Assembly: GCF_019375475.1 (NCBI RefSeq)
Contig: NZ_JAHXGQ010000016.1
Span: 1 to 64,000 of the forward strand
From: Saccharothrix obliqua
Lineage (GTDB): Bacteria > Actinomycetota > Actinomycetes > Mycobacteriales > Pseudonocardiaceae
DNA length: 64,000 bases
Direction of reading: 5' to 3'
Each line of letters begins with the position of its first letter. Within the stretch, counting starts at the first letter, position 1. Positions 1 through 64,000 of the stretch are shown here, in pieces. The notes under the pieces were generated by a model. It searched no databases and was not told the origin of the DNA. It saw only the letters and a list, made by a program, of their open reading frames with translations. The position numbers were made by a program, and so were the translations under genes.

Positions 1-1
1 T

Positions 2-100
2 GAGCTGGAACCCGGTCGCACCGCGGTCGTCGACACGACGGGGGAGGGGGACGAGGAGCGCTTCACCTTCCACGCCGGAACACCGGCACCCACGCCCTGA
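2..100 (+). CDS. C-terminal end of an unidentified protein (cut by window edge)
   Basis: An open frame runs from the window edge to a TGA at 98-100 and encodes about 32 residues rich in acidic residues, Thr and Pro (ending FHAGTPAPTP). Codon use is typical of the window. Too little remains to assign a family. It is followed by a long repeat-filled spacer, so it is probably the last gene of its unit. Confidence 0.5.
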   Translation, partial: ELEPGRTAVVDTTGEGDEERFTFHAGTPAPTP

Positions 101-192
101 CCCCGCCGCGTGCTTGGACCACGCTCACCGGCCCGCTCGGCCGTGCCGCGCTACCGCCCGCCCACGCCGCTGCCGCCCACGCCGCGCCACAC

Positions 193-306
193 CGCGCCGC
201 CCACGCCACACCGCGCCGCCCACGCCACACCGCGCCGCCCACGCCACACCGCGCCGCCCACGCCACACCGCGCCGCCCACGCCACACCGCGCCGCCCACG
301 CCACAC
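193..306 (+). repeat. 19-bp tandem repeat, six perfect copies
   Basis: The unit CGCGCCGCCCACGCCACAC is repeated six times without change from 193 to 306, after a partial copy at 181-192. It is followed to about 405 by a looser array with a period of about 12 (CGCCGCCCGCCC). The array fills most of the 101-724 spacer. Open frames across it are low-complexity Pro/Arg/Ala translations without a credible start, so I read it as non-coding. The 19-bp period with no unique spacers excludes a CRISPR array. Confidence 0.9.
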
Positions 307-702
307 CGCGCCATACCGCGCCGCCCGCCCGCGCCGCCCGCCCGCGCCGCCCGCCCGCGCCGCCCGCCGACGCCGCGCCGCCCGCCCGCGCCGCCCGCCG
401 ACGCCGCGCTGCCCTCCCGCGGCACGCGCCCGCGCTGCCGCCTGCTTGGGTTGGCGCGGTGTTCTCGCGCTTGGCCCCCGCGCTCGCCGGCTCGCCGGCA
501 CGCGTCGTGCCGCTTGCTCAAACTGCCGCTGGCTCGGGCTGCCGCGATGTCCCGCGCCCGGACCGCGCGGAGTCGTCCGCTCGGCCACCGGATCGGCCGT
601 CCGCGTTGCCGGCACTCGACCCCGGGTTACGGAGCGCTCACCACCCGTGTCATCGTCGTGCGTCGACGGCACGTCGCGCGCGTGGTGTCGGAGCGATGCG
701 GG

Positions 703-724
703 ACTACTTGTAGTTCAAGTAACT
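703..724. promoter_or_regulatory. Inverted repeat TACTTG-N5-CAAGTA before the MDMPI-like gene
   Basis: Arms TACTTG (705-710) and CAAGTA (716-721) flank TAGTT and end just before the ATG at 725. This is the only AT-rich stretch in the upstream spacer. Palindromes of this look are known for small winged-helix repressors (HxlR/MarR type), and two HxlR-type genes lie downstream. The assignment to a regulator is inference. Confidence 0.5.
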
Positions 725-1603
725 ATGGCTCTCGGTGAGGTGGGCGTGCAGCTCGAACTCAGTGAACAGCGGTGGCAGGGGCTGCGTGCCGCGTTGCGGT
801 CGGCGAGCGACCGGTTCGCCGACCTCGCGCGTTCCGCGCCACCGCCGACCCGGCTCGCGGTGGGCAGCTGGACCGCCGCCGAAACCCTCGCGCACACCGC
901 GATCGTGGCCCACCTCAACGCGGGCGTGCTGCGCGACCCGACCGCGCCGCTGGGGGTCCCCGACGTCGACCGGCTGGTCCCGGGCACGACGCTCGGCGAC
1001 ATCGCGCACCTCAACGAGGTGGCGTTGCGCGTGTTCCCCGACCGGACGCCCGCCGCGCTGGCCGACCACCTGCGGGACGGTGTCGCGGAACTGCTCGACC
1101 GCAGCGCGACCCTCGACCCCCGCGGTCCCGCGACCTGGCTGGGCGGCGCGCGCCTGCCCGTCGCGGCGGTGCTGGCCCACCAGCTCAACGAAATCCTGAT
1201 CCACGGGCACGACATCGCGCGGGCACGCGGGTCGCGCTGGCGGATCTCGTCGGTCGACGCGGCGCTCGCGTTCGAGTTGTTCCTGGTGCGCTTACTGGGC
1301 ACCGACGAGCCCGGTCGGCTGTTCGGGGGCGCGCCGGCCGCCGGCGGTGGCCGCCGGGTCGCGATCGAGTTCCGGTCCCGGCACACCGCGCCGGTGGTGC
1401 TCGCCGCCGGCGGCGGCCGGGCGTCCGCGCAGCCGCCGGACGGCCACGCGGACGCCCGCGTCCGGTTCGAGCCGGCCGCGCTGATGCTCATCGTCTTCCG
1501 CCGCAGGCGACTGGCCCGCGCGCTCGCCACCGGCGAACTGGTCGCCACCGGCCGCCGCCCCTGGGCCGCCGTCTCCTACCTGCGGGGAATGCGCACGCCC
1601 TGA
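725..1603 (+). CDS. Maleylpyruvate isomerase/DinB-type mycothiol-dependent enzyme
   Basis: A 292-residue protein whose N-terminal half looks like the DinB-2/MDMPI four-helix fold, with early helices around VGSWTAAETLAHTA and later a HQLNEILIHGHDIARA helix that carries the likely metal-binding histidines. The C-terminal part resembles the SCP2-like tail of actinobacterial MDMPI proteins. The family uses mycothiol as cofactor for isomerisation or thiol transfer; LmbV of lincomycin biosynthesis is a DinB-2 mycothiol transferase. The substrate here is unknown. The ATG at 725 has no clear ribosome binding site; GTG at 746, preceded by GTGAGG, is an alternative start. The gene contains a TTA leucine codon at 1292-1294. 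Confidence 0.75.
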   Translation: MALGEVGVQLELSEQRWQGLRAALRSASDRFADLARSAPPPTRLAVGSWTAAETLAHTAIVAHLNAGVLRDPTAPLGVPDVDRLVPGTTLGDIAHLNEVALRVFPDRTPAALADHLRDGVAELLDRSATLDPRGPATWLGGARLPVAAVLAHQLNEILIHGHDIARARGSRWRISSVDAALAFELFLVRLLGTDEPGRLFGGAPAAGGGRRVAIEFRSRHTAPVVLAAGGGRASAQPPDGHADARVRFEPAALMLIVFRRRRLARALATGELVATGRRPWAAVSYLRGMRTP

Positions 1604-1734
1604 CCGCCGAAGCCGTCGCCCGGGGTTCGGCCGCCCACCGCCGCGGGTCATCCGTGCTCCCCCCACCGGCAGGGCGGGGAAGTCGGGCCTGCCGCACCCG
1701 TCGCCGAGGGGTCCGCGCCTGCCGTCCCGACCGC

Positions 1735-1765
1735 TTGACAATACTTAAGAAAGATATAGCGTTAT
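1735..1765 (+). promoter_or_regulatory. Promoter region with TTGACA and ATATAGCG box
   Basis: TTGACA at 1735-1740 is followed by an AT-rich stretch and ATATAGCG at 1754-1761, which on the other strand reads CGCTATAT, the same core as the inverted repeat at 20289-20324. It lies about 90 bp before the TTG start at 1855 and is the likely promoter of that gene. Confidence 0.6.
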
Positions 1766-1854
1766 GGGAGGTAGCTGAGTTTGACCGCCTCGCGTGCCCC
1801 CGGGGCAGCGCGCCACTCGCGGTCCCAACTCGACAGACGCTGGAGGTGTCTGGA

Positions 1855-3057
1855 TTGAGTCTTTCCAAGGAGACCTACGAGTCCCTGAACCTGGAGCCCA
1901 AGCCGATCCGTCCGCACATCCTCGCCGCCGCCACGGTGGTCTTCGGCGACGACTACTACGCGGGACGGCGGGAGACCATCAACCTCTCCGGCTTCGTGCA
2001 GCTCAACAAGTGGCCGATGCCCGGCTTCGAGCACACGGTGGACGAGAAGGGCTACGCGTCCTTCGAGACCGAGCTGATCAGCGCACCCGAGGTCGGCATC
2101 AAGGGCTTCAGCTACGAACTGGACGACCGGCTCCAGGTGCTGTCCAACCCGTTCCTGCCCAACTCGGGCCACGTCCGGCAGATCGTGCCGGGCAAGAACT
2201 TCCCGGCGGAGTTCTACATCCGCCGGTTCGGCATCCTGGAGAGCAGCACGTTGCGGCTGGCGCACCGCAACGTCATCGACATCCACGGCGTCGTGGACAG
2301 CGTGCCGCCGTTCAAGAAGCCGCTGACCGGCCCGTACCTGGGCAACCCGCGTGGTGACGGCCCGTTCGAGGTCGTGCAGGCGCCGAACGTCGTGCGCGGC
2401 ACCACGCTGCCCGAGGCGTGGTACCCGGCCAACGACGAGAACGAGCCGATCGGCATCACGCCCGAGGTGTTCTTCGCCCCGAGCGCGGGCCCGTGCATGT
2501 CGATGCTGGTGGACCCGTCGCTCATCATGCAGGTGACCCTGGAGGGGCAGCTGGAGCTGGAGGTCGGCGGCAAGACCGTGCGGGTGGACCTCGCGGGTGA
2601 CTACCGCAAGGCCGCGGGCGCGGAAGTCCTGCTGTTCGGCCCGGAGAAGCACAGCGACGGACCGGGTGTGCTGGCGCAGCTCTCGCGGGTCGCCGTCAGC
2701 GGCCACTGCGCCGAGCTGGGCGGCCGGGTCATGCTGCGCGCGTCGTGGCCGCGCGTGTCGGGCGGCACGCTGGGCGAGGGCACCGAGGACAGCCTGAGCC
2801 GCGTGAGCTTCCCGAGCGACCTGCACATCGACACCAACTTCGAGCTGTGCACGCCGCAGGGCACCCTCTACGCCGACAACTCCGTCCACGTGGCGGGCAA
2901 GCTGCGCGACGTCGAGGCGACCGGCACCGAACTGCGCATGGACGGCGCGGACGCACCGCTGGTGACCACGGGCAACGAGGTGCGGGCGCGCCTGACCGGC
3001 GTGTCGCTGGCCATGCGCGACGCGCACGTGGGCGAGACGGCCGCGGTCAACATCTGA
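1855..3057 (+). CDS. Conserved hypothetical protein of natural-product clusters (possibly DUF6073)
   Basis: A 400-residue soluble protein without signal peptide, membrane segment or recognisable catalytic motif. It contains segments such as SGFVQLNKWPMPGFEHTVDE and a C-terminal half rich in beta strands. I recall similar actinobacterial proteins under the label DUF6073, but I could not verify this. I chose the TTG at 1855 because GGAGG lies eight bases upstream (1842-1846); the in-frame GTG at 1846 has no such site. The gene stands alone behind its own promoter and is followed by a palindromic island and a strong hairpin. Its role is unknown. Confidence 0.65.
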   Translation: MSLSKETYESLNLEPKPIRPHILAAATVVFGDDYYAGRRETINLSGFVQLNKWPMPGFEHTVDEKGYASFETELISAPEVGIKGFSYELDDRLQVLSNPFLPNSGHVRQIVPGKNFPAEFYIRRFGILESSTLRLAHRNVIDIHGVVDSVPPFKKPLTGPYLGNPRGDGPFEVVQAPNVVRGTTLPEAWYPANDENEPIGITPEVFFAPSAGPCMSMLVDPSLIMQVTLEGQLELEVGGKTVRVDLAGDYRKAAGAEVLLFGPEKHSDGPGVLAQLSRVAVSGHCAELGGRVMLRASWPRVSGGTLGEGTEDSLSRVSFPSDLHIDTNFELCTPQGTLYADNSVHVAGKLRDVEATGTELRMDGADAPLVTTGNEVRARLTGVSLAMRDAHVGETAAVNI

Positions 3058-3080
3058 CGCCGGTCCGCCCGGTTGCGGTC

Positions 3081-3107
3081 TTGGTTTAAAACCAAATAGC
3101 ATTATTC
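3081..3107 (+). promoter_or_regulatory. AT-rich island with palindrome TTGGTTT-A-AAACCAA
   Basis: The arms TTGGTTT (3081-3087) and AAACCAA (3089-3095) form a perfect seven-base palindrome around one A. It is followed directly by AATAGC (3095-3100; GCTATT on the other strand), the box seen at other promoters in this cluster. It is the likely promoter/operator of the gene at 3173. Confidence 0.55.
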
Positions 3108-3135
3108 GGTGTCGTCCGGCTCGCCGGACGACACC
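3108..3135. terminator. Perfect 12-bp hairpin with 4-nt loop
   Basis: GGTGTCGTCCGG (3108-3119) pairs perfectly with CCGGACGACACC (3124-3135) around the loop CTCG. There is no T-run afterwards. It sits between the AT-rich promoter island and the start at 3173, so it could end transcripts from the gene at 1855, or form a structured 5' leader on the next mRNA. Confidence 0.6.
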
Positions 3136-3172
3136 CCACCGCGCACCCGGTCGAGAAGAGGGAGGCCGCCGC

Positions 3173-4072
3173 GTGGATGCCCGGCTCCTCGCCATGCACC
3201 AGGTGATGCTCGGCGACCGCGTGCGCATCGACGCCTACGACCGGGCCCTGGCACGTGCCGTCCGGCCGGGTGACGTGGTGGTGGACGTGGGCGCGGGCAC
3301 GCTGGTGCTGTCCGTGCTGGCGCTCAAGCACGGTGCGGGTCACGTGTACGCGGTCGAAGCCGACCCCCGGATGGCCGCGCTCGCCGAGCGGATCGCCGCC
3401 GACAACGACTTCGGCGACCGGGTCACCGTCGTGCAGGGCGACGCGCGCGTGGTGCGCCTGCCCCGCAAGGCGGACGTAGTGGTCGCCGAGCTGATGGGCA
3501 ACCTCGGCCCGGAGGAGGAGATGGTCGAGCTGGTCGCGGCCGTCGCGCGGCGCAACCTCGCGCCCGGCGGTCGGGTCGTGCCGCGCCGCCTCACCACCCA
3601 CCTGACCGCCATCGAGTTCGACGGCGAGGGGTGGGGCGTGTGGCGGGACGACCACCTCGGCTACCGGCTCGACGCGGTGCGCGCCGGCGCGCCGCCCGGC
3701 CCCCAGCTGCACTTCTTCCAGCGCGCACCCCGGTTGCTCAGCGCGCACGTCCCGGTGGTGGACGCCGCCGTCGGCACGACCCGCGGCGGCCGGCCCACCC
3801 GCGCCGCGCCGCTGCCGATCGACCGGTCCGGCGAGCTGCACGCCGTGATGGGCCACTTCACCGCCGAGCTGGCCGACGGCGTCGCGCTGTCGAACTTCCC
3901 GTCCTACCCGGGCTGCAACTGGGCGGTGTGGACGTGGCCGGTCCGGCACACGCCCGTGCGGCCGGGTGACGACGTGGTCGCCGAGCTGCTGCCGCCGCCG
4001 CGCTCCGCCGCCGTGCGCGACGTCCTCGGGTGGCGGCTGGACTGCGCCATCTCCCGCCGAAGGAGCGCCTGA
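3173..4072 (+). CDS. Class I SAM-dependent methyltransferase, PRMT-like
   Basis: A 299-residue protein with the SAM-binding motif I VVDVGAGTLVLSVLA near residue 42, an acidic end of strand 2 (AVEAD) and a VVAELMGNLGPEEE segment resembling the double-E loop of protein arginine methyltransferases. The N-terminal line MHQVMLGDRVRIDAYDRAL also matches the PRMT pattern of residues before motif I. The C-terminal barrel-like part is about 130 residues. Start GTG 3173 is preceded by GAGGGAGG. It overlaps the next gene by ATGA, so the pair is translationally coupled. It could methylate a peptide or protein side chain, or a small molecule; the substrate is not visible. Confidence 0.75.
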   Translation: MDARLLAMHQVMLGDRVRIDAYDRALARAVRPGDVVVDVGAGTLVLSVLALKHGAGHVYAVEADPRMAALAERIAADNDFGDRVTVVQGDARVVRLPRKADVVVAELMGNLGPEEEMVELVAAVARRNLAPGGRVVPRRLTTHLTAIEFDGEGWGVWRDDHLGYRLDAVRAGAPPGPQLHFFQRAPRLLSAHVPVVDAAVGTTRGGRPTRAAPLPIDRSGELHAVMGHFTAELADGVALSNFPSYPGCNWAVWTWPVRHTPVRPGDDVVAELLPPPRSAAVRDVLGWRLDCAISRRRSA

Positions 4073-4713
4073 TGCCCATGTCCGTCGGCACCGTCCGCGA
4101 CATCCCGGTCCGCGCGCTGAAGCTGTGCGGCCTGACCTGGTCGGGCGAGTTCCTGTGGTTCTCCGAGGCGGTGTCCAATCAGATCATGGCCCTCGACCCG
4201 GTCAGCGGGGCCGTCGAGCGCCGCGTCGCGTGTCCCGGCGTGCGGACCGACCTGACCACCGTGGCCGGCAACCTGGTCCAGGTCGTCGGCGCGGAGCGGG
4301 CGCTGCGGCTGATCGACCCCGACACCGGCGCCACCGTCGTGGAGCTGCCCAACCCGCGCCCCGGCAACGTGCTGTGCGGATTGGAGGCCACCCACGAGGG
4401 GATCTGGTTCGGCTACGAGGACCTGCGCGTCCTCGACCTGCGCCGCCCCGACACCGGCGAGCTGGTCGACTCCATCCCGGTCGGCCGCCCGGTCGCGGGC
4501 CTCACCGCGTCGGACCGGTTCGTCGCCTACGCCGACCACCGGGCGGGCACCATCAACCTGGTCGACCTCGGCCTGCGGCGGGAGGTCGCCAGCTACGACG
4601 TCGCGGGCAACCCCACCGGCATCGCCTGGGACGGCAGCCGGATCTGGTACTGCGACCACACCACGCTGCAACTGCGGGCCATCGCCGTGCCCGGCATCAG
4701 CGGGGACGCCTGA
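4072..4713 (+). CDS. Small beta-propeller (YncE/NHL-like) cytoplasmic protein
   Basis: A 213-residue protein made of repeated strand units of about 40 residues (for example LTWSGEFLWFSEAVSNQIMALDPVSG and a later GIAWDGSRIWYCDHTTLQL), the pattern of incomplete YncE/NHL-type propellers. There is no signal peptide. It starts at ATG 4072, which overlaps the upstream methyltransferase stop, with AAGGAG just upstream. Four or five blades fit in this length, so it may oligomerise or be a truncated propeller. It may bind the partner or substrate of the adjacent methyltransferase; this is inference from coupling only. Confidence 0.6.
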   Translation: MPMSVGTVRDIPVRALKLCGLTWSGEFLWFSEAVSNQIMALDPVSGAVERRVACPGVRTDLTTVAGNLVQVVGAERALRLIDPDTGATVVELPNPRPGNVLCGLEATHEGIWFGYEDLRVLDLRRPDTGELVDSIPVGRPVAGLTASDRFVAYADHRAGTINLVDLGLRREVASYDVAGNPTGIAWDGSRIWYCDHTTLQLRAIAVPGISGDA

Positions 4714-4729
4714 ACCGGGGGAGCGACCG

Positions 4730-6034
4730 ATGCCCGACCGCGCCACCCCGTCACGCCTCGCGCTGGCCCTGCGTGCCGCGCGGGTGGCCGCCGTGCTGCT
4801 GGTCGTGCTCGCGCCCGCCCTCGTCGGCGGGTTGGTCAGGGGCGCGTTCTCCGGTCGGGAAGCCGCGCTGCGCCACCTGTGCCGGCGTGCCACGACCCTG
4901 CTGATCCGCCTCGGCCCGACGTTCGTCAAGGCCGGGCAGGTGCTCGGCACCCGCCGCGACGTGCTGCCGCCCGTGTTGTGCGACGAGCTGGCCGTGCTCC
5001 AGGACGACGTGCCGCCGATGGACCACGCCGAGACCGCGCGGGCGCTCGTCGAGGCGTTCGGCGACGACCTGGACGGCCTGTTCCGGGAGGTGGACCGGAC
5101 ACCGGTGGCGAGCGGCAGCGTGGCGTGCGTCTACCGCGCCCGGTTGCGGACCGGGCGGCGGGCGGCGTTGAAGCTGCGGCGGCCCGGCGTGGAGCGCGTG
5201 ATGACGCTGGACCTGGTGCTGATGCGGCGGGGCGCGGCGCTCGTGGCGAAGCTGCCGGTGTTCCGGGGCGTGCCGGTGGTCGAGGTCGTGGCGCACGTGA
5301 CCGGCGCGGTGTTCGACCAGCTCGACTTCGAGCGCGAGGCGGCGGCGCTGCGGCGGTTGCGGCGCAACCTCGCCGCCGTGCCGCGGGTGTGGGTGCCGGA
5401 GGTGTACGGCGAGGCGACCCGACCGCGCTGCATCGTCATGGAGTTCATCGGCGGCCTGGAGACCGGCGCCGCCGACCGGTGCTCGCCCGCCACCCGCCGG
5501 CGGTTCGCCGCGTCCGGGCTCGCCGCGATCTACCACATGCTGTTCGTGGACGGGTTCGTGCACTGCGACATGCACCCCGGCAACCTGTACTTCACCAGCT
5601 CGGCGCACGTGGTGGTGCTGGACGCGGGGTTCAGCGTGCAGCTCTCGGACGAGCTGCGCCGCCTGTTCGCGGAGTTCTTCATGAGCATGGCCACCGGGCG
5701 GGGCGACCGGGCCGCCGAGATCGTGGTGGAGAGCGCCACCGGGCTCTCGCCGGACGCCGACGTGGCGGGCTTCCTGCCGCGGATGGCGGAGCTGGTGGTG
5801 CGCAGCCACGGCCGGTCCGCCGAGGAGTTCAGCCTCGTCTCGTTCGCCGCGGAGATGTTCGACCTCCAGCGCGGCCACGGCGTGCACGCCGCGCCCGAGC
5901 TGATCTTCCCGTTGCTGTCGCTACTGGTCATCGAAGGAACCATCCGGGACCTCGACCCCGGCGCGGACTTCCAGGAGGCGGCGAAGCCCGTGCTGGTCAA
6001 GGGCCTGTTCGGGGCCCGCCCGGCGGGTCGCTGA
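4730..6034 (+). CDS. ABC1/AarF/UbiB-type atypical kinase
   Basis: A 434-residue protein with an N-terminal hydrophobic helix (about 15-40) and the hallmarks of the UbiB/ADCK family: GPTFVKAGQVLGTRRD (the KxGQ motif), an ATP-binding lysine region ALKLRRPGV, catalytic-loop FVHCDMHPGNLYF and the metal-binding segment VVLDAGFSVQL (DAG where DFG is usual). The family is linked to isoprenoid quinone biosynthesis and small-molecule or lipid phosphorylation rather than classical protein kinase activity. ATG 4730 follows GGGGGAG and lies 16 bp after the propeller gene, so it is probably in the same operon. A UbiB homologue inside a secondary-metabolism region is unusual; it may assist membrane-bound chemistry. 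Confidence 0.8.
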   Translation: MPDRATPSRLALALRAARVAAVLLVVLAPALVGGLVRGAFSGREAALRHLCRRATTLLIRLGPTFVKAGQVLGTRRDVLPPVLCDELAVLQDDVPPMDHAETARALVEAFGDDLDGLFREVDRTPVASGSVACVYRARLRTGRRAALKLRRPGVERVMTLDLVLMRRGAALVAKLPVFRGVPVVEVVAHVTGAVFDQLDFEREAAALRRLRRNLAAVPRVWVPEVYGEATRPRCIVMEFIGGLETGAADRCSPATRRRFAASGLAAIYHMLFVDGFVHCDMHPGNLYFTSSAHVVVLDAGFSVQLSDELRRLFAEFFMSMATGRGDRAAEIVVESATGLSPDADVAGFLPRMAELVVRSHGRSAEEFSLVSFAAEMFDLQRGHGVHAAPELIFPLLSLLVIEGTIRDLDPGADFQEAAKPVLVKGLFGARPAGR

Positions 6035-6055
6035 CGGAAACCACGAGCCGGCGAT

Positions 6056-6077
6056 CCGCTTTAGGTCACAATAGTGG
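6056..6077 (+). promoter_or_regulatory. AT-rich promoter island of the HxlR gene
   Basis: GCTTTAG (6058-6064) and, 6 nt further on, CAATAG (6069-6074) form the only AT-rich patch before the regulator start at 6100. It is a weak match to the cluster-wide GCTAY box. Confidence 0.4.
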
Positions 6078-6099
6078 TGGAAGCGGAAAGGGGCGGGCC

Positions 6100-6801
6100 A
6101 TGTCGACCAAGCGTACCTACCAGCAGTATTGCGGCCTCGCGTCGGGACTCGACGTCGTGGGCGAGCGGTGGACGTTGCTGATCGTGCGCGAGCTGCTGAT
6201 GGGCCCGGCCCGTTACAGCGACATCCTGGCGAACCTGCCCGGTCTGGGCACGAACCTGCTGGCGGAGCGGCTGAAGTTCCTCGTGGAGCGCGGCGTGGTG
6301 GAGCAGGTCGACGTCCGCGGCACCGGCGCGCAGCTGGCGTACGCGTTGACGCCGGTCGGCGAGCAGCTGCGCCCGGTGGTCCTGGGCCTCGCCCGGTGGG
6401 GCATGGAGTTCGTCGGCGACCTGCGCCCGGAGGACGCCGTCCGCCCGCACTGGGGTTTCCTGGCGGTGGAGGCGATGCTCGACCCGGCGAAGGTGTCCGA
6501 TGTGGACGAGCGGTACGAGTTCCGGGTGGACGACCAGGTGTTCCACATCGACGTGTCCGGCGGGCGGGCCCGCGCGGTGAAGGGCCCGGTCGAGGACCCC
6601 GCGATGGTGGCGAAGACCGACGCCGCCACGTTCGTGCAGATCGGCGCCGGCCGCCTGACGCCGCTGCTGGCCATGGTGACCGGCAGGCTGGCGCTGGAAG
6701 GCGACATGGACGCCGTGGTCCGGTGCTGCGAGGTGCTGGGGCTGGAGACCGGGATGGCGGCCCGGTCGCCGAAGCGGTCGACGCCCGTCGAGGCGGTCTG
6801 A
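6100..6801 (+). CDS. HxlR-type winged-helix regulator with SCP2-like C-terminal domain
   Basis: A 233-residue protein. Residues about 8-105 form an HxlR winged helix (GERWTLLIVRELLMGPARYS, then LGTNLLAERLKFLVERGVVE). The C-terminal 120 residues resemble the SCP2 sterol-carrier fold (FRVDDQVFHIDVSGG to PLLAMVTGRLALEGD), likely a ligand-binding part. The protein is very similar in layout and sequence to the regulator at 12948, so the two are paralogues. Start ATG 6100 with AAAGGGGCGGG upstream. It probably represses or activates cluster genes in response to a hydrophobic ligand; this is inference. Confidence 0.8.
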   Translation: MSTKRTYQQYCGLASGLDVVGERWTLLIVRELLMGPARYSDILANLPGLGTNLLAERLKFLVERGVVEQVDVRGTGAQLAYALTPVGEQLRPVVLGLARWGMEFVGDLRPEDAVRPHWGFLAVEAMLDPAKVSDVDERYEFRVDDQVFHIDVSGGRARAVKGPVEDPAMVAKTDAATFVQIGAGRLTPLLAMVTGRLALEGDMDAVVRCCEVLGLETGMAARSPKRSTPVEAV

Positions 6802-6841
6802 ACCCGACGAACACCCGACAACCGTTTGGAGGTGCGCCCCG

Positions 6842-7540
6842 GTGACGACACCCGAGGGCCTGTGGCCGGTGGACGCCGATGAGGAGTACCGACGGGCGCG
6901 GGCGGAGCTGTGGCACGCCGAACGGGACCTGCGCGACGCCGTGGAGGCCGTCGCCCGCGCCCGGCGTGCGCTGCCGTCCGGCGCCCGGCTGGGCGACTAC
7001 GAGCTGGCGGAGGGCCCGGCGGACCCGGGACTGGACGAACCGGTGGTGACCCGCGGCCTGCCGGACCTGTTCGGCGACCACGCGACGCTGGTGGTGTACC
7101 ACCTGATGTTCGGGCCGGGTCAGCGCGAAGCCTGCCGGATGTGCTCGATGTGGGTGGACGGCTTGCACGGCGTGTCCCACCACCTGGCTCGCCACACGGC
7201 CTTCGCGGTCGTGGCGGAGGCGTCCGTGCCGGAGTTGCGGGCGTGGGGCAGGCGGCGCGGCTGGGACGGGCTGCGGTTGGTGTCCGCGGGTGGGACGTCG
7301 TTCGGGCGGGACCTGGGCGCGGTCCGACCGGACGGGACGCTGCGGCCGGGCATCTCGGTGTTCCGCCGGGTGGACGGCGGTGTGCGGCACTTCTACACGA
7401 TGTTCGCCGACTGGAGCGACGAGGAGCGCGAGCGCGGCATCGACCTGTACTCCCCGGTGTGGCAGGTGCTCGACCTGCTGCCGCAGGGGCGTGGCGACTG
7501 GTACGCGAGCAACCACTACGCGGGCCGGCTGCGCGGCTGA
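6842..7540 (+). CDS. DUF899 family thioredoxin-like protein
   Basis: A 232-residue protein matching the DUF899 (AhpC/TSA-related) pattern. It has an early coiled helix (about 15-45), GDHATLVVYHLMFGPGQ, a CRMCSMWVDG segment in the place of the family's conserved Cys pair, and a C-terminal VFRRVDGGVRHFYTMFADW strand region. The biochemical role of the family is poorly known; a dithiol function is suggested by the CxxC. GTG 6842 follows GGAGG at 6827-6831. It lies 40 bp after the HxlR gene and is probably co-transcribed. A 30-bp tandem repeat starts inside its last codons. Confidence 0.8.
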   Translation: MTTPEGLWPVDADEEYRRARAELWHAERDLRDAVEAVARARRALPSGARLGDYELAEGPADPGLDEPVVTRGLPDLFGDHATLVVYHLMFGPGQREACRMCSMWVDGLHGVSHHLARHTAFAVVAEASVPELRAWGRRRGWDGLRLVSAGGTSFGRDLGAVRPDGTLRPGISVFRRVDGGVRHFYTMFADWSDEERERGIDLYSPVWQVLDLLPQGRGDWYASNHYAGRLRG

Positions 7541-7728
7541 CACCGGTTCGCGGCGGGGCCGCGCGGGTTGACGCCGGTTCCCGGTCGGCTGCGCGGGCCG
7601 GCAGCGGGTCGCGGCCGGCGCGCGGTTGGCAGCGTTCCCGGTCGGCTGCGCGGGCAGGCAGCGGTTCCCGGTCGGCTGCGCGGGGTTGGCACCGGTTCCC
7701 GGTCGGCCGCGCGGGTTGACACCGGTTC
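7521..7728 (+). repeat. Imperfect ~30-bp tandem repeat growing out of a gene's 3' end
   Basis: Seven consecutive units of 27-31 bp, each ending in a GGTTC-like pentamer and built around CCGGTCGGCTGCGCGG, run from 7521 to 7728. The first unit contains the final codons and the TGA (7538-7540) of the DUF899 gene, so the array seems to be an expansion of that gene end. The rest of the spacer to 7940 is GC-rich and holds no credible gene. Confidence 0.8.
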
Positions 7729-7941
7729 CGGGCGGGCCGTGCGGTCATCCGGGCGGCCGGCCCGGGGCGTTCCCGCGCTGCTGTGCGGTGGGGCCGCCCG
7801 CCTGAGCCGAGGTGGCCGGTCGTCGCGGGGTGAGCCGCCCGCGCGTCCGGTGGCGTCGACCGGTCCGCCGCGGGTTCCGCGGTCGGTCGGCGTCGACCGG
7901 TTGCCCCCGCACGGTTCCGGGCGGCTGGCCGGCGCACCGGA

Positions 7942-7975
7942 TCGTGCTACGGTTTACTTGAAAAAAGAATCGTAA
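7942..7975 (+). promoter_or_regulatory. Promoter island of the 7998-15099 operon
   Basis: GCTAC (7946-7950), TTTACTTG (7953-7960) and an A-rich run to 7969 form a sharp AT-rich island about 30 bp before the first gene of a seven-gene operon. GCTAC matches the box seen at other promoters of the region; TTTACTTG resembles the arm of the palindrome at 705. Confidence 0.55.
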
Positions 7976-7997
7976 CCCTGGTGCGCGGGGAGGGAAC

Positions 7998-8774
7998 GTG
8001 GGGCGTGCGCGCGGTACCGCCGCGGACTTCGTCGCCGTGGCCCGGTCGTACGTGGACGCCCACCCCGACCTGTCGTCCGGGTCGGTGGACGAGGTGCCGG
8101 GGCTGGAACTCGACCTGGACGAGCGGTTCTGCCTGGAGGTCGCCGACGTGTACGACCGCGCGCCGCGGCTCTACTGGGACGACGAGATCGCCGGTCGCTA
8201 TGCGTTATTCAAGCAGGCCAACCTGGTGCAGTACCAGGCGATCCGCGCGGCTGGCCTGGACGTGCGGCCGTGGGCCGACCGGCGCAACCCGTACCGCGAC
8301 TCCCGCGACCTGGCGCGGCGGGTGCGGGAGTCCGGCGTGCTGCACGTGTTCCTCACCGCCGTCGGCCACGGGCCCGGGGAACCGGTCGGCTTCCACCCGC
8401 TGCGCGAACCCTCCGGGGTGGTGGAGCACGGGGTCGCGCTGACCCACAACGACGTCTTCCGCGTGGTCCACGACGTGTTCGGCCACGTCATGCACGGCCA
8501 CTCCTTCGGCCCGAGCGGCGAGTTCCGGGCGACCCGCACCCACCTGCCGATGTACCCGGTGGAGGTGCACCCGGTGCTGCTCACCGAACAGGTAGGCCAG
8601 GTCTGCTGGTTCTTCTTCGGCCCGCACCTGCGCACCGCGGGCCGCGTGCCGAACCGCGGCGAACCCGGCCACACGCCGCCCGACCGGCGGCCCTACCCGG
8701 AGCAGAAGGTCTTCCCGCTGTCGCCGGACCACGTGGCCCGGTTCACGAGCCTGTTCAAGGAGGGGCACGGATGA
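7998..8774 (+). CDS. Uncharacterised protein with HDxFGH metal-binding-like motif
   Basis: A 258-residue cytoplasmic protein. The central segment LTHNDVFRVVHDVFGHVMHG (about residues 147-166) is followed by FGPSGEFRA and a histidine-bearing helix, which together give a plausible H-x4-H plus E metal site similar in spacing to the non-haem iron site of aromatic amino-acid hydroxylases. A second conserved-looking block is LLTEQVGQVCWFFFGPHL. I recall related phage and bacterial proteins with this HD-FGH pattern but no assigned function. GTG 7998 is preceded by GGGGAGGG. It contains a TTA codon (8205-8207) and overlaps the next gene by ATGA, heading a sugar/sulfur operon. Confidence 0.6.
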   Translation: MGRARGTAADFVAVARSYVDAHPDLSSGSVDEVPGLELDLDERFCLEVADVYDRAPRLYWDDEIAGRYALFKQANLVQYQAIRAAGLDVRPWADRRNPYRDSRDLARRVRESGVLHVFLTAVGHGPGEPVGFHPLREPSGVVEHGVALTHNDVFRVVHDVFGHVMHGHSFGPSGEFRATRTHLPMYPVEVHPVLLTEQVGQVCWFFFGPHLRTAGRVPNRGEPGHTPPDRRPYPEQKVFPLSPDHVARFTSLFKEGHG

Positions 8775-10024
8775 CGCGCGCCGCCGCCCTGCCCGCCGCG
8801 GTGCGGGCGGACTTCCCGATCCTCGCCCACCGCGGCGGCACGTACCTGGACAACGCCGCCACCACCCACAAGCCGCGAGCCGTCCTGGACGCCCTCACGT
8901 CCTACTACACCACCACCAACAGCAACGTCGGCCGCGGCTACCACGAACTCGGCAGGCTCTCCACCGACGCGTACGAGCAGGCCCGCGGCGACGTGCGGGC
9001 CGCCCTGGGCGCGCGGCACCCGGACGAGGTGGTGTTCACCGCCGGCACCACCGACGCGGTGAACACCGTGGCCGACGGGCTCGGCCGCCGCCTGGTCGGG
9101 CCGGGTGACGCGGTGCTGGTGAGCGGGCTGGAGCACAACTCGAACCTGCTGCCGTGGCGCAGGCTCGCCGAGGAGACCGGGGCCGACCTGCTCGTCGCGC
9201 CGGTCGACGAGCGCGGCCGGATCGACGTCGCCGGGTTCGCCGCCCTGCTCGGCCCGCGCGTGCGCCTGGTCGCGATCTCGCACGTGTCCAACGTGCTGGG
9301 CACCGTCAACCCGGTCGCCGAACTCGTCGCGCTGGCGCACCGGCACGGCGCGGTGGTCCTGGTGGACGGCGCGCAGGCCGTGCCGCACCGGCCCGTCGAC
9401 GTGCGTGCCCTGGACGCCGACTTCTACTGCTTCTCCGCGCACAAGGTGTACGGCCCGATGGGCGTCGGCGTGCTGTACGGCAAGCGGGAGCTGCTGGCCG
9501 AGCTGCGCCCGGTGCGGGTCGGCGGCGGCACGGTCAAGGGTGTCAGCGCGACCGAGCCGGTGCGGTACGTGCCGGTCCCCGCGCGGCTGGAGGCGGGCAC
9601 GCCGGACGTGGCGGGCGCCGTGGCGCTGGCCGCCGCGCTGGCCTACCTCGGCGGGCTGGGCCACGACGCGGTGCGCGTCCACGACGAGCACCTGGTCCGG
9701 TACGCCGTGCGGCGGCTGTCCGAACTGCCCGGCGTGCGCGTGGTGGGCGCGCCGGAGGAGACGCCGAGCGGCATCGTGTCGTTCGTCGTGGACGGCATCC
9801 ACCCCTACGACGTGGGTTCGCACCTGGACGGGCGGGGCATCGCGGTGCGCTGCGGCGTGCACTGCGCCAGCACGTTCCTGGACCGGCTCGGCCTCGTCGG
9901 CACGGTCCGCGCGTCCTTCGCCGTCTACAACACCGAGTCCGATGTGGACGCCGCGGTGGACGCGCTCGGCTCGGTGCGCCCGGGTTTCTGGACCACCGAG
10001 CACCCCGACACCCGTTTCCTGTGA
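8771..10024 (+). CDS. SufS-like class V aminotransferase (cysteine desulfurase type)
   Basis: A 417-residue PLP enzyme of the SufS/CsdA group: YLDNAATTHKPRAVLDAL near the start, SAHKVYGPMG with the Schiff-base lysine at about 225, and GIAVRCGVHCAS carrying the cysteine (about 365) that takes the persulfide in desulfurases. Retention of this cysteine supports L-cysteine desulfuration or a related C-S bond cleavage rather than plain transamination. No SufE/IscU partner is nearby. It overlaps the upstream gene by ATGA and is followed within 12 bp by a methyltransferase, then by cystathionine- and homocysteine-handling genes, so a role in sulfur supply is likely. Confidence 0.8.
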   Translation: MTRAAALPAAVRADFPILAHRGGTYLDNAATTHKPRAVLDALTSYYTTTNSNVGRGYHELGRLSTDAYEQARGDVRAALGARHPDEVVFTAGTTDAVNTVADGLGRRLVGPGDAVLVSGLEHNSNLLPWRRLAEETGADLLVAPVDERGRIDVAGFAALLGPRVRLVAISHVSNVLGTVNPVAELVALAHRHGAVVLVDGAQAVPHRPVDVRALDADFYCFSAHKVYGPMGVGVLYGKRELLAELRPVRVGGGTVKGVSATEPVRYVPVPARLEAGTPDVAGAVALAAALAYLGGLGHDAVRVHDEHLVRYAVRRLSELPGVRVVGAPEETPSGIVSFVVDGIHPYDVGSHLDGRGIAVRCGVHCASTFLDRLGLVGTVRASFAVYNTESDVDAAVDALGSVRPGFWTTEHPDTRFL

Positions 10025-10036
10025 CCGGGAGGCCCC

Positions 10037-10882
10037 GTGACCGCGACGAGTGACGCGGACCCGATCCGCGCCGAGCAGACCGCCACCTGGGACGCGGTCA
10101 GCGCCGGCTGGCTGGCGTGGACCGGGGAGTTCGAACGGGCGGCGGGTGCGGTGTCCGCCGAGCTGGTCCGGCTCGGCGGGGTGCGGCCGGGGCAGTCGGT
10201 GCTGGACTTCGGCACCGGCCTCGGCGAACCCGCGCTGACCGCCGCCGACGTCGTCGGCCCGACCGGTGAGGTGGTGGGCGTCGACCTGTCGCCGCGGATG
10301 GTGGCGCGGGCGCGGGAGCGCGCGGCCGGCCGGGCGAACACGCGGTTCCTGGTGGGCGGTGCGGAGGCCGCGCCCGGCGGGCACGACGTGGTGCTCAGCC
10401 GCTGGGCGCTGCCGTTCGCGGGCGACGTCCCGGCGACGTTGCGCGCGTTGCGGTCGGCGCTGCGGCCCGGCGGTGTCCTGGCGGCGGCCGTGTGGGGTCC
10501 GCCGGCCGAGGTGCCGATGATCGCGCTGGGCTTCGGCGCGCTGTCCCGGCTGCTCGCCCTGGACCCGCCGCCGCACGGGCCGGGGCCGTTCGCGCTGGCC
10601 GACCCGGAGCGCGTGCGCGCCGGGTTCGCCGCCGCCGGGTTCCGGGACGTCGTGGTGACCGGGATGGTGGTGGACTTCCGGCTGGCCGGGCCGGAGGCGT
10701 TCGCCGGGTTCACCCTCGACGTGCTGCCGCCGCGGCTGCGCGGCCTGCTGCGCGACCGGTTCGGCGACGAGCGGCACCCGAGCGTGCGGCAGGCGCTCGC
10801 CGAGGCGGCCGACGGGTTCCGCGTCGACGGCGGGGTGCGGCTGCCCTCGCGGTGCCTGCTGGTCCGCGGTGCCCGCCCATGA
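10037..10882 (+). CDS. Class I SAM-dependent methyltransferase (UbiE-like)
   Basis: A 281-residue enzyme with motif I VLDFGTGLGEPALTAA (about residues 54-69), VVGVDLSPRMVARARERA and the post-motif LRPGGVLAAAVWG. It resembles the methyltransferase at 28928 in overall layout. GTG 10037 lies behind GGGAGG. It overlaps the next gene by ATGA. The acceptor (O, N or C) cannot be told from sequence. Confidence 0.8.
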   Translation: MTATSDADPIRAEQTATWDAVSAGWLAWTGEFERAAGAVSAELVRLGGVRPGQSVLDFGTGLGEPALTAADVVGPTGEVVGVDLSPRMVARARERAAGRANTRFLVGGAEAAPGGHDVVLSRWALPFAGDVPATLRALRSALRPGGVLAAAVWGPPAEVPMIALGFGALSRLLALDPPPHGPGPFALADPERVRAGFAAAGFRDVVVTGMVVDFRLAGPEAFAGFTLDVLPPRLRGLLRDRFGDERHPSVRQALAEAADGFRVDGGVRLPSRCLLVRGARP

Positions 10883-12024
10883 GGTTCGACACGAAGCTGG
10901 TGCACGTCGGCCAGGAGCCGCCCGCCGGGACCGGCGACCTGGTGCCGCCGCTGCACCTGGCGTCGACCTACGAGCGGGACGTGCAGGACCCCGTGCGCTG
11001 GTTCTACGCCAGGGGCGAGAACCCGACCCGGGAGGACCTGGAACGGGTGCTCGCGGCGCTGGAGGACGTGCGGTTCGCGACCGCGTTCGCCTCCGGGCAG
11101 GCCGCCGGCGCGACCGCGCTGGCCGTCCTCGCCCGGCGGCTGGTCATCGTGTCGGACGACGTGTACGGCGGCACGCACGCGTTGATGGGCACCGTCGCCG
11201 ACCGCGGCGTGGAGGTCCGGTACGCGGACCTGGCCGACCCCGGGGTGGCGGACCGCGTCCTGGCCGCCGCGCCGCCGGGCGCGCTGGTGTGGGTGGAGAC
11301 CCCGACCAACCCGCTGCTCAAGGTGGTGGACGTGGCGCGGGTGGCGCGGCAGGCCCACGAGGCGGGCGCGGTCGTGCTGGTGGACAACACGGTGGCCGGG
11401 CCGGCCCTCCAACGCCCGCTCGCGCTCGGCGCGGACGTGTCGCTCTACAGCACCACGAAGTCCGTCGCCGGGCACCTCGACGTGCTGGGCGGCGCGTTGG
11501 TGCACGACCGGGAAGACCTGCACGAGGCGTTCACCGCGCACCGCACCGCGGTGGGCAGCGTGCCGGGCCCGTTCGACTGCTTCCTGGTGCACCGGGGCCT
11601 GAAGACGTTGTCGTTGCGCGCGGAGCGCCAGGTGGCCACCACCGGGAAGCTGGTGGCGGAGCTGTGCGCCTCGCCCGCCGTGGCCGAGGTGCGCTACCCG
11701 GGCCTGCCGGGGCACCCCGGCCACGAGGTCGCGGCGCGGCAGATGTCCGGCGGCGGTTCGCTGGTGTCGTTCCGGTACCGGGGCGACGTCGGCGCGTTCC
11801 TGCGCCGCCTGCGCCTGTTCGGCAACGCCGTGAGCCTCGGTGGCGTGCGCTCGCTCGCGAGCCGCCCCGCCACCACCACGCACCGGCCGGTGCCGCCGGA
11901 CCTGCGTGCCCGGCTGGGCATCACCGAGGACCTGGTGCGGATGTCGATCGGCATCGAGGACCCCGAGGACCTGCTCGACGACCTGAGGAACGCGCTGGGC
12001 GGAGGAGCGGCATGGCGGAGCTGA
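10879..12024 (+). CDS. Cystathionine gamma-synthase/gamma-lyase family PLP enzyme
   Basis: A 381-residue Cys/Met-metabolism PLP enzyme: FYARGENPTREDLE (Tyr, Arg and NPT signature), VLVDNTVAGP, the lysine motif LYSTTKSVAGHLD and SGGGSLVSFRYRG. At the position where methionine gamma-lyases carry a reactive Cys the protein has VYGGTHALM, so gamma-synthase or gamma-lyase activity fits better than methanethiol release. It overlaps both neighbours (ATGA upstream, 13 bp with the homocysteine methyltransferase downstream), which suggests a coupled cysteine-homocysteine-methionine module. Confidence 0.85.
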   Translation: MRFDTKLVHVGQEPPAGTGDLVPPLHLASTYERDVQDPVRWFYARGENPTREDLERVLAALEDVRFATAFASGQAAGATALAVLARRLVIVSDDVYGGTHALMGTVADRGVEVRYADLADPGVADRVLAAAPPGALVWVETPTNPLLKVVDVARVARQAHEAGAVVLVDNTVAGPALQRPLALGADVSLYSTTKSVAGHLDVLGGALVHDREDLHEAFTAHRTAVGSVPGPFDCFLVHRGLKTLSLRAERQVATTGKLVAELCASPAVAEVRYPGLPGHPGHEVAARQMSGGGSLVSFRYRGDVGAFLRRLRLFGNAVSLGGVRSLASRPATTTHRPVPPDLRARLGITEDLVRMSIGIEDPEDLLDDLRNALGGGAAWRS

Positions 12025-12902
12025 CCCTGCTCGACGGCGCGGTGGCGACCGAACTCCAGCGGCGCGGCGTGCCCGTGGCCGCCCCGTGGTGGACGACCCG
12101 GGCCGTGCTCAACGGGCGGAACCGGGACGTGCTGCGCGCGGTGCACGAGGAGTACGCGACCGCCGGGGCCCGCGTGATCACGGCGAACACGTTCCGCTGC
12201 AACCTGCGTGCCTTGGCGCGCAACGGGTTGGCCGACGCCGGTCTCGCCTGGATGGTGCACGCGGCGGTGGGTGTCGCGGAAGCCGCGCGCGACTCGGCAG
12301 GCGGCCGGGTCCGGGTGGCCGGCTCGGTCGCGCCCGTGGAGGACTGCTACCGCCCGGACCTGGTGCCGCCGGACGACGAGCTGCGTGCCGAGCACCGCTG
12401 GCTGGTGGTGGAGCTGCTGCGGGCGGGTGTGGACCTGGTGCTGGTGGAGACCATGAACACGGTGCGGGAGGCGCGGATCGCGGTGGGCGAGGCGGTCGCG
12501 GCGGGTGCGCCGACGTGGGTCTCGTTCGCGTGCGGGCCGGGCGCGCGGCTGCTGTCCGGCGAGCCCCTGGCCGGGGCGGCGCGTGCGGCGGAGGCCGCGG
12601 GCGCGTCGGCCGTGCTGGTGAACTGCACGCGCCCGGAGCACGTCGAGGCGTGCCTGGTCGCGCTCGGCGACGCGTGTGCCGGACCGTTCGGCGCCTACCC
12701 CAACGTGGAGGACCGCGCGGGCCTGCCCGAGCGCGGGCACGTGGACCGGCACGTGCCGGCCGACGTCGGGCCGGCGGAGTTCGGGTCGCTCGTCGCGCGT
12801 TGGCACGCGGATCTCGGCGCGTCCCTGCTCGGCGGGTGTTGCGGCACCACACCGGAGCACATCGCGGCGGCGCGGGCGGCGACCGCCGTGCCGGCACCGT
12901 GA
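12012..12902 (+). CDS. Homocysteine S-methyltransferase (MmuM-type)
   Basis: A 296-residue TIM-barrel enzyme with the family start LLDGAVATELQRRG, TANTFRCN, the first zinc cysteine in VLVNCTRPEHV and the CC pair in LLGGCCGTTPEHIAAAR. The family transfers a methyl group from S-methylmethionine or SAM to homocysteine, making methionine without folate or B12. In this operon, next to a cystathionine gamma-synthase-like enzyme and among five methyltransferase genes, it plausibly renews methionine/SAM during product formation (inference). Confidence 0.88.
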   Translation: MAELTLLDGAVATELQRRGVPVAAPWWTTRAVLNGRNRDVLRAVHEEYATAGARVITANTFRCNLRALARNGLADAGLAWMVHAAVGVAEAARDSAGGRVRVAGSVAPVEDCYRPDLVPPDDELRAEHRWLVVELLRAGVDLVLVETMNTVREARIAVGEAVAAGAPTWVSFACGPGARLLSGEPLAGAARAAEAAGASAVLVNCTRPEHVEACLVALGDACAGPFGAYPNVEDRAGLPERGHVDRHVPADVGPAEFGSLVARWHADLGASLLGGCCGTTPEHIAAARAATAVPAP

Positions 12903-12947
12903 TCACGGGCGCGACTACCATGGGCCACCCGGGAGCGAGGTGGGTCT

Positions 12948-13601
12948 GTGGTGTCGTCGAAACGCGACTACGGCCAGTTCTGCGGCCTGGCGGGCGCGCT
13001 GAACGTGATCGGCGAGCGGTGGACGCTGCTGGTCGTCCGCGAGCTGCTGATCGGGCCGGCGCGGTTCACCGAGCTGATCGACGACCTGCCCGGTATCGGG
13101 CCGAACCTGCTCACCGAGCGGCTGCGCGGCCTGGTGGAGCGCGGTGTGGTGACGCAGCAGCCGGTGCCGGGCGACGGCCGCGCGCGGCAGTACGCGCTGA
13201 CCCCGGTGGGGGAGGAGCTGGCCGGGCCGGTGCTGGCCCTGGCCCGCTGGGGCCTGCGGTTCCTGGACGAGGAGGACTCGACCGGCGCGACCCGCGCGAA
13301 GTGGGGTTTCCTCGCCGTGCAGGCGATGGTGCGCGAGGACCGCGTGCCGGACGTGGACGAGGTCTACGAGTTCCGGGTGGCGGGGCAGGTGTTCACCATC
13401 GCCGTGACGGCGGGCGCGGTGGCGTTCGGGCGTGGACCGCGGACCGCGCCGGACCTGGCGGTGGAGTGCGACGCGGACACCTTCGTGCGGATCGGCGCGC
13501 GGATGCTCTCGCCGCTGCGGGCGATCGCGACCGGCGCGGTGAAGATCAGCGGCTCGCCCGCCGCCGCCGAGCGCTGCACGCGGATGCTCGGGCTGACCTG
13601 A
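12948..13601 (+). CDS. HxlR-type winged-helix regulator with SCP2-like domain (paralogue of 6100)
   Basis: A 217-residue regulator. The winged helix (GERWTLLVVRELLIGPARFT, IGPNLLTERLRGLVERGVVT) and the C-terminal SCP2-like part (FRVAGQVFTIAVTAG to PLRAIATGAVKISGSP) match the gene at 6100 closely. Tandem GTGs at 12948 and 12951 are both possible starts behind GGGAGCGAGG. It sits inside the seven-gene operon, so it is probably autoregulated. Confidence 0.8.
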   Translation: MVSSKRDYGQFCGLAGALNVIGERWTLLVVRELLIGPARFTELIDDLPGIGPNLLTERLRGLVERGVVTQQPVPGDGRARQYALTPVGEELAGPVLALARWGLRFLDEEDSTGATRAKWGFLAVQAMVREDRVPDVDEVYEFRVAGQVFTIAVTAGAVAFGRGPRTAPDLAVECDADTFVRIGARMLSPLRAIATGAVKISGSPAAAERCTRMLGLT

Positions 13602-13623
13602 TCGACGGCGCCGGGGCGCGGCC

Positions 13624-15099
13624 GTGACGCGCCGGGGCGCGGGGGTGGCCGCCGGTGAGCGCGCCGCGCCCGTGCGGCTGGCGCGTTCCGCGCTCACGCC
13701 ACGCGCGTCGGCCGGTCCCGACGCCGACCGGTGGTTCGCCGAACGCGCCGCCGGTGTCGAGTTCGCGGTCCGGGACGTGCCGCTGGACGGCCTGCCCGGC
13801 TGGCGCACCGACCCGGGGACCGGCGACCTGACGCACCGCAGCGGTCGCTTCTTCGCCGTGCGCGGCATCGACGTGCACCTGCCCGGCCACGAGGTGCCGC
13901 GCTGGGACCAGCCGATCATCCACCAGCCCGAGGTGGGCGTGCTGGGCATCCTGGTCCGCGAGTTCGGCGGCGTGCCGCACCTGCTGATGCAGGCGAAGGT
14001 GGAGCCGGGCAACGTCAACGGCGTCCAGCTCTCGCCGACCGTGCAGGCCACCCGCAGCAACTACACCGGCGTGCACCGGGGCCGCGCGGTGCCCTACCTC
14101 AGCCATTTCCTGGACGTGCCGGAGGACCGGGTCCTGGTGGACGTGCGGCACTCCGAGCAGGGCGCCTGGTTCTACCGCAAGCGCAACCGGAACGTCGTGG
14201 TGGAGGTCGCCGAGGACCTGGAGGTGCTGGACGGCTTCCGCTGGCACACGCTCGGCGAGGTGCACCGGGCGCTCGCCCGGGACGACGTGGTCAACATGGA
14301 CGCCCGCACCGTGCTGGCGTGCCTGCCGTTCGCGGGCGGCGGCGCGGCGGCGCTGCTGGGCGCCGGTCCGGGCGACGGGTTCCGGGCGGCGCTGGCGCGC
14401 TCGTGCGACCCGGCCGCGGGCAGCACGCACACCACCGGCGAGCTGCTGCGCTGGATCAGCGAGATCCGCACCCGCGTCGACCTGCGCACCGCGACCGCGC
14501 CGCTGGCCGGCCTGGCGGACTGGCGGCGGACCCCGGACCGGATCTCGCACCGCACCGGCGCGTTCTTCGACGTGGTGGGCGTGTCGGTGCACGCGCCGGA
14601 CCGCGAGGTGGCGAGCTGGTCGCAGCCCATGGTGCGGCCGTGCGGCGTCGGCCTGGTGGCGTTCCTGGCGACTTCGATCGGCGGGGTGCTGCACGTCCTG
14701 GTGCACGCGCGCGCGGAGGCGGGCTGCGTGGACGTGGTGGAACTCGCGCCGACCGTGCAGTGCACCCCGGACAACTACCGCCACCTGCCCGCGCGTGCCC
14801 GGCCACGCCACCTGGACGCGGTGCTGGGCGCACCGCCGGAGCAGGTGCGGCTCGCGGTCACGCAGTCCGAGGAGGGCGGCCGGTTCTTCCACGCGCGGAC
14901 CCGGCACGTGGTGGTGGAGGTGGACTCGCCGGACGACGCCGAGACGCCGGGCTACCGCTGGGTGGCCCTGCACCAGCTGGTGGACCTGCTCCGGCACAGC
15001 CACTACGTGAACATCCAGGCGCGGAGCCTGGTGGCGTGCCTGTACGGGGTGGCGGCCGGTGGGGCGCGAGGCGTTCAGTCGGACATCGCGTCGAGGTAG
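13624..15099 (+). CDS. NDP-4-keto-6-deoxyhexose 2,3-dehydratase (TylX3/SpnO family)
   Basis: A 491-residue protein made of two homologous halves (about 40-235 and 255-480), each with a QP-motif, a PTVQ(A/C)T segment (LSPTVQATRSNY; LAPTVQCTPDNY) and an R-x-V-VVEV strand (NVVVEV; HVVVEV). This internal duplication is typical of sugar 2,3-dehydratases that start C-2 deoxygenation of NDP-4-keto-6-deoxyglucose. The product needs a 3-ketoreductase, not present in the window. It is the last gene of the operon, 22 bp after the HxlR gene, and its end overlaps the convergent ArsR gene by 25 bp. Confidence 0.92.
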   Translation: MTRRGAGVAAGERAAPVRLARSALTPRASAGPDADRWFAERAAGVEFAVRDVPLDGLPGWRTDPGTGDLTHRSGRFFAVRGIDVHLPGHEVPRWDQPIIHQPEVGVLGILVREFGGVPHLLMQAKVEPGNVNGVQLSPTVQATRSNYTGVHRGRAVPYLSHFLDVPEDRVLVDVRHSEQGAWFYRKRNRNVVVEVAEDLEVLDGFRWHTLGEVHRALARDDVVNMDARTVLACLPFAGGGAAALLGAGPGDGFRAALARSCDPAAGSTHTTGELLRWISEIRTRVDLRTATAPLAGLADWRRTPDRISHRTGAFFDVVGVSVHAPDREVASWSQPMVRPCGVGLVAFLATSIGGVLHVLVHARAEAGCVDVVELAPTVQCTPDNYRHLPARARPRHLDAVLGAPPEQVRLAVTQSEEGGRFFHARTRHVVVEVDSPDDAETPGYRWVALHQLVDLLRHSHYVNIQARSLVACLYGVAAGGARGVQSDIASR

Positions 15100-15383
15100 C
15101 GCTCCAGGTCGTCCAACCGGCTGGACCACAACCTGCGGTAGGGCTCCAGCCAGCGGTCGAGTTCCATCAGCGGTTCCGGGCACAGCTCGTAGACGCGGCG
15201 CTGGGCCTCCTTGCGCGCGCGGACGATACCGGCGTCGCGCAGCACCTTCAGGTGCTTGGAGGTACCGGGCTGCGAGATGCCCAGTTGCTCGACCAGCTCT
15301 CCGACCGGTCGGGGCCGTTCGAGCAGAAGCTCGACGATGCGCCGACGGGCCGGATCGGCCAGTACGGCGAACACGGCGGCCAT
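15075..15383 (-). CDS. ArsR-type winged-helix repressor
   Basis: A 102-residue protein with a single winged helix: VLADPARRRIVELLLERPRP, then LGISQPGTSKHLKVLRDAG as recognition helix, and a C-terminal YELCPEPLMELDRWLEPYRRLW dimer helix. It lacks the metal-binding Cys motif, so it is of the metal-independent ArsR subgroup. ATG 15383 is the best start. Its promoter region, shared with the divergent gene at 15535, holds an inverted repeat ACTTGC-N14-GCAAGT. Confidence 0.85.
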   Translation of the reverse strand: MAAVFAVLADPARRRIVELLLERPRPVGELVEQLGISQPGTSKHLKVLRDAGIVRARKEAQRRVYELCPEPLMELDRWLEPYRRLWSSRLDDLERYLDAMSD

Positions 15384-15389
15384 GACCCG

Positions 15390-15425
15390 AACAATACTTG
15401 CACTGTGTATGCCTGGCAAGTTATG
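15390..15425. promoter_or_regulatory. Candidate ArsR operator ACTTGC-N14-GCAAGT
   Basis: The six-base arms at 15396-15401 and 15416-15421 lie directly upstream of the ArsR start and about 110 bp before the divergent secreted-protein gene. Position and symmetry suggest autoregulation and control of the neighbour; not proven. Confidence 0.5.
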
Positions 15426-15485
15426 GACGGGTGGCCGTCCGACTGCTGGGAGCAGGGGTTGGCGGGTTGCTCCGTGTGGGACCGT

Positions 15486-15512
15486 ATCGCTACTCTTTTT
15501 TAAAGTGTTCGC
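15486..15512 (+). promoter_or_regulatory. AT-rich promoter island with CGCTAC box
   Basis: CGCTAC (15488-15493) is followed by a T/A-rich run to about 15505, ending roughly 30 bp before the ATG at 15535. It matches the box found at most promoters of the cluster. Confidence 0.5.
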
Positions 15513-15534
15513 TCGCGGCTAACTGGGAGTCCCC

Positions 15535-17292
15535 ATGCGCGGATACGCATCGACCCGACCGTGGAGCACGAGGGGGTTGGTCGTGGCCGGCGTGCTCCTG
15601 GCGGTGGTGGGGCTGCTCACCGCCGCCGTGCCCGCCGGTCACGCCCGGGTCGAGGTGACGTCGTCCAGCGTCGTCGGCACGGACGGTCGCACCTACCGGG
15701 CCACGAACCACCTCGTGCCGCTGCCCGACCGCCACCGGCCCCGCGAGTGGCTGCTCGCGTGGGCGGGCGACGCCGACAACAGCCGGGGCACCGACCCGGA
15801 CTTCCTCGCCGTCATCGACGCCACCAAGGGTTCGCCGACGTACGGCAGGGTGGTGAACACCGCCGTGCTCAGCCCCCAGGTCGGCAGCGAGCCGCACCAC
15901 ATGCAGTACGTCTGGCACGCGGGCGACCGCGTCTACGCCGGCGCGATGTTCACCGACACCACGTTCGTGCTGGACGTGTCGAGGCTGCCCGAGGTCCGGC
16001 TGACCGGGATCAACCTCGGCGCGGACACGCCCTGCGCCTCCGTGCCCGACGCCTACTGGGTGCTGCGCGACGGCACCGCGTACGGGTCGTACATGGGCGG
16101 TCCCGACGTCTCGGGACCGTGCACCTACAGCAACGGCGAAACGCGCGTCGGCAACGGTTTCGCCGGTTCGCCGGGCGGCATCGTGCGCATCGGCGAGGAC
16201 GGCAGGACCCTCAGCGAGACGCCGGCCTCCACCCCGGACGCCGAACTGCCCGAGCTGTGCGGCAACGTGCCGCCGCTGCCCCGGCCGAGCTGCGCGAACC
16301 CGCACGGCGTCCAGGCCCGCGAGGACCTGGACCGGTTGCTGGTCAGCGACTTCGCCGAGGTGCGCAACTACCTCGACCCGGACACCGTGCAGCTCGACCC
16401 CAAGCTGCTGCGGACCACCGTGCGGATCTTCGACATCGCCGACCGCGACAACCCGAAGCTGGTGTCGGTGACCCCGCTGCCCGTCGGCCCGCGCCAGGAC
16501 GAGGCGGTGTTCGAGGAGAACCAGATGGTCATGGAGACGACCGTGACCAACCGCAGGCACAACAAGGGCGCGTTCGCGGGCACGATGGCGGGCGGCGCGA
16601 TCTACTACACACCCGACATCACCGATCCCACGCCCGAGTGGCGGCAGGTGTTCGACAACACCGCCGCCTACCGCGAGTTCGACCCGACCGGTGTGCTCAG
16701 CGGTCGGCTCAGCGGCGGGAGCTGGCTCCAGACCAGTCCCGACGACCGGTACCTGTTCAACGCCGTGATGGGCTCCGACCCGCGGCTCAAGCCCGAGCAG
16801 AACAGCGGCATGGTGTACGTGCTGGACATCCGGCGGCTGCTCGCGGCCGGCGACGACCCGCGCTGCCGGGTGGACACCCCCGACGAGGTGACCGGCGGCG
16901 GTGTGGAAGCGGACTGCCCGGCGCTGGTGGACGTGCTGCCGATCAAGGGCGGTGTCGGCGGGCCGAAGGGCCGGGTCGCGGTCGGTCCCCACTGGGGCGC
17001 GATGGACAACTTCGAGCGCGGGCGGGACGGCCGGTACCGGGAGACCGGTGACATCAAGCGGCTCGCCACCGCGAACTACTTCGTCGCGCAGACCGGTATC
17101 GACGGCGACCACCGGGTGTGCGTGATCGAGTTCGACGGCCGGGACGGGCTCCGGCTGGACGAGTCGTTCCGCGACGAGAACGACCAGGCACCGTGCGTCG
17201 ACTTCGAACGGGCGAGCTGGCCGCACGGCGACCACGGTGGGGCGCGACCGCACGGCGTGCTGTTCGCGGTCGCCGCGAAACACGTGCGCTGA
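15535..17292 (+). CDS. Selenium-binding-protein/methanethiol oxidase-like protein with N-terminal membrane anchor
   Basis: A 585-residue protein with an N-terminal hydrophobic segment (about 15-38) that is a signal peptide or anchor. The rest matches the SBP56 propeller family: EPHHMQYVWHAGDRVYAGAM, DTPCASVPDAYWVLRDGTAY, SCANPHGVQAREDL, NPKLVSVTPLPVGPR, ETTVTNRRHNKGAFAG and SPDDRYLFNAVMG, with several histidines that bind copper in bacterial methanethiol oxidases. Such enzymes convert methanethiol to formaldehyde, H2S and H2O2. Here the protein is exported, has its own promoter, is divergent from ArsR and is 18 bp before an unknown membrane protein. Confidence 0.8.
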   Translation: MRGYASTRPWSTRGLVVAGVLLAVVGLLTAAVPAGHARVEVTSSSVVGTDGRTYRATNHLVPLPDRHRPREWLLAWAGDADNSRGTDPDFLAVIDATKGSPTYGRVVNTAVLSPQVGSEPHHMQYVWHAGDRVYAGAMFTDTTFVLDVSRLPEVRLTGINLGADTPCASVPDAYWVLRDGTAYGSYMGGPDVSGPCTYSNGETRVGNGFAGSPGGIVRIGEDGRTLSETPASTPDAELPELCGNVPPLPRPSCANPHGVQAREDLDRLLVSDFAEVRNYLDPDTVQLDPKLLRTTVRIFDIADRDNPKLVSVTPLPVGPRQDEAVFEENQMVMETTVTNRRHNKGAFAGTMAGGAIYYTPDITDPTPEWRQVFDNTAAYREFDPTGVLSGRLSGGSWLQTSPDDRYLFNAVMGSDPRLKPEQNSGMVYVLDIRRLLAAGDDPRCRVDTPDEVTGGGVEADCPALVDVLPIKGGVGGPKGRVAVGPHWGAMDNFERGRDGRYRETGDIKRLATANYFVAQTGIDGDHRVCVIEFDGRDGLRLDESFRDENDQAPCVDFERASWPHGDHGGARPHGVLFAVAAKHVR

Positions 17293-17310
17293 TCCGGCCG
17301 GGCGATCACC

Positions 17311-18846
17311 GTGTCGTCGGTGGTGGTCGACGCGCTCGCCCCGCACGCGCACCCGTCCGCAGCCGGCGACGGGATCGCCGGACTGCGCCTGCTGGTCGTG
17401 GTTTCGCTGGTGGTCCTCACCGGCACGGCCCTGCTGCGACCGGTCGCCGGGGCGGGTCGGGTGGTGCGGTGGGCGGCGGTCGTGGCCGGGGTGGTGGTCG
17501 TGGCGGGTGAGTGGGCGCTGACCGCGCTCGCCCCACGGCCGCAGCACGTCCTCGCCTCGGTCGTCCCCCTGGCGCTCGCGGTGGCCGCCGTCGTGGTGCC
17601 GTGGCGGCGGTTCGCGCCGGTCGTGGCCGTGGGCGTGACGGCGTTGGCGTTGGCGGAGTTCGCGGTGGCGTGGTCGGAGGCGGAGTTCCGCGACGCCGCG
17701 CTGCGGACCGGCGTGGCGGCGCTGGCGTGGTTCGGTGTCGCCCGTCCGCGCCGGTCGCTGCACGCGACGGCGGCGGTGCTGGCGGTGGCGGTGCTGGCCG
17801 GAGCCGCGCACCTGACGGCGGTGGATCCCCGGCGGCCGGTCCCGGGTGTGCTCCAGTCGCGTGAGGTCGCACTCGGGGGAGAGGCGGTGCGGGTGCTCGT
17901 CGCGCCCCAGCGGCCGGGCTGGAACCTGGTCCGCGTCACGCGGGGCGGTATCGCCGCGGGCGCCGCGCCGGAACGGCTCACCGCCACCGCGCCGAGGCCC
18001 GGGACCGGCGGGTGGTGGGCGCTGGTCGACCTGCCGCCGGGGCGCGGCTCCCTGTGGTTGCGGCGGGGTGGCGAGCTGGTCGCGCTGCCCGTGGACACCG
18101 GCTCCCGCCGGGGCCCGGACGTGTCGGGGCCGGACGGCCCGGAGTGCGCGGACGCGGTGCTGGGCGCGTGGCTGGCCGAGCGGGTCGCCGGTGGGTGCCC
18201 CGCCGATCAGCTCACCGGGGGTGACGCGGAGGCGTTGCGCGCGACCGTGGGCTTCCTGGCGGCGCGTGGGCGGCGGTCCGTGACGCTGGTCGCCGACCAC
18301 TCGCCGAGGGCGTCCGCCGCCGCGGCTGTCGTGCACGACGCCTTGCGCCGCAACGGGATGACCGACTCCGGTGGTCCGGTGCTGGTCGTCGCCGGCTGGG
18401 CGGCGGCGGACCGGGCGCTGCGTGACGTCGCGGCGGGGCGGCTGCCGGGTGGCGGCAGCTACCTCGCGCCGTGGCTGCTGACCGCGCCGCTGCTGGCGAT
18501 ACCGGCGGCCCAGGTGATCCCGCTGCGGCAGAGCCCGCGGGAGCCCGCGGCGCTGGCGTACGTGGCGGCGCTGAACGACCGCGTGCCGGGTGCCGTCGCC
18601 ACACCGGCCGGGTACGCGGCGTGGCGCGGTGAGCCGGACACCGGGCCGTTGCGCCTGTACGCCGCGTCGCTGGTCACCATGGGGCTCGGCACCTCGCGCC
18701 ACGCGCACGGCGGCGTGACGTGGTTCCCCGGTGGAGGCATCACGCCCGTGTCGGACGGGCTCACCGGGGACGGGGTCGGTCGGCGCTGGGGAACGTCCCG
18801 CGCCGCGGCGCGGTCACCGCTCAGGAAAGCTCCGCGGAGACCTTGA
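17311..18846 (+). CDS. Multi-pass membrane protein of unknown function
   Basis: A 511-residue protein with about five hydrophobic helices between residues 25 and 175, an extracytoplasmic region of about 200 residues rich in Gly/Arg/Val, and another hydrophobic stretch near residues 375-400. No catalytic motif is recognised. It may belong to a family of membrane proteins annotated only by natural-product context (possibly DUF6239, from memory and unverified). GTG 17311 follows the upstream stop by 18 bp without a strong ribosome site. Its 3' end overlaps the convergent aminotransferase by 26 bp. Confidence 0.6.
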   Translation: MSSVVVDALAPHAHPSAAGDGIAGLRLLVVVSLVVLTGTALLRPVAGAGRVVRWAAVVAGVVVVAGEWALTALAPRPQHVLASVVPLALAVAAVVVPWRRFAPVVAVGVTALALAEFAVAWSEAEFRDAALRTGVAALAWFGVARPRRSLHATAAVLAVAVLAGAAHLTAVDPRRPVPGVLQSREVALGGEAVRVLVAPQRPGWNLVRVTRGGIAAGAAPERLTATAPRPGTGGWWALVDLPPGRGSLWLRRGGELVALPVDTGSRRGPDVSGPDGPECADAVLGAWLAERVAGGCPADQLTGGDAEALRATVGFLAARGRRSVTLVADHSPRASAAAAVVHDALRRNGMTDSGGPVLVVAGWAAADRALRDVAAGRLPGGGSYLAPWLLTAPLLAIPAAQVIPLRQSPREPAALAYVAALNDRVPGAVATPAGYAAWRGEPDTGPLRLYAASLVTMGLGTSRHAHGGVTWFPGGGITPVSDGLTGDGVGRRWGTSRAAARSPLRKAPRRP

Positions 18847-20209
18847 TCATCGCGTCGACGGTGTGGTCGAGTTCGGCGACGGAGTTGTAGAGGTGCGGCG
18901 CGACGCGCACCGCGAACCGCTCACCCTCCACACCGCGGACGGGGAAGAACGTGAAGCGCAGGTTCACCCCGTGCTGCTCCTCCATGCGCTTCTCGAACTC
19001 GAAGAACTTCGACACGTCAACGGCGTGCGACGGGTCCGCGAACGGCTGGAACGCCACCATCCCGCTGTGCAGGCGCTCGTCGTCGAGCGGGCTGAAGAGG
19101 GCGTCCCTGCCCCAGTGGTCCACGATGCGCTCCTTCAGGTAGGAGCACAGGCCCAGCACGTAGCGCTGGATGTTCGCGCGCCCGATCCGGTCCCAGATCT
19201 CGGACGCGGCCTGGAGCGCCGGGCCGCGGGAGAGGTCGGCGGAACCGGTCTTCTGGAGGTAGGTGCCGATGTCGTAGGTCGGCTCCCGGCCGGTGGTGCG
19301 TGGTGGCAGCGCGCCGTCGATCGGGTACCACAGCGTGATCACCGGCCAGAACTCCGGCAGCGGCAGGGGGTTGTGCTCGGGCAGGACCTTGTTGCGGGCG
19401 TAGACGATGCCGGTGCCCATCGGACCGCACTGGTACTTCGCGCCCGAGCCGCTGAGGAAGTCGATGCCCAGCCCGTGCAGGTCGAAGTCGAACTGGCCCG
19501 GCAGGTGCGCGCCGTCGACCATGGTGATCAGCCCGTGCTCGTGGGCCAGTTCGGCGAGCATCCGGGTCGGCATGGCGGTGCCGACGGTGAACGTGACGCC
19601 GGCCCACTGGAGCACCTTGGTGCGGGGCGTGATGGCGTCGGCGAACATCCGCACGATCTCCTCGGCGGACTGGTCCGGCCCGAGCCGGGGGGTGAGCTTC
19701 TTGACCACGACGCCGCGTCGGTTGCGCAGGATGTTCAACGGGGCCTGCGCGGTGTAGCACTCGTGGGTCGTGGTGATCACCTCGTCGCCTTCACCCAGGT
19801 CGAGGCCGTTGAGGATGCGCGCGTTGCCGTCCGCGGCGCCCTGCACGACCGCCAGTTCGTCCGGGTCGCACCCGTAGGCGGCGGCGAGGGCGGCGCGGGC
19901 CTCGGCGAACGTCGTCGGCGGGTACGGGTCGCGCGGCCGGCGGGCGAAGTCGACGTCGGCGCTGCGCAGGAGGGCGAGGACGGGTGCGGGCACCGAGCCG
20001 ATGGTGCCGACGTTGAGGTGGACCAGTTCGGGGTCGATCGTGAACAGGGAGCGGACCCGGGCCCAGGTGGCGGGGTCCTCCAGCGGCCCGGACGGGATGT
20101 CCGCCAGGACGGACGCGGGCAGGGCGGTGTCGGACGAGCGCACGGCCGCGTTCGCGCGGGCCATCCGCACGACGGCGGATTCGGTGTCGTGCGCGGTGGT
20201 GGTCTCCAC
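18821..20209 (-). CDS. Class V aminotransferase, isopenicillin-N-epimerase/EgtE-like
   Basis: A 462-residue PLP enzyme with LNVGTIGSVPAPVL, TTTHECYTAQAPLN, the PLP-binding aspartate in ITMVDGAHLPGQFD and the Schiff-base lysine in SGSGAKYQCGPMG (about residue 258). The group includes isopenicillin N epimerase and C-S lyases such as EgtE. I chose GTG 20209 because GAGGAGAGGGG lies just upstream. The long unusual C-terminal part (EFEKRMEEQHGVNLRFTFF) is intact. It could cleave a C-S bond or epimerise an amino acid; the substrate is unknown. It is divergent from the solute-binding-like gene at 20416. Confidence 0.75.
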   Translation of the reverse strand: METTTAHDTESAVVRMARANAAVRSSDTALPASVLADIPSGPLEDPATWARVRSLFTIDPELVHLNVGTIGSVPAPVLALLRSADVDFARRPRDPYPPTTFAEARAALAAAYGCDPDELAVVQGAADGNARILNGLDLGEGDEVITTTHECYTAQAPLNILRNRRGVVVKKLTPRLGPDQSAEEIVRMFADAITPRTKVLQWAGVTFTVGTAMPTRMLAELAHEHGLITMVDGAHLPGQFDFDLHGLGIDFLSGSGAKYQCGPMGTGIVYARNKVLPEHNPLPLPEFWPVITLWYPIDGALPPRTTGREPTYDIGTYLQKTGSADLSRGPALQAASEIWDRIGRANIQRYVLGLCSYLKERIVDHWGRDALFSPLDDERLHSGMVAFQPFADPSHAVDVSKFFEFEKRMEEQHGVNLRFTFFPVRGVEGERFAVRVAPHLYNSVAELDHTVDAMIKVSAELS

Positions 20210-20250
20210 GGGACTGCCCCTCTCCTCGGCCGGGTCCCACCCGACCACGG

Positions 20251-20324
20251 TCCACTATGCAAATAGAAACTCGTTGCGGACTATCTCCCGCTATATGACA
20301 GAGCGACTTCACTATCATATAGCG
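20251..20324. promoter_or_regulatory. Divergent promoter with perfect 10-bp inverted repeat CGCTATATGA/TCATATAGCG
   Basis: CGCTATATGA (20289-20298) and TCATATAGCG (20315-20324) form a perfect inverted repeat with a 16-bp spacer, between divergent genes starting at 20209 and 20416. CACTATGC and AAATAG lie further left (20253-20265). The symmetry marks it as the best-formed operator candidate of the cluster. Confidence 0.75.
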
Positions 20325-20415
20325 CCTGGCGGGTGCGCTCCACTACAGTCGGCCGTACGGGGCGGCCCGGCTCCGCGCTCTGCTCGACACGCGGCTGGAG
20401 GAGGTCGACAAGAGG

Positions 20416-22137
20416 ATGTCCAGCACTCCCCGCTTCGGCGGGACCTTGCGACTCGTGGGCCCCGGCGGGGTCGACCACATCGACACGGCGAGCGCCTACT
20501 ACGCCACGTCCGCGCAGATCCTGCGCGCGCTCACCCGGCAGCTGTTCGCCTACCCGGCGTCCGCCGACCTGTCCGACCCGGCGGCGGCGTTCACGCCGGC
20601 CCCGGACCTGGCCGCCGAGGTCCCGACCGCGGAGAACGGCGGCATCAGCGCCGACCGGCGCACCTACACGATCCGCCTGCGCGACGGCGTGCGGTGGAAC
20701 TCCACGCCGCCACGCGAGGTGACCGCGCAGGACGTGGTCCGCGGGCTCAAGCGCCTGCCGAACCCGGTGTCCGGCGCGGGCGCGCTGCACTACTTCACCA
20801 GCACCATCGTCGGGTTCCGCGAGTTCTGCGACGCCTACCGCGCCGCGTTCGAAGGACGTGCCGCGACCCCGGCGGCGATGGCGGAGTTCCAGGACTCGCA
20901 CGACATCGCGGGCCTCACCGCGGTCGACGACAAGACGCTGGTGTTCCGGCTCCTCCAGCCCGCCAACGACTTCCTGAACATCCTGGCCACCGGGTTCACC
21001 ACGCCCGCGCCCGCCGAGTACGACGCGCACGTCCCGGACAGCCCGGAGTTCCGCCGCAACACCCTCTCCTGCGGGCCCTACCGGCTCGCCGAGCACGCCG
21101 ACGACGGGTCGCGGCTCCTGCTGGAGCGCAACCCCGAGTGGCGCGCGGACACGGACCCGATCCGCAACCAGTACGTGGCGCGGATCGCCATCACCGTCGG
21201 CCGGGAGCCGGTGGCCGTGACGCAGCGGAAGATGGACGCCGGCGAGATCGACCTCGCCTGGTCCTACACGGCGGTGTCGTGGGCGCGACCCAAGGCGGGG
21301 CAGGACGCCGCGCCACGCAGCTACCCGGGTTTCGCGCTCAACCCGTACCTGGTCTTCAACCTCCGCAGCCCCAACCAACGCGGTGCGGTCGGCAAGATCG
21401 GGGTGCGCAAGGCGATCGCGCACGCGGTCGACAAGGTCGCCATCGGCGAGATCCTGGACGACCTGGACGCGCCGAACACGCCGCTGCGCTCGGTCATCCC
21501 GGTGGGCAGCATCGGGCACCGGGACTTCAACCCCTACCCGACGCCGGACGACCGGGGCGACCCGGCGAAGGCGCGGGCCTTCCTGGAAGAGGCGGGTTAC
21601 GGCGACGGCCTGTCGCTGATCGCGGCGGTGCGCGACATCGGCATCCACCTGAAGGTCATGGAATCCGTCGCCGCCGACCTGGCCGCGATCGGCATCGGGC
21701 TGGAGTGGCGCAAGTTCACCCAGGCCGAGTATTACGGCTCGGCGTTGTCCGACCCGGAGGCCGGGCGGCGCGGCGACTGGGACATCGCGGAGCCCGGCTT
21801 CACCCCGGACTGGTTCGGCAACAACGGCCGCGTCATCGTGCAACCGCTGTTCCAGACCAACGACGCGCCGGGCACGACCAACTACGGCGGCTACAGCAGC
21901 CCCGTGGTGGACGCGTTGATCGAGCAGGCGCTCCAGGAGCCCGAGCCCGCCAAGGCCGAGGAGCTGTGGCACCAGGTCGACGTCGAGGTGATGAAGGACC
22001 TGCCGATCGTGCCGATCCTGAACTTCGCCGCGATGACGTCGCGGTACCACGGCAAGCGCGTGCGCAACGCGGTGCACGTGCCGCAGATCGAGTTCTTCGA
22101 CATGACGAACCTCTGGCTCGACCCGCCCGAGGACTGA
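20416..22137 (+). CDS. Family 5 solute-binding-protein-like protein lacking an export signal
   Basis: A 573-residue protein that matches DppA/OppA-type family 5 binding proteins along its length: IRLRDGVRWNSTPPREVTAQD (motif of lobe I), FNLRSPNQRGAVGKIGVRKAIAHAVDK, RGDPAKARAFLEEAGY and NYGGYSSPVVDALIEQAL. It begins MSSTPRFGGTLRLVGPGG with no signal peptide, lipobox or membrane helix, and no permease or ATPase of the Opp type is nearby. ATG 20416 follows GGAGGAGG by 11 bases. A paralogue at 34947 also lacks a signal. Both may work in the cytoplasm, as binding, carrier or catalytic proteins of the pathway (inference). Confidence 0.85.
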   Translation: MSSTPRFGGTLRLVGPGGVDHIDTASAYYATSAQILRALTRQLFAYPASADLSDPAAAFTPAPDLAAEVPTAENGGISADRRTYTIRLRDGVRWNSTPPREVTAQDVVRGLKRLPNPVSGAGALHYFTSTIVGFREFCDAYRAAFEGRAATPAAMAEFQDSHDIAGLTAVDDKTLVFRLLQPANDFLNILATGFTTPAPAEYDAHVPDSPEFRRNTLSCGPYRLAEHADDGSRLLLERNPEWRADTDPIRNQYVARIAITVGREPVAVTQRKMDAGEIDLAWSYTAVSWARPKAGQDAAPRSYPGFALNPYLVFNLRSPNQRGAVGKIGVRKAIAHAVDKVAIGEILDDLDAPNTPLRSVIPVGSIGHRDFNPYPTPDDRGDPAKARAFLEEAGYGDGLSLIAAVRDIGIHLKVMESVAADLAAIGIGLEWRKFTQAEYYGSALSDPEAGRRGDWDIAEPGFTPDWFGNNGRVIVQPLFQTNDAPGTTNYGGYSSPVVDALIEQALQEPEPAKAEELWHQVDVEVMKDLPIVPILNFAAMTSRYHGKRVRNAVHVPQIEFFDMTNLWLDPPED

Positions 22138-22146
22138 GCCACCGCC

Positions 22147-22176
22147 CGCGCCACCGCCACCCGCGGCGGTGGCGCG
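22147..22176. terminator. 12-bp hairpin between convergent genes
   Basis: CGCGCCACCGCC (22147-22158) pairs perfectly with GGCGGTGGCGCG (22165-22176) around a six-base loop. It lies between the stops of the solute-binding-like gene (22137) and the convergent glycosyltransferase (22185), so it can serve both. Confidence 0.75.
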
Positions 22177-22184
22177 GCACCCGG

Positions 22185-23324
22185 TCAGCGGACCAACTCC
22201 TCCAGGCGGTGCACGAGGTCGGCCGGGCTGGGCAGCGTCGCCATCTCCTCCCGCACGGCCTTGGTGTTGGCGCGCAGCGACTCGTCCTCCAGCATCCGGT
22301 TGACGGTCGCGGCGTCGATGGCGTCCTCGTCGACCACGATCCCGACGCCGCCCTCCCGCACCGCCGGTGCGAGCGTCTCGTTCCCGGGGTAGAGCGGGTG
22401 CACGCCGACGACCTGCGGGATGCCCGCCTCGATAGCCGCCATCGTCGTGGTGCCGCCACCGTGGTGCACCACGCCGTCGCACGTGCGGAACAACGCCTCC
22501 AACGACGTCCACCCGACCGACCGGACGTTCGCCGGCAGGTCGCCGAGCGGGGTCAGGTCGGTCTCGCCCAGCGCCAGCACGAGTTCGGCGTCCAGCGCCG
22601 ACGCGGAGGCGAGCAGGCCCTTGAGCGGGCCGAAGCCGTCGGTGCCGGGTCGGTCGGTGCCGAGGGTGACGGCGACGCGGGGCCGGTCGCCGCGCTCGGG
22701 CAGGCGGTCGCCGATCACCGTGCCGCCGGTGAACACCACGTCGCGCACGAACTCGCCCTCCGGCCGCTCGAACGGGAACATGCTCGGCGGCACGGCCTCC
22801 AGCACGAGCGCGGGATCGGCGAGCGCGGGCACGCCGTACCGCTCGAACACGTCCGGCAGCAGGGCGGCGATGGCCCGGTGCAGGCCGCCGGTGCGCACGA
22901 TGCCCAGGTTGCGCTGCACGGCGGGCACGCCCAGCCGGCTCGCCACGATCAACCCGTACGCGGCGGTCTGCTCGTACACCACGACGTCGGGTCGCCACTG
23001 CTCGGCCAGCGCGAACGCGCGCTCGAAGAACGGCCGGTTCAGCTCGGCCGGCATCAACGCGAACCGGGACGGGTCGTCGCCCAGCGTCTCGTTCCACCAC
23101 ATGCGGGCGAACTCCGGGTTGTCCGCCAGCGTCCGGTCGAAGATCGCCATCCCGTCGAAGCCGGGCGCGACGTCGACGATGGGCAGGCCGGACGCGACGG
23201 CCTGGTCGGTGTGCTCGGCGAACGCCACCAGCACCTCGTGGCCGGCGGCGCGCATCGCCCACGCCAGCGGGACCATGGGGAACAAGTGGCTCACGCCGTC
23301 GGTCGAGCAGAACAGTGCGCGCAT
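22185..23324 (-). CDS. Macrolide-type glycosyltransferase (GT1, DesVII/EryCIII-like)
   Basis: A 379-residue GT-B enzyme: N-terminal LFCSTDGVSHLFPMVPLAWAMRAAGH, and C-terminal donor-binding region VRSVGWTSLEALFRTCDGVV followed by HHGGGTTTMAAIEAGIPQV, the GT1 signature. ATG 23324 is the start, since AGGAGG stands just upstream. Enzymes of this type attach NDP-deoxysugars to polyketide or other aglycones. It is divergent from the 4-aminotransferase gene and shares its promoter island, which links it to the amino sugar. No adjacent P450-like auxiliary protein is seen. Confidence 0.9.
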   Translation of the reverse strand: MRALFCSTDGVSHLFPMVPLAWAMRAAGHEVLVAFAEHTDQAVASGLPIVDVAPGFDGMAIFDRTLADNPEFARMWWNETLGDDPSRFALMPAELNRPFFERAFALAEQWRPDVVVYEQTAAYGLIVASRLGVPAVQRNLGIVRTGGLHRAIAALLPDVFERYGVPALADPALVLEAVPPSMFPFERPEGEFVRDVVFTGGTVIGDRLPERGDRPRVAVTLGTDRPGTDGFGPLKGLLASASALDAELVLALGETDLTPLGDLPANVRSVGWTSLEALFRTCDGVVHHGGGTTTMAAIEAGIPQVVGVHPLYPGNETLAPAVREGGVGIVVDEDAIDAATVNRMLEDESLRANTKAVREEMATLPSPADLVHRLEELVR

Positions 23325-23349
23325 GGGTTCAAGCCTCCTGTCGGGGCCG

Positions 23350-23386
23350 GACATGGCTACTATCTGTTATTCAAGCATAGGGGAGG
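23350..23386. promoter_or_regulatory. Divergent promoter island between glycosyltransferase and aminotransferase
   Basis: GCTAC (23356-23360), then TATCTGTTATTCAAG and CATAG form a compact AT-rich island in the 69-bp gap between two divergent starts. The ribosome site GGGGAGG (23380-23386) of the right-hand gene follows directly. Confidence 0.55.
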
Positions 23387-23393
23387 TGGATCG

Positions 23394-24542
23394 GTGATCA
23401 ACGTCTTCCAGCCGTCCCTGGGCGAGGAGGAGCTGGCCGCCGTCCGCGAGGTCTTCGCCGGCAACTGGATCGGCAGGGGACCGCGGGTGGCCGCGTTCGA
23501 AACCGCGTTCGCCGACCACCTCGGCGTCGGCCGTGAGCACGTGACGTCGATGAACTCCTGCACCGAGGCCACCTTCACCGCGTTGCGCCTGGCGGGCGTC
23601 GGGCCGGGCGACGACGTGGTGCTGCCCAGCGTGAGCTTCGTCGGCGCGGCCAACGCCGTCGCCGCGCACGGCGCGCGCCCGGTCTTCTGCGACGTGGACC
23701 CGCGCACGCTCAACCCGGCCGTGGCGGACGTCGCCCGCGCCGCCACCCCCGCCACGCGGGCGGTCGTGGTGCTGCACTACGGCGGCTACCCCGGTGAGGT
23801 CGCCGGCATCGCGCGGTGGTGCGCCGACCGGGGCATCCCGCTGGTGGAGGACGCCGCCAACGCGCCGGCCTCCACCGTGGACGGTCGCGCGTGCGGCCTG
23901 TTCGGTGATTTCGGCGTGTGGAGCTTCGACCACGGCAAGATCGCCACCGCGGTCGACGGCGGCATGTTCTACGCGCGCGACCCGGAACTCGTGCGCCGCG
24001 CGCGCAAGCTCGCCTACCTGGGGCTGGAGGAGGTCAGCGGGCACGAGCGCGCCGCGCGGGCCGCCGACCGGTGGTGGGAGGTCGAGGTGACGTCGTTCTC
24101 CCGGCGCTCCGTGCTCAACGACGTGCTGGCGGCGATCGGGGCGGTGCAGCTCCGGCGGTTGCCGGAGTTCCTGGCCCGGCGGGCGGAGGTGGTGGACCGC
24201 TACGACGCGGCCCTCGCGGGCGTGCCGGGCGTGGTGACGCCGCCCGCGCTGCCGCCGGGTCACCGGACCTCGTACTACTTCTACTGGGTGCAGTTCGACT
24301 CGGGCGTGCGTGATGCCGTGGCCGCCGACCTGTACCGGGCGGGTGTCTACACGACCTTCCGCTACCCGCCGTTGCACCGCGTGCCCCGGTACGGGTCCGC
24401 CGCCGTGCTGCCGGGCGCGGAACGGGCGGCGGAGCACACGCTGAACCTGCCGTTGCACCAGGGTTTGTCCGACGAGGACGTGGACCGGGTGGTCCGCGAG
24501 CTGCGGGCCGCGCTGGAGCGGCACGTCGACCCGATGGGGTGA
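23394..24542 (+). CDS. NDP-4-keto-2,3,6-trideoxyhexose 4-aminotransferase (SpnR-like, DegT family)
   Basis: A 382-residue DegT/DnrJ/EryC1/StrS aminotransferase. The start [20 protein letters not shown], the block [20 protein letters not shown] and the lysine motif [18 protein letters not shown] (Lys about 182) match what I remember of SpnR, which aminates C-4 in TDP-forosamine synthesis. The YFYWVQF and [12 protein letters not shown] blocks near the end also fit. GTG 23394 follows GGGGAGG. With the 2,3-dehydratase, 3-dehydratase and N-methyltransferases of this window it completes a 4-amino-2,3,4,6-tetradeoxyhexose set apart from the early steps and 3-ketoreduction. Confidence 0.88.
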
Positions 24543-24555
24543 CCGGGGCCCGTAT

Positions 24556-24600
24556 GTGCCTTGATGGCTACATAACCAGTGCGGTATGTTCGGGCCGTGA
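24556..24600 (+). promoter_or_regulatory. Promoter island of the transporter operon (GCTACATAA)
   Basis: GGCTACATAA (24566-24575) and GGTATGTTC further on lie 35-70 bp before the ATPase start. The GCTAC core matches the cluster box. Confidence 0.5.
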
Positions 24601-24634
24601 TCGAGCCATCCCGGACAGTGGGGAGGTGGGCGTC

Positions 24635-25612
24635 GTGACGGCGGTCGAACCGGCTATCGAGGCTTCCGGCCTGGTCAAGGTGTTCGGGGAGACGCGGGCC
24701 GTCGACGGCGTCGACCTGGTCGTGCCCACCGGTGGCGTGTACGGCTTCCTCGGTCCCAACGGGGCGGGGAAGACGACCACCGTGCGGATGCTCGCCACGC
24801 TGCTGCACCCGGACGGTGGCAGCGCGCGCGTCCTGGGTCGCGACGTGGTCCGGGAGGCCGACGACATCCGCGCCCGGATGAGCCTCACCGGCCAGTACGC
24901 GTCGGTCGACGAGCAGCTCACCGGTGGCGAGAACCTGGTGCTGCTGGGCAGGTTGCTCGGTTTCACCAAGGCGGTGGCGGCCGAGCGCGGCGAGGAGCTG
25001 CTCGCGGTGTTCGACCTGGCCGACGCCGCGGGCAGGCAGGTCAAGACCTATTCCGGCGGTATGCGCCGCCGGCTGGACATCGCGGCGAGCCTCATCGTCA
25101 CACCCGAGCTGGTGTTCCTGGACGAGCCGACCACGGGCCTGGACCCGCGCTCGCGCAACCAGGTCTGGGACGTCATCCGGTCGCTGGTCGACGTGGGCAC
25201 GACGGTCCTGCTCACCACCCAGTACCTGGAGGAGGCGGACCGCCTCGCCGACCGGGTCGCGGTGATCGACCGGGGTCGGATCGTCGCCGAGGGCACGCCG
25301 GGCGAGCTGAAGGCGTCGGTGGGTGCGGGCGCGGTGCACGTCCGGCTGGTGGAGGCGGACCGCCGACCGGAGGCCGAACGCATCCTCGCCCGCGTCATCG
25401 GCGGCCAGGTGCGGCTCGCGCCGGAGCCGGACGCGTTGTCCGTGCCCGCCTCCGACCCGGAGCGGGTCGGCGCGGCGCTCGTGGAGCTGAGCCGCGCGGG
25501 CGTCGCGGTCAGCGGCTACCGGCTCGCCGAGCCCAGCCTGGACGAGGTGTTCCTCGCGCTCACCGGGCACGCGGCGGACGTCGACGAGAAGGCCGAGGAG
25601 GACGCGGCATGA
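24635..25612 (+). CDS. ABC transporter ATP-binding protein, DrrA-like exporter
   Basis: A 325-residue ATPase with Walker [11 protein letters not shown], signature [15 protein letters not shown], Walker [14 protein letters not shown] and the switch-region [15 protein letters not shown] typical of the DrrA drug-export group, plus a C-terminal regulatory extension. GTG 24635 has GGGGAGG eight bases upstream; an earlier in-frame GTG at 24626 would sit on that site. It overlaps the permease gene by ATGA. It likely powers export of, and self-resistance to, the cluster product. Confidence 0.92.
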
Positions 25613-26448
25613 CCACACCGGCGACCACCGGCGACGTCGAGCGCCCCGCGAACCGGGTGCTGGGCACGCGTGCCCGCCCGGAGCGGCCCGGTCCGCTCGC
25701 GACGTCCCGGGCCTTCGCGTGGCGGGCGCTGCTCAAGATCAAGCACGACCCGGACCAGCTGTACTCCTCGTTCATCCTGCCGATCATGTTCACCCTGGTC
25801 TTCACCTACCTGTTCGGCGGCGCGCTGGCCGGGTCGACCGGCGACTACCTCCAGTTCCTGATGCCGGGCATCCTGGTGATGACCGTGATCATGATCAACA
25901 TGTACACGGGGATCTCGCTGAACACCGACATCACCAAGGGCATCTTCGACCGGTTCCGCGGCCTGTCCATCTGGCGGCCCGGCATCCTCGCGGGCGCGCT
26001 GCTCGGCGACGCGCTGCGTTACGCCATCGCCCTGGTCGTGGTGACCGCACTCGGCCTGCTGCTCGGCTTCCGGCCCGGCGGCGGCGTGCTCGGCGTGCTG
26101 GGCGCGTTCCTGTACCTCCAGCTGTTCGCGTTCTGCCTGGGCTGGCTGTGGAACGCGGCGGGCCTGGTGCTCAAGTCGCCCGAGTCGGTCAACCAGCTCA
26201 GCTCGGTGGTGTTGTTCCCGCTGGTGTTCGCGAGCAACATCTTCGTCGTGCCGGACACCATGCCGGGCTGGCTGCGGGTGGTCGTCGGCGTCAACCCGAT
26301 CACGCACGCGGTGACCGCCGTCCGCGGGCTCACCGCCGGCACCCTGACCGGTGACCAGCTGCTGTGGGCGCTGGTCGCGTGCGCGGCGCTGCTGGTCGTC
26401 TTCGCGCCGCTGGCGATGTACCTGTTCCGGGCGAAGAGCCTGCGGTGA
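25609..26448 (+). CDS. ABC-2 type permease, DrrB-like
   Basis: A 279-residue integral membrane protein with six predicted helices between residues about 55 and 275 and the DrrB-type line [20 protein letters not shown]. The N-terminal 40 residues are polar and cytoplasmic. It overlaps the ATPase upstream (ATGA) and the lyase gene downstream (GTGA at 26445-26448), so all three form one translationally coupled operon. Together with the ATPase it forms a two-component efflux pump. Confidence 0.9.
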
Positions 26449-27332
26449 CCGACCGGGTGCTGGCCCTGCTCGACGGCACCCTGGCCGACCCGGCCGCACC
26501 GCTGGTGCGTGCGGGCGACCTCGGCCTGATGCGTGGCGACGGCGTGTTCGAGACCGTCCTAGTGGAGGACGCCGCGCCACGCGAGCTGACCGCCCACCTC
26601 GCCCGGCTCGTCCGCTCCGCCGGTGCGCTGGGCCTGCCCGCGCCCCATCCGGCGGCCTGGCGGCGTTGCGTGGCCGCGGCGGTCGCCGGGTGGGGCCGCC
26701 CGGATGAGCTGTCGCTGACCCTCGTGCACGCCCGCGGCACCGCGCCGGACGGCTCCGCGCCGACGTCGTTCGCGTTCGGGATGCCGGTGTCGCCGAAGCG
26801 GCGACGGCTGCGCGGGACCGGGGTGGCGGTGCTGTCGCTGGCCCGCGGGGTCGACCCCGACCTGGTGGGCCGGGCGCCGTGGCTGCTGCACGGCGTCAAG
26901 TCGTTGTCCTACGCGGTGAACATGGCCGCCACGCGGTACGCCGAGAGCCAGGGCGCGGACGACGCGGTGTTCACCGCGCCGGACGGGACCGTCCTGGAAG
27001 GACCGACGTCGACCGTCGTCGTCGCGCACGACGGGGTCCTGAGCACCACGCCACCCGACCTCGGGGTGCTGCCCGGCACCACCCAGGCCGCGTTGTTCGA
27101 AGCGGCGGAGGCCGCCGGGTGGCGCGTGGCGGCCCGACGCCTCGCGCTCGCCGACCTGTGGTCCGCCGACGGGGTCTTCCTCACCTCCGCGGGGCACAAG
27201 GTCACCCGCGTGCGCAGCCTGGACGGCACGCCGCTGCGTGACTCGTCCGCGCTCGCCGCGGAGCTGTCGGGACTGCTGGAGGCGCGTTACGCGAACCGCG
27301 CCGTCCACTCGTGGAACGAGGCCACCACGTAG
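26445..27332 (+). CDS. Class IV aminotransferase-fold enzyme, aminodeoxychorismate lyase-like (PabC)
   Basis: A 295-residue PLP protein of fold type IV: GLMRGDGVFETVLVE, HGVKSLSYAVNMAATRYAES with the Schiff-base lysine, and VLEGPTSTVVV. These match 4-amino-4-deoxychorismate lyases, which release pyruvate to give p-aminobenzoate, though D-amino-acid or branched-chain aminotransferases share the fold. No ADC synthase is in the window. It is the third gene of the exporter operon (GTG 26445 overlapping the permease stop). Its last 46 bp overlap the convergent 3-dehydratase gene. Confidence 0.75.
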   Translation: MTDRVLALLDGTLADPAAPLVRAGDLGLMRGDGVFETVLVEDAAPRELTAHLARLVRSAGALGLPAPHPAAWRRCVAAAVAGWGRPDELSLTLVHARGTAPDGSAPTSFAFGMPVSPKRRRLRGTGVAVLSLARGVDPDLVGRAPWLLHGVKSLSYAVNMAATRYAESQGADDAVFTAPDGTVLEGPTSTVVVAHDGVLSTTPPDLGVLPGTTQAALFEAAEAAGWRVAARRLALADLWSADGVFLTSAGHKVTRVRSLDGTPLRDSSALAAELSGLLEARYANRAVHSWNEATT

Positions 27333-28603
27333 TCCACCATCTCGGCGGTGATGCCGGGGAAGACCCCGACCCAGAAGCTGCGCTCGGTCACCGCGTCGGA
27401 GTTCGCCAGGCTGCCCGCCACCCGGAACTCCCGGCCCGCGTAGGCGGGCTGCCGCACCAGGTTGCCCGCGAACAGCATCCGGGTCGCGATCCGCCGCGAC
27501 TCCAGGAACCGCACCAGGTCGCCACGCCGGTACGGCGCGTCGGCGGTCGGCGTCACCGCGAACCCGAACCAGCTCGGCTCGCTGTCCGGCGTCGGCGTCG
27601 GGAGCAGCAACCACGGCAGGTCCGCCAGCCCGGCACGCAGCCGCCGCCAGTTCTCGCGCCGCGCGGCGGCGAACTCGCCGAGCCTGCCGAGCTGGTTGAG
27701 CGCCAGCGCCGCCTGGAGGTCGGTGGTCTTCAGGTTGTAGCCCACGTGCGAGAACGTGTACTTGTGGTCGTAGCCCGGCGGCAGGTCGCCCAGCCGGTAC
27801 GCGAACCGCTTGCGGCACGCGTCGTCCTCGCCCGGCTCGCACCAGCAGTCCCGGCCCCAGTCCCGCAGCGACGCCACGATCCGCGCCAGCACCGGGTTGC
27901 CGGTGGCCACGCAACCGCCCTCGCCGGAGGTGATGTGGTGGGCGGGGTAGAAGCTCGCCGTGCTCAGGTCGCCGAACCCGCCGGTCGGCCTGCCCCGGTA
28001 CCGGGAGCCGACCGCGTCGCAGTTGTCCTCCACCAGGTACAGCCCGCGGGCACGCGCCAGGTCGGCCATCTCCTCGGCCGCGAACGGGTTGCCCAGGGTG
28101 TGCGCCAAGACGATCGCGCGGGTGCGTGGACCGATGGCCGCGGCCACCCGGTCGGGCGTCGTGTTGTAGGTGCCCAGCTCCACGTCCACGAACACCGGCA
28201 CCAGGCCGTTCTGGAGGATCGGGTTGACCGTGGTGGGGAAGCCCGCCGCGACCGTGATCACCTCGTCGCCCGGTTTCAGCGCGTCGGCGCCCAACTGCGG
28301 CGAGGTGAGCGCGGTGATCGCGAGCAGGTTCGCCGACGAGCCGGAGTTCGCCAGGTGCGCCTTGCGCACGCCGAGTTCGCGGGCGAAGGCCCGTTCGAAC
28401 TGCCGCGCCGTGACGCCGGACGCGATCCGCAGCTCCAACGCCGCTTCCACGAGGGCCACGCGGTCCTCCGCGGTGAGCACCGCGCCGGAGGTGGGCACCG
28501 GCGTCACGCCCGGCCGGAACACGGCGTCCGGTGCGGTCTGCTTGTCGTAATCACGCACCAGGTCGAGGACGCGCTGCTTGGTCTCGGCGCTCTCCGTGGT
28601 CAT
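27287..28603 (-). CDS. NDP-4-keto-2,6-dideoxyhexose 3-dehydratase (SpnQ/RfbH, E1 family)
   Basis: A 438-residue PMP- and [2Fe-2S]-dependent sugar 3-dehydratase. The usual DegT lysine is replaced by histidine in SFYPAHHITSGEGG (His about 222-223), and cysteines at about 195 (VEDNCDA), 253, 255 and 263 (DCWCEPGEDDAC) match the cluster ligands of CDP-hexose E1. Other family marks are LANSGSSANLLAI and VITVAAGFPTTVNP. It removes the C-3 hydroxyl, as SpnQ does for forosamine; a ferredoxin/flavodoxin reductase partner must come from elsewhere. ATG 28603 with GGAGGCGG upstream. It is convergent with and overlaps the PabC-like gene. Confidence 0.93.
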   Translation of the reverse strand: MTTESAETKQRVLDLVRDYDKQTAPDAVFRPGVTPVPTSGAVLTAEDRVALVEAALELRIASGVTARQFERAFARELGVRKAHLANSGSSANLLAITALTSPQLGADALKPGDEVITVAAGFPTTVNPILQNGLVPVFVDVELGTYNTTPDRVAAAIGPRTRAIVLAHTLGNPFAAEEMADLARARGLYLVEDNCDAVGSRYRGRPTGGFGDLSTASFYPAHHITSGEGGCVATGNPVLARIVASLRDWGRDCWCEPGEDDACRKRFAYRLGDLPPGYDHKYTFSHVGYNLKTTDLQAALALNQLGRLGEFAAARRENWRRLRAGLADLPWLLLPTPTPDSEPSWFGFAVTPTADAPYRRGDLVRFLESRRIATRMLFAGNLVRQPAYAGREFRVAGSLANSDAVTERSFWVGVFPGITAEMVDYVVASFHEWTARFA

Positions 28604-28927
28604 ACCGCCTCCTTCGCCGCCGCCACGAGTTCCGGGCCGCGCGGCGAGGCCCGAACCGGATGCCTGGCACGGGGGCGCGCCGACCTCGACGTCGGGGGCA
28701 CGGCGGACACCGCCACCTGCCCGACCGCTTCGGCCCCGGTCCGGCACCGTCGGCTCGCCACGGGGACGTGCCCGCCGAGGCGCGGGGCACCGCCGCGCGC
28801 GGAGCCGCGTGTCGGGGAGGGCGGTCCACGGCTCCGGTCATCCATCCGCCTGACGTCGACCTGCGCGGCACACTCGAAAAGTAGCTATATTTTATGTTAG
28901 CAGATGCCGATGATCCGGGGAGTGTCG
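28604..28927. other. Intergenic spacer between divergent dehydratase and methyltransferase genes
   Basis: About 270 bp of very GC-rich sequence next to the dehydratase start carries no credible gene. The right-hand 50 bp hold the AT-rich promoter island listed separately. The length is unusual compared with the 40-200 bp divergent gaps elsewhere in this cluster. Confidence 0.5.
28878..28903. promoter_or_regulatory. Promoter island GCTATAT-N6-TTAGC
   Basis: GCTATAT (28884-28890) and TTAGC (28897-28901) form a partial inverted repeat in an otherwise GC-rich spacer, about 25-45 bp before the methyltransferase start. GCTATAT is the core of the 10-bp repeat at 20289. Confidence 0.6.
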
Positions 28928-29767
28928 ATGATCGACGCGGACACCGCTCGCGACCAGCAGCGCCGGGAGTGGGCGCTCTCCGCGCCGGGCTGGCTGGTGT
29001 TCCGGGACAACCTCGCCGCGCGGTCCGGCACGATGACCACGCGCATCCTGGCCGCCGCCGCGCCGCGCCGGGGTGACCGGGTGCTGGACCTCGCCTGCGG
29101 TGTGGGCAACCCGACCGGCGCGCTGGTCGCCGCGGTCCGGCCGGGTGGATCGGTGCTCGGCCTCGACCTCTCGCCGGAGATGATCGCGGGCGCGCGGGAG
29201 TGGGCGGCAGCCGCCGGCGTGGCCGACGCGGAGTTCCGGGTCGTGCCCGACGAACGCCGGCTCGGCCTGTCACCGGGTGAGTTCGACGTCGCGGTGTGCC
29301 GGGTCGGCCTCCAGTACATGCCGGAGCCCGCCGCCGCGTTGCGCGCCGTGCGCGAGGGCCTCAAACCCGGCGGCCGGATGGTCGCCACCACGCTCGGCGA
29401 CCCGGGGCGCTGCACGGCGTTCCGGATCAGCTCCCGGGTGATCGCGGACCACGTGCCACCGGACGGGCCGGGCCCGGTGGCGCTCTCCGACCCCGCCCGG
29501 CTGCGGGAGTTGTTCGCCGAGGCGGGTTTCGCAGATGTCGTGGTGGAGCGGTTCGAGACACCGCTGATCGAGATCGACGGGGCCGAGGCGTGCTGGGACA
29601 TGTTCGAGCGGACCATGGGCCCGTTGATCGCGCTGCTCGCCGCGATGCCGCCCGACCGGGCGCGGGCGCTGCGCGTGGACGGCGTGGCGGCGCTGCGCGC
29701 GGAGTTCGGCGACGGACCCGTGGTGCTGACCGGCGAGGCGCTGCTGGCCTCGGGGGTGAAGCGCTGA
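28928..29767 (+). CDS. Class I SAM-dependent methyltransferase (UbiE-like)
   Basis: A 279-residue enzyme with motif I VLDLACGVGNPTGALVAAV, LGLDLSPEMIAGAREWA and LKPGGRMVATTLG. It resembles the enzyme at 10037. I prefer ATG 28928 behind GGGGAG (28917-28922); ATGs at 28904 and 28910 would precede that site. The methyl acceptor is unknown. It ends 18 bp before the convergent N-methyltransferase gene. Confidence 0.82.
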   Translation: MIDADTARDQQRREWALSAPGWLVFRDNLAARSGTMTTRILAAAAPRRGDRVLDLACGVGNPTGALVAAVRPGGSVLGLDLSPEMIAGAREWAAAAGVADAEFRVVPDERRLGLSPGEFDVAVCRVGLQYMPEPAAALRAVREGLKPGGRMVATTLGDPGRCTAFRISSRVIADHVPPDGPGPVALSDPARLRELFAEAGFADVVVERFETPLIEIDGAEACWDMFERTMGPLIALLAAMPPDRARALRVDGVAALRAEFGDGPVVLTGEALLASGVKR

Positions 29768-29785
29768 CCGGAGAAGAGGCGCCGC

Positions 29786-30502
29786 TCAATCGCGGGTGGC
29801 GATGAACAGGCCGCGGCCGTTGGGCTCGTCCGGTCGGAAGCGCGGGGTGCACCCGGCGGCCCGGAACGCGGTCAGGTACTCGTCCGGGGTGAACAGCGAG
29901 ACCACCTCGAACTCGGTGAACCCGCGGACACCGGACGGCTCGGCGACGACGATCCGGACCTCCATGCGCGTGACCCGGCCGTCCCTCACCGAGCGCGTGA
30001 CCCGGGAGACGACGCGGTCCGGCTCCCGCAGCACGTGGCCTGCCACGTGGGTGTCGAGGGCGCGCTCGGGGAACCACCACGGCTCCACCACCAGCACCCC
30101 GCCGGGGCGGACGTGTGCCGCCATCCGCCCGATCGCCCGCTCCAGCTCCGCCGTCCCGGGCATGTAGGCGATCGCGAAGCACAGGCAGGTCGCCACGTCG
30201 AACGTCCGGCCGAGCGTGAAATCACGCATGTCGCCCACCGCCAGGGGTACGCCCGGCAGGCGTGCCGCGGCCCGGCCCAGCATGGCGTGCGAGGCGTCGA
30301 CGCCCGCCACGTCACCGAACTCCGCGCGGAACGACGCCAGGTGCGCACCCGTGCCGCAGGCGACGTCCAGCAGCGACGCGGCGTCCGGGCACACCTCGCG
30401 GACCAGCCGGGCGACCAGCGCGGCCTCGGCCGCCCAGTCCTTGCCGCGGTCGGTCAGGACGTCCTCGTAGACCTCGGCGTGCCGTTCGCTGTAGCCACCC
30501 AC
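29786..30502 (-). CDS. NDP-hexosamine N-methyltransferase (DesVI/SpnS family), copy 1
   Basis: A 238-residue SAM enzyme close to DesVI/TylM1/SpnS: the start YSERHAEVYEDVLTDRGKDW, LLDVACGTGAHLASF, GDMRDFTLGRTFDVATCL, VVEPWWFPE and TRMEVRIVVAEPSGVRGF are family hallmarks. Such enzymes mono- or dimethylate the amino group of NDP-amino sugars before transfer. GTG 30502 has GGGGGGAA upstream. A second, diverged copy lies at 34224; the two may act on different sugars or in succession. Confidence 0.9.
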   Translation of the reverse strand: MGGYSERHAEVYEDVLTDRGKDWAAEAALVARLVREVCPDAASLLDVACGTGAHLASFRAEFGDVAGVDASHAMLGRAAARLPGVPLAVGDMRDFTLGRTFDVATCLCFAIAYMPGTAELERAIGRMAAHVRPGGVLVVEPWWFPERALDTHVAGHVLREPDRVVSRVTRSVRDGRVTRMEVRIVVAEPSGVRGFTEFEVVSLFTPDEYLTAFRAAGCTPRFRPDEPNGRGLFIATRD

Positions 30503-30533
30503 GGCGTTCCCCCCGATTGCGGGTCCCGAGCTG

Positions 30534-30558
30534 TCGACTATAGGGTTTTACAGCAAAG
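30534..30558. promoter_or_regulatory. Divergent promoter island GACTATAGGGTTTTAC
   Basis: The stretch GACTATAG (30536-30543) with GTTTTAC following is the only AT-rich part of the 82-bp gap between the N-methyltransferase and glycosyltransferase starts. CTATA matches the cluster box, with A instead of G at its first position. Confidence 0.5.
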
Positions 30559-30584
30559 AGGAACACCTTCCGCGGAGCGTGGAC

Positions 30585-31736
30585 ATGCGCGTGCTCTTCC
30601 TCTCGACGCCCCAGGCCAAGGACCTCCTGCCCATGGTTCCGCTCGCGTGGGCGTTGCGCGCGAACGGCCACGACGTGCGGATCGCGACGTCCGGACCCGC
30701 CCTCGCGGTGACCGGCGACCTGCCGGCCGTGGACTTCGGGCCCGCCGACCCCGGTTCGGCCGAGGCGATGCCGGAACTGGCCCCGGACCACCGGCGGATG
30801 CTGTGGTCGCGGCTGCACGCGGTGGAGGAGGGGTGGCCCGTCCTCGGGTACGTGGCGAGCACGTTCGTCGAACCGATGACGCGTGCCGCGCGTGACTTCC
30901 GGCCCGACCTGGTCGTGCACTCCCAGTTGCAGGGCGCGGGGCTCGTCACCGCCGCGCTGCTCGGCGTGCCCGCGGTCGAGCACGGTTTCGGGCTGCTGCG
31001 CACCGGGCGGTTCTACGACGAGCTGGCGGGCCTGATGCCCGCGACGCTGGAGCGGCTGGGGCTGACCGCCGCCGACCTCGCCGCCGTGCCGCGGGCCGCG
31101 ATCGACATCGCGCCACCGTCCATGGTGGAGCCCCAGGAAGGCGCCTGGCTGTCGCGGCACGTCCCGTACAACGGCGGCGGGGTCGTGCCGGAGGACCTGC
31201 GGGCGCGGCCGGAGGGCCGGGCGCGGGTGGCGGTGACCCTCGGCTCGATGGGGCTCATCGGCCCGGACGTGGACGCGGAGGCGTTCCTGGGCCGGTTCCT
31301 GCCGCTGCTCGCCGACCTGTCCCGGCGGTCGGCCGCGGAGTTCGTGCTGATCGGCGTCGACCCGCGGCACCCGGGTACCGGCACGTTGCCGCCCGGTGTG
31401 CGGTACCTGCGCGAGTGGGTCCCGCTGCGCGCGTTGCTCGACGGCTGCACGGCCATCCTGCACCAGGGCGGCGCGGGGACCATGCTCAACGCGTTGGACG
31501 CCGGTCTGCCGCAGCTCACCGTGCCGGCGGTCGCGCCGAACTTCATGCACTCGGAGCGGCTGCGGGTCAGGGGAGCGGGCTGGTGGGTGACGCCGGAGGG
31601 GTTGGACGCCGAGGCGGTGGAACGGCTGCTGACCGACGAGCGGGCGCGGACGGCGGCGGAGGAGGTGCGGGCGGAGATCGCGGCCATGCCCACGCCGCTC
31701 TCGCTGGTCGGGCGGGTGGAGGCGCTGGTGGGCTGA
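30585..31736 (+). CDS. Macrolide-type glycosyltransferase (GT1), second copy
   Basis: A 383-residue GT-B enzyme: MRVLFLSTPQAKDLLPMVPL, VAVTLGSMGLIG, and the donor site YLREWVPLRALLDGC followed by HQGGAGTMLNALDAGLPQL. It is a distant paralogue of the enzyme at 22185. ATG 30585 fits GGAG at 30574-30577; GTG 30579 is an alternative start. Divergent from the N-methyltransferase. Two glycosyltransferases suggest two sugars on the product, or alternative acceptors. A 12-bp tandem repeat begins exactly at its stop codon. Confidence 0.9.
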   Translation: MRVLFLSTPQAKDLLPMVPLAWALRANGHDVRIATSGPALAVTGDLPAVDFGPADPGSAEAMPELAPDHRRMLWSRLHAVEEGWPVLGYVASTFVEPMTRAARDFRPDLVVHSQLQGAGLVTAALLGVPAVEHGFGLLRTGRFYDELAGLMPATLERLGLTAADLAAVPRAAIDIAPPSMVEPQEGAWLSRHVPYNGGGVVPEDLRARPEGRARVAVTLGSMGLIGPDVDAEAFLGRFLPLLADLSRRSAAEFVLIGVDPRHPGTGTLPPGVRYLREWVPLRALLDGCTAILHQGGAGTMLNALDAGLPQLTVPAVAPNFMHSERLRVRGAGWWVTPEGLDAEAVERLLTDERARTAAEEVRAEIAAMPTPLSLVGRVEALVG

Positions 31737-31991
31737 CCGCGTGGCCGACCGGGTGGCCTGCCTCGTGCCTGACCGGGTCGCCCACCGCGTGGTCGGCCGG
31801 GGCGACCGCGTGCCAGGCGGGGGGCCTGACCGGGTCGCCGACCGCGTGCCTGACCGGGTCGCCGACCGCGTGTCGGGCCGGGTGTCGGGCCGGGTGCCAG
31901 GCTGGGTCGCCGACCGCGTGCCGGGCCGCGTGCTGGGCCGGATCGCCGACCGCGTGGCCGGCGGCATCGCTGACCGCGTCCACCATCGCGT
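31734..31991 (+). repeat. 12-bp tandem repeat starting at a stop codon (~20 units)
   Basis: Units related to (T/C)GACCG(C/G)GT(G/C)GCC repeat with a 12-bp period from the TGA of the glycosyltransferase (31734-31736) to about 31991; one longer unit breaks the phase near 31815. Since 12 is a multiple of three, frames across it stay open and would translate to VADRV-type repeats, but no ribosome site or selection signal supports a gene. Confidence 0.85.
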
Positions 31992-32005
31992 CACTCGAAC
32001 GGATG

Positions 32006-32055
32006 AGCACGCTATATGCTGTTGTTGGTATATGCGTGCCCTGGTATGTTCTGAT
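32006..32055 (+). promoter_or_regulatory. Promoter island CGCTATATG of the SRPBCC gene
   Basis: CGCTATATG (32010-32018) shares nine bases with the arm of the inverted repeat at 20289. TATATGCG (32030-32037) follows. The island lies about 70-100 bp before the start at 32109. Confidence 0.6.
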
Positions 32056-32108
32056 CGATCGTCGAGCGCTTCCGTTCCCGTGATCGAAGACGACTAAGGA
32101 GCAGTCCC

Positions 32109-32972
32109 GTGAAGGACATCGCGCTGCTGACCGTGGACGGCCGGTCCCAACTGCGCATCGAACGCCGTCTGGCGCACCCGCCGGAGAAGGTGTGGAGCGC
32201 GCTCACCGAGCCCTCGCACATCAGCAAGTGGTACCCCTTCCCGGTCGCCGAGCTGGAGCTGAAGGAGGGCGGCAAGGTCAGCTTCGACGCCGGCGACGGC
32301 TCGACGTTCGAGGGCGTCATCACCGAGGTCGACCCGCCGAAGGTCTTCGCGTTCCGGGAGGAGGAGGACCTGCTGCGCTTCGAGATCACGCCGGTCGACG
32401 GCGGTTCTCGGCTCGTCTTCTCGCACACCTTCGACGACCGCCCGGCGGCGGCCAGCAACGCCTCCGGCTGGACGGACTGCCTGGACGCGCTGGAGCAGGT
32501 CGTGGGCGGCGCGGAGGAGACGGCCGTGGACAGCGACCCGGTCGCCCTGCACGAGCGCCTGGTCAAGGAGTTCGGCCTGGACCAGGGCGAGGTGAAGGCC
32601 GGCGACGACGGCTGGACCGTGCGGTACGAGCGCCAGCTCCGCGAGCCCGCCGACCGGGTGTGGGCGGAGCTGACCGGTGGCGGCGAGGTCGCCGCGAGCG
32701 GCCCGGTGCCGGCCGGGTTCGCGCACCCCGGTCTGTCCACCGGTGACGTGCGGTCGGTCGAAGCGGCCGAGCACGTCGAGTTCGACTGGCTCAGCGACGG
32801 CGTGCCGGCGGGCACGGTGCGCTACGAGTTCCGGCCGGGCAACGGCGGCGCCCGGCTGACCCTGGTGCAGCGGGGCGAGAACGGCTCCGCGGCGTTGCGC
32901 GACTCGGAGCTGCGCGCGTGGCGCGACCACGTGGAGGGCTTGGCGGCGGAGCTGTTGGAGGCGCGCGGCTGA
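32109..32972 (+). CDS. Tandem SRPBCC/AHSA1-like (START-fold) protein
   Basis: A 287-residue protein. Residues 1-140 form an AHSA1-type SRPBCC domain (RIERRLAHPPEKVWSALTEP, ISKWYPFPVAELELKEGG, SRLVFSHTFDDR). Residues 165-285 look like a second, more diverged copy (VRYERQLREPADRVWAELTG to RLTLVQRG). Such domains bind hydrophobic ligands; in natural-product clusters related folds act as cyclases/aromatases, but this subgroup is mostly uncharacterised. GTG 32109, with AAGGAGCAG upstream. It converges on the DUF885 gene with 10 bp between stops. Confidence 0.75.
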   Translation: MKDIALLTVDGRSQLRIERRLAHPPEKVWSALTEPSHISKWYPFPVAELELKEGGKVSFDAGDGSTFEGVITEVDPPKVFAFREEEDLLRFEITPVDGGSRLVFSHTFDDRPAAASNASGWTDCLDALEQVVGGAEETAVDSDPVALHERLVKEFGLDQGEVKAGDDGWTVRYERQLREPADRVWAELTGGGEVAASGPVPAGFAHPGLSTGDVRSVEAAEHVEFDWLSDGVPAGTVRYEFRPGNGGARLTLVQRGENGSAALRDSELRAWRDHVEGLAAELLEARG

Positions 32973-32982
32973 CGGGCCGGGC

Positions 32983-34182
32983 TCACCCCGACGCCGCGAG
33001 GTCCGCCGGGGTCAGCGGCTCGTCCAGCAGCACCCGGTAGCGGTCGGCCGCGGACTGGTCGTCCGGCCGGGCGTCGAGCCACGCCCGCACCCGGCGCGCG
33101 CCTTCGACGTAGGTGGTCGTGTAGGCACGCCACAGGGGATCGGTGAGGAACCGGACCGCGTGACGCGCGCGCTGCTCGTCCACCAGCATCCACCGCCGCA
33201 GGTAGGCGACGACGTCGTCCGGGTCCGCGCCGCGGTCGTGCAGCATGATCGCCGCGTCCTGGCGTGCCGCCATGAGCGGCATCGTCCGGCGCAGCAGGAG
33301 TTCGGACAGCTCGCCGTCCAGCACCAGTCCCAGTTCCGCCAGCACGTCCTGCGTCCACCGTCCCCAGCCGGCGCCGAGCAGGGCGGGCAACGCCGTCTCC
33401 GCGATGCCCTCGGCCATCAGGCACCGGGGTGTGTTCACCAGGGCGATGGCGTGCTCCGCCTCGCCCCGTTCGCGCACCAGCCGGAGTTCCTTGCGGCAGT
33501 GCTCGGCGTGGTGGCCGGGGTACGCCTCGTGCGTGACCAGCAGCGGCAGTGCGGCCATCCGGTGCCGCACCTCGGCGTTGAGCGTGATCGTCGACCGGTA
33601 GCCGCCGTGGTAGCGGTTGAACGCGTTCCACGGCCGGTCGGTGACGGCTTCGTACGCGACCTCCTCGTCCGCCGGCAGGTCGAACAGCTCGTGGGCGCGG
33701 ACGCGCAGCCGGTCGGACACCGCGCGGGCGGCGGGCACGAGCCGCCCGGCGGGCACCCGGTCGTGCTCCTGGAACCGGGTGACGCGGTCCGCCAGCGGCC
33801 CGGGTCCGGGCAGCAGTTCGGCGATCTCGTCGTGGAGTGCCGCGTACTCCTCGACGTCGGTCGGGCGGATCTCCACGCCGAAGTACGCGTGGATCTCGGC
33901 CAGGAACGGCGTCTCCACGCCCGCGAGCCGGTCCCCGACGCAGGCCAGCGCGCCGAGTTGGCCGTCCAGGAACCGCCGACGTCGTGGTGGCAGGCCGCTG
34001 GAGGCGAGATCGGCGCGCAACGCCCGCGCGTGGGCGGCCAGGGCGGCGGGCTCGGCGGGCGGCTCGTCGTCGACCTCGTGGGACAGGTCCGGGTCGCCGA
34101 ACCAGCAGTCCACGAGACCGGGGGCCAGCCGGCCGAGCCGCAGCCCGAGCAGCAGGTACTCCCGCACCACGGGTTCGTCCAC
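32983..34182 (-). CDS. DUF885 family metallohydrolase-like protein
   Basis: A 399-residue protein with the DUF885 hallmark HEAYPGHH at about residues 218-225, which contains an HExxxHH-like zinc-binding pattern, and a downstream acidic MAEGIAETA segment that may supply the third ligand. It has no signal peptide, so it acts in the cytoplasm. The family is related to peptidases, with few members characterised. GTG 34182 has GGGAGGCG upstream. In this cluster it might hydrolyse an amide or peptide intermediate; this is speculation. It shares a 41-bp divergent promoter with the N-methyltransferase at 34224. Confidence 0.75.
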   Translation of the reverse strand: MDEPVVREYLLLGLRLGRLAPGLVDCWFGDPDLSHEVDDEPPAEPAALAAHARALRADLASSGLPPRRRRFLDGQLGALACVGDRLAGVETPFLAEIHAYFGVEIRPTDVEEYAALHDEIAELLPGPGPLADRVTRFQEHDRVPAGRLVPAARAVSDRLRVRAHELFDLPADEEVAYEAVTDRPWNAFNRYHGGYRSTITLNAEVRHRMAALPLLVTHEAYPGHHAEHCRKELRLVRERGEAEHAIALVNTPRCLMAEGIAETALPALLGAGWGRWTQDVLAELGLVLDGELSELLLRRTMPLMAARQDAAIMLHDRGADPDDVVAYLRRWMLVDEQRARHAVRFLTDPLWRAYTTTYVEGARRVRAWLDARPDDQSAADRYRVLLDEPLTPADLAASG

Positions 34183-34195
34183 GACGCCTCCCAGA

Positions 34196-34220
34196 TTTGC
34201 TATTCAATAGTAAAGTAGCC
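34196..34220. promoter_or_regulatory. Compact divergent promoter GCTATT...TAGC
   Basis: GCTATT (34199-34204) and AGTAGC (34214-34219) flank a TCAATAGTAA core, giving a partial inverted repeat that fills most of the 41-bp gap between two divergent starts. The right-hand gene begins five bases after it with no room for a ribosome site. Confidence 0.6.
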
Positions 34221-34223
34221 GGG

Positions 34224-34937
34224 GTGGGCTACGGGAGGAAGCACGCCGAGTTGTACGACGCGGTGTTCACCAGCCGCGGCAAGGACTGGTCCGCCGAGGC
34301 CGCCACCGTCGCCGGAATCGCGCTGGCCCGCCGGCCCGGCGCGCAGTCGCTGCTGGACGTCGCGTGCGGCACCGGCGCGCACCTCGCCGCGTTCGCCGGG
34401 CACTTCGCGCACGTCGAGGGCGTCGAACCCGCCGCAGCCATGCGGGAGATCGCCGAGCGCCGGGTCCCCGGGCTGGTGGTGCACCCGCACGACATGCGGG
34501 AGATCGCCGTCGACCGGGAGTTCGACGTCGTCACCTGCCTCTTCTACGCCATCACCTACATGCCGACACCGGCCGACCTGACGGCCGCCGTGGCGGCGAT
34601 GGCGCGGTGCCTCGCGCCCGGCGGTGTGCTGGTGATCGAGCCGTGGTGGACGCCCGACCGGTTCATCGACGGGTACGTGGGCGGTCACCTGGTCGAGGAG
34701 CGCGACCGCGTGGTCTCCCGCGTCACGCACTCGGTGCGCGAGGGCGACCGCGTGCGGATGACCATCGACTTCACCATCGCCGACCACACCGGCGTCGACG
34801 CGTTCCGCGAGACCGAGGTGGTCTCGCTGTTCGGCCCGGACGACTACCGGCGGGCGTTCGAGCACGCGGGCCTGGTCGGCGAACACCTGCCCGGCTGGGC
34901 CGCGGGCACCGGTCTGCACGTGGCGCGACGGGCATGA
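34224..34937 (+). CDS. NDP-hexosamine N-methyltransferase (DesVI/SpnS family), copy 2
   Basis: A 237-residue paralogue of the gene at 29786: YGRKHAELYDAVFTSRGKDW, LLDVACGTGAHLAAF, HPHDMREIAVDREFDVVTCL, VIEPWWTPDRF and a VSLFGPDDYRRAFEHAGL end. GTG 34224 follows the AT-rich promoter element by about five bases and has no Shine-Dalgarno sequence, so the mRNA is probably leaderless. It is followed after nine bases by the second solute-binding-like gene, behind GAGGAGGAG. Confidence 0.88.
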   Translation: MGYGRKHAELYDAVFTSRGKDWSAEAATVAGIALARRPGAQSLLDVACGTGAHLAAFAGHFAHVEGVEPAAAMREIAERRVPGLVVHPHDMREIAVDREFDVVTCLFYAITYMPTPADLTAAVAAMARCLAPGGVLVIEPWWTPDRFIDGYVGGHLVEERDRVVSRVTHSVREGDRVRMTIDFTIADHTGVDAFRETEVVSLFGPDDYRRAFEHAGLVGEHLPGWAAGTGLHVARRA

Positions 34938-34946
34938 GGAGGAGCT

Positions 34947-36386
34947 GTGAGCACGACCGCCGCACCCGGGGACACCCGGACGCTGACGTTCCTCGGCCCC
35001 GGCGACCCCGACCACCTCGACCCGCACAGCGGCCACCACGTGCGGCCCGGCCAGCTCCTGCGGGTGGTGTCCCGGCAGCTGTTCGCGGTGCCCGCCGTGG
35101 TCGACGTGGCGGAGCCGGACCAGGTGTTCGTGCCGGTGCCCGACGTGGCGGAGGCCGTGCCGACCCAGGACAACGGCGGCCTGAGCGCGGACCTGCTGAC
35201 GTGCGTGGTGCGGCTGCGCCCCGGCGTGCGCTGGGACACCGAGCCGCCGCGTGAGGTCACCGCGCACGACTTCGCCCGCGGCCTGGCCCGGATGGCGGAC
35301 CCGGCGTACGCGGGGGACGTGGGGCGCTTTTACACCGACGTCGTGCGGGAGGTCCGCGTGGTCGACGACCGGACGCTGGTGTTCCACCTCCACCGGCCCG
35401 CGAACGACCTGGTGAACGTGCTGGCCACCGGGTACGCCACCGCCCTGCCCGAGCCGCACGAGGGTGAGCGCGCCAACGGCCCGTTCCGGGTGGCCTCCCG
35501 GACCGCCGACGAACTGGTGCTGACCCGCAACCCGGTGTGGGACCCGGCGACCGACCCCGTGCGCCGGGCCGAGGTGGACCGGGTCGTCGTGCGTCGCCAC
35601 GGGCCGCCCGCCGACCCCGCGTGGCAGTTCGGCGTCGTGACGTGGTCCGGCACGGCCGACCGGACCTGCCCCGGCTACACCCTCAACCCGTACCTGGCGT
35701 TGAACCTCCGCCCCGGGCCACTGGCCGACCCGCGCGTCCGGCGGGCGATCGGTTACGCCGTGGACAAGGTGGCGGTGCGCGACATCTTCGCCGCGTTGCC
35801 GGGCGTGACGGCCGTGCCCGCGCACTCCGTGGTGCCGCCGGGTTCGGTGGGCTACTCGAAGTACGACCCGTACCCGACGCCCGGCGATCGCGGCGACCCC
35901 GCGAAGTCCCGTGCGCTGCTGGGCGAAGCGGGATACCCGGACGGCCTGCGGCTGGTGATGCGCGTGCGCGACACACCACTGCACCGCTCGGTGTTCGACG
36001 CGGTCGCGGCGGGCCTGGCGCGAGCGGGGCTGTCACTCGTGGCCGAACACGTGCCCACCGCTCGCTTCTACGCCGACCTGACGCCCGAGGGTGACTGGGA
36101 CCTGGCCGCGCCCGGTTGGACGCCCGACTGGCACGGCAACAACAACCGGGCGGTGATGGCACAGGTCCTGCGCGGCGCGGGCAACTACGGCGGTTACCGG
36201 AACCCCCGGCTGGACGCGTTGGTGGAACGCGCCCTCGGCGCGGTGAGCCTGCCCCGGGCCGCGCTGCTGTGGCACCAGGCGAACATCATGGCGATGACCG
36301 ACCTGCCGGTGATCCCGCTGGTCGCCTTCGCGTGCCGCTGCTGCGCGGCCCGTACCGGCGCGGCGGGCCGCCTGCCGGTCAGGTGA
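34947..36386 (+). CDS. Second signal-less family 5 solute-binding-like protein
   Basis: A 479-residue paralogue of the 573-residue protein at 20416; shared blocks include VVRLRPGVRWDTEPPREVTA, TLNPYLALNLRPGPLADP, YPTPGDRGDPAKSRALLGEA and NYGGYRNPRLDALVERALGA. It starts MSTTAAPGDTRTLTFLGPGD with no signal peptide or lipobox. It is about 95 residues shorter than its paralogue through internal losses and a changed end (AFACRCCAARTGAAG), so it may have diverged in function or be decaying at the 3' end. It is co-transcribed with the N-methyltransferase. Confidence 0.82.
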   Translation: MSTTAAPGDTRTLTFLGPGDPDHLDPHSGHHVRPGQLLRVVSRQLFAVPAVVDVAEPDQVFVPVPDVAEAVPTQDNGGLSADLLTCVVRLRPGVRWDTEPPREVTAHDFARGLARMADPAYAGDVGRFYTDVVREVRVVDDRTLVFHLHRPANDLVNVLATGYATALPEPHEGERANGPFRVASRTADELVLTRNPVWDPATDPVRRAEVDRVVVRRHGPPADPAWQFGVVTWSGTADRTCPGYTLNPYLALNLRPGPLADPRVRRAIGYAVDKVAVRDIFAALPGVTAVPAHSVVPPGSVGYSKYDPYPTPGDRGDPAKSRALLGEAGYPDGLRLVMRVRDTPLHRSVFDAVAAGLARAGLSLVAEHVPTARFYADLTPEGDWDLAAPGWTPDWHGNNNRAVMAQVLRGAGNYGGYRNPRLDALVERALGAVSLPRAALLWHQANIMAMTDLPVIPLVAFACRCCAARTGAAGRLPVR

Positions 36387-36930
36387 AGTCCACGTCCTTC
36401 GCCGCCACCGCGCCCGCCGTGCGGCCCGGCGCCTTCTGGTACTGCCAGTAGAGGTTGGTGTGCGCGATCACCTGGGCGGCCGGCGGCATGCCCCACGCGC
36501 TGCGGTCGTCCGTGGTGTGCGCGTCGGCGACCAGCGTCGCGTCGTAGCCGCGCGTGAACGCGCCGTGCAGCGTCGAGCGGATGCACGCGTCGGTCTGCGC
36601 ACCGGCCACCACCAGCCGCCCGACGCCCAGTCCGGACAGGACGGACTCCAGGGTGGTGTCCTCGAACGAGTCGCCGTACAGCTTGTGCACCACGGCCTCG
36701 CCCTCGGCCGGCACCAGCTCCGGCACGATCCGCCACCCGTCACTGCCCTCCGGCATGTCCTCGTCGGAGTGCTGGACCCACACCACCGGCACCCGCTCCC
36801 GCCGCGCGCGGTCCACCAGGCCGGCGACGGCACCCACCACCGCGTCCCGCTCGTGCGCCTCGGCCACGACGTCGTTCTGCACGTCGATCACGAGGAGTGC
36901 CGTGTTCGGCCGGTTCGCCAAGGTGGTCAT
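36379..36930 (-). CDS. Isochorismatase-like cysteine hydrolase
   Basis: A 183-residue protein with the family aspartate in ALLVIDVQNDV and the catalytic cysteine in VVAGAQTDACIRSTLHGAF. The lysine lies near VVHKLYGDSF. The family hydrolyses isochorismate, nicotinamide or other amide/vinyl-ether substrates; this one is closest to generic cysteine hydrolases. ATG 36930 has GGGAG upstream. Its end overlaps the convergent solute-binding-like gene by 8 bp. It may mark the right border of the cluster. Confidence 0.82.
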   Translation of the reverse strand: MTTLANRPNTALLVIDVQNDVVAEAHERDAVVGAVAGLVDRARRERVPVVWVQHSDEDMPEGSDGWRIVPELVPAEGEAVVHKLYGDSFEDTTLESVLSGLGVGRLVVAGAQTDACIRSTLHGAFTRGYDATLVADAHTTDDRSAWGMPPAAQVIAHTNLYWQYQKAPGRTAGAVAAKDVDFT

Positions 36931-36954
36931 CAATTCTCCCGTCGACTGACCCGT

Positions 36955-37161
36955 GTGGACACGACCGTAACCGCACCCACCGACAATCCGGGGTGGGTCG
37001 AACAGCCGGCGGCGATGAGGGACGCACCGGTCCGCCAGTGGTCGAGCACCGCCGCGGAGGGGTTGGACGCGTTCGCGACGGCCGTGTCCGACACCGCCAC
37101 CGCCTACCGCGAGCAGGAGGCGCGCAACAGCGCCGACTTCACCCGGGCGTACCAGGTCTGA
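36955..37161 (+). CDS. Short EspC/type VII target-like protein, possibly truncated
   Basis: A 68-residue product from GTG 36955 whose end, GLDAFATAVSDTATAYREQE followed by ARNSADFTRAY, resembles the C-terminal helix of actinobacterial EspC/DUF2580 type VII secretion-associated proteins. These are usually near 100 residues and begin with another helix that is missing here, and no ribosome site is obvious. It may be a remnant. Confidence 0.4.
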   Translation: MDTTVTAPTDNPGWVEQPAAMRDAPVRQWSSTAAEGLDAFATAVSDTATAYREQEARNSADFTRAYQV

Positions 37162-37219
37162 CGTGGACGTCGCGGGATTCCTGGCAGGCCGCGACCACGG
37201 CGGCGGCGGGCCGACGGCG

Positions 37220-38767
37220 TCAGATGTCGCGGAACGAGCTGATCTCCGCGCCGATCAGGTTGAGCCGCTCGGCGAGTTGCTCGTAGCCGCGGTTGATCAC
37301 GTACACGTTGCGCAGCACCGACGTGCCCTTCGCGGCGAGCATGGCCAGCAGCACCACCACGGCCGGGCGCAGCGCGGGCGGGCAGATGACCTCCGCGCCG
37401 GACCACCGGGTGGGTCCCTCGACGTACACCCGGTGCGGGTCCAGGAGGGTGACCTTCGCACCGAGCTTGGTCAGCTCGGTCAAGTAGAGCGCGCGGTTCT
37501 CGTACACCCAGTCGTGGATCAGCGTGGAGCCCTGCGCGGTGGCGGCGATGAGCGCGAAGAACGGCAGGTTGTCGATGTTCAGACCGGGGAACGGCATCGG
37601 GTGGATCTTGTCGATCGGCGCGCGCAGCTGCGACGGCCGCACCGTCACGTCCACCAGCCGGGTGCGCCCGTTCGCGGCGGCGTACTCGGGGGAGCGGTCG
37701 TGGTCCAGGCCCATCTCCTCCAGCAGCGCCAGCTCGATCTCCATGAACTCGATCGGCACGCGCCGCACGGTCAGCTCCGACGACGTGACGATCGCCGCCG
37801 AGATCAGGCTCATCGCCTCGATCGGGTCCTCGGACGGCGCGTAGTCGATGTCCCGGTCGATCTCGCCGACGCCGTGCACGGTGAGCGTGGTGGTGCCGAC
37901 GCCCTCGATCCGCACGCCCAGCGCATCGAGGAAGAAGCACAGGTCCTGCACCATGTAGTTGGGGCTGGCGTTGCGGATGACCGTGACGCCGTCCCGCCGC
38001 GCGGCGGCCATCAGGGCGTTCTCGGTCACGGTGTCGCCGCGCTCGGTGAGCACGATGGGCCGGGTCGGGGTCACGCCGCGGTCGACCTCCACGCGGTACC
38101 GCCCGGCGGACGCCTTCACCTCCAACCCGAACGGCCGCAGCGCCACCATGTGCGGCTCGACCGTGCGGGTGCCCAGCGCGCAGCCGCCGGCGTAGGGCAG
38201 CTCGAAGGTGTCCTCGTGGTGCAGCAGGGGGCCGAGCAGCATGATGATGCTGCGGGTGCGGCGGGCGGCTTCGTCGTCGATGCCCGCCAGGTCCAGCCGC
38301 CGGGGCGGGATGATCTCCAGGTCGTTGTCGTCGTTGAGCCACCGGACGCGGACGCCGATGCTGGTCAGCACCTCCAGGATGCGGTTGACCTCCTCGATCC
38401 GCGCCACCTTGCGCAGGGTGGTGCGACCGGCGTTGAGCAGGGCGGCGCAGAGCAGCGCCACACCGGCGTTCTTGCTGGTCTTGACCGTGATCTCGCCGGA
38501 CAGCGTGCACCCGCCGATGACCCGCAGGTGCATGGGCGCGGGGTGGCCGATGGACACGATGCCGGAGTCGAGCGCCTCGCTGATGCGGGAGAGCATCTCC
38601 ATGCTCAGGTTCTGGTTGCCGTGCTCGATCCGGTTGATCGCGCTCTGGCTCGTGGACAGGGCGGCGGCGAGCTGCGCCTGCGTCCAGCCCCGGTGCCGGC
38701 GGGAGTCGCGGATGAGCGCGCCGATACGGGACAGGTACGGCTTTCCGGTGGCAAGATCATCAATCAC
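37220..38767 (-). CDS. MurA-like enolpyruvyl transferase fused to an N-terminal HTH (XRE) domain
   Basis: A 515-residue fusion. Residues 14-68 form an XRE-type HTH (IGALIRDSRRHRGWTQAQLA, STSQSAINRIEHG). Residues about 80-515 match UDP-GlcNAc 1-carboxyvinyltransferase, keeping the Lys-Asn pair (KTSKN, 99-100) and the catalytic cysteine in PYAGGCALGTR (about 196). It should therefore be able to transfer enolpyruvate in peptidoglycan precursor synthesis while binding DNA. GTG 38767. A perfect palindrome TCACATGTGA lies 15 bp upstream and could be its own operator. This HTH-MurA layout occurs in some actinobacteria alongside a normal MurA. Confidence 0.9.
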   Translation of the reverse strand: MIDDLATGKPYLSRIGALIRDSRRHRGWTQAQLAAALSTSQSAINRIEHGNQNLSMEMLSRISEALDSGIVSIGHPAPMHLRVIGGCTLSGEITVKTSKNAGVALLCAALLNAGRTTLRKVARIEEVNRILEVLTSIGVRVRWLNDDNDLEIIPPRRLDLAGIDDEAARRTRSIIMLLGPLLHHEDTFELPYAGGCALGTRTVEPHMVALRPFGLEVKASAGRYRVEVDRGVTPTRPIVLTERGDTVTENALMAAARRDGVTVIRNASPNYMVQDLCFFLDALGVRIEGVGTTTLTVHGVGEIDRDIDYAPSEDPIEAMSLISAAIVTSSELTVRRVPIEFMEIELALLEEMGLDHDRSPEYAAANGRTRLVDVTVRPSQLRAPIDKIHPMPFPGLNIDNLPFFALIAATAQGSTLIHDWVYENRALYLTELTKLGAKVTLLDPHRVYVEGPTRWSGAEVICPPALRPAVVVLLAMLAAKGTSVLRNVYVINRGYEQLAERLNLIGAEISSFRDI

Positions 38768-38781
38768 CGCACGACCTTATC

Positions 38782-38791
38782 TCACATGTGA
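38782..38791. promoter_or_regulatory. Palindrome TCACATGTGA before the HTH-MurA gene
   Basis: A perfect 10-bp palindrome starts 15 bp upstream of the GTG at 38767, next to GATAAG, a possible -10 on the minus strand. The location fits a site for the fused HTH domain to control its own expression. Confidence 0.5.
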
Positions 38792-39025
38792 CGTAGCGGC
38801 GCGCACGGGACCAGGTGTGCTCCCTCGCGGGGGTGGGATTGACACCATGGGGCGGGTTCAACCTCTTTCGGCTTCACATCCACCGATGGAGTGACGCGGC
38901 GACCTCGGCGTGCCGATGTCCTCGCCGCGCGGGTCGAGGTGCCCCGGGCTGCTGAAATCGCGACGGTCCGCGGCGTGCGTCCGGCAGACTGCCCTGCATC
39001 GTCGACGGCTGGGACAGGGGGACCC

Positions 39026-39442
39026 GTGGGGGTCAGGCGCATCGTGCTCGGTGTGGTGCTGGGTCTCGTGCTGGCGGGCTGCGGCGAAGGGGCGCGCACG
39101 AACGCCGAACTCTCCGCCGCGGTGCGCGACCACATCGCGGCCAACCCCGTTGGCGAGCGGCCGTTCGCGGACTTCACGGACTGGGAGTGGGACCGGCTGT
39201 ACCTGTTCGACCTGACCGAGGTGGACGGCGACCGGATCGACGAGATCACCGGGTCGTCGGTCTCGCCGGGGTGGGTGAGCGGCGGGGGGTTGTTCGTGTA
39301 CTTCAAGGACGACGAGGTGGTGCGGAGCGAGGTCGTGGACCACGGCGGGTACTGCTCGGGCATCTACACGCGTGCGGCCGTCGTGTCCTCGCAGTTCTCG
39401 TGCTGGCTGCGCGATCCGGCCTTCGCCCGCTTCGAGCGGTAG
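39026..39442 (+). CDS. Small putative lipoprotein
   Basis: A 138-residue protein with a short signal sequence VRRIVLGVVLGLVLAGCGE; LAGC is a lipobox, with the acylated Cys near residue 17. The mature part is acidic, with FTDWEWDRLYLFDLTEVDGD and two further cysteines (GGYCSG, FSCWL) that could pair. No family is recognised. GTG 39026 has CAGGGGG upstream; longer upstream reading lacks a ribosome site. Confidence 0.7.
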   Translation: MGVRRIVLGVVLGLVLAGCGEGARTNAELSAAVRDHIAANPVGERPFADFTDWEWDRLYLFDLTEVDGDRIDEITGSSVSPGWVSGGGLFVYFKDDEVVRSEVVDHGGYCSGIYTRAAVVSSQFSCWLRDPAFARFER

Positions 39443-39474
39443 GGCTGTCGTTGATGATCGGAGGTGGATGAGCG

Positions 39475-39753
39475 GTGGACCCGATGTGGTACCGGCCCTT
39501 GTTGGACGGCCTGTTGGCGGATTCCCCGCTGACCGATCCCGCCGTGCTCCAGGACGTGCGGGATTTCTTGGTGGCGGGGGAGTACGCGCTTGCCTTCGAC
39601 ACCATGTGCTCCTGGATCCACGAGGACGATCTGCACATCGACGCCGCCTACTACGACCGGCTGCTGGAGATGTCGGAGGAGATGGGCTCGGAGGAACTCG
39701 TGGCGGCTATCCGCGAGCTGGTGTCCGGCCGGCCCGCCGGCTCCGGGGAGTAG
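39475..39753 (+). CDS. MafI-like small protein (possible immunity protein)
   Basis: A 92-residue acidic helical protein. The pattern [20 protein letters not shown], then ICSWIHEDD-like acidic segment (here MCSWIHEDD) and [20 protein letters not shown], resembles MafI-type immunity proteins, which are short all-helical partners of polymorphic toxins. No toxin gene is adjacent. GTG 39475 has GGAGG upstream. It precedes the nSTAND NTPase by about 100 bp. Confidence 0.5.
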
Positions 39754-39856
39754 GCGGTGGGCGGCGGGGCGGGCACAATCCCGCGCAGAGGCCGGGTGTG
39801 CGGGGGCGCACGGGTCGGCCATCGCTGGACCACTCGACTCAAAGGGGAGACGGGCT

Positions 39857-42658
39857 GTGCCGCGTTCGGAGACACCGCTGCAACCCGATGGATCGCCCTT
39901 GACCGAATTCGCCGCCGAGTTGCGGCGGTTGCGGGCCGGGGCGGGGGCGCCGCCCTACCGGGCGCTCGCCCGCGCGGCGCACTACTCGCCCTCCACGCTG
40001 GCCGACGCCGCCGGTGGTCGGCGGTTGCCGAGCCTGCCGGTGACTCTGGCCTACGTCGGTGCGTGCGGCGGGGACGTGGCCGAGTGGGAACGCCGGTGGC
40101 GCGCGGTGAGCGCCGAACTGGCGGCGGGCCCGCCGACCGCCGAGGAGGGTGAGCGCGCGCCGTACCCGGGACTGGCCGCGTTCCAGGCCGCCGACGCGGA
40201 GTGGTTCTGCGGGCGGGACGCGTTGGTCGACGAGTTGCACGCCAAGGTGGGCGCGCGGCCGTTCGTGGCGGTGTTCGGCCCGTCGGGCACGGGGAAGTCG
40301 TCACTGCTGCGCGCGGGCCTCGTGCCGCGGGTGACGGCGGCGGGCGGGGTGCCTGTGGTGTTCACGCCGGGCGTCGACCCGATGGGGGAGTGCGTGGCCC
40401 GGCTGGCGCGGGTGCTCGGCACGCGACCGGACGACGTGCGTGCCGCGCTGGCGGCGGGCCGGGTGGCGCCCGCCGGTTCCGACGAGGACGTCGTGCTGGT
40501 GGTCGACCAGTTCGAGGAGCTGTTCACGCTGTGCCCGGACCCGGCGACCCGGTCGGCGTTCGTCCACGCGCTGCTGAGCGCCGCCCGCGGCCGGTGCCGG
40601 GTGGTGGTGGGCGTGCGTGCCGACTTCTACCAGCACTGCCTGCTGGAACCCGAGCTGGCGGAGGCGTTGTGCGACGCCCAGGTCAACGTCGGGCCCATGA
40701 CGGCCGAGCAGCTGTACGCGGCGATCGTGCACCCGGCCCGCCGTGCCGGGTGCGCCGTCGAAGCGGCCCTGGTGACGACGTTGGTCGCCGAAGCGCACGG
40801 GAAGGTCGGTGTGCTGCCGCTGCTGTCGCACGCGTTGCTGGAGACGTGGCGCAGGCGTCGCGGCAACACGCTCACCCTGACCGGTTTCCGGCGGACCGGC
40901 GGGATCGACGGCGCGCTCGCCAAGTCCGCCGAGTCCGTGTACGGCGCGTTGGACGGGCCGGGGCGGGCCGCGGTCCGGGGTCTGCTGCTGCGGCTGGTCG
41001 CGCTCGGCGACCAGGACACCGCGCGGCGGGTCGAGCGTGCCGAGCTGGCCGGCGCGGAGACCGTCCTGGCCGAGTTGGCCGCCGCGCGCCTGGTGGTGTT
41101 GTCCGACGAGCACGTGGAGATCAGCCACGAGGCGTTGATCGGGGCCTGGCCCCGATTACGCGACTGGCTCGCGGAGGACCGCGAGGGTCAGCGGCTGCAC
41201 CGCTCCCTCACCCTCGCCGCCGCCGCGTGGCGGCAGCACGACCGCGACCCGGACCTGCTGCTGCGGGGCACGCCGCTGGCCGCCGCGGTGGAGTGGTCGG
41301 GCCGCGCCCGCGACGTCAACCACGCGGAACGCGAGTTCCTGGACGCGTGCCTGGTCGCCCGACGCGGGCAACGCCGCCGCGCCCGCCTCGTGCGTGCCCT
41401 GGTGGCGTTGGTGGCGGGGCTGCTCGTGGTGACGGCGTCCGCCGTCATCTACGCGGCCCGGACCACCGTCCCGCCCCGGCACCGCGCCTCGATGGCGTTG
41501 GACGTCACCACGGCGGCCGACGCGTTGACCGCCACCGACCCGGCGCCGGCCGCGCGGCTGCTGCTGGCGGCGCACCGGCTGAACCCGTCCGACGCGACCG
41601 CGGACCGCCTGGTCGTCGCGTCCGGCCTGGTCGACCGGGTGCCGCTGGGTGGGGAGACGCGGTCGAGACCGGTGCTGGCGCGGGGCGGCGGCCTGGCCGC
41701 GGTGTCCGAGCCGGCCACCGACACCACGAGCATCCGGGTCCTGGCGGACGGGCGCGCCACACCCGCCGCCACCGTGCCGGGCGGTCGGCTGCCCGCCCAC
41801 TTCAGCGCCGACCGGCGACTCCTGATCACGCACGACGCCGAACAACGCCTGCGGCTCACCGATATCGGCGACCCGTCCCGCGTGCGGGCGTTGAGCACCG
41901 TCGACGGCCCGTTCAGCGCGGCGTGGACGACCCCGGACGGCGACCTGCTGATCGCCGTGGACACCGCCGGCGTCGCCCGGCTGCTGGACATCTCCGACCC
42001 CGCCCACCCCCGGCCGCGGGGTGCGTTGCCCGACGTCAGCACCGTGCTCGCGCTCAGCCCGGACGGGAAGCTGCTGGTGACCCTGAACCTGCGGATGGCG
42101 CCGGGCGCGCCGTACGACGAGGACCTGGAGGTCTGGGACATCTCCTCGTCGGCGTCGCCCCGGCTGCTGGGGCGGGTCGCGTCGTTCGGCGCGCCGTTCA
42201 GCTCGGCGGCGTTCGTCGGCGACGGGCGGCTGCTGACCGGCGACCTCAACGGCGGTGTGACGTTGTGGGACCTCACCGACGTCGCCGCGCCGCGCGTCCT
42301 GGGGTTGCTGCCGGTGCACCGCGGTGGGGTGGCGGCGGTGGCGGTGAGCGGTGACCGGAAGGCGGCGGTCACCGCGGGCACGACCGGTGACCTGGTGCTG
42401 TGGGAGCTGCCGGACTCGCGGGAACTGCACCGCCGGGCCGTGGTGCCGCACAGCGGCGCGGCGGTGACCGAACTCGGGTTCGCGCCGGACGACCTGAGCG
42501 TGGTCGCCGTCGGCGGGGGTGACCACGTCCACGCCGTCCGCTGGCAGCTCGACCCGGCGCGTGCGGCGGCGGTCATCTGCGCCGCCGACGGGCCGCCGCT
42601 GACGCCGGAGGTGTGGGCGCGGTACCTGCCCGACGTGCCCTACCAGCAGCCGTGCTGA
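39857..42658 (+). CDS. HTH-nSTAND1 NTPase-WD40 signalling/conflict protein
   Basis: A 933-residue protein. An N-terminal HTH-like part (about 13-85) precedes the nSTAND1 NTPase: PYPGLAAFQAADAEWFCGRD, Walker A GPSGTGKSS (about 141-149), Walker B VVLVVDQFEELF and a winged-helix segment ending ISHEALIGAWPRLRDWL. A single membrane helix follows at about 513-533, then degenerate WD40-like propeller blades to the end. This layout is common in multicellular actinobacteria and has been linked by comparative genomics to programmed-death or anti-phage conflict systems. GTG 39857 follows AAGGGGAG. A TTA codon occurs at 41156-41158. Confidence 0.85.
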   Translation: MPRSETPLQPDGSPLTEFAAELRRLRAGAGAPPYRALARAAHYSPSTLADAAGGRRLPSLPVTLAYVGACGGDVAEWERRWRAVSAELAAGPPTAEEGERAPYPGLAAFQAADAEWFCGRDALVDELHAKVGARPFVAVFGPSGTGKSSLLRAGLVPRVTAAGGVPVVFTPGVDPMGECVARLARVLGTRPDDVRAALAAGRVAPAGSDEDVVLVVDQFEELFTLCPDPATRSAFVHALLSAARGRCRVVVGVRADFYQHCLLEPELAEALCDAQVNVGPMTAEQLYAAIVHPARRAGCAVEAALVTTLVAEAHGKVGVLPLLSHALLETWRRRRGNTLTLTGFRRTGGIDGALAKSAESVYGALDGPGRAAVRGLLLRLVALGDQDTARRVERAELAGAETVLAELAAARLVVLSDEHVEISHEALIGAWPRLRDWLAEDREGQRLHRSLTLAAAAWRQHDRDPDLLLRGTPLAAAVEWSGRARDVNHAEREFLDACLVARRGQRRRARLVRALVALVAGLLVVTASAVIYAARTTVPPRHRASMALDVTTAADALTATDPAPAARLLLAAHRLNPSDATADRLVVASGLVDRVPLGGETRSRPVLARGGGLAAVSEPATDTTSIRVLADGRATPAATVPGGRLPAHFSADRRLLITHDAEQRLRLTDIGDPSRVRALSTVDGPFSAAWTTPDGDLLIAVDTAGVARLLDISDPAHPRPRGALPDVSTVLALSPDGKLLVTLNLRMAPGAPYDEDLEVWDISSSASPRLLGRVASFGAPFSSAAFVGDGRLLTGDLNGGVTLWDLTDVAAPRVLGLLPVHRGGVAAVAVSGDRKAAVTAGTTGDLVLWELPDSRELHRRAVVPHSGAAVTELGFAPDDLSVVAVGGGDHVHAVRWQLDPARAAAVICAADGPPLTPEVWARYLPDVPYQQPC

Positions 42659-42685
42659 CGCGGTGGCCACGACCGGCGACGCGTG

Positions 42686-42719
42686 GGGGCGCACCGGACC
42701 GATCCGCCCGGTGCGCCCC
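42686..42719. terminator. 12-bp hairpin between convergent genes
   Basis: GGGGCGCACCGG (42686-42697) pairs perfectly with CCGGTGCGCCCC (42708-42719) around a 10-base loop, between the NTPase stop (42658) and the stop of the secreted peptide gene (42728). It probably ends transcription from both sides. Confidence 0.8.
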
Positions 42720-42727
42720 GTGCTCGG

Positions 42728-43048
42728 TCAGGCGTACTCGATGGTTCCGAGGCGCAGTGACGAGTTGACGCTCGTGCAGTAGGCGTAGGACTTCTTCCAG
42801 TTGTTCTTCCACGGGCCGTAGACGATGCGCCCGTTCCGACAGAGCGCCTTCGCGCGGTACTTGTGGCTGCCACCGCAAGCAGCGCCGAAGGTGTTCTCGT
42901 CGTGCCAGGTCTCGCACGCCGCGGCGGATGACGTGCCGGGAGCGGCTGCGCCGGTCGCGGTGGCCGTACCCGCGGCGATCGGCAGCGTCAGCGCGGCGAC
43001 TGCGGCGACCGCGCCCGAGGCGAGTTTCGTGGTCAGCTTGACGGACAT
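42728..43048 (-). CDS. Small secreted cysteine-containing protein
   Basis: A 106-residue protein with a Sec signal peptide (VAAVAALTLPIAAGTATATG, cleavage near residues 34-45) and a mature part of about 60 residues with four cysteines (CETWHD, AACGG, ALCRNG, YAYC), likely two disulfides. It contains a WKNNWKKSYAYC segment. Similar small secreted proteins are frequent in actinobacteria and have no assigned role. ATG 43048 has GGGGGACT upstream. Confidence 0.75.
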   Translation of the reverse strand: MSVKLTTKLASGAVAAVAALTLPIAAGTATATGAAAPGTSSAAACETWHDENTFGAACGGSHKYRAKALCRNGRIVYGPWKNNWKKSYAYCTSVNSSLRLGTIEYA

Positions 43049-43196
43049 GGTGAGTCCCCCTTTCCGAGACCGATCCTCCGGTGCGCCGACGAGCGTGTCC
43101 TTAACAACGGGCGCACTGTTCTGCGCATTGAGCGCCTATTGTCGTCGGGTGTCGGCCAGCCGCTCCCCAGGAGGCCGTGGCGCGATCGGAGGGGTT

Positions 43197-43699
43197 GTGA
43201 GAAACGTTTTCGACAGTGCTGACGTACCTGGTCACGAGCGTGTGGAAGCCTGGCGGCACGCTGCCGGGGACGCATTGGTGCCGACGGAATTCCACATCGC
43301 CGAACCTTCCGCGTTCACCGCGCGAATCGACGCCATGTCATTGGGAATCGCCCAGATCACCGCGATGTCGTACACGTCGCTTTCCTCGCTGCGGACGCAC
43401 GGGTTGATTCGGCGATCGGACCCGGAGCTGTACCAGGTGGGTCTCGTCCGCTGCCCGAGGCGCGGGTGGCCCGGCTGATCGCGGCGCCGTTCCCGGCCAC
43501 CAGCGGCATCGGTCGCCTGCCGACCCAATTCATGCTCACGTTGGCCGACCCCGACCTGCACCATCTGGGCATCGCCGCCATCGCCGCGCGCCGGGGCTTC
43601 CCGCGACCCGCCGACTTCAGCCGCGTCTTCCGGCGCGAGACGGGCGTGCCGCCCCGCGACTTCCGCTTCGCGAGCCACGTCCGCCCGGACGTCGGCTGA
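43197..43699 (+). pseudogene. AraC-family regulator remnant with internal deletion and frame break
   Basis: The N-terminal piece (from GTG 43197) keeps NVFDSADVPGHERVEAWRHA and LIRRSDPELYQVGLVR, typical of the cupin-like sensor of AraC regulators, and stops at 43478. A second frame, 43466-43699, keeps the C-terminal HTH end IAARRGFPRPADFSRVFRRE followed by TGVPPRDFRFA. Roughly 150-180 residues of a normal regulator of about 320 residues are missing between them, and the frames differ, so it is inactive. Confidence 0.8.
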
Positions 43700-43703
43700 C
43701 CGG

Positions 43704-43800
43704 GGTGGTCAGCCGACGTGGAAGCGAGCGCGGTGGTGGTGTGGGGGTATGGACAGGGGTCGCCCGGGCCATCGGGTCGGCGTGTCTCGCCGGTTGGGGT
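43704..43800 (-). pseudogene. Scrap similar to the 3' end of the HEAT-like gene at 49884
   Basis: The sequence from 43704 aligns by eye with the last codons and stop of the minus-strand gene at 49884-49980: GGTGGTCAGCCGA, then GTGGAAGC, GCGCGGTGGTGGTG and GCGTGTCTCGCCGG, with gaps. It is too short and shifted to code for anything. It sits between two AraC fragments, so the area was rearranged. Confidence 0.65.
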
Positions 43801-43818
43801 GATTCCTCAAGCGGGCGT

Positions 43819-43935
43819 GATCGGAGGTGGCGTGGAGAACGTTTTCGACAGTGCCTGGTGAGAGCGTGTGGCAGCCTGGCGGAACGCCGCCGGGGCCCCA
43901 TTGGTGCCGACGGAGTTCCACGAGGTTCCGTCGCC
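43819..43935 (+). pseudogene. Second fragment of the AraC N-terminus
   Basis: About 115 bp align with 43183-43305: GATCGGAGG, AACGTTTTCGACAGTGC, CCTGGT, GAGCGTGTGG, AGCCTGGCGG and CATTGGTGCCGACGGA in the same order, with small deletions that break the frame. It is a duplicated, further decayed copy of the neighbouring AraC gene start. Confidence 0.75.
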
Positions 43936-43968
43936 CAGGCGAGCGGGCTGACCGGAAAGGGGAATCTG

Positions 43969-45252
43969 GTGTCGGAACCGGTGCAGCCCGTGCCCGCTGT
44001 TCTCCGTTCTCTCTGCGGCTCAGGCCCGCTTCCCGCGCTGGAGGGTTGCTGGGCGACGTCGGAGGTCGACCTGGACTGGGCGGCTGGTGATTTCGGTGGG
44101 GTGGTGCACGATCGGCCGAGGGCCGTAGCTCGTGTCCGTTCGGCCGGGGATGTGGTGGCGGTGCACCGGTTCGCCGTTCGCCACGGGATTCCCGTGGTGC
44201 CGAGAGCGGAGGGTCATTCCACCGGTGGGCAGGCTCAGGTCCGTGGCGGCATCGTCCTGGACGTGACCGGTCTCGCCGGGGTGTACGGGATCGAGGACGA
44301 TCGCGTCGTGGTCGGGGCGGGCACGCGGTGGAGTGAGGTGGTGTCCGCGTCGCTGGCGGTCGGCAGGACGCCGCCGGTGTTGACCGACTACCTGGACCTG
44401 TCGGTCGGTGGCACGTTGTCGGTCGGCGGGCTCGGCGGCGCCACCCACCGCCACGGAGCGCAGACCGACAATGTCCTGGAACTGGACGTCGTGACACCCG
44501 ACGGACGTCATGTGACCTGCTCGCCCGCCACGGCTCTGTTCGACGCGGTCCGTGCCGGCCGCGGGCGGGCGGGCACCATCCTGCGCGCCACGTTGCGCCT
44601 GGCCCCGGCCCGGCCCCATGCCGTGACCTACCGGCTGCGCTACGACTCGCTCGCGGACCTGGTTGCCGACCAACTCCTGGTGATGGCCGAGAAACGGTTC
44701 GACCACCTCGAAGGCCAGGCCAAACCCGACGGCGACCGCTGGACGTACTGCCTCGACGGCACGCGCTACGCCACCGACACGCAGCCGGACCCGGCGGTGC
44801 TCCACGGCCTGCGCCACCACGCCGAGGAGATCACCACGATCCCCTACGCCGACTTCCTCGACCGCATGGCCGACGACGTCGCCCTGCTGCGCACCCTGGG
44901 CCCGTGGCAGCACCCACACCCGTGGACCAACGTGCTGCTCCCGGCCCACGCCACCGCGGACGTCGTGTCCCAAGCCCTCAACCGACTCCGACCGGACGAC
45001 ATCGGCGACACCGGCGTGATCCTGCTTTACCCGTTCCCCCGCGCTCAGGTCACCACGCCACGACTGCACCTTCCCACCGCGACCACGGCCTTCCTGTTCG
45101 CAGTCCTCACAACCGCGCCACCCGACAACCCGCGCGCCCTCCACGAGATGCTGGAAGACAACCAGCAACTCCAGCACAGTGCGGTCGCCGCCGGCGGTGC
45201 CGTCTACCTGGGCAACATCCCGGGCGGCGGGCTGTCGGCCAGGACGACCTGA
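43969..45252 (+). CDS. FAD-linked oxidase (cytokinin dehydrogenase/BBE-like), C-terminus missing
   Basis: A 427-residue protein with the PCMH FAD-binding domain: VPRAEGHSTGGQAQVRGG, where the GHS histidine is the covalent FAD site in cytokinin dehydrogenases, and SVGGTLSVGGLGGATHRHGA. The C-terminal substrate domain runs to GGAVYLGNIPGG and then stops. Relatives continue for about 50 residues with a WRRHFG...DPxxVLTPG-type ending that I could not find in any frame downstream, so the gene looks truncated. GTG 43969 has AAAGGGGA upstream. Its substrate is unknown and it may be non-functional. Confidence 0.7.
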   Translation: MSEPVQPVPAVLRSLCGSGPLPALEGCWATSEVDLDWAAGDFGGVVHDRPRAVARVRSAGDVVAVHRFAVRHGIPVVPRAEGHSTGGQAQVRGGIVLDVTGLAGVYGIEDDRVVVGAGTRWSEVVSASLAVGRTPPVLTDYLDLSVGGTLSVGGLGGATHRHGAQTDNVLELDVVTPDGRHVTCSPATALFDAVRAGRGRAGTILRATLRLAPARPHAVTYRLRYDSLADLVADQLLVMAEKRFDHLEGQAKPDGDRWTYCLDGTRYATDTQPDPAVLHGLRHHAEEITTIPYADFLDRMADDVALLRTLGPWQHPHPWTNVLLPAHATADVVSQALNRLRPDDIGDTGVILLYPFPRAQVTTPRLHLPTATTAFLFAVLTTAPPDNPRALHEMLEDNQQLQHSAVAAGGAVYLGNIPGGGLSARTT

Positions 45253-45628
45253 TGCGCCTGGCCTGCGGCGAGCGCTGCCCCCGGCGGGAACGCCCGGACG
45301 TCGCGGTATCCGCCGGCGCAGATGACCGGGTCGCGGGCCGGTCGCCCGGCGGCCGAACAGTCCGCAAAAATCGTTTCCGGCCGCCCCGTTGGCGGACCGA
45401 CACGGAATCACCACGGCAGTGGACAGTTTGTTCGGTTGATCGCCTGCGATGACAGGATATTCGCAAACCAATGGAATTCTGTCTCCTCACTGCTCGCGCA
45501 CCCACCTTTGGCCGACACCGCCCGCCCATTCAGCCGATGCGACCGCAGAGCCATTTGCGGCAGTATCTGAGCCGTTCGGTTCAGTTCGGGTAGCCGTAAA
45601 GAGCAATCAGCGAGAGAGGGGCCTTGTC
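45253..45628. other. Intergenic spacer with locally lowered GC
   Basis: No convincing gene is seen. The stretch 45400-45620 has visibly lower GC than its surroundings (for example GGATATTCGCAAACCAATGG), which suits a promoter and leader for the lectin gene or a scar of inserted DNA. The lost end of the FAD oxidase is not recognisable here. Confidence 0.4.
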
Positions 45629-46183
45629 ATGAAATCGGCAAACGGGTGGGTTCGACGGTTCGGCGCCGCCATGTCCGGCGTGGCACTGGTGGCCGGGTTG
45701 TCCGGTCTGGCCGTCGCGAGCGCGTCCCCGGACGTGTCCACGCGGGGTGTGGACACCCGGCAGGCCAGCCTGCGGCTGGCCGCCAACCCGGGGCTGGTCG
45801 CCAACGTCGCGAACTCGGCGACCAACAACGGCGCGCCGCTGGTGCTGTGGGGCTGGGACGGCGGGAACAACGCGCGGTGGGAGCCGGACGCGAGCCTGGA
45901 CGGCTTCTACCGGTTCAGGTCGATCAACAGCGGGAGATGCCTGAACGTGCAGTACGCCTCCACCGCCGACGGTGCCCAGATCATCCAGTACGACTGCGGG
46001 GGCTCCCCGAACGAACTGTGGAAGCTGGTGCCCAAAGCGATCGGCTACCAGGTGGTCAACAAGAACAGCGGCAAGTGCCTGAACGTCGAAGGCGGCGTCG
46101 CCCAGGGGCGCAACCTGATCCAGTACACCTGTAGCCAGGGCGGCGCGACCAACGACGTGTGGCTGGTGGTGTGGGAGGCGTAG
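45629..46183 (+). CDS. Secreted ricin-type beta-trefoil lectin domain protein
   Basis: A 184-residue protein with a Sec signal peptide (MSGVALVAGLSGLAVASASP region, cleaved near 33) and a RICIN domain: FRSINSGRCLNVQYASTADG with IIQYDCGGSPNELWKLVP, then a second repeat VVNKNSGKCLNVEGG with LIQYTCSQGGATNDVWLV. The QxW-like motifs suggest sugar binding. No enzyme domain is attached. ATG 45629 follows GAGAGAGGGG. Confidence 0.88.
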   Translation: MKSANGWVRRFGAAMSGVALVAGLSGLAVASASPDVSTRGVDTRQASLRLAANPGLVANVANSATNNGAPLVLWGWDGGNNARWEPDASLDGFYRFRSINSGRCLNVQYASTADGAQIIQYDCGGSPNELWKLVPKAIGYQVVNKNSGKCLNVEGGVAQGRNLIQYTCSQGGATNDVWLVVWEA

Positions 46184-46783
46184 TAGCGATCCTCGCGGGC
46201 GGGATCGTCGACCAGCGCGCCACGCAGGCGTTCGGCGATCCCGCCCGACCCGCGCATGGAATCGGACGCTTAGGGAGTTGCCAGTCGCGGAGGCCGCATT
46301 TTGCGGTCACAACAGGTCGATCGGGTGATCGTGGGCGCGGCATTCCGTGAATCGGAACGCGGTAGGTGTTGCACTGGCCAATCGTGTCGACGGGAAGAGT
46401 GCTTCTCCGACGACTTCCGCTTACGAGCGCTGCTCGGGTGGCCGAGACCGGCCGAGGCGTTGAATGCGCGGTGCCGGGCGATGGATGTCGTTGGACTGAT
46501 CGGTCCTGTTACGCAGCCCTCTACCGGAGGTGAGAAAGAGGCTTCCGGCCTGCGCGTCGTGGGTCTTTCGGCCTCTGTCGCCGCGCCCGTTCAGGGCAAA
46601 GCATGGATGACCGGTCGGTAACCGGCCCGGTGCCGGAGCCCGACCGGGGCAGCAGGCGTCCCTCGTTCCCGATCCGGCCTCACCCTCGATCCGGGCACGG
46701 GGGACGCGATCCGCAACGGCGGGTGGCACGGCGACGGTGGAGCACCGCGGTGCCGCACGCCCCGTCGAAACCGAGGTTACCGC
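46184..46783. other. 600-bp intergenic region
   Basis: Apart from the long hairpin at 46196-46247 I see no supported feature. Short open frames exist on both strands but lack ribosome sites and family resemblance. A leader for the secreted protein at 46784 is expected in the right part. Confidence 0.4.
46196..46247. terminator. Perfect 12-bp inverted repeat with 28-nt loop
   Basis: CGGGCGGGATCG (46196-46207) and CGATCCCGCCCG (46236-46247) are exact complements, 13 bp after the lectin stop. The loop is long for an intrinsic terminator, so it could also be a protein-binding or recombination site. Confidence 0.5.
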
Positions 46784-48454
46784 ATGTTCACCACGGCAGA
46801 CAGACCTCACACCACATCCGGGCGGCGCTTAGCGACCCTCGGCTACGCCGCGTCCCTGGCACTGGCCCTCGCGGTGGCCGGCACCGCCCCGGCCCAGGCC
46901 GCGTTCCCCGGCGACAACGCCGAGATCTACTTCGACAACAACGACCAGATCCACTCGGTCAACCCGGACGGCACCGGCCTGACCCCGCTGACCACCTCCG
47001 ACTTCGGCCCCAAGAGCCCGCGGGTCAACGCCACCGGCACCAAGGTCGCCTACCTGCGGGGCAGCGCCGACTTCGGCAACCAGGTCCACACGATGAACCC
47101 GGACGGCACCGGGCAGACCCGGATCACCACCGGTGCCGGCGCCTTCTCCTCCTCGCTGGCCTGGTCGCCCGCCGGCGACCGACTCGTCTACAGCCCCGGC
47201 GGGACGCTGACGCTGATCAACCCCGACGGCACGAACCCGACCTCCCTGGGGGTCGGCGGCGTGAACGCGTCGTGGTCCCCGAGCGGCGCCAAGATCGTCT
47301 ACGCGTCCGGTGGCGACCTCTACACCATCAACCCCGACGGCACCGGGCAGGCGCTGCTGGCCGACTCGCCGTCGGGCACCTTCTACGGCATGCCGGACTG
47401 GTCCCCCGACAGCACCAAGCTCGTCTTCGGCGCGTCCACCGAGGACGGGGAGTCGTTCATCAACAGGATCTACACGATCAACGCCGACGGCACCGGCCTG
47501 ACCAGCATCTCCGGTGCCAACACCAGGGACGGCGTGCCGGTCTGGTCCCCCGACGGCACCAGGATCGCCTTCGGCGACGGCACCGGACTGGCGCTGATGG
47601 ACCCCGACGGCACCGACCGGACCCACCTGTTCAACCAGTTCATCAACAACCTGGATTGGGCGGCGGACCCGCCCGCGGGTGCGGACGTGTCGGTGTCGGT
47701 GGCCGATTCGGCCGACCCGGTCGCGCTGGGCGGCGACCCGTACACCTACACCGTGACCGTGGCCAACGCCGGACCCGCCGCCGCGACCGGCGTCACCGCC
47801 ACCACCACCCTGTCCGGTGCCACGGGCAGCAGCATCACCGCCACGTCCTCGCAGGGCTCCTGCACGGTCTCCGCGCCGACCGTGAACTGCTCGCTCGGTT
47901 CGCTCGCGGCCTCCGCTTCGGCCACGGTGACGATCACCGTGACCCCCGCCGCGACCGGCACCGTCACCGCGACCTCCGCGGTGACCGCCACCGAGGACGA
48001 CCCCGACGCCGGGAACAACACCGACGCGGAGTCGACCACGGTGAACAACGCGCTGGGATGCACGATCGTGGGCACCAACGGCAACGACACGATCACCGGC
48101 ACCAACGGCGCGGACGTGATCTGCGCGCTGGGCGGCAACGACCTGATCAACGGCCGCAACGGCAACGACATCATCTACGCCGGTCCCGGTGACGATTCCA
48201 GCTACGGCGAGGACCTGCTGGGCCTGTTCGACAACGGCGCGGACACGATCTACGGCGGACCCGGCAACGACACCCTCGACGGCCAGAACGGCAACGACAC
48301 CCTCATCGACCACGACGGCACCGACACCCTCTCCGGCGGTCTGGGCAACGACAGCGTCGACGTCCAGGACGGCGTCGGCGGCGACACCGCCCACGGCGGC
48401 CTGGGCACCGACACCTGCACCGTCGACACCGGCGACACCACCACCGGCTGCTGA
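46784..48454 (+). CDS. Secreted TolB-like propeller + DUF11 + RTX calcium-binding repeat protein
   Basis: A 556-residue secreted protein: signal peptide (about 1-40, ending APAQA), a PD40/TolB-type propeller at about 45-300 with repeated INPDGTG-type blades (IHSVNPDGTGLTPLT, IYTINADGTGLTSI), a DUF11-type Ig-like domain at about 305-420 (SVADSADPVALGGDPYTYTV), and C-terminal RTX nonapeptides at about 425-520 (GTNGNDTITG, GGPGNDTLDGQNGNDTL) that should bind calcium. No catalytic domain is seen; an extracellular binding or matrix role is likely. Linkage of an RTX region to a propeller in a Gram-positive is noteworthy. Confidence 0.88.
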   Translation: MFTTADRPHTTSGRRLATLGYAASLALALAVAGTAPAQAAFPGDNAEIYFDNNDQIHSVNPDGTGLTPLTTSDFGPKSPRVNATGTKVAYLRGSADFGNQVHTMNPDGTGQTRITTGAGAFSSSLAWSPAGDRLVYSPGGTLTLINPDGTNPTSLGVGGVNASWSPSGAKIVYASGGDLYTINPDGTGQALLADSPSGTFYGMPDWSPDSTKLVFGASTEDGESFINRIYTINADGTGLTSISGANTRDGVPVWSPDGTRIAFGDGTGLALMDPDGTDRTHLFNQFINNLDWAADPPAGADVSVSVADSADPVALGGDPYTYTVTVANAGPAAATGVTATTTLSGATGSSITATSSQGSCTVSAPTVNCSLGSLAASASATVTITVTPAATGTVTATSAVTATEDDPDAGNNTDAESTTVNNALGCTIVGTNGNDTITGTNGADVICALGGNDLINGRNGNDIIYAGPGDDSSYGEDLLGLFDNGADTIYGGPGNDTLDGQNGNDTLIDHDGTDTLSGGLGNDSVDVQDGVGGDTAHGGLGTDTCTVDTGDTTTGC

Positions 48455-48766
48455 CCCCACCCCATCCGCACACCCCGCCCCTGGCCACGCCGGGGGCGGA
48501 CCCGCACCAACCTCCGCTGGCCCGCGCCCGGGACCACCACCGTCGCCGGACAGGCCGCACACCCTCTCGCCGAGCCGTGCCCGGACACCCGGTCGTCACC
48601 GGCGAAGCGCGGACGTCGACCAACGCCGCCACAGGTACTGGGGTCTGCGACCCGGTGACGTCACGGATCGTGCGCACCGGCCACGTGGGCGACACTCATC
48701 GTCGGGCGCGCGGACTGCTCGTCCGCCTGCGCGCCGACGATCACCTCCGGTCGGGTACGAGGGTGG
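48455..48766. other. Intergenic spacer, 312 bp
   Basis: A C-rich then GC-rich spacer between convergent genes. I see no clear hairpin, promoter or gene in it. Confidence 0.4.
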
Positions 48767-49036
48767 TCAGGCGGGCTGTGGCTGGATGGCCACCCGGGTG
48801 AGCGCGACGGTCAGCCGGAGCACGGCGTCGAGCTTGCCGTCGCCGTCCTCGTCGGTGTCCAGTAGTTCGTACTCCGTGCCGAGCAACGTGGCGGTGTCGC
48901 CACGCTCGCTGAGCCAACGGGCGGCCGAGGCGAACACCGCGGCGGTGTTCGGGCCGGAGATGGTCACCAGAGTGGCCGGCTCGACCTCCACTTCCACAGC
49001 GCCGGCCCGCACGTCGGTGTTCGCGGTCACCGTCAT
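48767..49036 (-). CDS. Small acidic hypothetical protein
   Basis: An 89-residue protein, MTVTANTDVRAGAVEVEVEP at the start, then VFASAARWLSERGD, a DTDEDGDGKLD segment that looks like a calcium-binding (EF-hand or dockerin-like) loop, and VLRLTVALTRV. There is no signal peptide. ATG 49036 follows a GAGGAAGG-type site. Function unknown. Confidence 0.6.
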   Translation of the reverse strand: MTVTANTDVRAGAVEVEVEPATLVTISGPNTAAVFASAARWLSERGDTATLLGTEYELLDTDEDGDGKLDAVLRLTVALTRVAIQPQPA

Positions 49037-49155
49037 CAGAGATCAGCCTTCCTCACTTGTCTTGATGCTGACACCACAGCCGGGGCCGGGTGGGGTGGGC
49101 CTTCCGCCACGCGGAGACATGCGAGGACCCCTCCCGCCCGTCGCAACGAGGGACC

Positions 49156-49365
49156 TTATGCCGATTCCACTCCCACGAAGCTTTCCCGGAGGTAGTCGTG
49201 GACTGCCTGTTCAGGCACCCGGAAGGACCGGCCGACCCTGATCGCCGGCAGGTGGCCGGAGTGGACCAGTCGGTAGACCGTCATCTTGCTCACCCGCATC
49301 ACCGCCGCGACCTCGGGCACGGTCAGAAAGACCACCTCACCGCGAGGGCGTCCTTCAGCAGTCAT
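49156..49365 (-). CDS. Excisionase-type (BldC/MerR-like) small HTH protein
   Basis: A 69-residue protein that is essentially one winged HTH: FLTVPEVAAVMRVSKMTVYR, then LVHSGHLPAIRVGRSFRVPE and a short C-terminal helix. This conserved actinobacterial type is a chromosomal DNA-binding protein rather than a phage excisionase; no integrase or att-like repeat is nearby. ATG 49365 with AGGTGA upstream is preferred to GTG 49374. Confidence 0.85.
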   Translation of the reverse strand: MTAEGRPRGEVVFLTVPEVAAVMRVSKMTVYRLVHSGHLPAIRVGRSFRVPEQAVHDYLRESFVGVESA

Positions 49366-49883
49366 CAACGTCACCTGTCTCTTGTCAGCGTGGGCAGGTG
49401 TCTTCCTCGCACCACCTGCCCTCGACCGCCGTTCAGGCTACCGAATGTGAACGAGCGGTCGCTATATGTGTACGCCAAACGGGGTCCTGTCTGCCGCCGG
49501 TGACCAGCAGCGACCGCCTCAAGCGATCCGGCTCTGTCCAGTGCCGGGGTCGGCCGGCTGTCCGAGGCCGTCGCACCTATGGGGCTGACCGGGAGATCGA
49601 GCCGCGAGTGGAGGCGGGAGCCGACGGGTGGGAGCGCCTGCGCTGAACTCGCGCACGTGCGTCGAGTTCACCCCCGCCCGGCCATGACGAACAGAGTCGG
49701 GCCAGGAGCGCCGGGCCGTGGCGGTGGCCAGGCGGGTGAGTCGGCAGGCCACGTGGCCGCGAGCAAGCGGGGCGCGGTGCGCAGAGCCGCGTGGTACATC
49801 CCGGCGGTAGGCGGCGACCGCGTCGAGTCGCTCGCCGGTGACGTCGTTGTAGGCGGGAATGCCGCGGCATCCGCTGGGGGTGG
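49366..49883. other. Intergenic region, 518 bp
   Basis: The left part holds the likely minus-strand promoter of the HTH gene, including an ATATAGCG segment near 49460-49468. The right part is GC-rich and open in several frames, but none has a start site or known family. It may contain decayed coding sequence. Confidence 0.4.
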
Positions 49884-51416
49884 TCAGCCGATGTGGAAGC
49901 GGAGCGCGGTGGTGGTGCGCGGGTCCAGGACGGGGGCCGCCCGGGTCAGCAGGTCCAGCAGTTCGGCGCGTCTCGCCGGGTTCGGCTGGGAGTAGGTCGT
50001 CGCGGCGGTGGAGAGCCAGGACCCGATGTCGGTCCGGGCGTGGCCGCGTAGTTCGACGTCCTGGTCGTCGACCAGGCGCAGGTCGTGCGCCAGGCGGCAC
50101 CACGGGTCGTGCTCGCGGAGCAGGAGGACGGCGGCCCGGCGCACGTGGGCGGGGTGGGTCGGGGCGAGCAGGTCGCGCAGCAGGGACTCGTCCAGCGTGG
50201 CGGCGCGGGGGCGTTGGTGGGTCACGACCTGGCGGACCACGGCGGGGGACGGGTCGGTGAGCAGGTAAGCCAGGTCGGACTCGTCGCCCAGCCTGCGCAG
50301 CGCCCGCACGGCCTCGAACCGCACGCGGGCGGTGGGGTCGGCCAGCAGGGGCCGCAGCAGGGCGCGGTCGGCGGCGGTTCCGGTCTCGCCCAGGCCGGCC
50401 ACCGCGGTGGGCCGATCGGCGAGGGCGGCGCGGTACCGGGTGGCCGGGTCGGTGCCCGCCCGGCGCTCGGCGGCCTGCGCGGTGGCCCGGACCAGGGGGC
50501 TGCGGTCCAGCAGGGCGCTCGGCTCGCGGTCGCCGGCGAGCGCGAGCGTGTGCACGGCGGCGGCGCGGATGGCGGCGGTGCGGGAGGCACGCAGGCGGCG
50601 CACCGGGCCGAGGTCGCCCGCGTCGCGGGCCCGGCGGATGACCTCGTCCGCGCACGCCACGCGGGTCGGCAGGTCGGGATCGCGCAACGCGGCCTCCAGC
50701 AGCCGGCGCGGACCCAGCCGCCCCGTCTCCCGGCCCGCCTGGTGGGCGATCCGGCGCGTGCGGTGGTCGGGCGCGGTCAGCCCGGCGAGCAGGAACTCGC
50801 GCGGCCCGTCCCGCAGCAGCGCACGCAGCTCGTCGGCGAGCCACCGGCCGCCCTCGCGCTCCTCCAGCGTGAACGCGACCCGCCCCAGCTCGGGCAGCGC
50901 CGCGGGCGCGGCCAACCGGTGTCGGCACGCCAGCCGGGCCCGGTCGCGGACCTGCGGCACCCAGTCCGCCGCGCGCAGCGCGAGCACCGGCGCGAACAAC
51001 GCGTCCGGCAGCTCGCCCACCCGCGCCACCGCGGCCTCCCGCACGTGGCCGTCCGGGTGGCACCCGGCCAGCACCAGGGCCAGCCGCGCCGGCGGACCCT
51101 GGGCCAGCAGCTCGACGGTCTCCCGCGTCCAGCGCGGCGTGCTGCCCCAGTGGCTGCGGGTGGCGGCGTCCAGCGCACGCCACACCCGCGGCCCGGCGCC
51201 GGTCAGCAGCCGCTCGGCCGACCCGACCAGCTCCGCGTCGCCCGACCGCGCGGTGGACAGCAGGAGCATGGCGAACGCGTGGAGCCGGCCGGCGCGCAAC
51301 GCGGCGACCAGGTCGTCGACGGCGGGCACGACCGGCGGGCGGTGGTCCCGCGAGGTCGGCGGCGGCGCGGGTCGGCGGCGCAACCGCCGCAGCAGGTGCT
51401 CACCGAGCGACGCCAT
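49884..51416 (-). CDS. HEAT-like repeat protein
   Basis: A 510-residue cytoplasmic protein composed almost entirely of paired Ala/Leu/Arg-rich helices (HVREAAVARVGELPDALFAP, TARVRFEAVRALRRLGDESD, HPAHVRRAAVLLLRE), the pattern of HEAT or PBS-lyase-like repeats. No catalytic domain is visible; such proteins act as binding scaffolds. ATG 51416 has GGGAAGT upstream. A scrap of the 3' end of a homologue lies at 43704. Confidence 0.75.
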   Translation of the reverse strand: MASLGEHLLRRLRRRPAPPPTSRDHRPPVVPAVDDLVAALRAGRLHAFAMLLLSTARSGDAELVGSAERLLTGAGPRVWRALDAATRSHWGSTPRWTRETVELLAQGPPARLALVLAGCHPDGHVREAAVARVGELPDALFAPVLALRAADWVPQVRDRARLACRHRLAAPAALPELGRVAFTLEEREGGRWLADELRALLRDGPREFLLAGLTAPDHRTRRIAHQAGRETGRLGPRRLLEAALRDPDLPTRVACADEVIRRARDAGDLGPVRRLRASRTAAIRAAAVHTLALAGDREPSALLDRSPLVRATAQAAERRAGTDPATRYRAALADRPTAVAGLGETGTAADRALLRPLLADPTARVRFEAVRALRRLGDESDLAYLLTDPSPAVVRQVVTHQRPRAATLDESLLRDLLAPTHPAHVRRAAVLLLREHDPWCRLAHDLRLVDDQDVELRGHARTDIGSWLSTAATTYSQPNPARRAELLDLLTRAAPVLDPRTTTALRFHIG

Positions 51417-51464
51417 CGGGACTTCCCTCCGCTGTGGACCGGCGTAGAGCGTACGGACCCGGGA

Positions 51465-52376
51465 TCACCGGTCGGTGTGGGCACGCAGCCACCGGGTCAG
51501 GGCCTCGGGGTAGCCGGGCGCGAGGCGGGTGCCGTCGTCCACCCGGACGCGGTGGTCGGCGTGCGGGAACACGTGCACCATCAGCGACGCCGCGTGGTGC
51601 CGGTCGGGGTGGCACGCGGCGGCGGTGTAGGCGCGGACGCTGTCGGCGACCGGCACCAGCGGGTCGGCCCCGCCGAAGACCGCCAGCAGCGGGCAGCGCA
51701 GGCCCAGCAGGTCGGGCACCGGGTCGTGGTCCTGCTTGCGCTTGGTGAACGTCCACAGCCGCTCGTCCACGCCCTCCCAGTAGTCGTCGAAGATCGCCGG
51801 CATGGGCGTGGCCCGCAGCACGCGGGTCGCCGAGGCCAGGTCGAGGTCGCGGCGGCCGACCTCCACCACGCGGTCGTAGGCGGCCAGGGTGGCGGCGACG
51901 GCCGCCGGTTCGCCGCCACGCAGCGACGTGGCCAGGGCGTGCCGGTCCTGGACGGCCGGGCGCACGCCGGGGCAGCCGCTGGTGACCACCCACGGCACGT
52001 CGTCGCGACCGGTCGCGGCACGCAGCACCACCCAGCCGCCCTCGCTGTGGCCGAGCAGCCCCGACGCCTCGGCCCGCACCCCGGGTCGGGACCGCAGGAA
52101 GTCCAGGGCGGCGGACGCGTCGCCCGCCAGGCCGTCGATCGTGGTGTCCCGCCAGTCGCCGGAGGAACCGCCGACACCGCGCTTGTCGTAGGACAGCACG
52201 GCGAACCCGGCGTCCACCAGGTGCCGGTGCAGCGCCGGGAAGTGCGTGTCGTTGTGCCGGTCCGCCGAACCCGGCCCGCTCACCGTGACGACACCCGGCG
52301 CGGGCCCGCCGCCCGGCACGGTGAGGGTGCCCGCGAGGACCACCGACCCGTTGCTGAACGTGATCTCCTCGCCCAT
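51465..52376 (-). CDS. Alpha/beta hydrolase (dienelactone hydrolase/acyl-peptidase-like)
   Basis: A 303-residue hydrolase with the nucleophile elbow GLLGHSEGGWV, oxyanion region VVTVSGPGSADRHND, an acid site near FGGADPLVPVADS and a C-terminal catalytic histidine in HADHRVRV. It has no signal peptide, so it acts in the cytoplasm. The N-terminal ITFSNGSVVLAGTLTVPGGG is typical of the family. The substrate is unknown. ATG 52376 is chosen because the sequence before it is unlike the family. Confidence 0.82.
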   Translation of the reverse strand: MGEEITFSNGSVVLAGTLTVPGGGPAPGVVTVSGPGSADRHNDTHFPALHRHLVDAGFAVLSYDKRGVGGSSGDWRDTTIDGLAGDASAALDFLRSRPGVRAEASGLLGHSEGGWVVLRAATGRDDVPWVVTSGCPGVRPAVQDRHALATSLRGGEPAAVAATLAAYDRVVEVGRRDLDLASATRVLRATPMPAIFDDYWEGVDERLWTFTKRKQDHDPVPDLLGLRCPLLAVFGGADPLVPVADSVRAYTAAACHPDRHHAASLMVHVFPHADHRVRVDDGTRLAPGYPEALTRWLRAHTDR

Positions 52377-52399
52377 GCCGGCCAGTCTGGCAGGGCCAC

Positions 52400-53341
52400 T
52401 CAGTCCTCGGGCGGCTCCACGCCGTTCCGGTCCGCCCACGCCAGCAACGGTTCCAGGGAGAACACCGCGTCGTCGATACCGGCGTGCAGGTCGCCCAGTT
52501 CGGAGAACCGCACGGGCACCGTGGCGATGGTCAGGTCACGCGGGTCGACGTCCGGGATCTCGTCCCACCGCACGGGCGCGGACACGGTGGCCTCCGGCAC
52601 GCCCCGCACCGAGTAGGCCGCGGCGATCGTGTGGTCACGCGTGTTCTGGTTGTAGTCCAGGAACAGCTTGGCCGGGTCGCGGTCGCGCCGCCACCACGTC
52701 GTGGTCACGTCGTCCGGCGCACGCCGCTCCACCTCCCGCGCGAACGCCAGCGCCGCCCGCCGCACGTCCGCGAACCCCCACTCCGGCTTGATCCGCACGT
52801 ACACGTGCAGGCCGCGCCCGCCGGAGGTCTTCGGCCACCCGACCGCGCCCAGCTCGGCCAGCACCTCGCGCACCACGCCGGCGACCCGCCGCACCCGGGA
52901 GAACGGGCAGTCCGGCATGGGGTCGAGGTCGATGCGCCACTCGTCGGGCCGCTCGGTGTCGGCGGCACGCGAGTTCCACGGGTGGAACTCCACGGTGGAC
53001 ATCTGCACCGCCCACACGACGTCGGCGATGTCGGTCACGCACAGCTCGTCGGCGTACCGGTGGTAACGCGGGAAGTGCACCCGCACGGTCCGCACCCACG
53101 GCGGCGCGCCCGCGGGCAGCCGCTTCTGGTGCACCTTCTCGCCGGTCACCCCGGACGGGAACCGGTGCATCATGCAGGGCCGGTCGCGCAGGGCGCGCAC
53201 GACGCCGTCCGCGACGGACAGGTAGTAGCGGGCGAGGTCGAGCTTGGTCTCGCCGCGTGCCGGGAAGTACACGCGGTCCGGGTGGGAGATCCGCACGACG
53301 CGGTCGCCGACCTCCAGCTCCACCGCAGGCGACTGGCCCAT
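52400..53341 (-). CDS. Stand-alone LigD polymerase (primase-like) domain
   Basis: A 313-residue protein matching the LigD polymerase domain of bacterial non-homologous end joining: ISHPDRVYFP, VTGEKVHQKRLPAGAP, WRIDLDPMPDCPFSRVR with the catalytic Asp pair, TSGGRGLHVYVRI and LFLDYNQNTRDHTIAAAYSV. There is no ligase or nuclease domain, and no Ku gene in the window. It would add nucleotides at broken ends together with Ku and a ligase encoded elsewhere. ATG 53341. Confidence 0.92.
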   Translation of the reverse strand: MGQSPAVELEVGDRVVRISHPDRVYFPARGETKLDLARYYLSVADGVVRALRDRPCMMHRFPSGVTGEKVHQKRLPAGAPPWVRTVRVHFPRYHRYADELCVTDIADVVWAVQMSTVEFHPWNSRAADTERPDEWRIDLDPMPDCPFSRVRRVAGVVREVLAELGAVGWPKTSGGRGLHVYVRIKPEWGFADVRRAALAFAREVERRAPDDVTTTWWRRDRDPAKLFLDYNQNTRDHTIAAAYSVRGVPEATVSAPVRWDEIPDVDPRDLTIATVPVRFSELGDLHAGIDDAVFSLEPLLAWADRNGVEPPED

Positions 53342-53489
53342 GCCGGAAACCTAACCCGGATCGCGCCCGCGCGCGGGTCGCCGCCCGCCGCCCGCCGTTC
53401 ACCAAGGGTTCACGTCGTGCTGTCCCGTTCGCGCGTCAAACGAGGCGGGACCACTGCAAGATCGCTCTCGAACGCGTGACGGAGGTCAG

Positions 53490-54584
53490 GTGAGCGGTGT
53501 GAAGCGCCGGGTGTCCATCGGCTCGGCGGTGGTGTTGGTGCTCGCCGTCGCGGCGGTGGTCGTGTGGGGCCGGGGTGGCGACACCCCGGCCGGCGAGGGG
53601 TTGACGAAGGTCCGCGGCGTGATCGGCTCGGAGAAGCAGGCGTTCTTCACCGACCCGCGGGTCGTGGCCGCGTTCGCCCGGCACGGCCTCGACGTGGAGG
53701 TCGACACCGCCGGGTCGCGGCAGATCGCCACCACCGTCGACCTCGACCGGTACGAGTTCGCGTTCCCGTCGTCCTCGCCCGCCGCGCAGCGGATCCAGCG
53801 CGACCGCGGGATCACCACCGCCCACACGCCGTTCCAGTCGCCGATGGCGGTGGCCACGTTCGAGCCGATCGCCGCGCTGCTGGCCGACGCGGGCGTGGTG
53901 CGCGCGGGCGCGGGCGGGTACCAGGTGCTCGACATCGCCCGGTACCTGGAGCTGACGGCCGCGGGCACCCGGTGGGACCAACTGCCCGGCAACACCGCCT
54001 ACCCGGCGCGCAAGAACGTCCTGATCACCACGACCGACCCGCGCGAGTCGAACTCGGCCGCCATGTACCTGGCGATCACCTCGTTCGTGGCCAACGGTGA
54101 CGCCGTGGTCAGCGGCCCCGAGCAGGAGGCGCGGGTGCTGCCCGCCGTCACGAAGTTGTTCCTGGACCAGGGTTACACGCAGAACAGCACCGAGGGCCCG
54201 TTCGAGGACTACCTCGCCGCGGGCATGGGCAAGACGCCGCTGGCGCTGGTCTACGAGTCGCAGTACGTGGGCCGCCGGCTGCGGGGCGACGGCTCGATCC
54301 GCCCCGACATGCGGATGCTCTACACCGCGCCGACCGTGTACTCCAAGCACACGCTGGTCCCGTTGTCCGGCAACGGGGACCGGGTCGGGCAGCTGCTGAC
54401 CACCGACCCCGAGCTGGGCGGGCTCGCCGCGTCCTTCGGCTTCCGCACCAACGACCCGCGGGTGTTCGCCGACGTGCTGGCGCGGGCGGGCGAGTCCGCG
54501 CCCGCGGAGCTGGTGGACGCGGTGGAGCCGCCGTCGTTCGAGACGCTGGAGCGGATGCTCGACGAGGTCGGGAAGCGCTACTGA
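53490..54584 (+). CDS. Membrane-anchored periplasmic-binding-like protein
   Basis: A 364-residue protein with one N-terminal membrane helix (about 8-26) followed by a substrate-binding-protein fold: VRGVIGSEKQAFFTDPRVVA, FAFPSSSPAAQRIQR and ITTTDPRESNSAAMYLAI. The anion-binding-like TDPRESNSAAM segment recalls PstS/molybdate-type proteins. GTG 53490, or the nearby GTG at 53499, follows GGAGGTCAG. First of four overlapping genes with TelA and a VWA protein; it probably senses or presents a ligand outside the membrane. Confidence 0.75.
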   Translation: MSGVKRRVSIGSAVVLVLAVAAVVVWGRGGDTPAGEGLTKVRGVIGSEKQAFFTDPRVVAAFARHGLDVEVDTAGSRQIATTVDLDRYEFAFPSSSPAAQRIQRDRGITTAHTPFQSPMAVATFEPIAALLADAGVVRAGAGGYQVLDIARYLELTAAGTRWDQLPGNTAYPARKNVLITTTDPRESNSAAMYLAITSFVANGDAVVSGPEQEARVLPAVTKLFLDQGYTQNSTEGPFEDYLAAGMGKTPLALVYESQYVGRRLRGDGSIRPDMRMLYTAPTVYSKHTLVPLSGNGDRVGQLLTTDPELGGLAASFGFRTNDPRVFADVLARAGESAPAELVDAVEPPSFETLERMLDEVGKRY

Positions 54585-55738
54585 TGGACGATTTCGCGTT
54601 GCACCCGCCGGAGCCGGTGGCGGCCGTCCCCGCGGACCGCGCCGCGGGCCTGATCGCGTTGAGCCAGGACACCCGGGACGCCATCGGGCGTCGCGCCGAG
54701 CGGTTCGCCGCCCGCCTGGGCGAGCTGGACGTGCGCTCGCCCGGGTTCACCGACGCGTTGGACGAGCTGCTGGCGGTGGGCGAGGCGGACATGCGCGCGG
54801 CTGCGGGGGTGGCGGGCGCGTTGCTGGACCGCTCGGTCCGCGCGCTGCGTGACGCGTCCTCGCCGCGGGAGCACGTCACGGTCAGCCTCGCCGAGCTGCG
54901 CCGCACGGTCGCCGTGCTGGACCCGGCGAAGCTGCCGCTGACCGGGCGCAAGCTGCTGGGCCTGTTCCCCGCGGCGAACGCCGCGAAGCGGGCGCTGGAC
55001 CGGTACCGCGCCGCGAACGAGCCGGTGCACGCGCTGGTGGTGGACCTGCGTGCCCGGCAGGACGTGCTGCGCCGCGACAACGCCGCGATCAAGGGCGAGC
55101 GGGAGCGGCTGTGGCGGACCATGGGCGGCCTCGCCGAAGCCGCCGCGTTCGCCGAGGCGGTGGACGCGGCCGTGGAGCGGCAGGCGGGTGTGCTCGACGT
55201 GGCCGACCCGCTGCGGGCGCGTGCGTTGCGCGCCGACGCCCAGTACCCGATCCGGCAGCGCCACCAGGACCTGCTGACCCAGCTCGCGGTCAGCGCGCAG
55301 GGCTACCTGGCGCTGGACCTGGTGCGGCGCAACAACGACGAGCTGATCCGCGGCGTGGAGCGGGCGGCGACCACCACCGTGTCGGCGTTGCGGGTGGCGG
55401 TGCTGGTCAGCGGCGCGCTGGCGAGCCGCCGCGACGTGCTGGACGAGGTCGCCGCGCTCCGGGCCACCACCGACGGCCTGATCCGCGCCAACGCCGACCT
55501 GCTGGACCTGGAGGCCGCCGAGGTCCACCGCGCGAGCGCCGACCCGGCGGTGGCCGCGGCGACGATCCGGTCCTCGTTCGACCGGATCTACGCGGCGCTG
55601 GACGCCGTCGACGGCTACCGCGCCGACGCGGTGCGCGGCATGTCCGCGACCGTCGAGGCGCTGTCCGCGGAGATCCACCGCGCCGAAGCACACCTGCGCC
55701 GCTCGCACGACGTGACGGCCGCCGAGGGGGACCGATGA
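54584..55738 (+). CDS. TelA-like toxic anion resistance family protein
   Basis: A 384-residue, mostly helical protein with TelA hallmarks: DALDELLAVGEADMRAAAGV, DVLRRDNAAIKGERERLWR, RQRHQDLLTQLAVSAQGYLA and RNNDELIRGVERAATTTVSA. The family is linked to tellurite and other stress resistance, but its mechanism is unclear. It overlaps its upstream neighbour by one base and the VWA gene by ATGA, which ties all into one operon. Confidence 0.88.
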   Translation: MDDFALHPPEPVAAVPADRAAGLIALSQDTRDAIGRRAERFAARLGELDVRSPGFTDALDELLAVGEADMRAAAGVAGALLDRSVRALRDASSPREHVTVSLAELRRTVAVLDPAKLPLTGRKLLGLFPAANAAKRALDRYRAANEPVHALVVDLRARQDVLRRDNAAIKGERERLWRTMGGLAEAAAFAEAVDAAVERQAGVLDVADPLRARALRADAQYPIRQRHQDLLTQLAVSAQGYLALDLVRRNNDELIRGVERAATTTVSALRVAVLVSGALASRRDVLDEVAALRATTDGLIRANADLLDLEAAEVHRASADPAVAAATIRSSFDRIYAALDAVDGYRADAVRGMSATVEALSAEIHRAEAHLRRSHDVTAAEGDR

Positions 55739-57354
55739 GGAAGGCGCTCGCGTTCGCGCTGGCCGCCGCGCTGCTGGCCGGGTGCTCCACCGACGCCGGA
55801 GGTCCGGCGGACCCGGCGCGCCCGCCGGAGCCGGCCGTGCTGCGGGTGCTGGCGGGCAGCGAACTCGCCGACATGGCGCCGCTGCTGGACGAGGCGGCGA
55901 AGGCGACCGGGGTGACCGTGGAGTTCACCTTCACCGGCACGCTGGAGGGCGTGGAGACGCTGGCGACCGGTGGCGCGGACGGCCGGTACGACGCGGTGTG
56001 GTTCTCCTCCAACCGCTACCCGGCCGGTGTGCCGGAGGCGGCGCGGCGGCTGGGCAACCAGGTCAAGGTCATGGCCTCGCCGGTGGTGCTGGGCCTGGCG
56101 GAGTCGACCGCGCGGCGGCTGGGCTGGGCGGACCGGCGGGTCGGGTGGGGCGAGATCGCCGAGCAGGCGGGCCGGCGGGCGTTCACCTACGGCATGACCG
56201 ACCCGTCCGCGTCGAACTCCGGTTTCTCCGCGCTGGTCGGCGTGGCGTCGGCGCTCGCGGGCGCGGGCCGGGCGGTGGACGCGGGCCAGATCGCCGCCGT
56301 GACGCCGGAGCTGACCGCGTTCTTCGGCGCGCAGGCGTTGTCGGCCGGGTCGTCGGGCTGGCTGTCCGACGCCTACCAGCGGCGCGCCACCGGCCAGGAC
56401 CCCGGCCCGAAGATCGACGGGCTGGTCAACTACGAGTCGGTGCTGCTGTCCCTCAACGCCGCCGGCGGGCTGCCCGAACCGCTCACCCTGATCCACCCGG
56501 TCGACGGCGTGGTGACCGCCGACTACCCGCTGACCCTGCTCGCCGGCTCCGGCGACGCCGCGCGTGCGGCCCACCAGCGGCTGACCGACCACCTGCGCAC
56601 GCCGGAGGTGCAGCGGCGCATCGCGGACACCACCCACCGCCGGCCGGTCGTGCCCGGTGTCGACCTCGGCACGCCGTTCGCACCCGCGGACCTGGTGGAG
56701 CTGCCGTTCCCGGCGACGCGGGAGGCGGTGGACGCGTTGCTGTCGGCGTACTTCAACAAGCTGCGGCGGCCCTCGCGCACGCTGTACGTGGTGGACGTGT
56801 CCGGCTCGATGGCGGGTGACCGGATCGCGTCGCTGCGTTCCGCGCTGGTGGGCCTGACCGGCGCGGACGACTCGCTCACCGGCCGGTTCCGGCAGTTCCG
56901 CAACCGGGAGGAGGTCACCGTCCTGCCGTTCAGCTCCACGCCGGGGGCGCCGGAGGTGTTCACCGTGCCCGAGGAGCACCCGGAGGCGGTGCTCGCCGGG
57001 ATCAGGCGGTTCGCGGAGGGGCTGGAGGCCGACGGCGGCACGGCGATCTACGACAGCCTCGACCACGCGTACCGGCAGCTCGGACCGGCGGTGGCCGCCG
57101 ACCCGGACCGGTTTCACTCGATCGTGTTGATGACGGACGGGGAGAACGCCAACGGCAAGGACTTCGCGGCGTTCCGGGCGTCGTTCGGCTCGGTGCCCGC
57201 GCCGGTGCGGCAGGTGCCGGTGTTCACCGTGCTGTTCGGCGAGGGCAGCAGCGCCGAGCTGACCGAGGTCGCCGCGATGACCGGCGGCAAGGTGTTCGAC
57301 GCGCGCCGAGGTCCGCTGGCCGAGGTGTTCCAGGAGATCCGCGGGTACCAGTGA
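55735..57354 (+). CDS. Lipoprotein with substrate-binding domain and C-terminal VWA domain
   Basis: A 539-residue protein. Residues 1-17 end in lipobox LLAGC. Residues about 35-340 form a periplasmic-binding fold (VLRVLAGSELADMAPLLDEA, RYDAVWFSSNRYP, YGMTDPSASNSGFSALVGVA, the last similar to the protein at 53490). Residues about 345-535 form a von Willebrand A domain with MIDAS DVSGSMAG and VLMTDGENANG. Together with TelA it resembles the VWA-TelA sets around tellurite-type stress genes, here with two binding domains. ATG 55735. Confidence 0.87.
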   Translation: MRKALAFALAAALLAGCSTDAGGPADPARPPEPAVLRVLAGSELADMAPLLDEAAKATGVTVEFTFTGTLEGVETLATGGADGRYDAVWFSSNRYPAGVPEAARRLGNQVKVMASPVVLGLAESTARRLGWADRRVGWGEIAEQAGRRAFTYGMTDPSASNSGFSALVGVASALAGAGRAVDAGQIAAVTPELTAFFGAQALSAGSSGWLSDAYQRRATGQDPGPKIDGLVNYESVLLSLNAAGGLPEPLTLIHPVDGVVTADYPLTLLAGSGDAARAAHQRLTDHLRTPEVQRRIADTTHRRPVVPGVDLGTPFAPADLVELPFPATREAVDALLSAYFNKLRRPSRTLYVVDVSGSMAGDRIASLRSALVGLTGADDSLTGRFRQFRNREEVTVLPFSSTPGAPEVFTVPEEHPEAVLAGIRRFAEGLEADGGTAIYDSLDHAYRQLGPAVAADPDRFHSIVLMTDGENANGKDFAAFRASFGSVPAPVRQVPVFTVLFGEGSSAELTEVAAMTGGKVFDARRGPLAEVFQEIRGYQ

Positions 57355-57926
57355 CGCGTTACCTCGGCTCGACCAGGAACCTCGCCGGCTGCGTCGGCGG
57401 GCTGCTCGGCGTGGGGCTGCACCTGCTCGGCCTGGTGGGCGCGTGGTGGCCGCTGGTCGTGGTCGCCCTGTACACCGCGGGCGCGTTGCTCGCGCCGCCG
57501 GAGAAGGCGCGGCCGGTGTCCGTCGACGCCGCGACCGAGGCCGACCGGGTGCGGGCGGAGCTGGACGAGCTGGTGGCGGGGTCCTCCGCGCTGCCGGGGG
57601 CCGCGGCGGACGGCGTGCGGCGGGTCGCGGACCTGCTGCGGGACGTGCTGGCGCGACCCGACCGGCTGGCCGCCGACCCGGACCTGCGGCACGAGCTGGT
57701 CCGGTTGGCCCGCACCGACCTGCCGCTGTCCGTGCGGACCTACCTGGACCTGCCGCGGTGGCTCGCGACCCGGGAGACGGGTGACGGACCGGGTGCGGAG
57801 GAGGAGCTGGTCACCCAGCTCGGCCTGCTGGAGCGGCAGGCGCACCGGCTGGCGGAGCGGTGCTACGCGGACGACGTGCACCGGCAGGCCGACCACACCC
57901 GGTACCTGCGCGGGCACGACGACTGA
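57351..57926 (+). CDS. Small two-helix membrane protein of the TelA/VWA operon
   Basis: A 191-residue protein with two adjacent membrane helices (about 10-50: LAGCVGGLLGVGLHLLGLVG and WWPLVVVALYTAGALLAP) and a charged cytoplasmic helical tail (QLGLLERQAHRLAERCYADD). GTG 57351 overlaps the VWA gene stop. Similar small membrane proteins accompany TelA/VWA genes, suggesting a membrane complex. No individual function is known. Confidence 0.7.
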   Translation: MTRYLGSTRNLAGCVGGLLGVGLHLLGLVGAWWPLVVVALYTAGALLAPPEKARPVSVDAATEADRVRAELDELVAGSSALPGAAADGVRRVADLLRDVLARPDRLAADPDLRHELVRLARTDLPLSVRTYLDLPRWLATRETGDGPGAEEELVTQLGLLERQAHRLAERCYADDVHRQADHTRYLRGHDD

Positions 57927-57994
57927 CCGGAGGACCTGTCCTCGAACCGCCCCCCGCCGGGCGTGGGGAGGACGGTGGTCGGGCGGGGGCCTAT

Positions 57995-58020
57995 CTTTCA
58001 GGCAGGCTCCCTGAAAGTTT
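57995..58020. terminator. Hairpin CTTTCAGG/CCTGAAAG with T-run
   Basis: CTTTCAGG (57995-58002) and CCTGAAAG (58010-58017), loop of seven bases, followed by TTT. It lies between the stop of the membrane protein (57926) and the convergent response regulator (58032) and probably serves as a bidirectional terminator. Confidence 0.8.
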
Positions 58021-58031
58021 CGAGACCGGCC

Positions 58032-58676
58032 CTAGCCGCGCAGGTGGGCGAGCACGGCCAGGACGCGCCGGTTGGTGTCGTCGTCCGGCGGCAGGTCGAG
58101 CTTGGCGAGGATGTTGCCGACGTGCTTGCCCACGGCCGCTTCGCTGACCACCAGCCGCCGGGCGATGGCGGCGTTGGAGCAGCCCTCCGCGACCAGCGCC
58201 AGCACCTCCCGCTCCCGCGCGGACAGCCGGTCCAGCGGGTCGCGGGCGAGCAGTTGCCGCACCACCTCGGGGTCTATGACGGTGCCGCCGGCGGCGACGC
58301 GGCGCAGCACGTCCACGAACTCCTCGACGTCGACCACCCGGTCCTTGAGCAGGTAGCCCACGCCGACCCCGCCGTGGGAGTCGAGCAGTTCCACGGCGCA
58401 GCCGCGCTCGACGTACTGGCTCAACGCCACCACCGGCAGTCCCGGGCGCGTCCGCCGCAGGTCGACCGCCGCGCGCAACCCCTCGTCGCCGAAGCCAGGC
58501 GGCATCCGGATGTCGGTGACCACCAGGTCCGGTTCCTCCCGCGCGACGGCCTCGACCAGGGCGGGCGCGTCGCCCACGGCCGCCACGACGGGCAGCCCGA
58601 ACCGGTGCAGCAGCCCGGCCAACCCCTCGCGCAGCAGCACCCCGTCCTCGGCGAGGACTACTCGGATCGGTGACAC
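58032..58676 (-). CDS. NarL/LuxR-type response regulator
   Basis: A 214-residue regulator: receiver domain with [18 protein letters not shown] and phospho-acceptor Asp in [10 protein letters not shown] (about 53), then the Lux[24 protein letters not shown] with [22 protein letters not shown] 58676 overlaps the kinase gene end by 19 bp, so the two are co-expressed. Target genes are unknown; the downstream CPBP protease and TelA operon are candidates by position only. Confidence 0.93.
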
Positions 58677-59902
58677 GGCAGCTCCACCCGCAGCGACGTC
58701 GGCCCGCCCACCGGGCTCGACAACACCATCCTGCCGTCGAGCACCGCCACCCGGTCGGCGAGGCCGGTCAGCCCGTCACCGGGCACGGCCCCGCCACGCC
58801 CGTCGTCGGTCACCTCCAGCACCAGCGCGTCGGCCACCACGTCGGCGGTGACGGTGATCGCCGTCGCGGTGCCGTGCCGGGTCGCGTTGGTCAGCGCCTC
58901 GGCGGCCACGAAGTAGGCGGTGGACTCGACGTGCCGGGGCAGCCTGCCGACGTCGGCGCGCACCGTCACCGGCACGGCGCAGCGCCCGGCCAGGTCCTCC
59001 AGCGCGGCGCCCAGGCCCCGGTCGGTGAGCACCTTCGGGTGGATGCCGCGCACGAGTTCCCGCAGCTCGGTCATCAGTGCCTTGGCCTGCTCGTGGGCGT
59101 CCACGACGTCGCGGTGCGCGGGCGAGTCGGCGGGCAGGTCCAGCCGCGCCACGCCCAGCCGCAGGGTGAGGCTGACCAGCTTCTCCTGCGCCCCGTCGTG
59201 CAGGTCCCGCTCGATGCGCCGCCGTTCGGCGTCGAACGCGTCGACCAGCCGGGCCCGCGACCGGGTCACCTCCACCAGTCGGGCATCGTCGGCCAGCAGC
59301 GCCCTGGCGACGGCCGCGTGGCCGTGCGCCAGCAGCGCCACCAGGTACGGCACGGCGGGCAGCAGCACGAGCCCGGCCACCGCGTACCCGATCGACTCGG
59401 GCAGCGTCGCGCCGCCGGTGGACCACACCGCCACCGGGCCGTCGACGGTGGCGACCAGCACCGGACCGGCCAGCAGCAGGAACGGCGCGACCGCGAGCAG
59501 CACCACCGGCGCGTACACGGCGGGGGCGAGCGTCACCAGCAGGACCGCGTACCCGACCTCGCGCCACGTGGCGGGGTCGCGGTAGCCGCCGGGTGACGGG
59601 TGCGTGGTGGCGTCCGGTGCGACCAGCCGCAACCGCCGCCGCTCGAGGCGGGCCAGGGGCCGCGCGATCTGCGGCAGGGCCCCGAACAACACCGCCGACC
59701 CGAACGCGCCCAGCAGCAGCGCGGTGCCGAGGGTGGCGGCGCCGAACGCGAGCACCACCGGCGCGGCGAGCAGCCAGATCGGCACGGCGGCGACCACCGC
59801 GACCGGCACCGTGCCCGCCACGTACCCGAGTGCCCGCCACGGCCACCACCCGAGCAGGAAGTCCTTGCGCCGCAACGCGGCGGGCAATGTCGGTCGGATC
59901 AT
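58658..59902 (-). CDS. NarL-type sensor histidine kinase
   Basis: A 414-residue kinase: an N-terminal sensor part with about six membrane helices (residues 20-170), the HisKA_3 dimer/H-box [20 protein letters not shown] with the phospho-accepting His, and a HATPase end ([32 protein letters not shown]). The extracytoplasmic loops are short, so it may sense membrane stress. ATG 59902; a longer upstream reading is not supported. It pairs with the overlapping response regulator. Confidence 0.9.
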
Positions 59903-60035
59903 GCCGGGAACGCTAACCAACGGGCGGGGCGTTGTCGGTGAGCCCCGGTGCAGTCCCGGGGTATGCCCAGCCCCACCTCCGGTCCGCCCACCACGGGTAG
60001 TGCGCCGGGGTGTGCCTCGCTGGTCTGCTCGGCGC

Positions 60036-60839
60036 ATGACGATGGCCCCGGCCCGGACGCGCGGCGTCCCGGCGTTCCTCCTGCTGTCCTTCGGCATCGC
60101 GTGGTCCGGCATGTTCGGCGCGTGGCTGCTCGGTTTCTCGTTGGCGAACCCGTTGGTGCAGTTGCCTTTCGGCTTCGCGCCCGCGTTCGCGGCGTTCGTG
60201 GTGCGGCGTTGGGTGACCCGGGAGGGCTTCGCCGACGCCGGTCTCGCGCCGCGGTTGCGGCAGGCGTGGCCGCAGTACCTGGCGGCGTGGCTGGGTCCGC
60301 TGGTGCTGGTGGGCGCGACGTTGGCGACGGCGGCGTTGTGCGGGCTGTGGACGCCCGAGGTCCCGTCGGGCGAGCAGTGGGCGCTGGTGGCGGTGCTGGT
60401 GCTCGGCGTGCCGCTGCTGACGCCGATCTACTGGGGCGAGGAGTTCGGCTGGACCGGCTACCTGCGGCCGCGGCTGCTGCCCGGACGCCCGCTGGCCGCG
60501 ACCCTCGGCACGGGCCTGATCTGGGCGGTCTGGCACTACCCGCTCGCGTTCGTCGGCTACATCGAGTTCGACGACGTCGTGCTGGGGCTGGGTGTCTGGA
60601 CGTTGTCGTTCCTGTGCCAGGAGGTGCTGCTGAGCTGGCTGTGGGTGCGCAGCGGCACGGTGTGGACGGCGAGCCTGGCGCACGCGGGCAACAACATGGT
60701 GCTGTCGCTGCTGGTCGGTTTCGTGCTGGACGACGGCGCGGGCCTGGACACGGCGACGGTCACCCTGATCACGGCCGTGCCGATGGGGTTGGTGGCGTTG
60801 TGGGTGGTGCTCGGCGGGCGGCTGACGGGCCGCCGCTGA
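60036..60839 (+). CDS. CPBP family intramembrane metalloprotease
   Basis: A 267-residue membrane protein with about seven helices and the CPBP (Abi) motifs: GEEFGWTGYLRPRLLP (EExxxR type), LIWAVWHYPLAF with a metal-binding His, and SLAHAGNNMVLSLL with the distal His. The family includes Rce1-like proteases and bacteriocin self-immunity proteins. ATG 60036 is divergent from the histidine kinase. Its stop codon lies in a 13-bp direct duplication CGCTGAGCTTCAC. Confidence 0.85.
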   Translation: MTMAPARTRGVPAFLLLSFGIAWSGMFGAWLLGFSLANPLVQLPFGFAPAFAAFVVRRWVTREGFADAGLAPRLRQAWPQYLAAWLGPLVLVGATLATAALCGLWTPEVPSGEQWALVAVLVLGVPLLTPIYWGEEFGWTGYLRPRLLPGRPLAATLGTGLIWAVWHYPLAFVGYIEFDDVVLGLGVWTLSFLCQEVLLSWLWVRSGTVWTASLAHAGNNMVLSLLVGFVLDDGAGLDTATVTLITAVPMGLVALWVVLGGRLTGRR

Positions 60840-60855
60840 GCTTCACCGCTGAGCT

Positions 60856-62238
60856 TCACCGCTGGGCGGCCCACCAGCGGCGGCCGGCGTCGCCGAGCGT
60901 GGAGATCGGGTCGTAGTAGGGGTAGCGCCGGTCGAGCGCGTCGGCGTCCTCCAGCTCGATCCCGGTGCGGTAGTTCTTGGTCCAGTAGGAGATGCCCAGT
61001 TCGCGGTCGTACTCGGCGACCTGGTGGACCCAGCGCTTGCCGACGTAGGGCACGTCGCACACGATGCGCGGTGTGGCGTAGCCGGGGAGGTAGCCCATGA
61101 TCGCGTGCTGGAGCTGTTGGGCTTCCCAGACGGCGACGCGCCAGTGTTCGGCGTTGGGGATCATGTCGCACATGTAGAAGTAGTACGGCAGGATGTTCGC
61201 TTCGCCCTGGAGGGCGAAGCAGAGGTCGAGCAGGTCGTCCGGGGTGGCGTTGACGCCCTTCATGAGCACGCCCTGGTTGCGCACGTCGCGGACGCCGACC
61301 TCCAGCGCGGTGCGCGCGGCTTCGGCGACCAGGGGTGTGACGGACTGGGCGTGGTTGACGTGGGTGTGGATGGCGAGGTTGACGCCGCGTCGGGCGGCGG
61401 TGCGGGCGACGCGTTCCAGTCCCTCGACGACCGCGGGCTGGAGCCAGTGCTGGGGCAGTCCGGCGAGGGCCTTGGTGGCCAGGCGGATGTCGCGGACGGT
61501 GTCGATGTCGAGCAGCCGCATGAGGAAGGACTCCAGTTGCGGCCAGGGGACGTTGGCGACGTCGCCGCCGGAGACGACGACGTCGCGGACGCCGGGCGTG
61601 CGCCGGAGGTAGTCGATCATCCGGTCGCGGCGGTCGGCGGGTTTGAGGTCGAGCTTGAGCTTGCGGACCTGGGGGGTGGAGTTGCCGACGAGGTCCATGC
61701 GGGTGCAGTGGCCGCAGTATTGGGGGCAGGTGGACACCAGCTCGGCGAGGACCTTGGTGGGGTAGCGGTGGGTGAGCCCTTCCACGACCCACATCTCCGC
61801 CTCGTGCAGGGAGTCGCGCGTGGAGTGGGGGTGGCTGGGCCACTCGGGGTCGCGGTCGGCGCGGATCGGGAGCATGTAGCGGCGCACGGGGTCGGCGAGG
61901 AACGCGTCGGTGAAGTCCGCGGGCCGCGCGTGCGGGGCCATGGTGTTGAGCATCTGCGGGGGCAGCAGCATCGACATGGTCGCCAGGTCGGCCTGGTCGG
62001 CGGCCAGTTCGTCGTAGAACGACTCGGCCAGCATGTCGCCGGTGACGGCGCGGAGCTGGCGTGCGTTCTTCACGCAGTTCGCCCGCTGCCACTGGGCGTC
62101 GCGCCACTGCGCCGCGGTGACGTCCCGCCAGCCCGGGAACCGCCGCCAATCGGGCTCCACGAGCTGCCGCCGGACGTAGGTGTACGGCTGGCGGTCAGGT
62201 CGGTGCGGCGCGGGTGCGACTTCGGGTAGCGCGGTCAT
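60856..62238 (-). CDS. kamA: Lysine 2,3-aminomutase (radical SAM, KamA)
   Basis: A 460-residue radical SAM enzyme. The 4Fe-4S site is CPQYCGHC (Cys 171, 175, 178), and VVVSGGDVANVPW is the usual following strand. The PLP-binding lysine is probably K401 in VCDVPYVGK, which replaces the PGGGGK form of clostridial enzymes; an Asp before it and CDMIPNAEHW supply amine-binding residues. It interconverts L-lysine and L-beta-lysine. Linkage to kdd 900 bp away indicates lysine catabolism rather than antibiotic beta-lysine supply. ATG 62238; divergent from fxsA. Confidence 0.88.
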   Translation of the reverse strand: MTALPEVAPAPHRPDRQPYTYVRRQLVEPDWRRFPGWRDVTAAQWRDAQWQRANCVKNARQLRAVTGDMLAESFYDELAADQADLATMSMLLPPQMLNTMAPHARPADFTDAFLADPVRRYMLPIRADRDPEWPSHPHSTRDSLHEAEMWVVEGLTHRYPTKVLAELVSTCPQYCGHCTRMDLVGNSTPQVRKLKLDLKPADRRDRMIDYLRRTPGVRDVVVSGGDVANVPWPQLESFLMRLLDIDTVRDIRLATKALAGLPQHWLQPAVVEGLERVARTAARRGVNLAIHTHVNHAQSVTPLVAEAARTALEVGVRDVRNQGVLMKGVNATPDDLLDLCFALQGEANILPYYFYMCDMIPNAEHWRVAVWEAQQLQHAIMGYLPGYATPRIVCDVPYVGKRWVHQVAEYDRELGISYWTKNYRTGIELEDADALDRRYPYYDPISTLGDAGRRWWAAQR

Positions 62239-62260
62239 CCATGCTCCCTACCTGGTGAGT

Positions 62261-62311
62261 GGCGTAAAGATATTCTGCCATCCTGGCACTTCGACGTAAA
62301 TATTTCGGCAG
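62261..62311. promoter_or_regulatory. Two direct motifs CGTAAA(G)ATATT in the kamA/fxsA gap
   Basis: CGTAAAGATATTCTGCCA (62263-62280) and CGTAAATATTTCGGCAG (62295-62311) lie 32 bp apart, three helix turns, in the 107-bp divergent gap. A similar CGTGAAGATATCCCGG stands before kdd at 63066. They may bind a lysine-responsive regulator. Confidence 0.55.
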
Positions 62312-62345
62312 GGAGTGTTTTGGCGGGTTCGTACGTTGAGCGGGT

Positions 62346-62825
62346 ATGCGCGTGTTCGCCGTAGTGCTCATCGGACTGGCCGTCGAGATCACCGCCCTGG
62401 TGGCGGCCTTCGGGTCGTGGGGCTTCCTGCCCACGCTCGGGCTGCTGGTCCTCGGCGGCGTGGTCGGTTCGCTGCTCATGCGGCGGGAGGGCGCGCGCAC
62501 CATGGCGGCGTTCTCGGCGGCGCTGCGCGACCGGCGCGCGCCCCACCAGGAGGTGGCGGACGGCGTCCTCATCGCCGCCGCCGGGTTCCTCATCCTCGTG
62601 CCGGGCTTCCTCAGCGACATCGCGGGCCTGTTCCTGCTGCTGCCGCCCACGCGCCGCCTCATCAGCCGCCGGATCGCCCGGCGTGCCGAGCAGCGTGAGC
62701 GGGAGATGACCCTGAACCTCCGCTACGGCCGCCCGCCGGCGGCGGGCGGTGTGGTGATCGACGGCGACGTGATCGACATCCAGCCCGACCGGCCGAACCC
62801 GGTGAACCGCACCGAGCTGACCTGA
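62346..62825 (+). CDS. fxsA: FxsA family membrane protein
   Basis: A 159-residue membrane protein with the FxsA pattern: helices at about 2-20, 25-45 and 72-98 (GVLIAAAGFLILVPGFLSDI followed by GLFLLLPPTRRL) and a conserved positively charged tail. In E. coli FxsA overproduction reduces exclusion of phage T7 by F plasmid; the native role is unclear. It sits between kamA and kdd but is a common actinobacterial housekeeping gene. ATG 62346. Confidence 0.88.
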   Translation: MRVFAVVLIGLAVEITALVAAFGSWGFLPTLGLLVLGGVVGSLLMRREGARTMAAFSAALRDRRAPHQEVADGVLIAAAGFLILVPGFLSDIAGLFLLLPPTRRLISRRIARRAEQREREMTLNLRYGRPPAAGGVVIDGDVIDIQPDRPNPVNRTELT

Positions 62826-63063
62826 CCCCGGGACCTGTGCGCTGGGGGCCTGTGCGCTGCCACGAGCCGAGTGCCCGGGGCGGGCGCGAGCGGGGTGGGG
62901 CGAGACGGGCGGCGCGGGGCGGGATCCGACCAAGCGGAACGGAGCGGCGGGCGGCCGGCCCCGCGGGGCTCGGCGCGGCACGCGGCGGGGCCGGACCCGG
63001 GGCAGCCGGTCCGCGTGGCTGAGCGGGCGGACCTGGCTCAATGCTTGCGCAGACTCGCCTCGT

Positions 63064-63084
63064 CGCGTGAAGATATCCCGGTCC
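63064..63084 (+). promoter_or_regulatory. CGTGAAGATATCCCGG motif before kdd
   Basis: At 63066-63081, 29 bp before the kdd start, in a GC-rich spacer. It matches the paired motifs in the kamA promoter with a few changes. The palindromic core GATATC is present. Confidence 0.5.
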
Positions 63085-63109
63085 AGCCGCTGTCGACCGA
63101 AGGATTTCC

Positions 63110-64000
63110 ATGACTTCGCCGTACGGTCTGCACCGCGTCCTCGAACCCGCGGGTGTGCTGCCGCAGCAGGCGTGGCGGCTGGACGCGACACCGGAGTGCG
63201 GCGCGGACGAGGTGGTGCTGGACGTCGAGCGGCTCAACCTGGATGCCGCCTCGTTCCGCCAGTTGCGGGAGGAGCACGGTGCCGGCATCCGCCGCGCGGT
63301 GCTGGACATCGTGGCCGAGCGCGGCAAGATGCAGAACCCGGTCACGGGGTCCGGCGGCATGTTGCTCGGCGTGGTCCGCGCCGTCGGCCCGGACTCGCCG
63401 CTGGGCCTGCGCGTCGGCGACCGGGTCGCCACCCTCGTGTCGCTGACCCTCACGCCGCTGCGCATCACCGACGGCCTTGCCCGCTGGGACGGCACCACCG
63501 AGCAGGCGCCGTGCGCGGGCACCGCCGTCCTGTTCGGCCGCTCCATCGCCGCCGTCCTGCCCGGCGACCTGCCCGACGAACTCGCGCTGTCCGTCCTCGA
63601 CGTCTGCGGCGCGCCCGCGCTGACCGACCGGGTCGTGCGCCGCCGCGCCGCCCGCTCGGTGCTGGTCCTCGGCGGCGGCGGCAAGTCGGGGTCGTTGTCG
63701 CTGGCCGCCGCGCGCCGCGCGGGCGCGACCCGCCTCGTGGCGCTGGTGCCCGACCACGCCGAAGCGGAACGGGTCACGGCGTCCGGGCTGGCCGACGAGG
63801 TGGTGCTCGCCGACGCCCGCGACCCCGTGGCGGTGCTCGCCGCGGTCGGCGAGCCGGTCGACGTGACCGTGGTGTGCGTGGACGTGCCGGGCTGCGAGCA
63901 CGGCGCGATCCTGGCCACCGCGGACGGCGGCACGGTGGTCTTCTTCTCCATGGCCACGTCCTTCTCCGCCGCGGCACTGGGCGCGGAGGGCCTGGCGGCC
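63110..64000 (+). CDS. kdd: L-erythro-3,5-diaminohexanoate dehydrogenase (3' end outside window)
   Basis: 297 codons are present. The start SPYGLHRVLEPAGVLPQQAW, ILVxxLNLDAASFRQL-type block (here VERLNLDAASFRQL), AERGKMQNPVTGSGGMLLG and the NAD-binding VLVLGGGGKSGSLSLAAARR match Kdd of lysine fermentation, normally near 340-350 residues. The enzyme converts 3,5-diaminohexanoate to 3-keto-5-aminohexanoate with NAD(P). kamD/kamE (beta-lysine 5,6-aminomutase), kce and kal are expected next, outside the window. ATG 63110 has AAGGA upstream. Confidence 0.9.
   Translation, partial: MTSPYGLHRVLEPAGVLPQQAWRLDATPECGADEVVLDVERLNLDAASFRQLREEHGAGIRRAVLDIVAERGKMQNPVTGSGGMLLGVVRAVGPDSPLGLRVGDRVATLVSLTLTPLRITDGLARWDGTTEQAPCAGTAVLFGRSIAAVLPGDLPDELALSVLDVCGAPALTDRVVRRRAARSVLVLGGGGKSGSLSLAAARRAGATRLVALVPDHAEAERVTASGLADEVVLADARDPVAVLAAVGEPVDVTVVCVDVPGCEHGAILATADGGTVVFFSMATSFSAAALGAEGLAA

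Follow-up and report, generated by a model that had tools for sequence, protein, structure and literature searches.

An 18-bp box that recurs before transcription units of a DUF6004-type cluster in Saccharothrix obliqua, a candidate operator of its HxlR-SCP2 regulators

In EMSA the HxlR-family regulator TnmR1 of the tiancimycin cluster bound four promoter regions but did not bind two further ones, and the accessible sections of the report describe this binding as moderate (PMC9464397). According to the same sections, deletion of tnmR1 lowered rather than raised the expression of most of the genes tested, so that repression is not clean, although the authors blame early cell death for the fall. 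TnmR1 is further said to repress the tnmR7 unit, for which these sections name no bound region, while TnmR7 is deduced to promote the tnmN unit, and AraC-type genes are reported to be present in AFE clusters (PMC9464397, in the part available). In the open-licence literature searched, no described operator was found for the HxlR regulator of an enediyne cluster.

The window, a stretch of 64,000 nucleotides of S. obliqua, includes a gene of the DUF6004 family and two genes for cluster-encoded HxlR winged-helix regulators, the first of which is immediately preceded by a kinase gene:

1855..3057, + strand: DUF6004 protein gene (PF19467), marker of the cluster family
4730..6034, + strand: ABC1-type atypical kinase gene (PF03109), by family the counterpart of TnmR3/TnmR2 as these are described in the accessible part of PMC9464397
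6100..6801, + strand: HxlR-SCP2 regulator 1 gene (233 aa; PF01638 and PF02036), proposed reader of the box
12948..13601, + strand: HxlR-SCP2 regulator 2 gene (217 aa; PF01638), product sharing 61% identity with the HxlR protein encoded in the G203 cluster

Another contig of the genome, C16, ends in an enediyne-type PKS cassette. It was placed beside the window by synteny with the related locus L022, the contig ends having no exact overlap. An enediyne-type PKS was found in 41 of the 43 genomes with DUF6004, and on these two grounds the window cluster is probably enediyne-type. A search of a plasmid collection for DUF6004 gave no match.

A first-pass annotation had proposed that a shared box stands in AT-rich islands before many transcription units, and this was confirmed between 0.7 and 34.2 kb. 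The literal string that it gave, CGCTATATGA, was not enriched in the window (6 occurrences with up to 2 mismatches, 7.89 expected). The actual element is a longer one, of 18 bp with an A-rich centre and often on the opposite strand. Its core, RCTW-N9-ATAGY, is an imperfect inverted repeat in the matrix derived from DUF6004 promoters. This matrix was trained solely on the DUF6004 promoters of 42 other loci, with the window excluded. L062, whose match lacked residues 1-116, was also kept out of the training, and L028 and L037 were dropped from alignment A1 and retained in the matrix. Twelve boxes scoring at least 12 were found in the first 35 kb of the window; they are listed here with two weak ones and neighbouring features:

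701..722, - strand: box, 14.0 bits; centre 35 bp upstream of gene 746 (MDMPI/DinB-like)
1735..1762, + strand: DUF6004 promoter; TTGACA 1735-1740, 16 bp, TAGCGT 1757-1762
1741-1762: strongest box, 33.2 bits, overlapping the DUF6004 promoter
3081..3102, + strand: box, 26.2 bits; upstream of methyltransferase 3173, as in L022-L024
6056..6077, - strand: weak box, 7.8 bits; between the kinase and HxlR-SCP2 genes
7954..7975, + strand: box, 20.8 bits; upstream of the operon starting at 7998
8195..8216, - strand: box, 18.9 bits; within called gene 7998-8774
15487..15508, - strand: box, 25.3 bits; upstream of 15583
20252..20273, - strand: second, weak box, 8.0 bits; shares a divergent promoter with the following box, 52 bp away
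20289-20324: perfect inverted repeat CGCTATATGA-N16-TCATATAGCG, unique in the genome
20304-20325: box, 14.6 bits; contains the right part of the preceding inverted repeat
23357..23378, - strand: box, 18.9 bits; divergent promoter 23324(-)/23394(+)
28882..28903, - strand: box, 26.8 bits; upstream of methyltransferase 28928
30535..30556, - strand: box, 14.0 bits; divergent promoter 30502(-)/30585(+)
32009..32030, - strand: box, 14.6 bits; upstream of AHSA1-domain gene 32109
34197..34218, - strand: box, 16.2 bits; divergent promoter 34182(-)/34251(+)

For 11 of the 14 coordinates named in the first-pass annotation, a box of at least 13.9 bits has its centre no more than 30 bp away. The two coordinates 20289 and 20315 belong to one box, and the GCTAC at 7946 is just outside its box. 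The site at 6058 is weak, yet it is positioned as in relatives, where boxes occupy the same place in L022 (15) and L023 (26). Two sites were not borne out: 24567 scores -2.0, its promoter having no box, and 49460, put forward as a good match outside the cluster, scores -1.4. The boxes at 701-722 and 8195-8216 and the weak one at 20252 were additions. L023 and L024 likewise have a box upstream of their copy of gene 746, and counterparts of the 8195 box are present in L022, L023, L042 and L047. Box pairs 52-53 bp apart were seen in three AFE-type clusters, and the window has a pair of this kind as well, 20252/20304.

A sequence-only covariance model run against the whole genome returned a single match (E 0.2), probably because its first search stage drops short motifs, and a pattern scan and matrix scoring of fetched stretches were used in its place. 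The pattern alone is weak, since the 11 matches that it gave, 6 of which belong to the window cluster, compare with 7 for the reversed control. Of 111 nonredundant boxes, 69 have both half-sites (RCT and AGY); the 111 are boxes that were picked by the same matrix. This set is without the training sites and the DUF6004 box of the window, and possibly includes up to three DUF6004 boxes, those of G061, G049 and G052.

Outside the window, boxes were found on C16 (3 sites of at least 15), C4 (3 sites) and C23 (1 site, 19 bp upstream of a further HxlR-family gene of this genome). A tiancimycin-like gene set lies elsewhere in the genome, on C4. This anthraquinone-fused-type set has its three boxes, one of them upstream of an AraC-type gene, without an enediyne PKS and without a close HxlR-SCP2 gene beside it. 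None of the 43 DUF6004 genomes was found to have the C4 gene set as well, in a search run without a positive control. For a further box, on C3 (14.4), no connection with the pathway is known.

At the DUF6004 loci the box keeps company with promoter elements. A similar element lies upstream of DUF6004 in all 42 other loci examined, which constitute the training set; a -35 TTGAC accompanies it in 33 of the 42, and a TANNNT (TAGNNT-like) -10 is overlapped by it in 26. TANNNT, on either strand, is also contained in 11 of the 14 window boxes. These counts bear out in part the remark of the first-pass annotation that some of the signal could be -10 elements (TANNNT), and they speak for the rival view that the box is nothing but the -10, perhaps an extended one, of normal sigma-70-type promoters lying in AT-rich islands. 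A bare -10, however, would not be confined to the cluster. Frequency elsewhere in the genome was scored: 39 background pieces of the same genome, 780 kb in all, gave only 2 boxes of at least 12, or 0.09 expected per 35 kb, the pieces from C4 (20001-40000), C23 and C16 having been omitted because they bear boxes. The matrix scan found no box of at least 12 in the window between 35 and 64 kb, and none across 60 kb at the other enediyne PKS locus of the genome, on C6. Moreover, boxes occur in both orientations relative to genes, in the window and in relatives, and TTGAC is near just 8 of the 111 other boxes. A fixed -35/-10 spacing with one box orientation thus holds at DUF6004 and fails for the other boxes, and we regard a mere -10 element as an improbable account. 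The same two observations count against an alternative sigma factor dedicated to the pathway, with the box as its promoter, which had been suggested because a single element stands before many units of one pathway. The inverted-repeat shape of the box does not favour it either, and no sigma-factor family was found in 32 window genes, which are all but one (15075-15383) of the 33 called as far as 36.9 kb, or in 20 scanned proteins from part of C16. This explanation is very improbable.

Many actinomycete genera have the box in their enediyne-type clusters. It was also found upstream of three DUF6004 genes outside the training, those of G061, G049 and G052. The surroundings of DUF6004-type enediyne PKS genes gave 31 boxes of at least 14 in 238 kb (shuffled, 0.4), including one training site in L168; without L175, a region only putatively linked, since its contig differs in length from that of its DUF6004 locus, there were 29 in 227 kb. 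Enediyne PKS genes unlinked to DUF6004 gave 1 such box in 135 kb (shuffled, 0.6). HxlR-SCP2 homologues were present in all 43 DUF6004 genomes, with linkage to DUF6004 verified in 20. From the HxlR alignment we used the rows of the window, C16, C23, G203, G058, G194, G180, Nocardiopsis, G162 and G085; the other fetched-locus rows were left aside, as the wrong reading frame had been picked in most.

The Streptomyces cluster G203 is syntenic with tnm, and by its gene order the counterparts of the promoter regions bound by TnmR1 have the box and those of the unbound ones lack it. The matrix ranks the former 2-5 of 24 intergenic gaps, and the counterparts of the two unbound regions score 1.8 and -10.6. 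If the ranks were random, all four would fall in the top five with a probability of 5/10626. The boxes were already known when the gene letters were set by gene order, and tnmR4 was missed by gene calling. The ranking bears on a third explanation, namely that the box is the site of another cluster regulator, such as an AraC-type activator of the TnmR7 kind. AraC-type genes do belong to AFE clusters in the available account (PMC9464397), and the one on C4 has its box, but the gap M2|N, before the unit that TnmR7 is deduced to promote, has no box (1.8), and it is the TnmR1-bound regions that carry boxes. No AraC-type family was found among the scanned proteins of the window cluster. Such a site is unlikely.

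We suggest that the box very probably serves as operator for the HxlR-SCP2 regulators that the cluster encodes (6100-6801 and/or 12948-13601), which are related to TnmR1, their binding in this organism being deduced. The proposal of one pathway regulator, with these proteins as candidates, is well supported. It draws on the box and its near-confinement to clusters, its recurrence in relatives and linkage to PKS genes, the -35/-10 overlap at DUF6004, the co-occurrence of regulator and box, the G203 ranking and the fit with the EMSA data as far as these are accessible (PMC9464397). An HxlR-SCP2 dimer would sit on each box. At promoters whose spacer and -10 lie under the box, such as that of DUF6004, RNA polymerase would be kept off; the overlap is consistent with repression. 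Binding may be tuned by the kinase and/or by a lipophilic signal, possibly the pathway product, as the adjoining ABC1-type kinase gene and the hydrophobic-ligand nature of SCP2 domains suggest. Repression, the parts of kinase and ligand, and the choice of acting paralogue are predictions from sequence. More tentatively, and on balance doubtfully, one HxlR-SCP2 regulator pair might govern two unlinked loci (the DUF6004-type C16+C8 and the C4 set) as one regulon making one split-pathway product, with the timing of release set by SCP2 through its response to an intermediate, a polyene or an enediyne.

HxlR binding to several promoter regions is known from tiancimycin (PMC9464397, accessible part), and the box supplies a concrete candidate site. 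With it, the question of which promoters a regulator owns can be approached by searching sequences and by a simple binding test, and loci that lie apart in one genome are connected as a possible single regulon. It also predicts a further target, the E3|I gap upstream of the PKS cassette, beyond the regions named in the available sections of that report.

An AlphaFold model of an HxlR-SCP2 protein from a single sequence had a mean pLDDT of 37.9 and was not used. The window HxlR proteins match the YodB/HxlR (HxlR/DUF24) structures 5hs7 and 7bzd over about residues 7-106 only; they share the winged-helix family and, unlike YodB/HxlR, carry an additional SCP2 domain. The binding sites of HxlR/DUF24 regulators are short ACT/AGT-type inverted repeats, and the spacing of the YodB operator differs from that of the box. 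SgcE1 of C-1027 is, like the window regulators, an HxlR-family protein of an enediyne cluster, for which the part of the source available makes a statement of homology, without site or function (PMC2657911). The closest likeness is to TnmR1/TnmR3 of tiancimycin, which also combine an HxlR-family regulator with an AarF/ABC1/UbiB-type kinase in an enediyne cluster. TnmR1 acts on several promoters of its cluster, as proposed here for the window regulators, and the accessible sections give no operator sequence for it (PMC9464397). Unlike tiancimycin, the window has two HxlR-SCP2 paralogues, in a cluster of the DUF6004 type.

The string proposed as a shared box in the first-pass annotation, CGCTATATGA, was not enriched in the window, occurring six times at up to two mismatches against 7.89 expected from shuffled sequences. 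The G+C content of the window is 73.5%, and the islands listed in that annotation are AT-rich relative to that value. The observation of a shared box was rescued by a comparison with upstream regions in relatives. Relatives of the DUF6004 gene (1855-3057) occur at 43 loci in named actinomycete genomes, and a strongly conserved element, roughly TTGAC-N-ACTTnAAAAAnATATAGYgT, lies 5′ of these genes; its right end, reverse complemented, reads GCTATAT. A 22-bp matrix was trained on 42 of the 43 loci, with the window excluded and one locus (L062) omitted because its match did not cover the gene's start, and the window was then scanned. In the alignment the 18-bp box core approximates RCTW-N9-ATAGY and forms an imperfect inverted repeat, near-perfect in some relatives (e.g. 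L042 and L060).

Twelve boxes of at least 12 bits were found in the first 35 kb of the window and none between 35 and 64 kb. The background, 780 kb of the same genome excluding the box-bearing pieces of contigs C4, C23 and C16, held two, or 0.09 expected per 35 kb. At 18 bits or more the counts were seven, zero and zero, respectively. A 700-kb sample of the genome that included the C4 piece had four boxes of at least 14 bits, three of them on C4. By the gene calls, 13 of the 14 window boxes scoring at least 7.5 are intergenic, and the closest called start codon lies 25 to 104 bp from the box centre. The coordinates first listed held only in part: 24567 (-2.0) and 49460 (-1.4) failed the matrix and 6058 was weak (7.8), while boxes at 701, 8195 and 20252 were added. 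The plain core pattern alone is a weak discriminator, as it matched 11 times genome-wide at up to one mismatch (six in the window cluster), against seven for a reversed control. The inverted repeat at 20289-20324 occurs once in the 8.04-Mb genome. We conclude that the box is real, specific and recurrent.

A strong box at 8195-8216 lies within a called gene (7998-8774) and at about the same place in four relatives (L022, L023, L042, L047); an internal promoter, a roadblock or a wrong start call might account for it. Paired boxes 52-53 bp apart, about five helical turns, occur in single promoter regions in the window (20252/20304) and in pieces of G058, G194 and G180. An isolated box of 14.4 bits (C3:31998, L117) falls outside all loci linked to these clusters.

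The first-pass annotation had also considered an alternative sigma factor, a reading that found no support. At DUF6004 the box sits between the -35 and -10 elements: TTGAC is present in 33 of the 42 loci and, in 25 of them, precedes the TAG hexamer by 16-18 bp; a complete TANNNT occupies that place in 26 of the 42. Elsewhere, TTGAC was near only six (box strand) plus two (other strand) of 111 nonredundant boxes, and both orientations relative to the gene occur. TANNNT was present on one strand or the other in 11 of the 14 window boxes, so overlap with the -10 element may be common. We read the box as a predicted operator rather than a promoter in its own right; at DUF6004 it overlaps the promoter in a fixed position.

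The competing suggestion, a pathway regulator, proved right in kind. A family scan of 32 of the 33 called genes up to 36.9 kb recovered as regulators two HxlR-SCP2 proteins (6100-6801 and 12948-13601). HxlR-SCP2 homologues were found in all 43 DUF6004 genomes, in the DUF6004 flank at 15 loci and, in five more, on a contig equal in length to that of DUF6004; linkage was verified in this way for 20 of the 43. PKS regions linked to DUF6004 (linkage established for 12 of 13) contained 31 boxes of at least 14 bits in 238 kb, one being a training site; regions around eight unlinked enediyne PKS genes contained one in 135 kb. The genome's own second enediyne-type PKS locus, which has sugar genes (C6:1-60000; L230, L115, L231), had no box of at least 12 bits in its 60 kb. 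Three 20-kb pieces around HxlR genes of 36-37% identity in Micromonospora-group genomes had one weak box (12) in total, and no PKS cassette was seen in them. A box of 19.5 bits stands 19 bp before a further HxlR-family gene (35% identical) on contig C23. HxlR-SCP2 dimers likely sit on the boxes, and at DUF6004 at least they likely keep polymerase out. The ABC1-type kinase, encoded (4730-6034) directly upstream of the first HxlR-SCP2 gene, and the SCP2 domain would be natural inputs, and the two paralogues may act on common boxes or on separate ones.

Base 1 of the window is also base 1 of contig C8. In Goodfellowiella (L022), this gene set is preceded by a type I PKS of domain order KS-AT-ACP-KR-DH, together with a small thioesterase-like protein. 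The PKS has a counterpart here (82% identity) near the end of contig C16, downstream of genes for DUF1702, FG-GAP and 317-aa proteins; we take this domain order and these neighbours to be enediyne hallmarks. No exact overlap between C16 and C8 was found, so their predicted contiguity rests on synteny. A match to this PKS (E <= 1e-150) was present in 41 of the 43 DUF6004 genomes. Regulators among the 20 C16 proteins scanned were one Crp-like and one TetR-like, both encoded far upstream. The window cluster also encodes an NDP-hexose 2,3-dehydratase, EryCIII-like glycosyltransferases, DegT-type aminotransferases, methyltransferases, sulfur-amino-acid-type enzymes and transport proteins. An aminotransferase-V-type protein (18821-20209), weakly matching the periplasmic enzyme PvdN, adjoins an oligopeptide-binding-type protein (20416-22137); the pair recurs in many relatives and may hint at a tailoring step outside the cytoplasm. 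A TldD/PmbA-like pair on C16 (23322-26304, L112) is preceded by a box, and homologues occur in three Micromonospora-group DUF6004 clusters. A ClpC-like gene, possibly a spare target or a chaperone, lies near DUF6004 in L029, L039 and L052, with a box before it in the latter two.

Three boxes of 21-27 bits lie on C4 (22.8-29.6 kb), before an AHSA1-domain gene, before an AraC-type gene and in a divergent HEAT-repeat/ABC1-kinase promoter. The set is homologous to clusters in G203, G058, G194 and G180, which also carry boxes. C4:20001-40000 (L120) resembles anthraquinone-fused enediyne sets (HEAT, DUF6073, AHSA1-methyltransferase, ABC1 kinase, AraC). Neither an enediyne-type PKS nor a close HxlR-SCP2 gene was found beside it, and its HEAT gene had no match in the 43 DUF6004 genomes. 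The simplest reading of these sequences is that the window's regulators would control the C4 boxes in trans.

The regulator type is already known; a literature search found no operator for it. In the tiancimycin cluster, TnmR1 is an HxlR-family protein and TnmR2 and TnmR3 are AarF/ABC1/UbiB kinases (PMC9464397). Seven regions were assayed there, six of them named: TnmR1 bound tnmB-tnmR3, tnmC-tnmD, tnmR1-tnmJ and tnmT2-tnmS3, and not tnmI-tnmR1 or tnmM2-tnmN. Its authors propose repression; deletion of tnmR1 lowered most of the genes tested, an outcome that argues against a simple repressor and that they attribute to early death. No operator sequence was found in the sections consulted. The HEAT-repeat gene of such clusters was present in two of 392 Streptomyces genomes, and in one (G203) the gene order matches the tnm units of that article; tnmR4 was missed by the gene caller. 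The matrix was fixed beforehand, and gene letters were set from gene order after the boxes were seen, so the test was not strictly blind. Past its first 21 kb, the 70.4-kb piece has 24 intergenic gaps of 50 bp or longer; when all of them were ranked, the top scores were E3-I (21.9), C-D (19.1), R1-J (17.0), B-R3 (14.3) and T2-S3 (12.0), the next being 3.5 and lower. E3-I, absent from the regions named in the sections consulted, is predicted from its box to be a further target. Counterparts of the regions reported there as unbound scored far below the bound ones (M2-N, 1.8; I-R1, -10.6). Those of the four regions reported as bound all ranked among the five best, which has a chance of 5/10626 if ranks are random. 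The G203 regulator shares 61% identity with the second HxlR-SCP2 protein of the window and 53% with the first.
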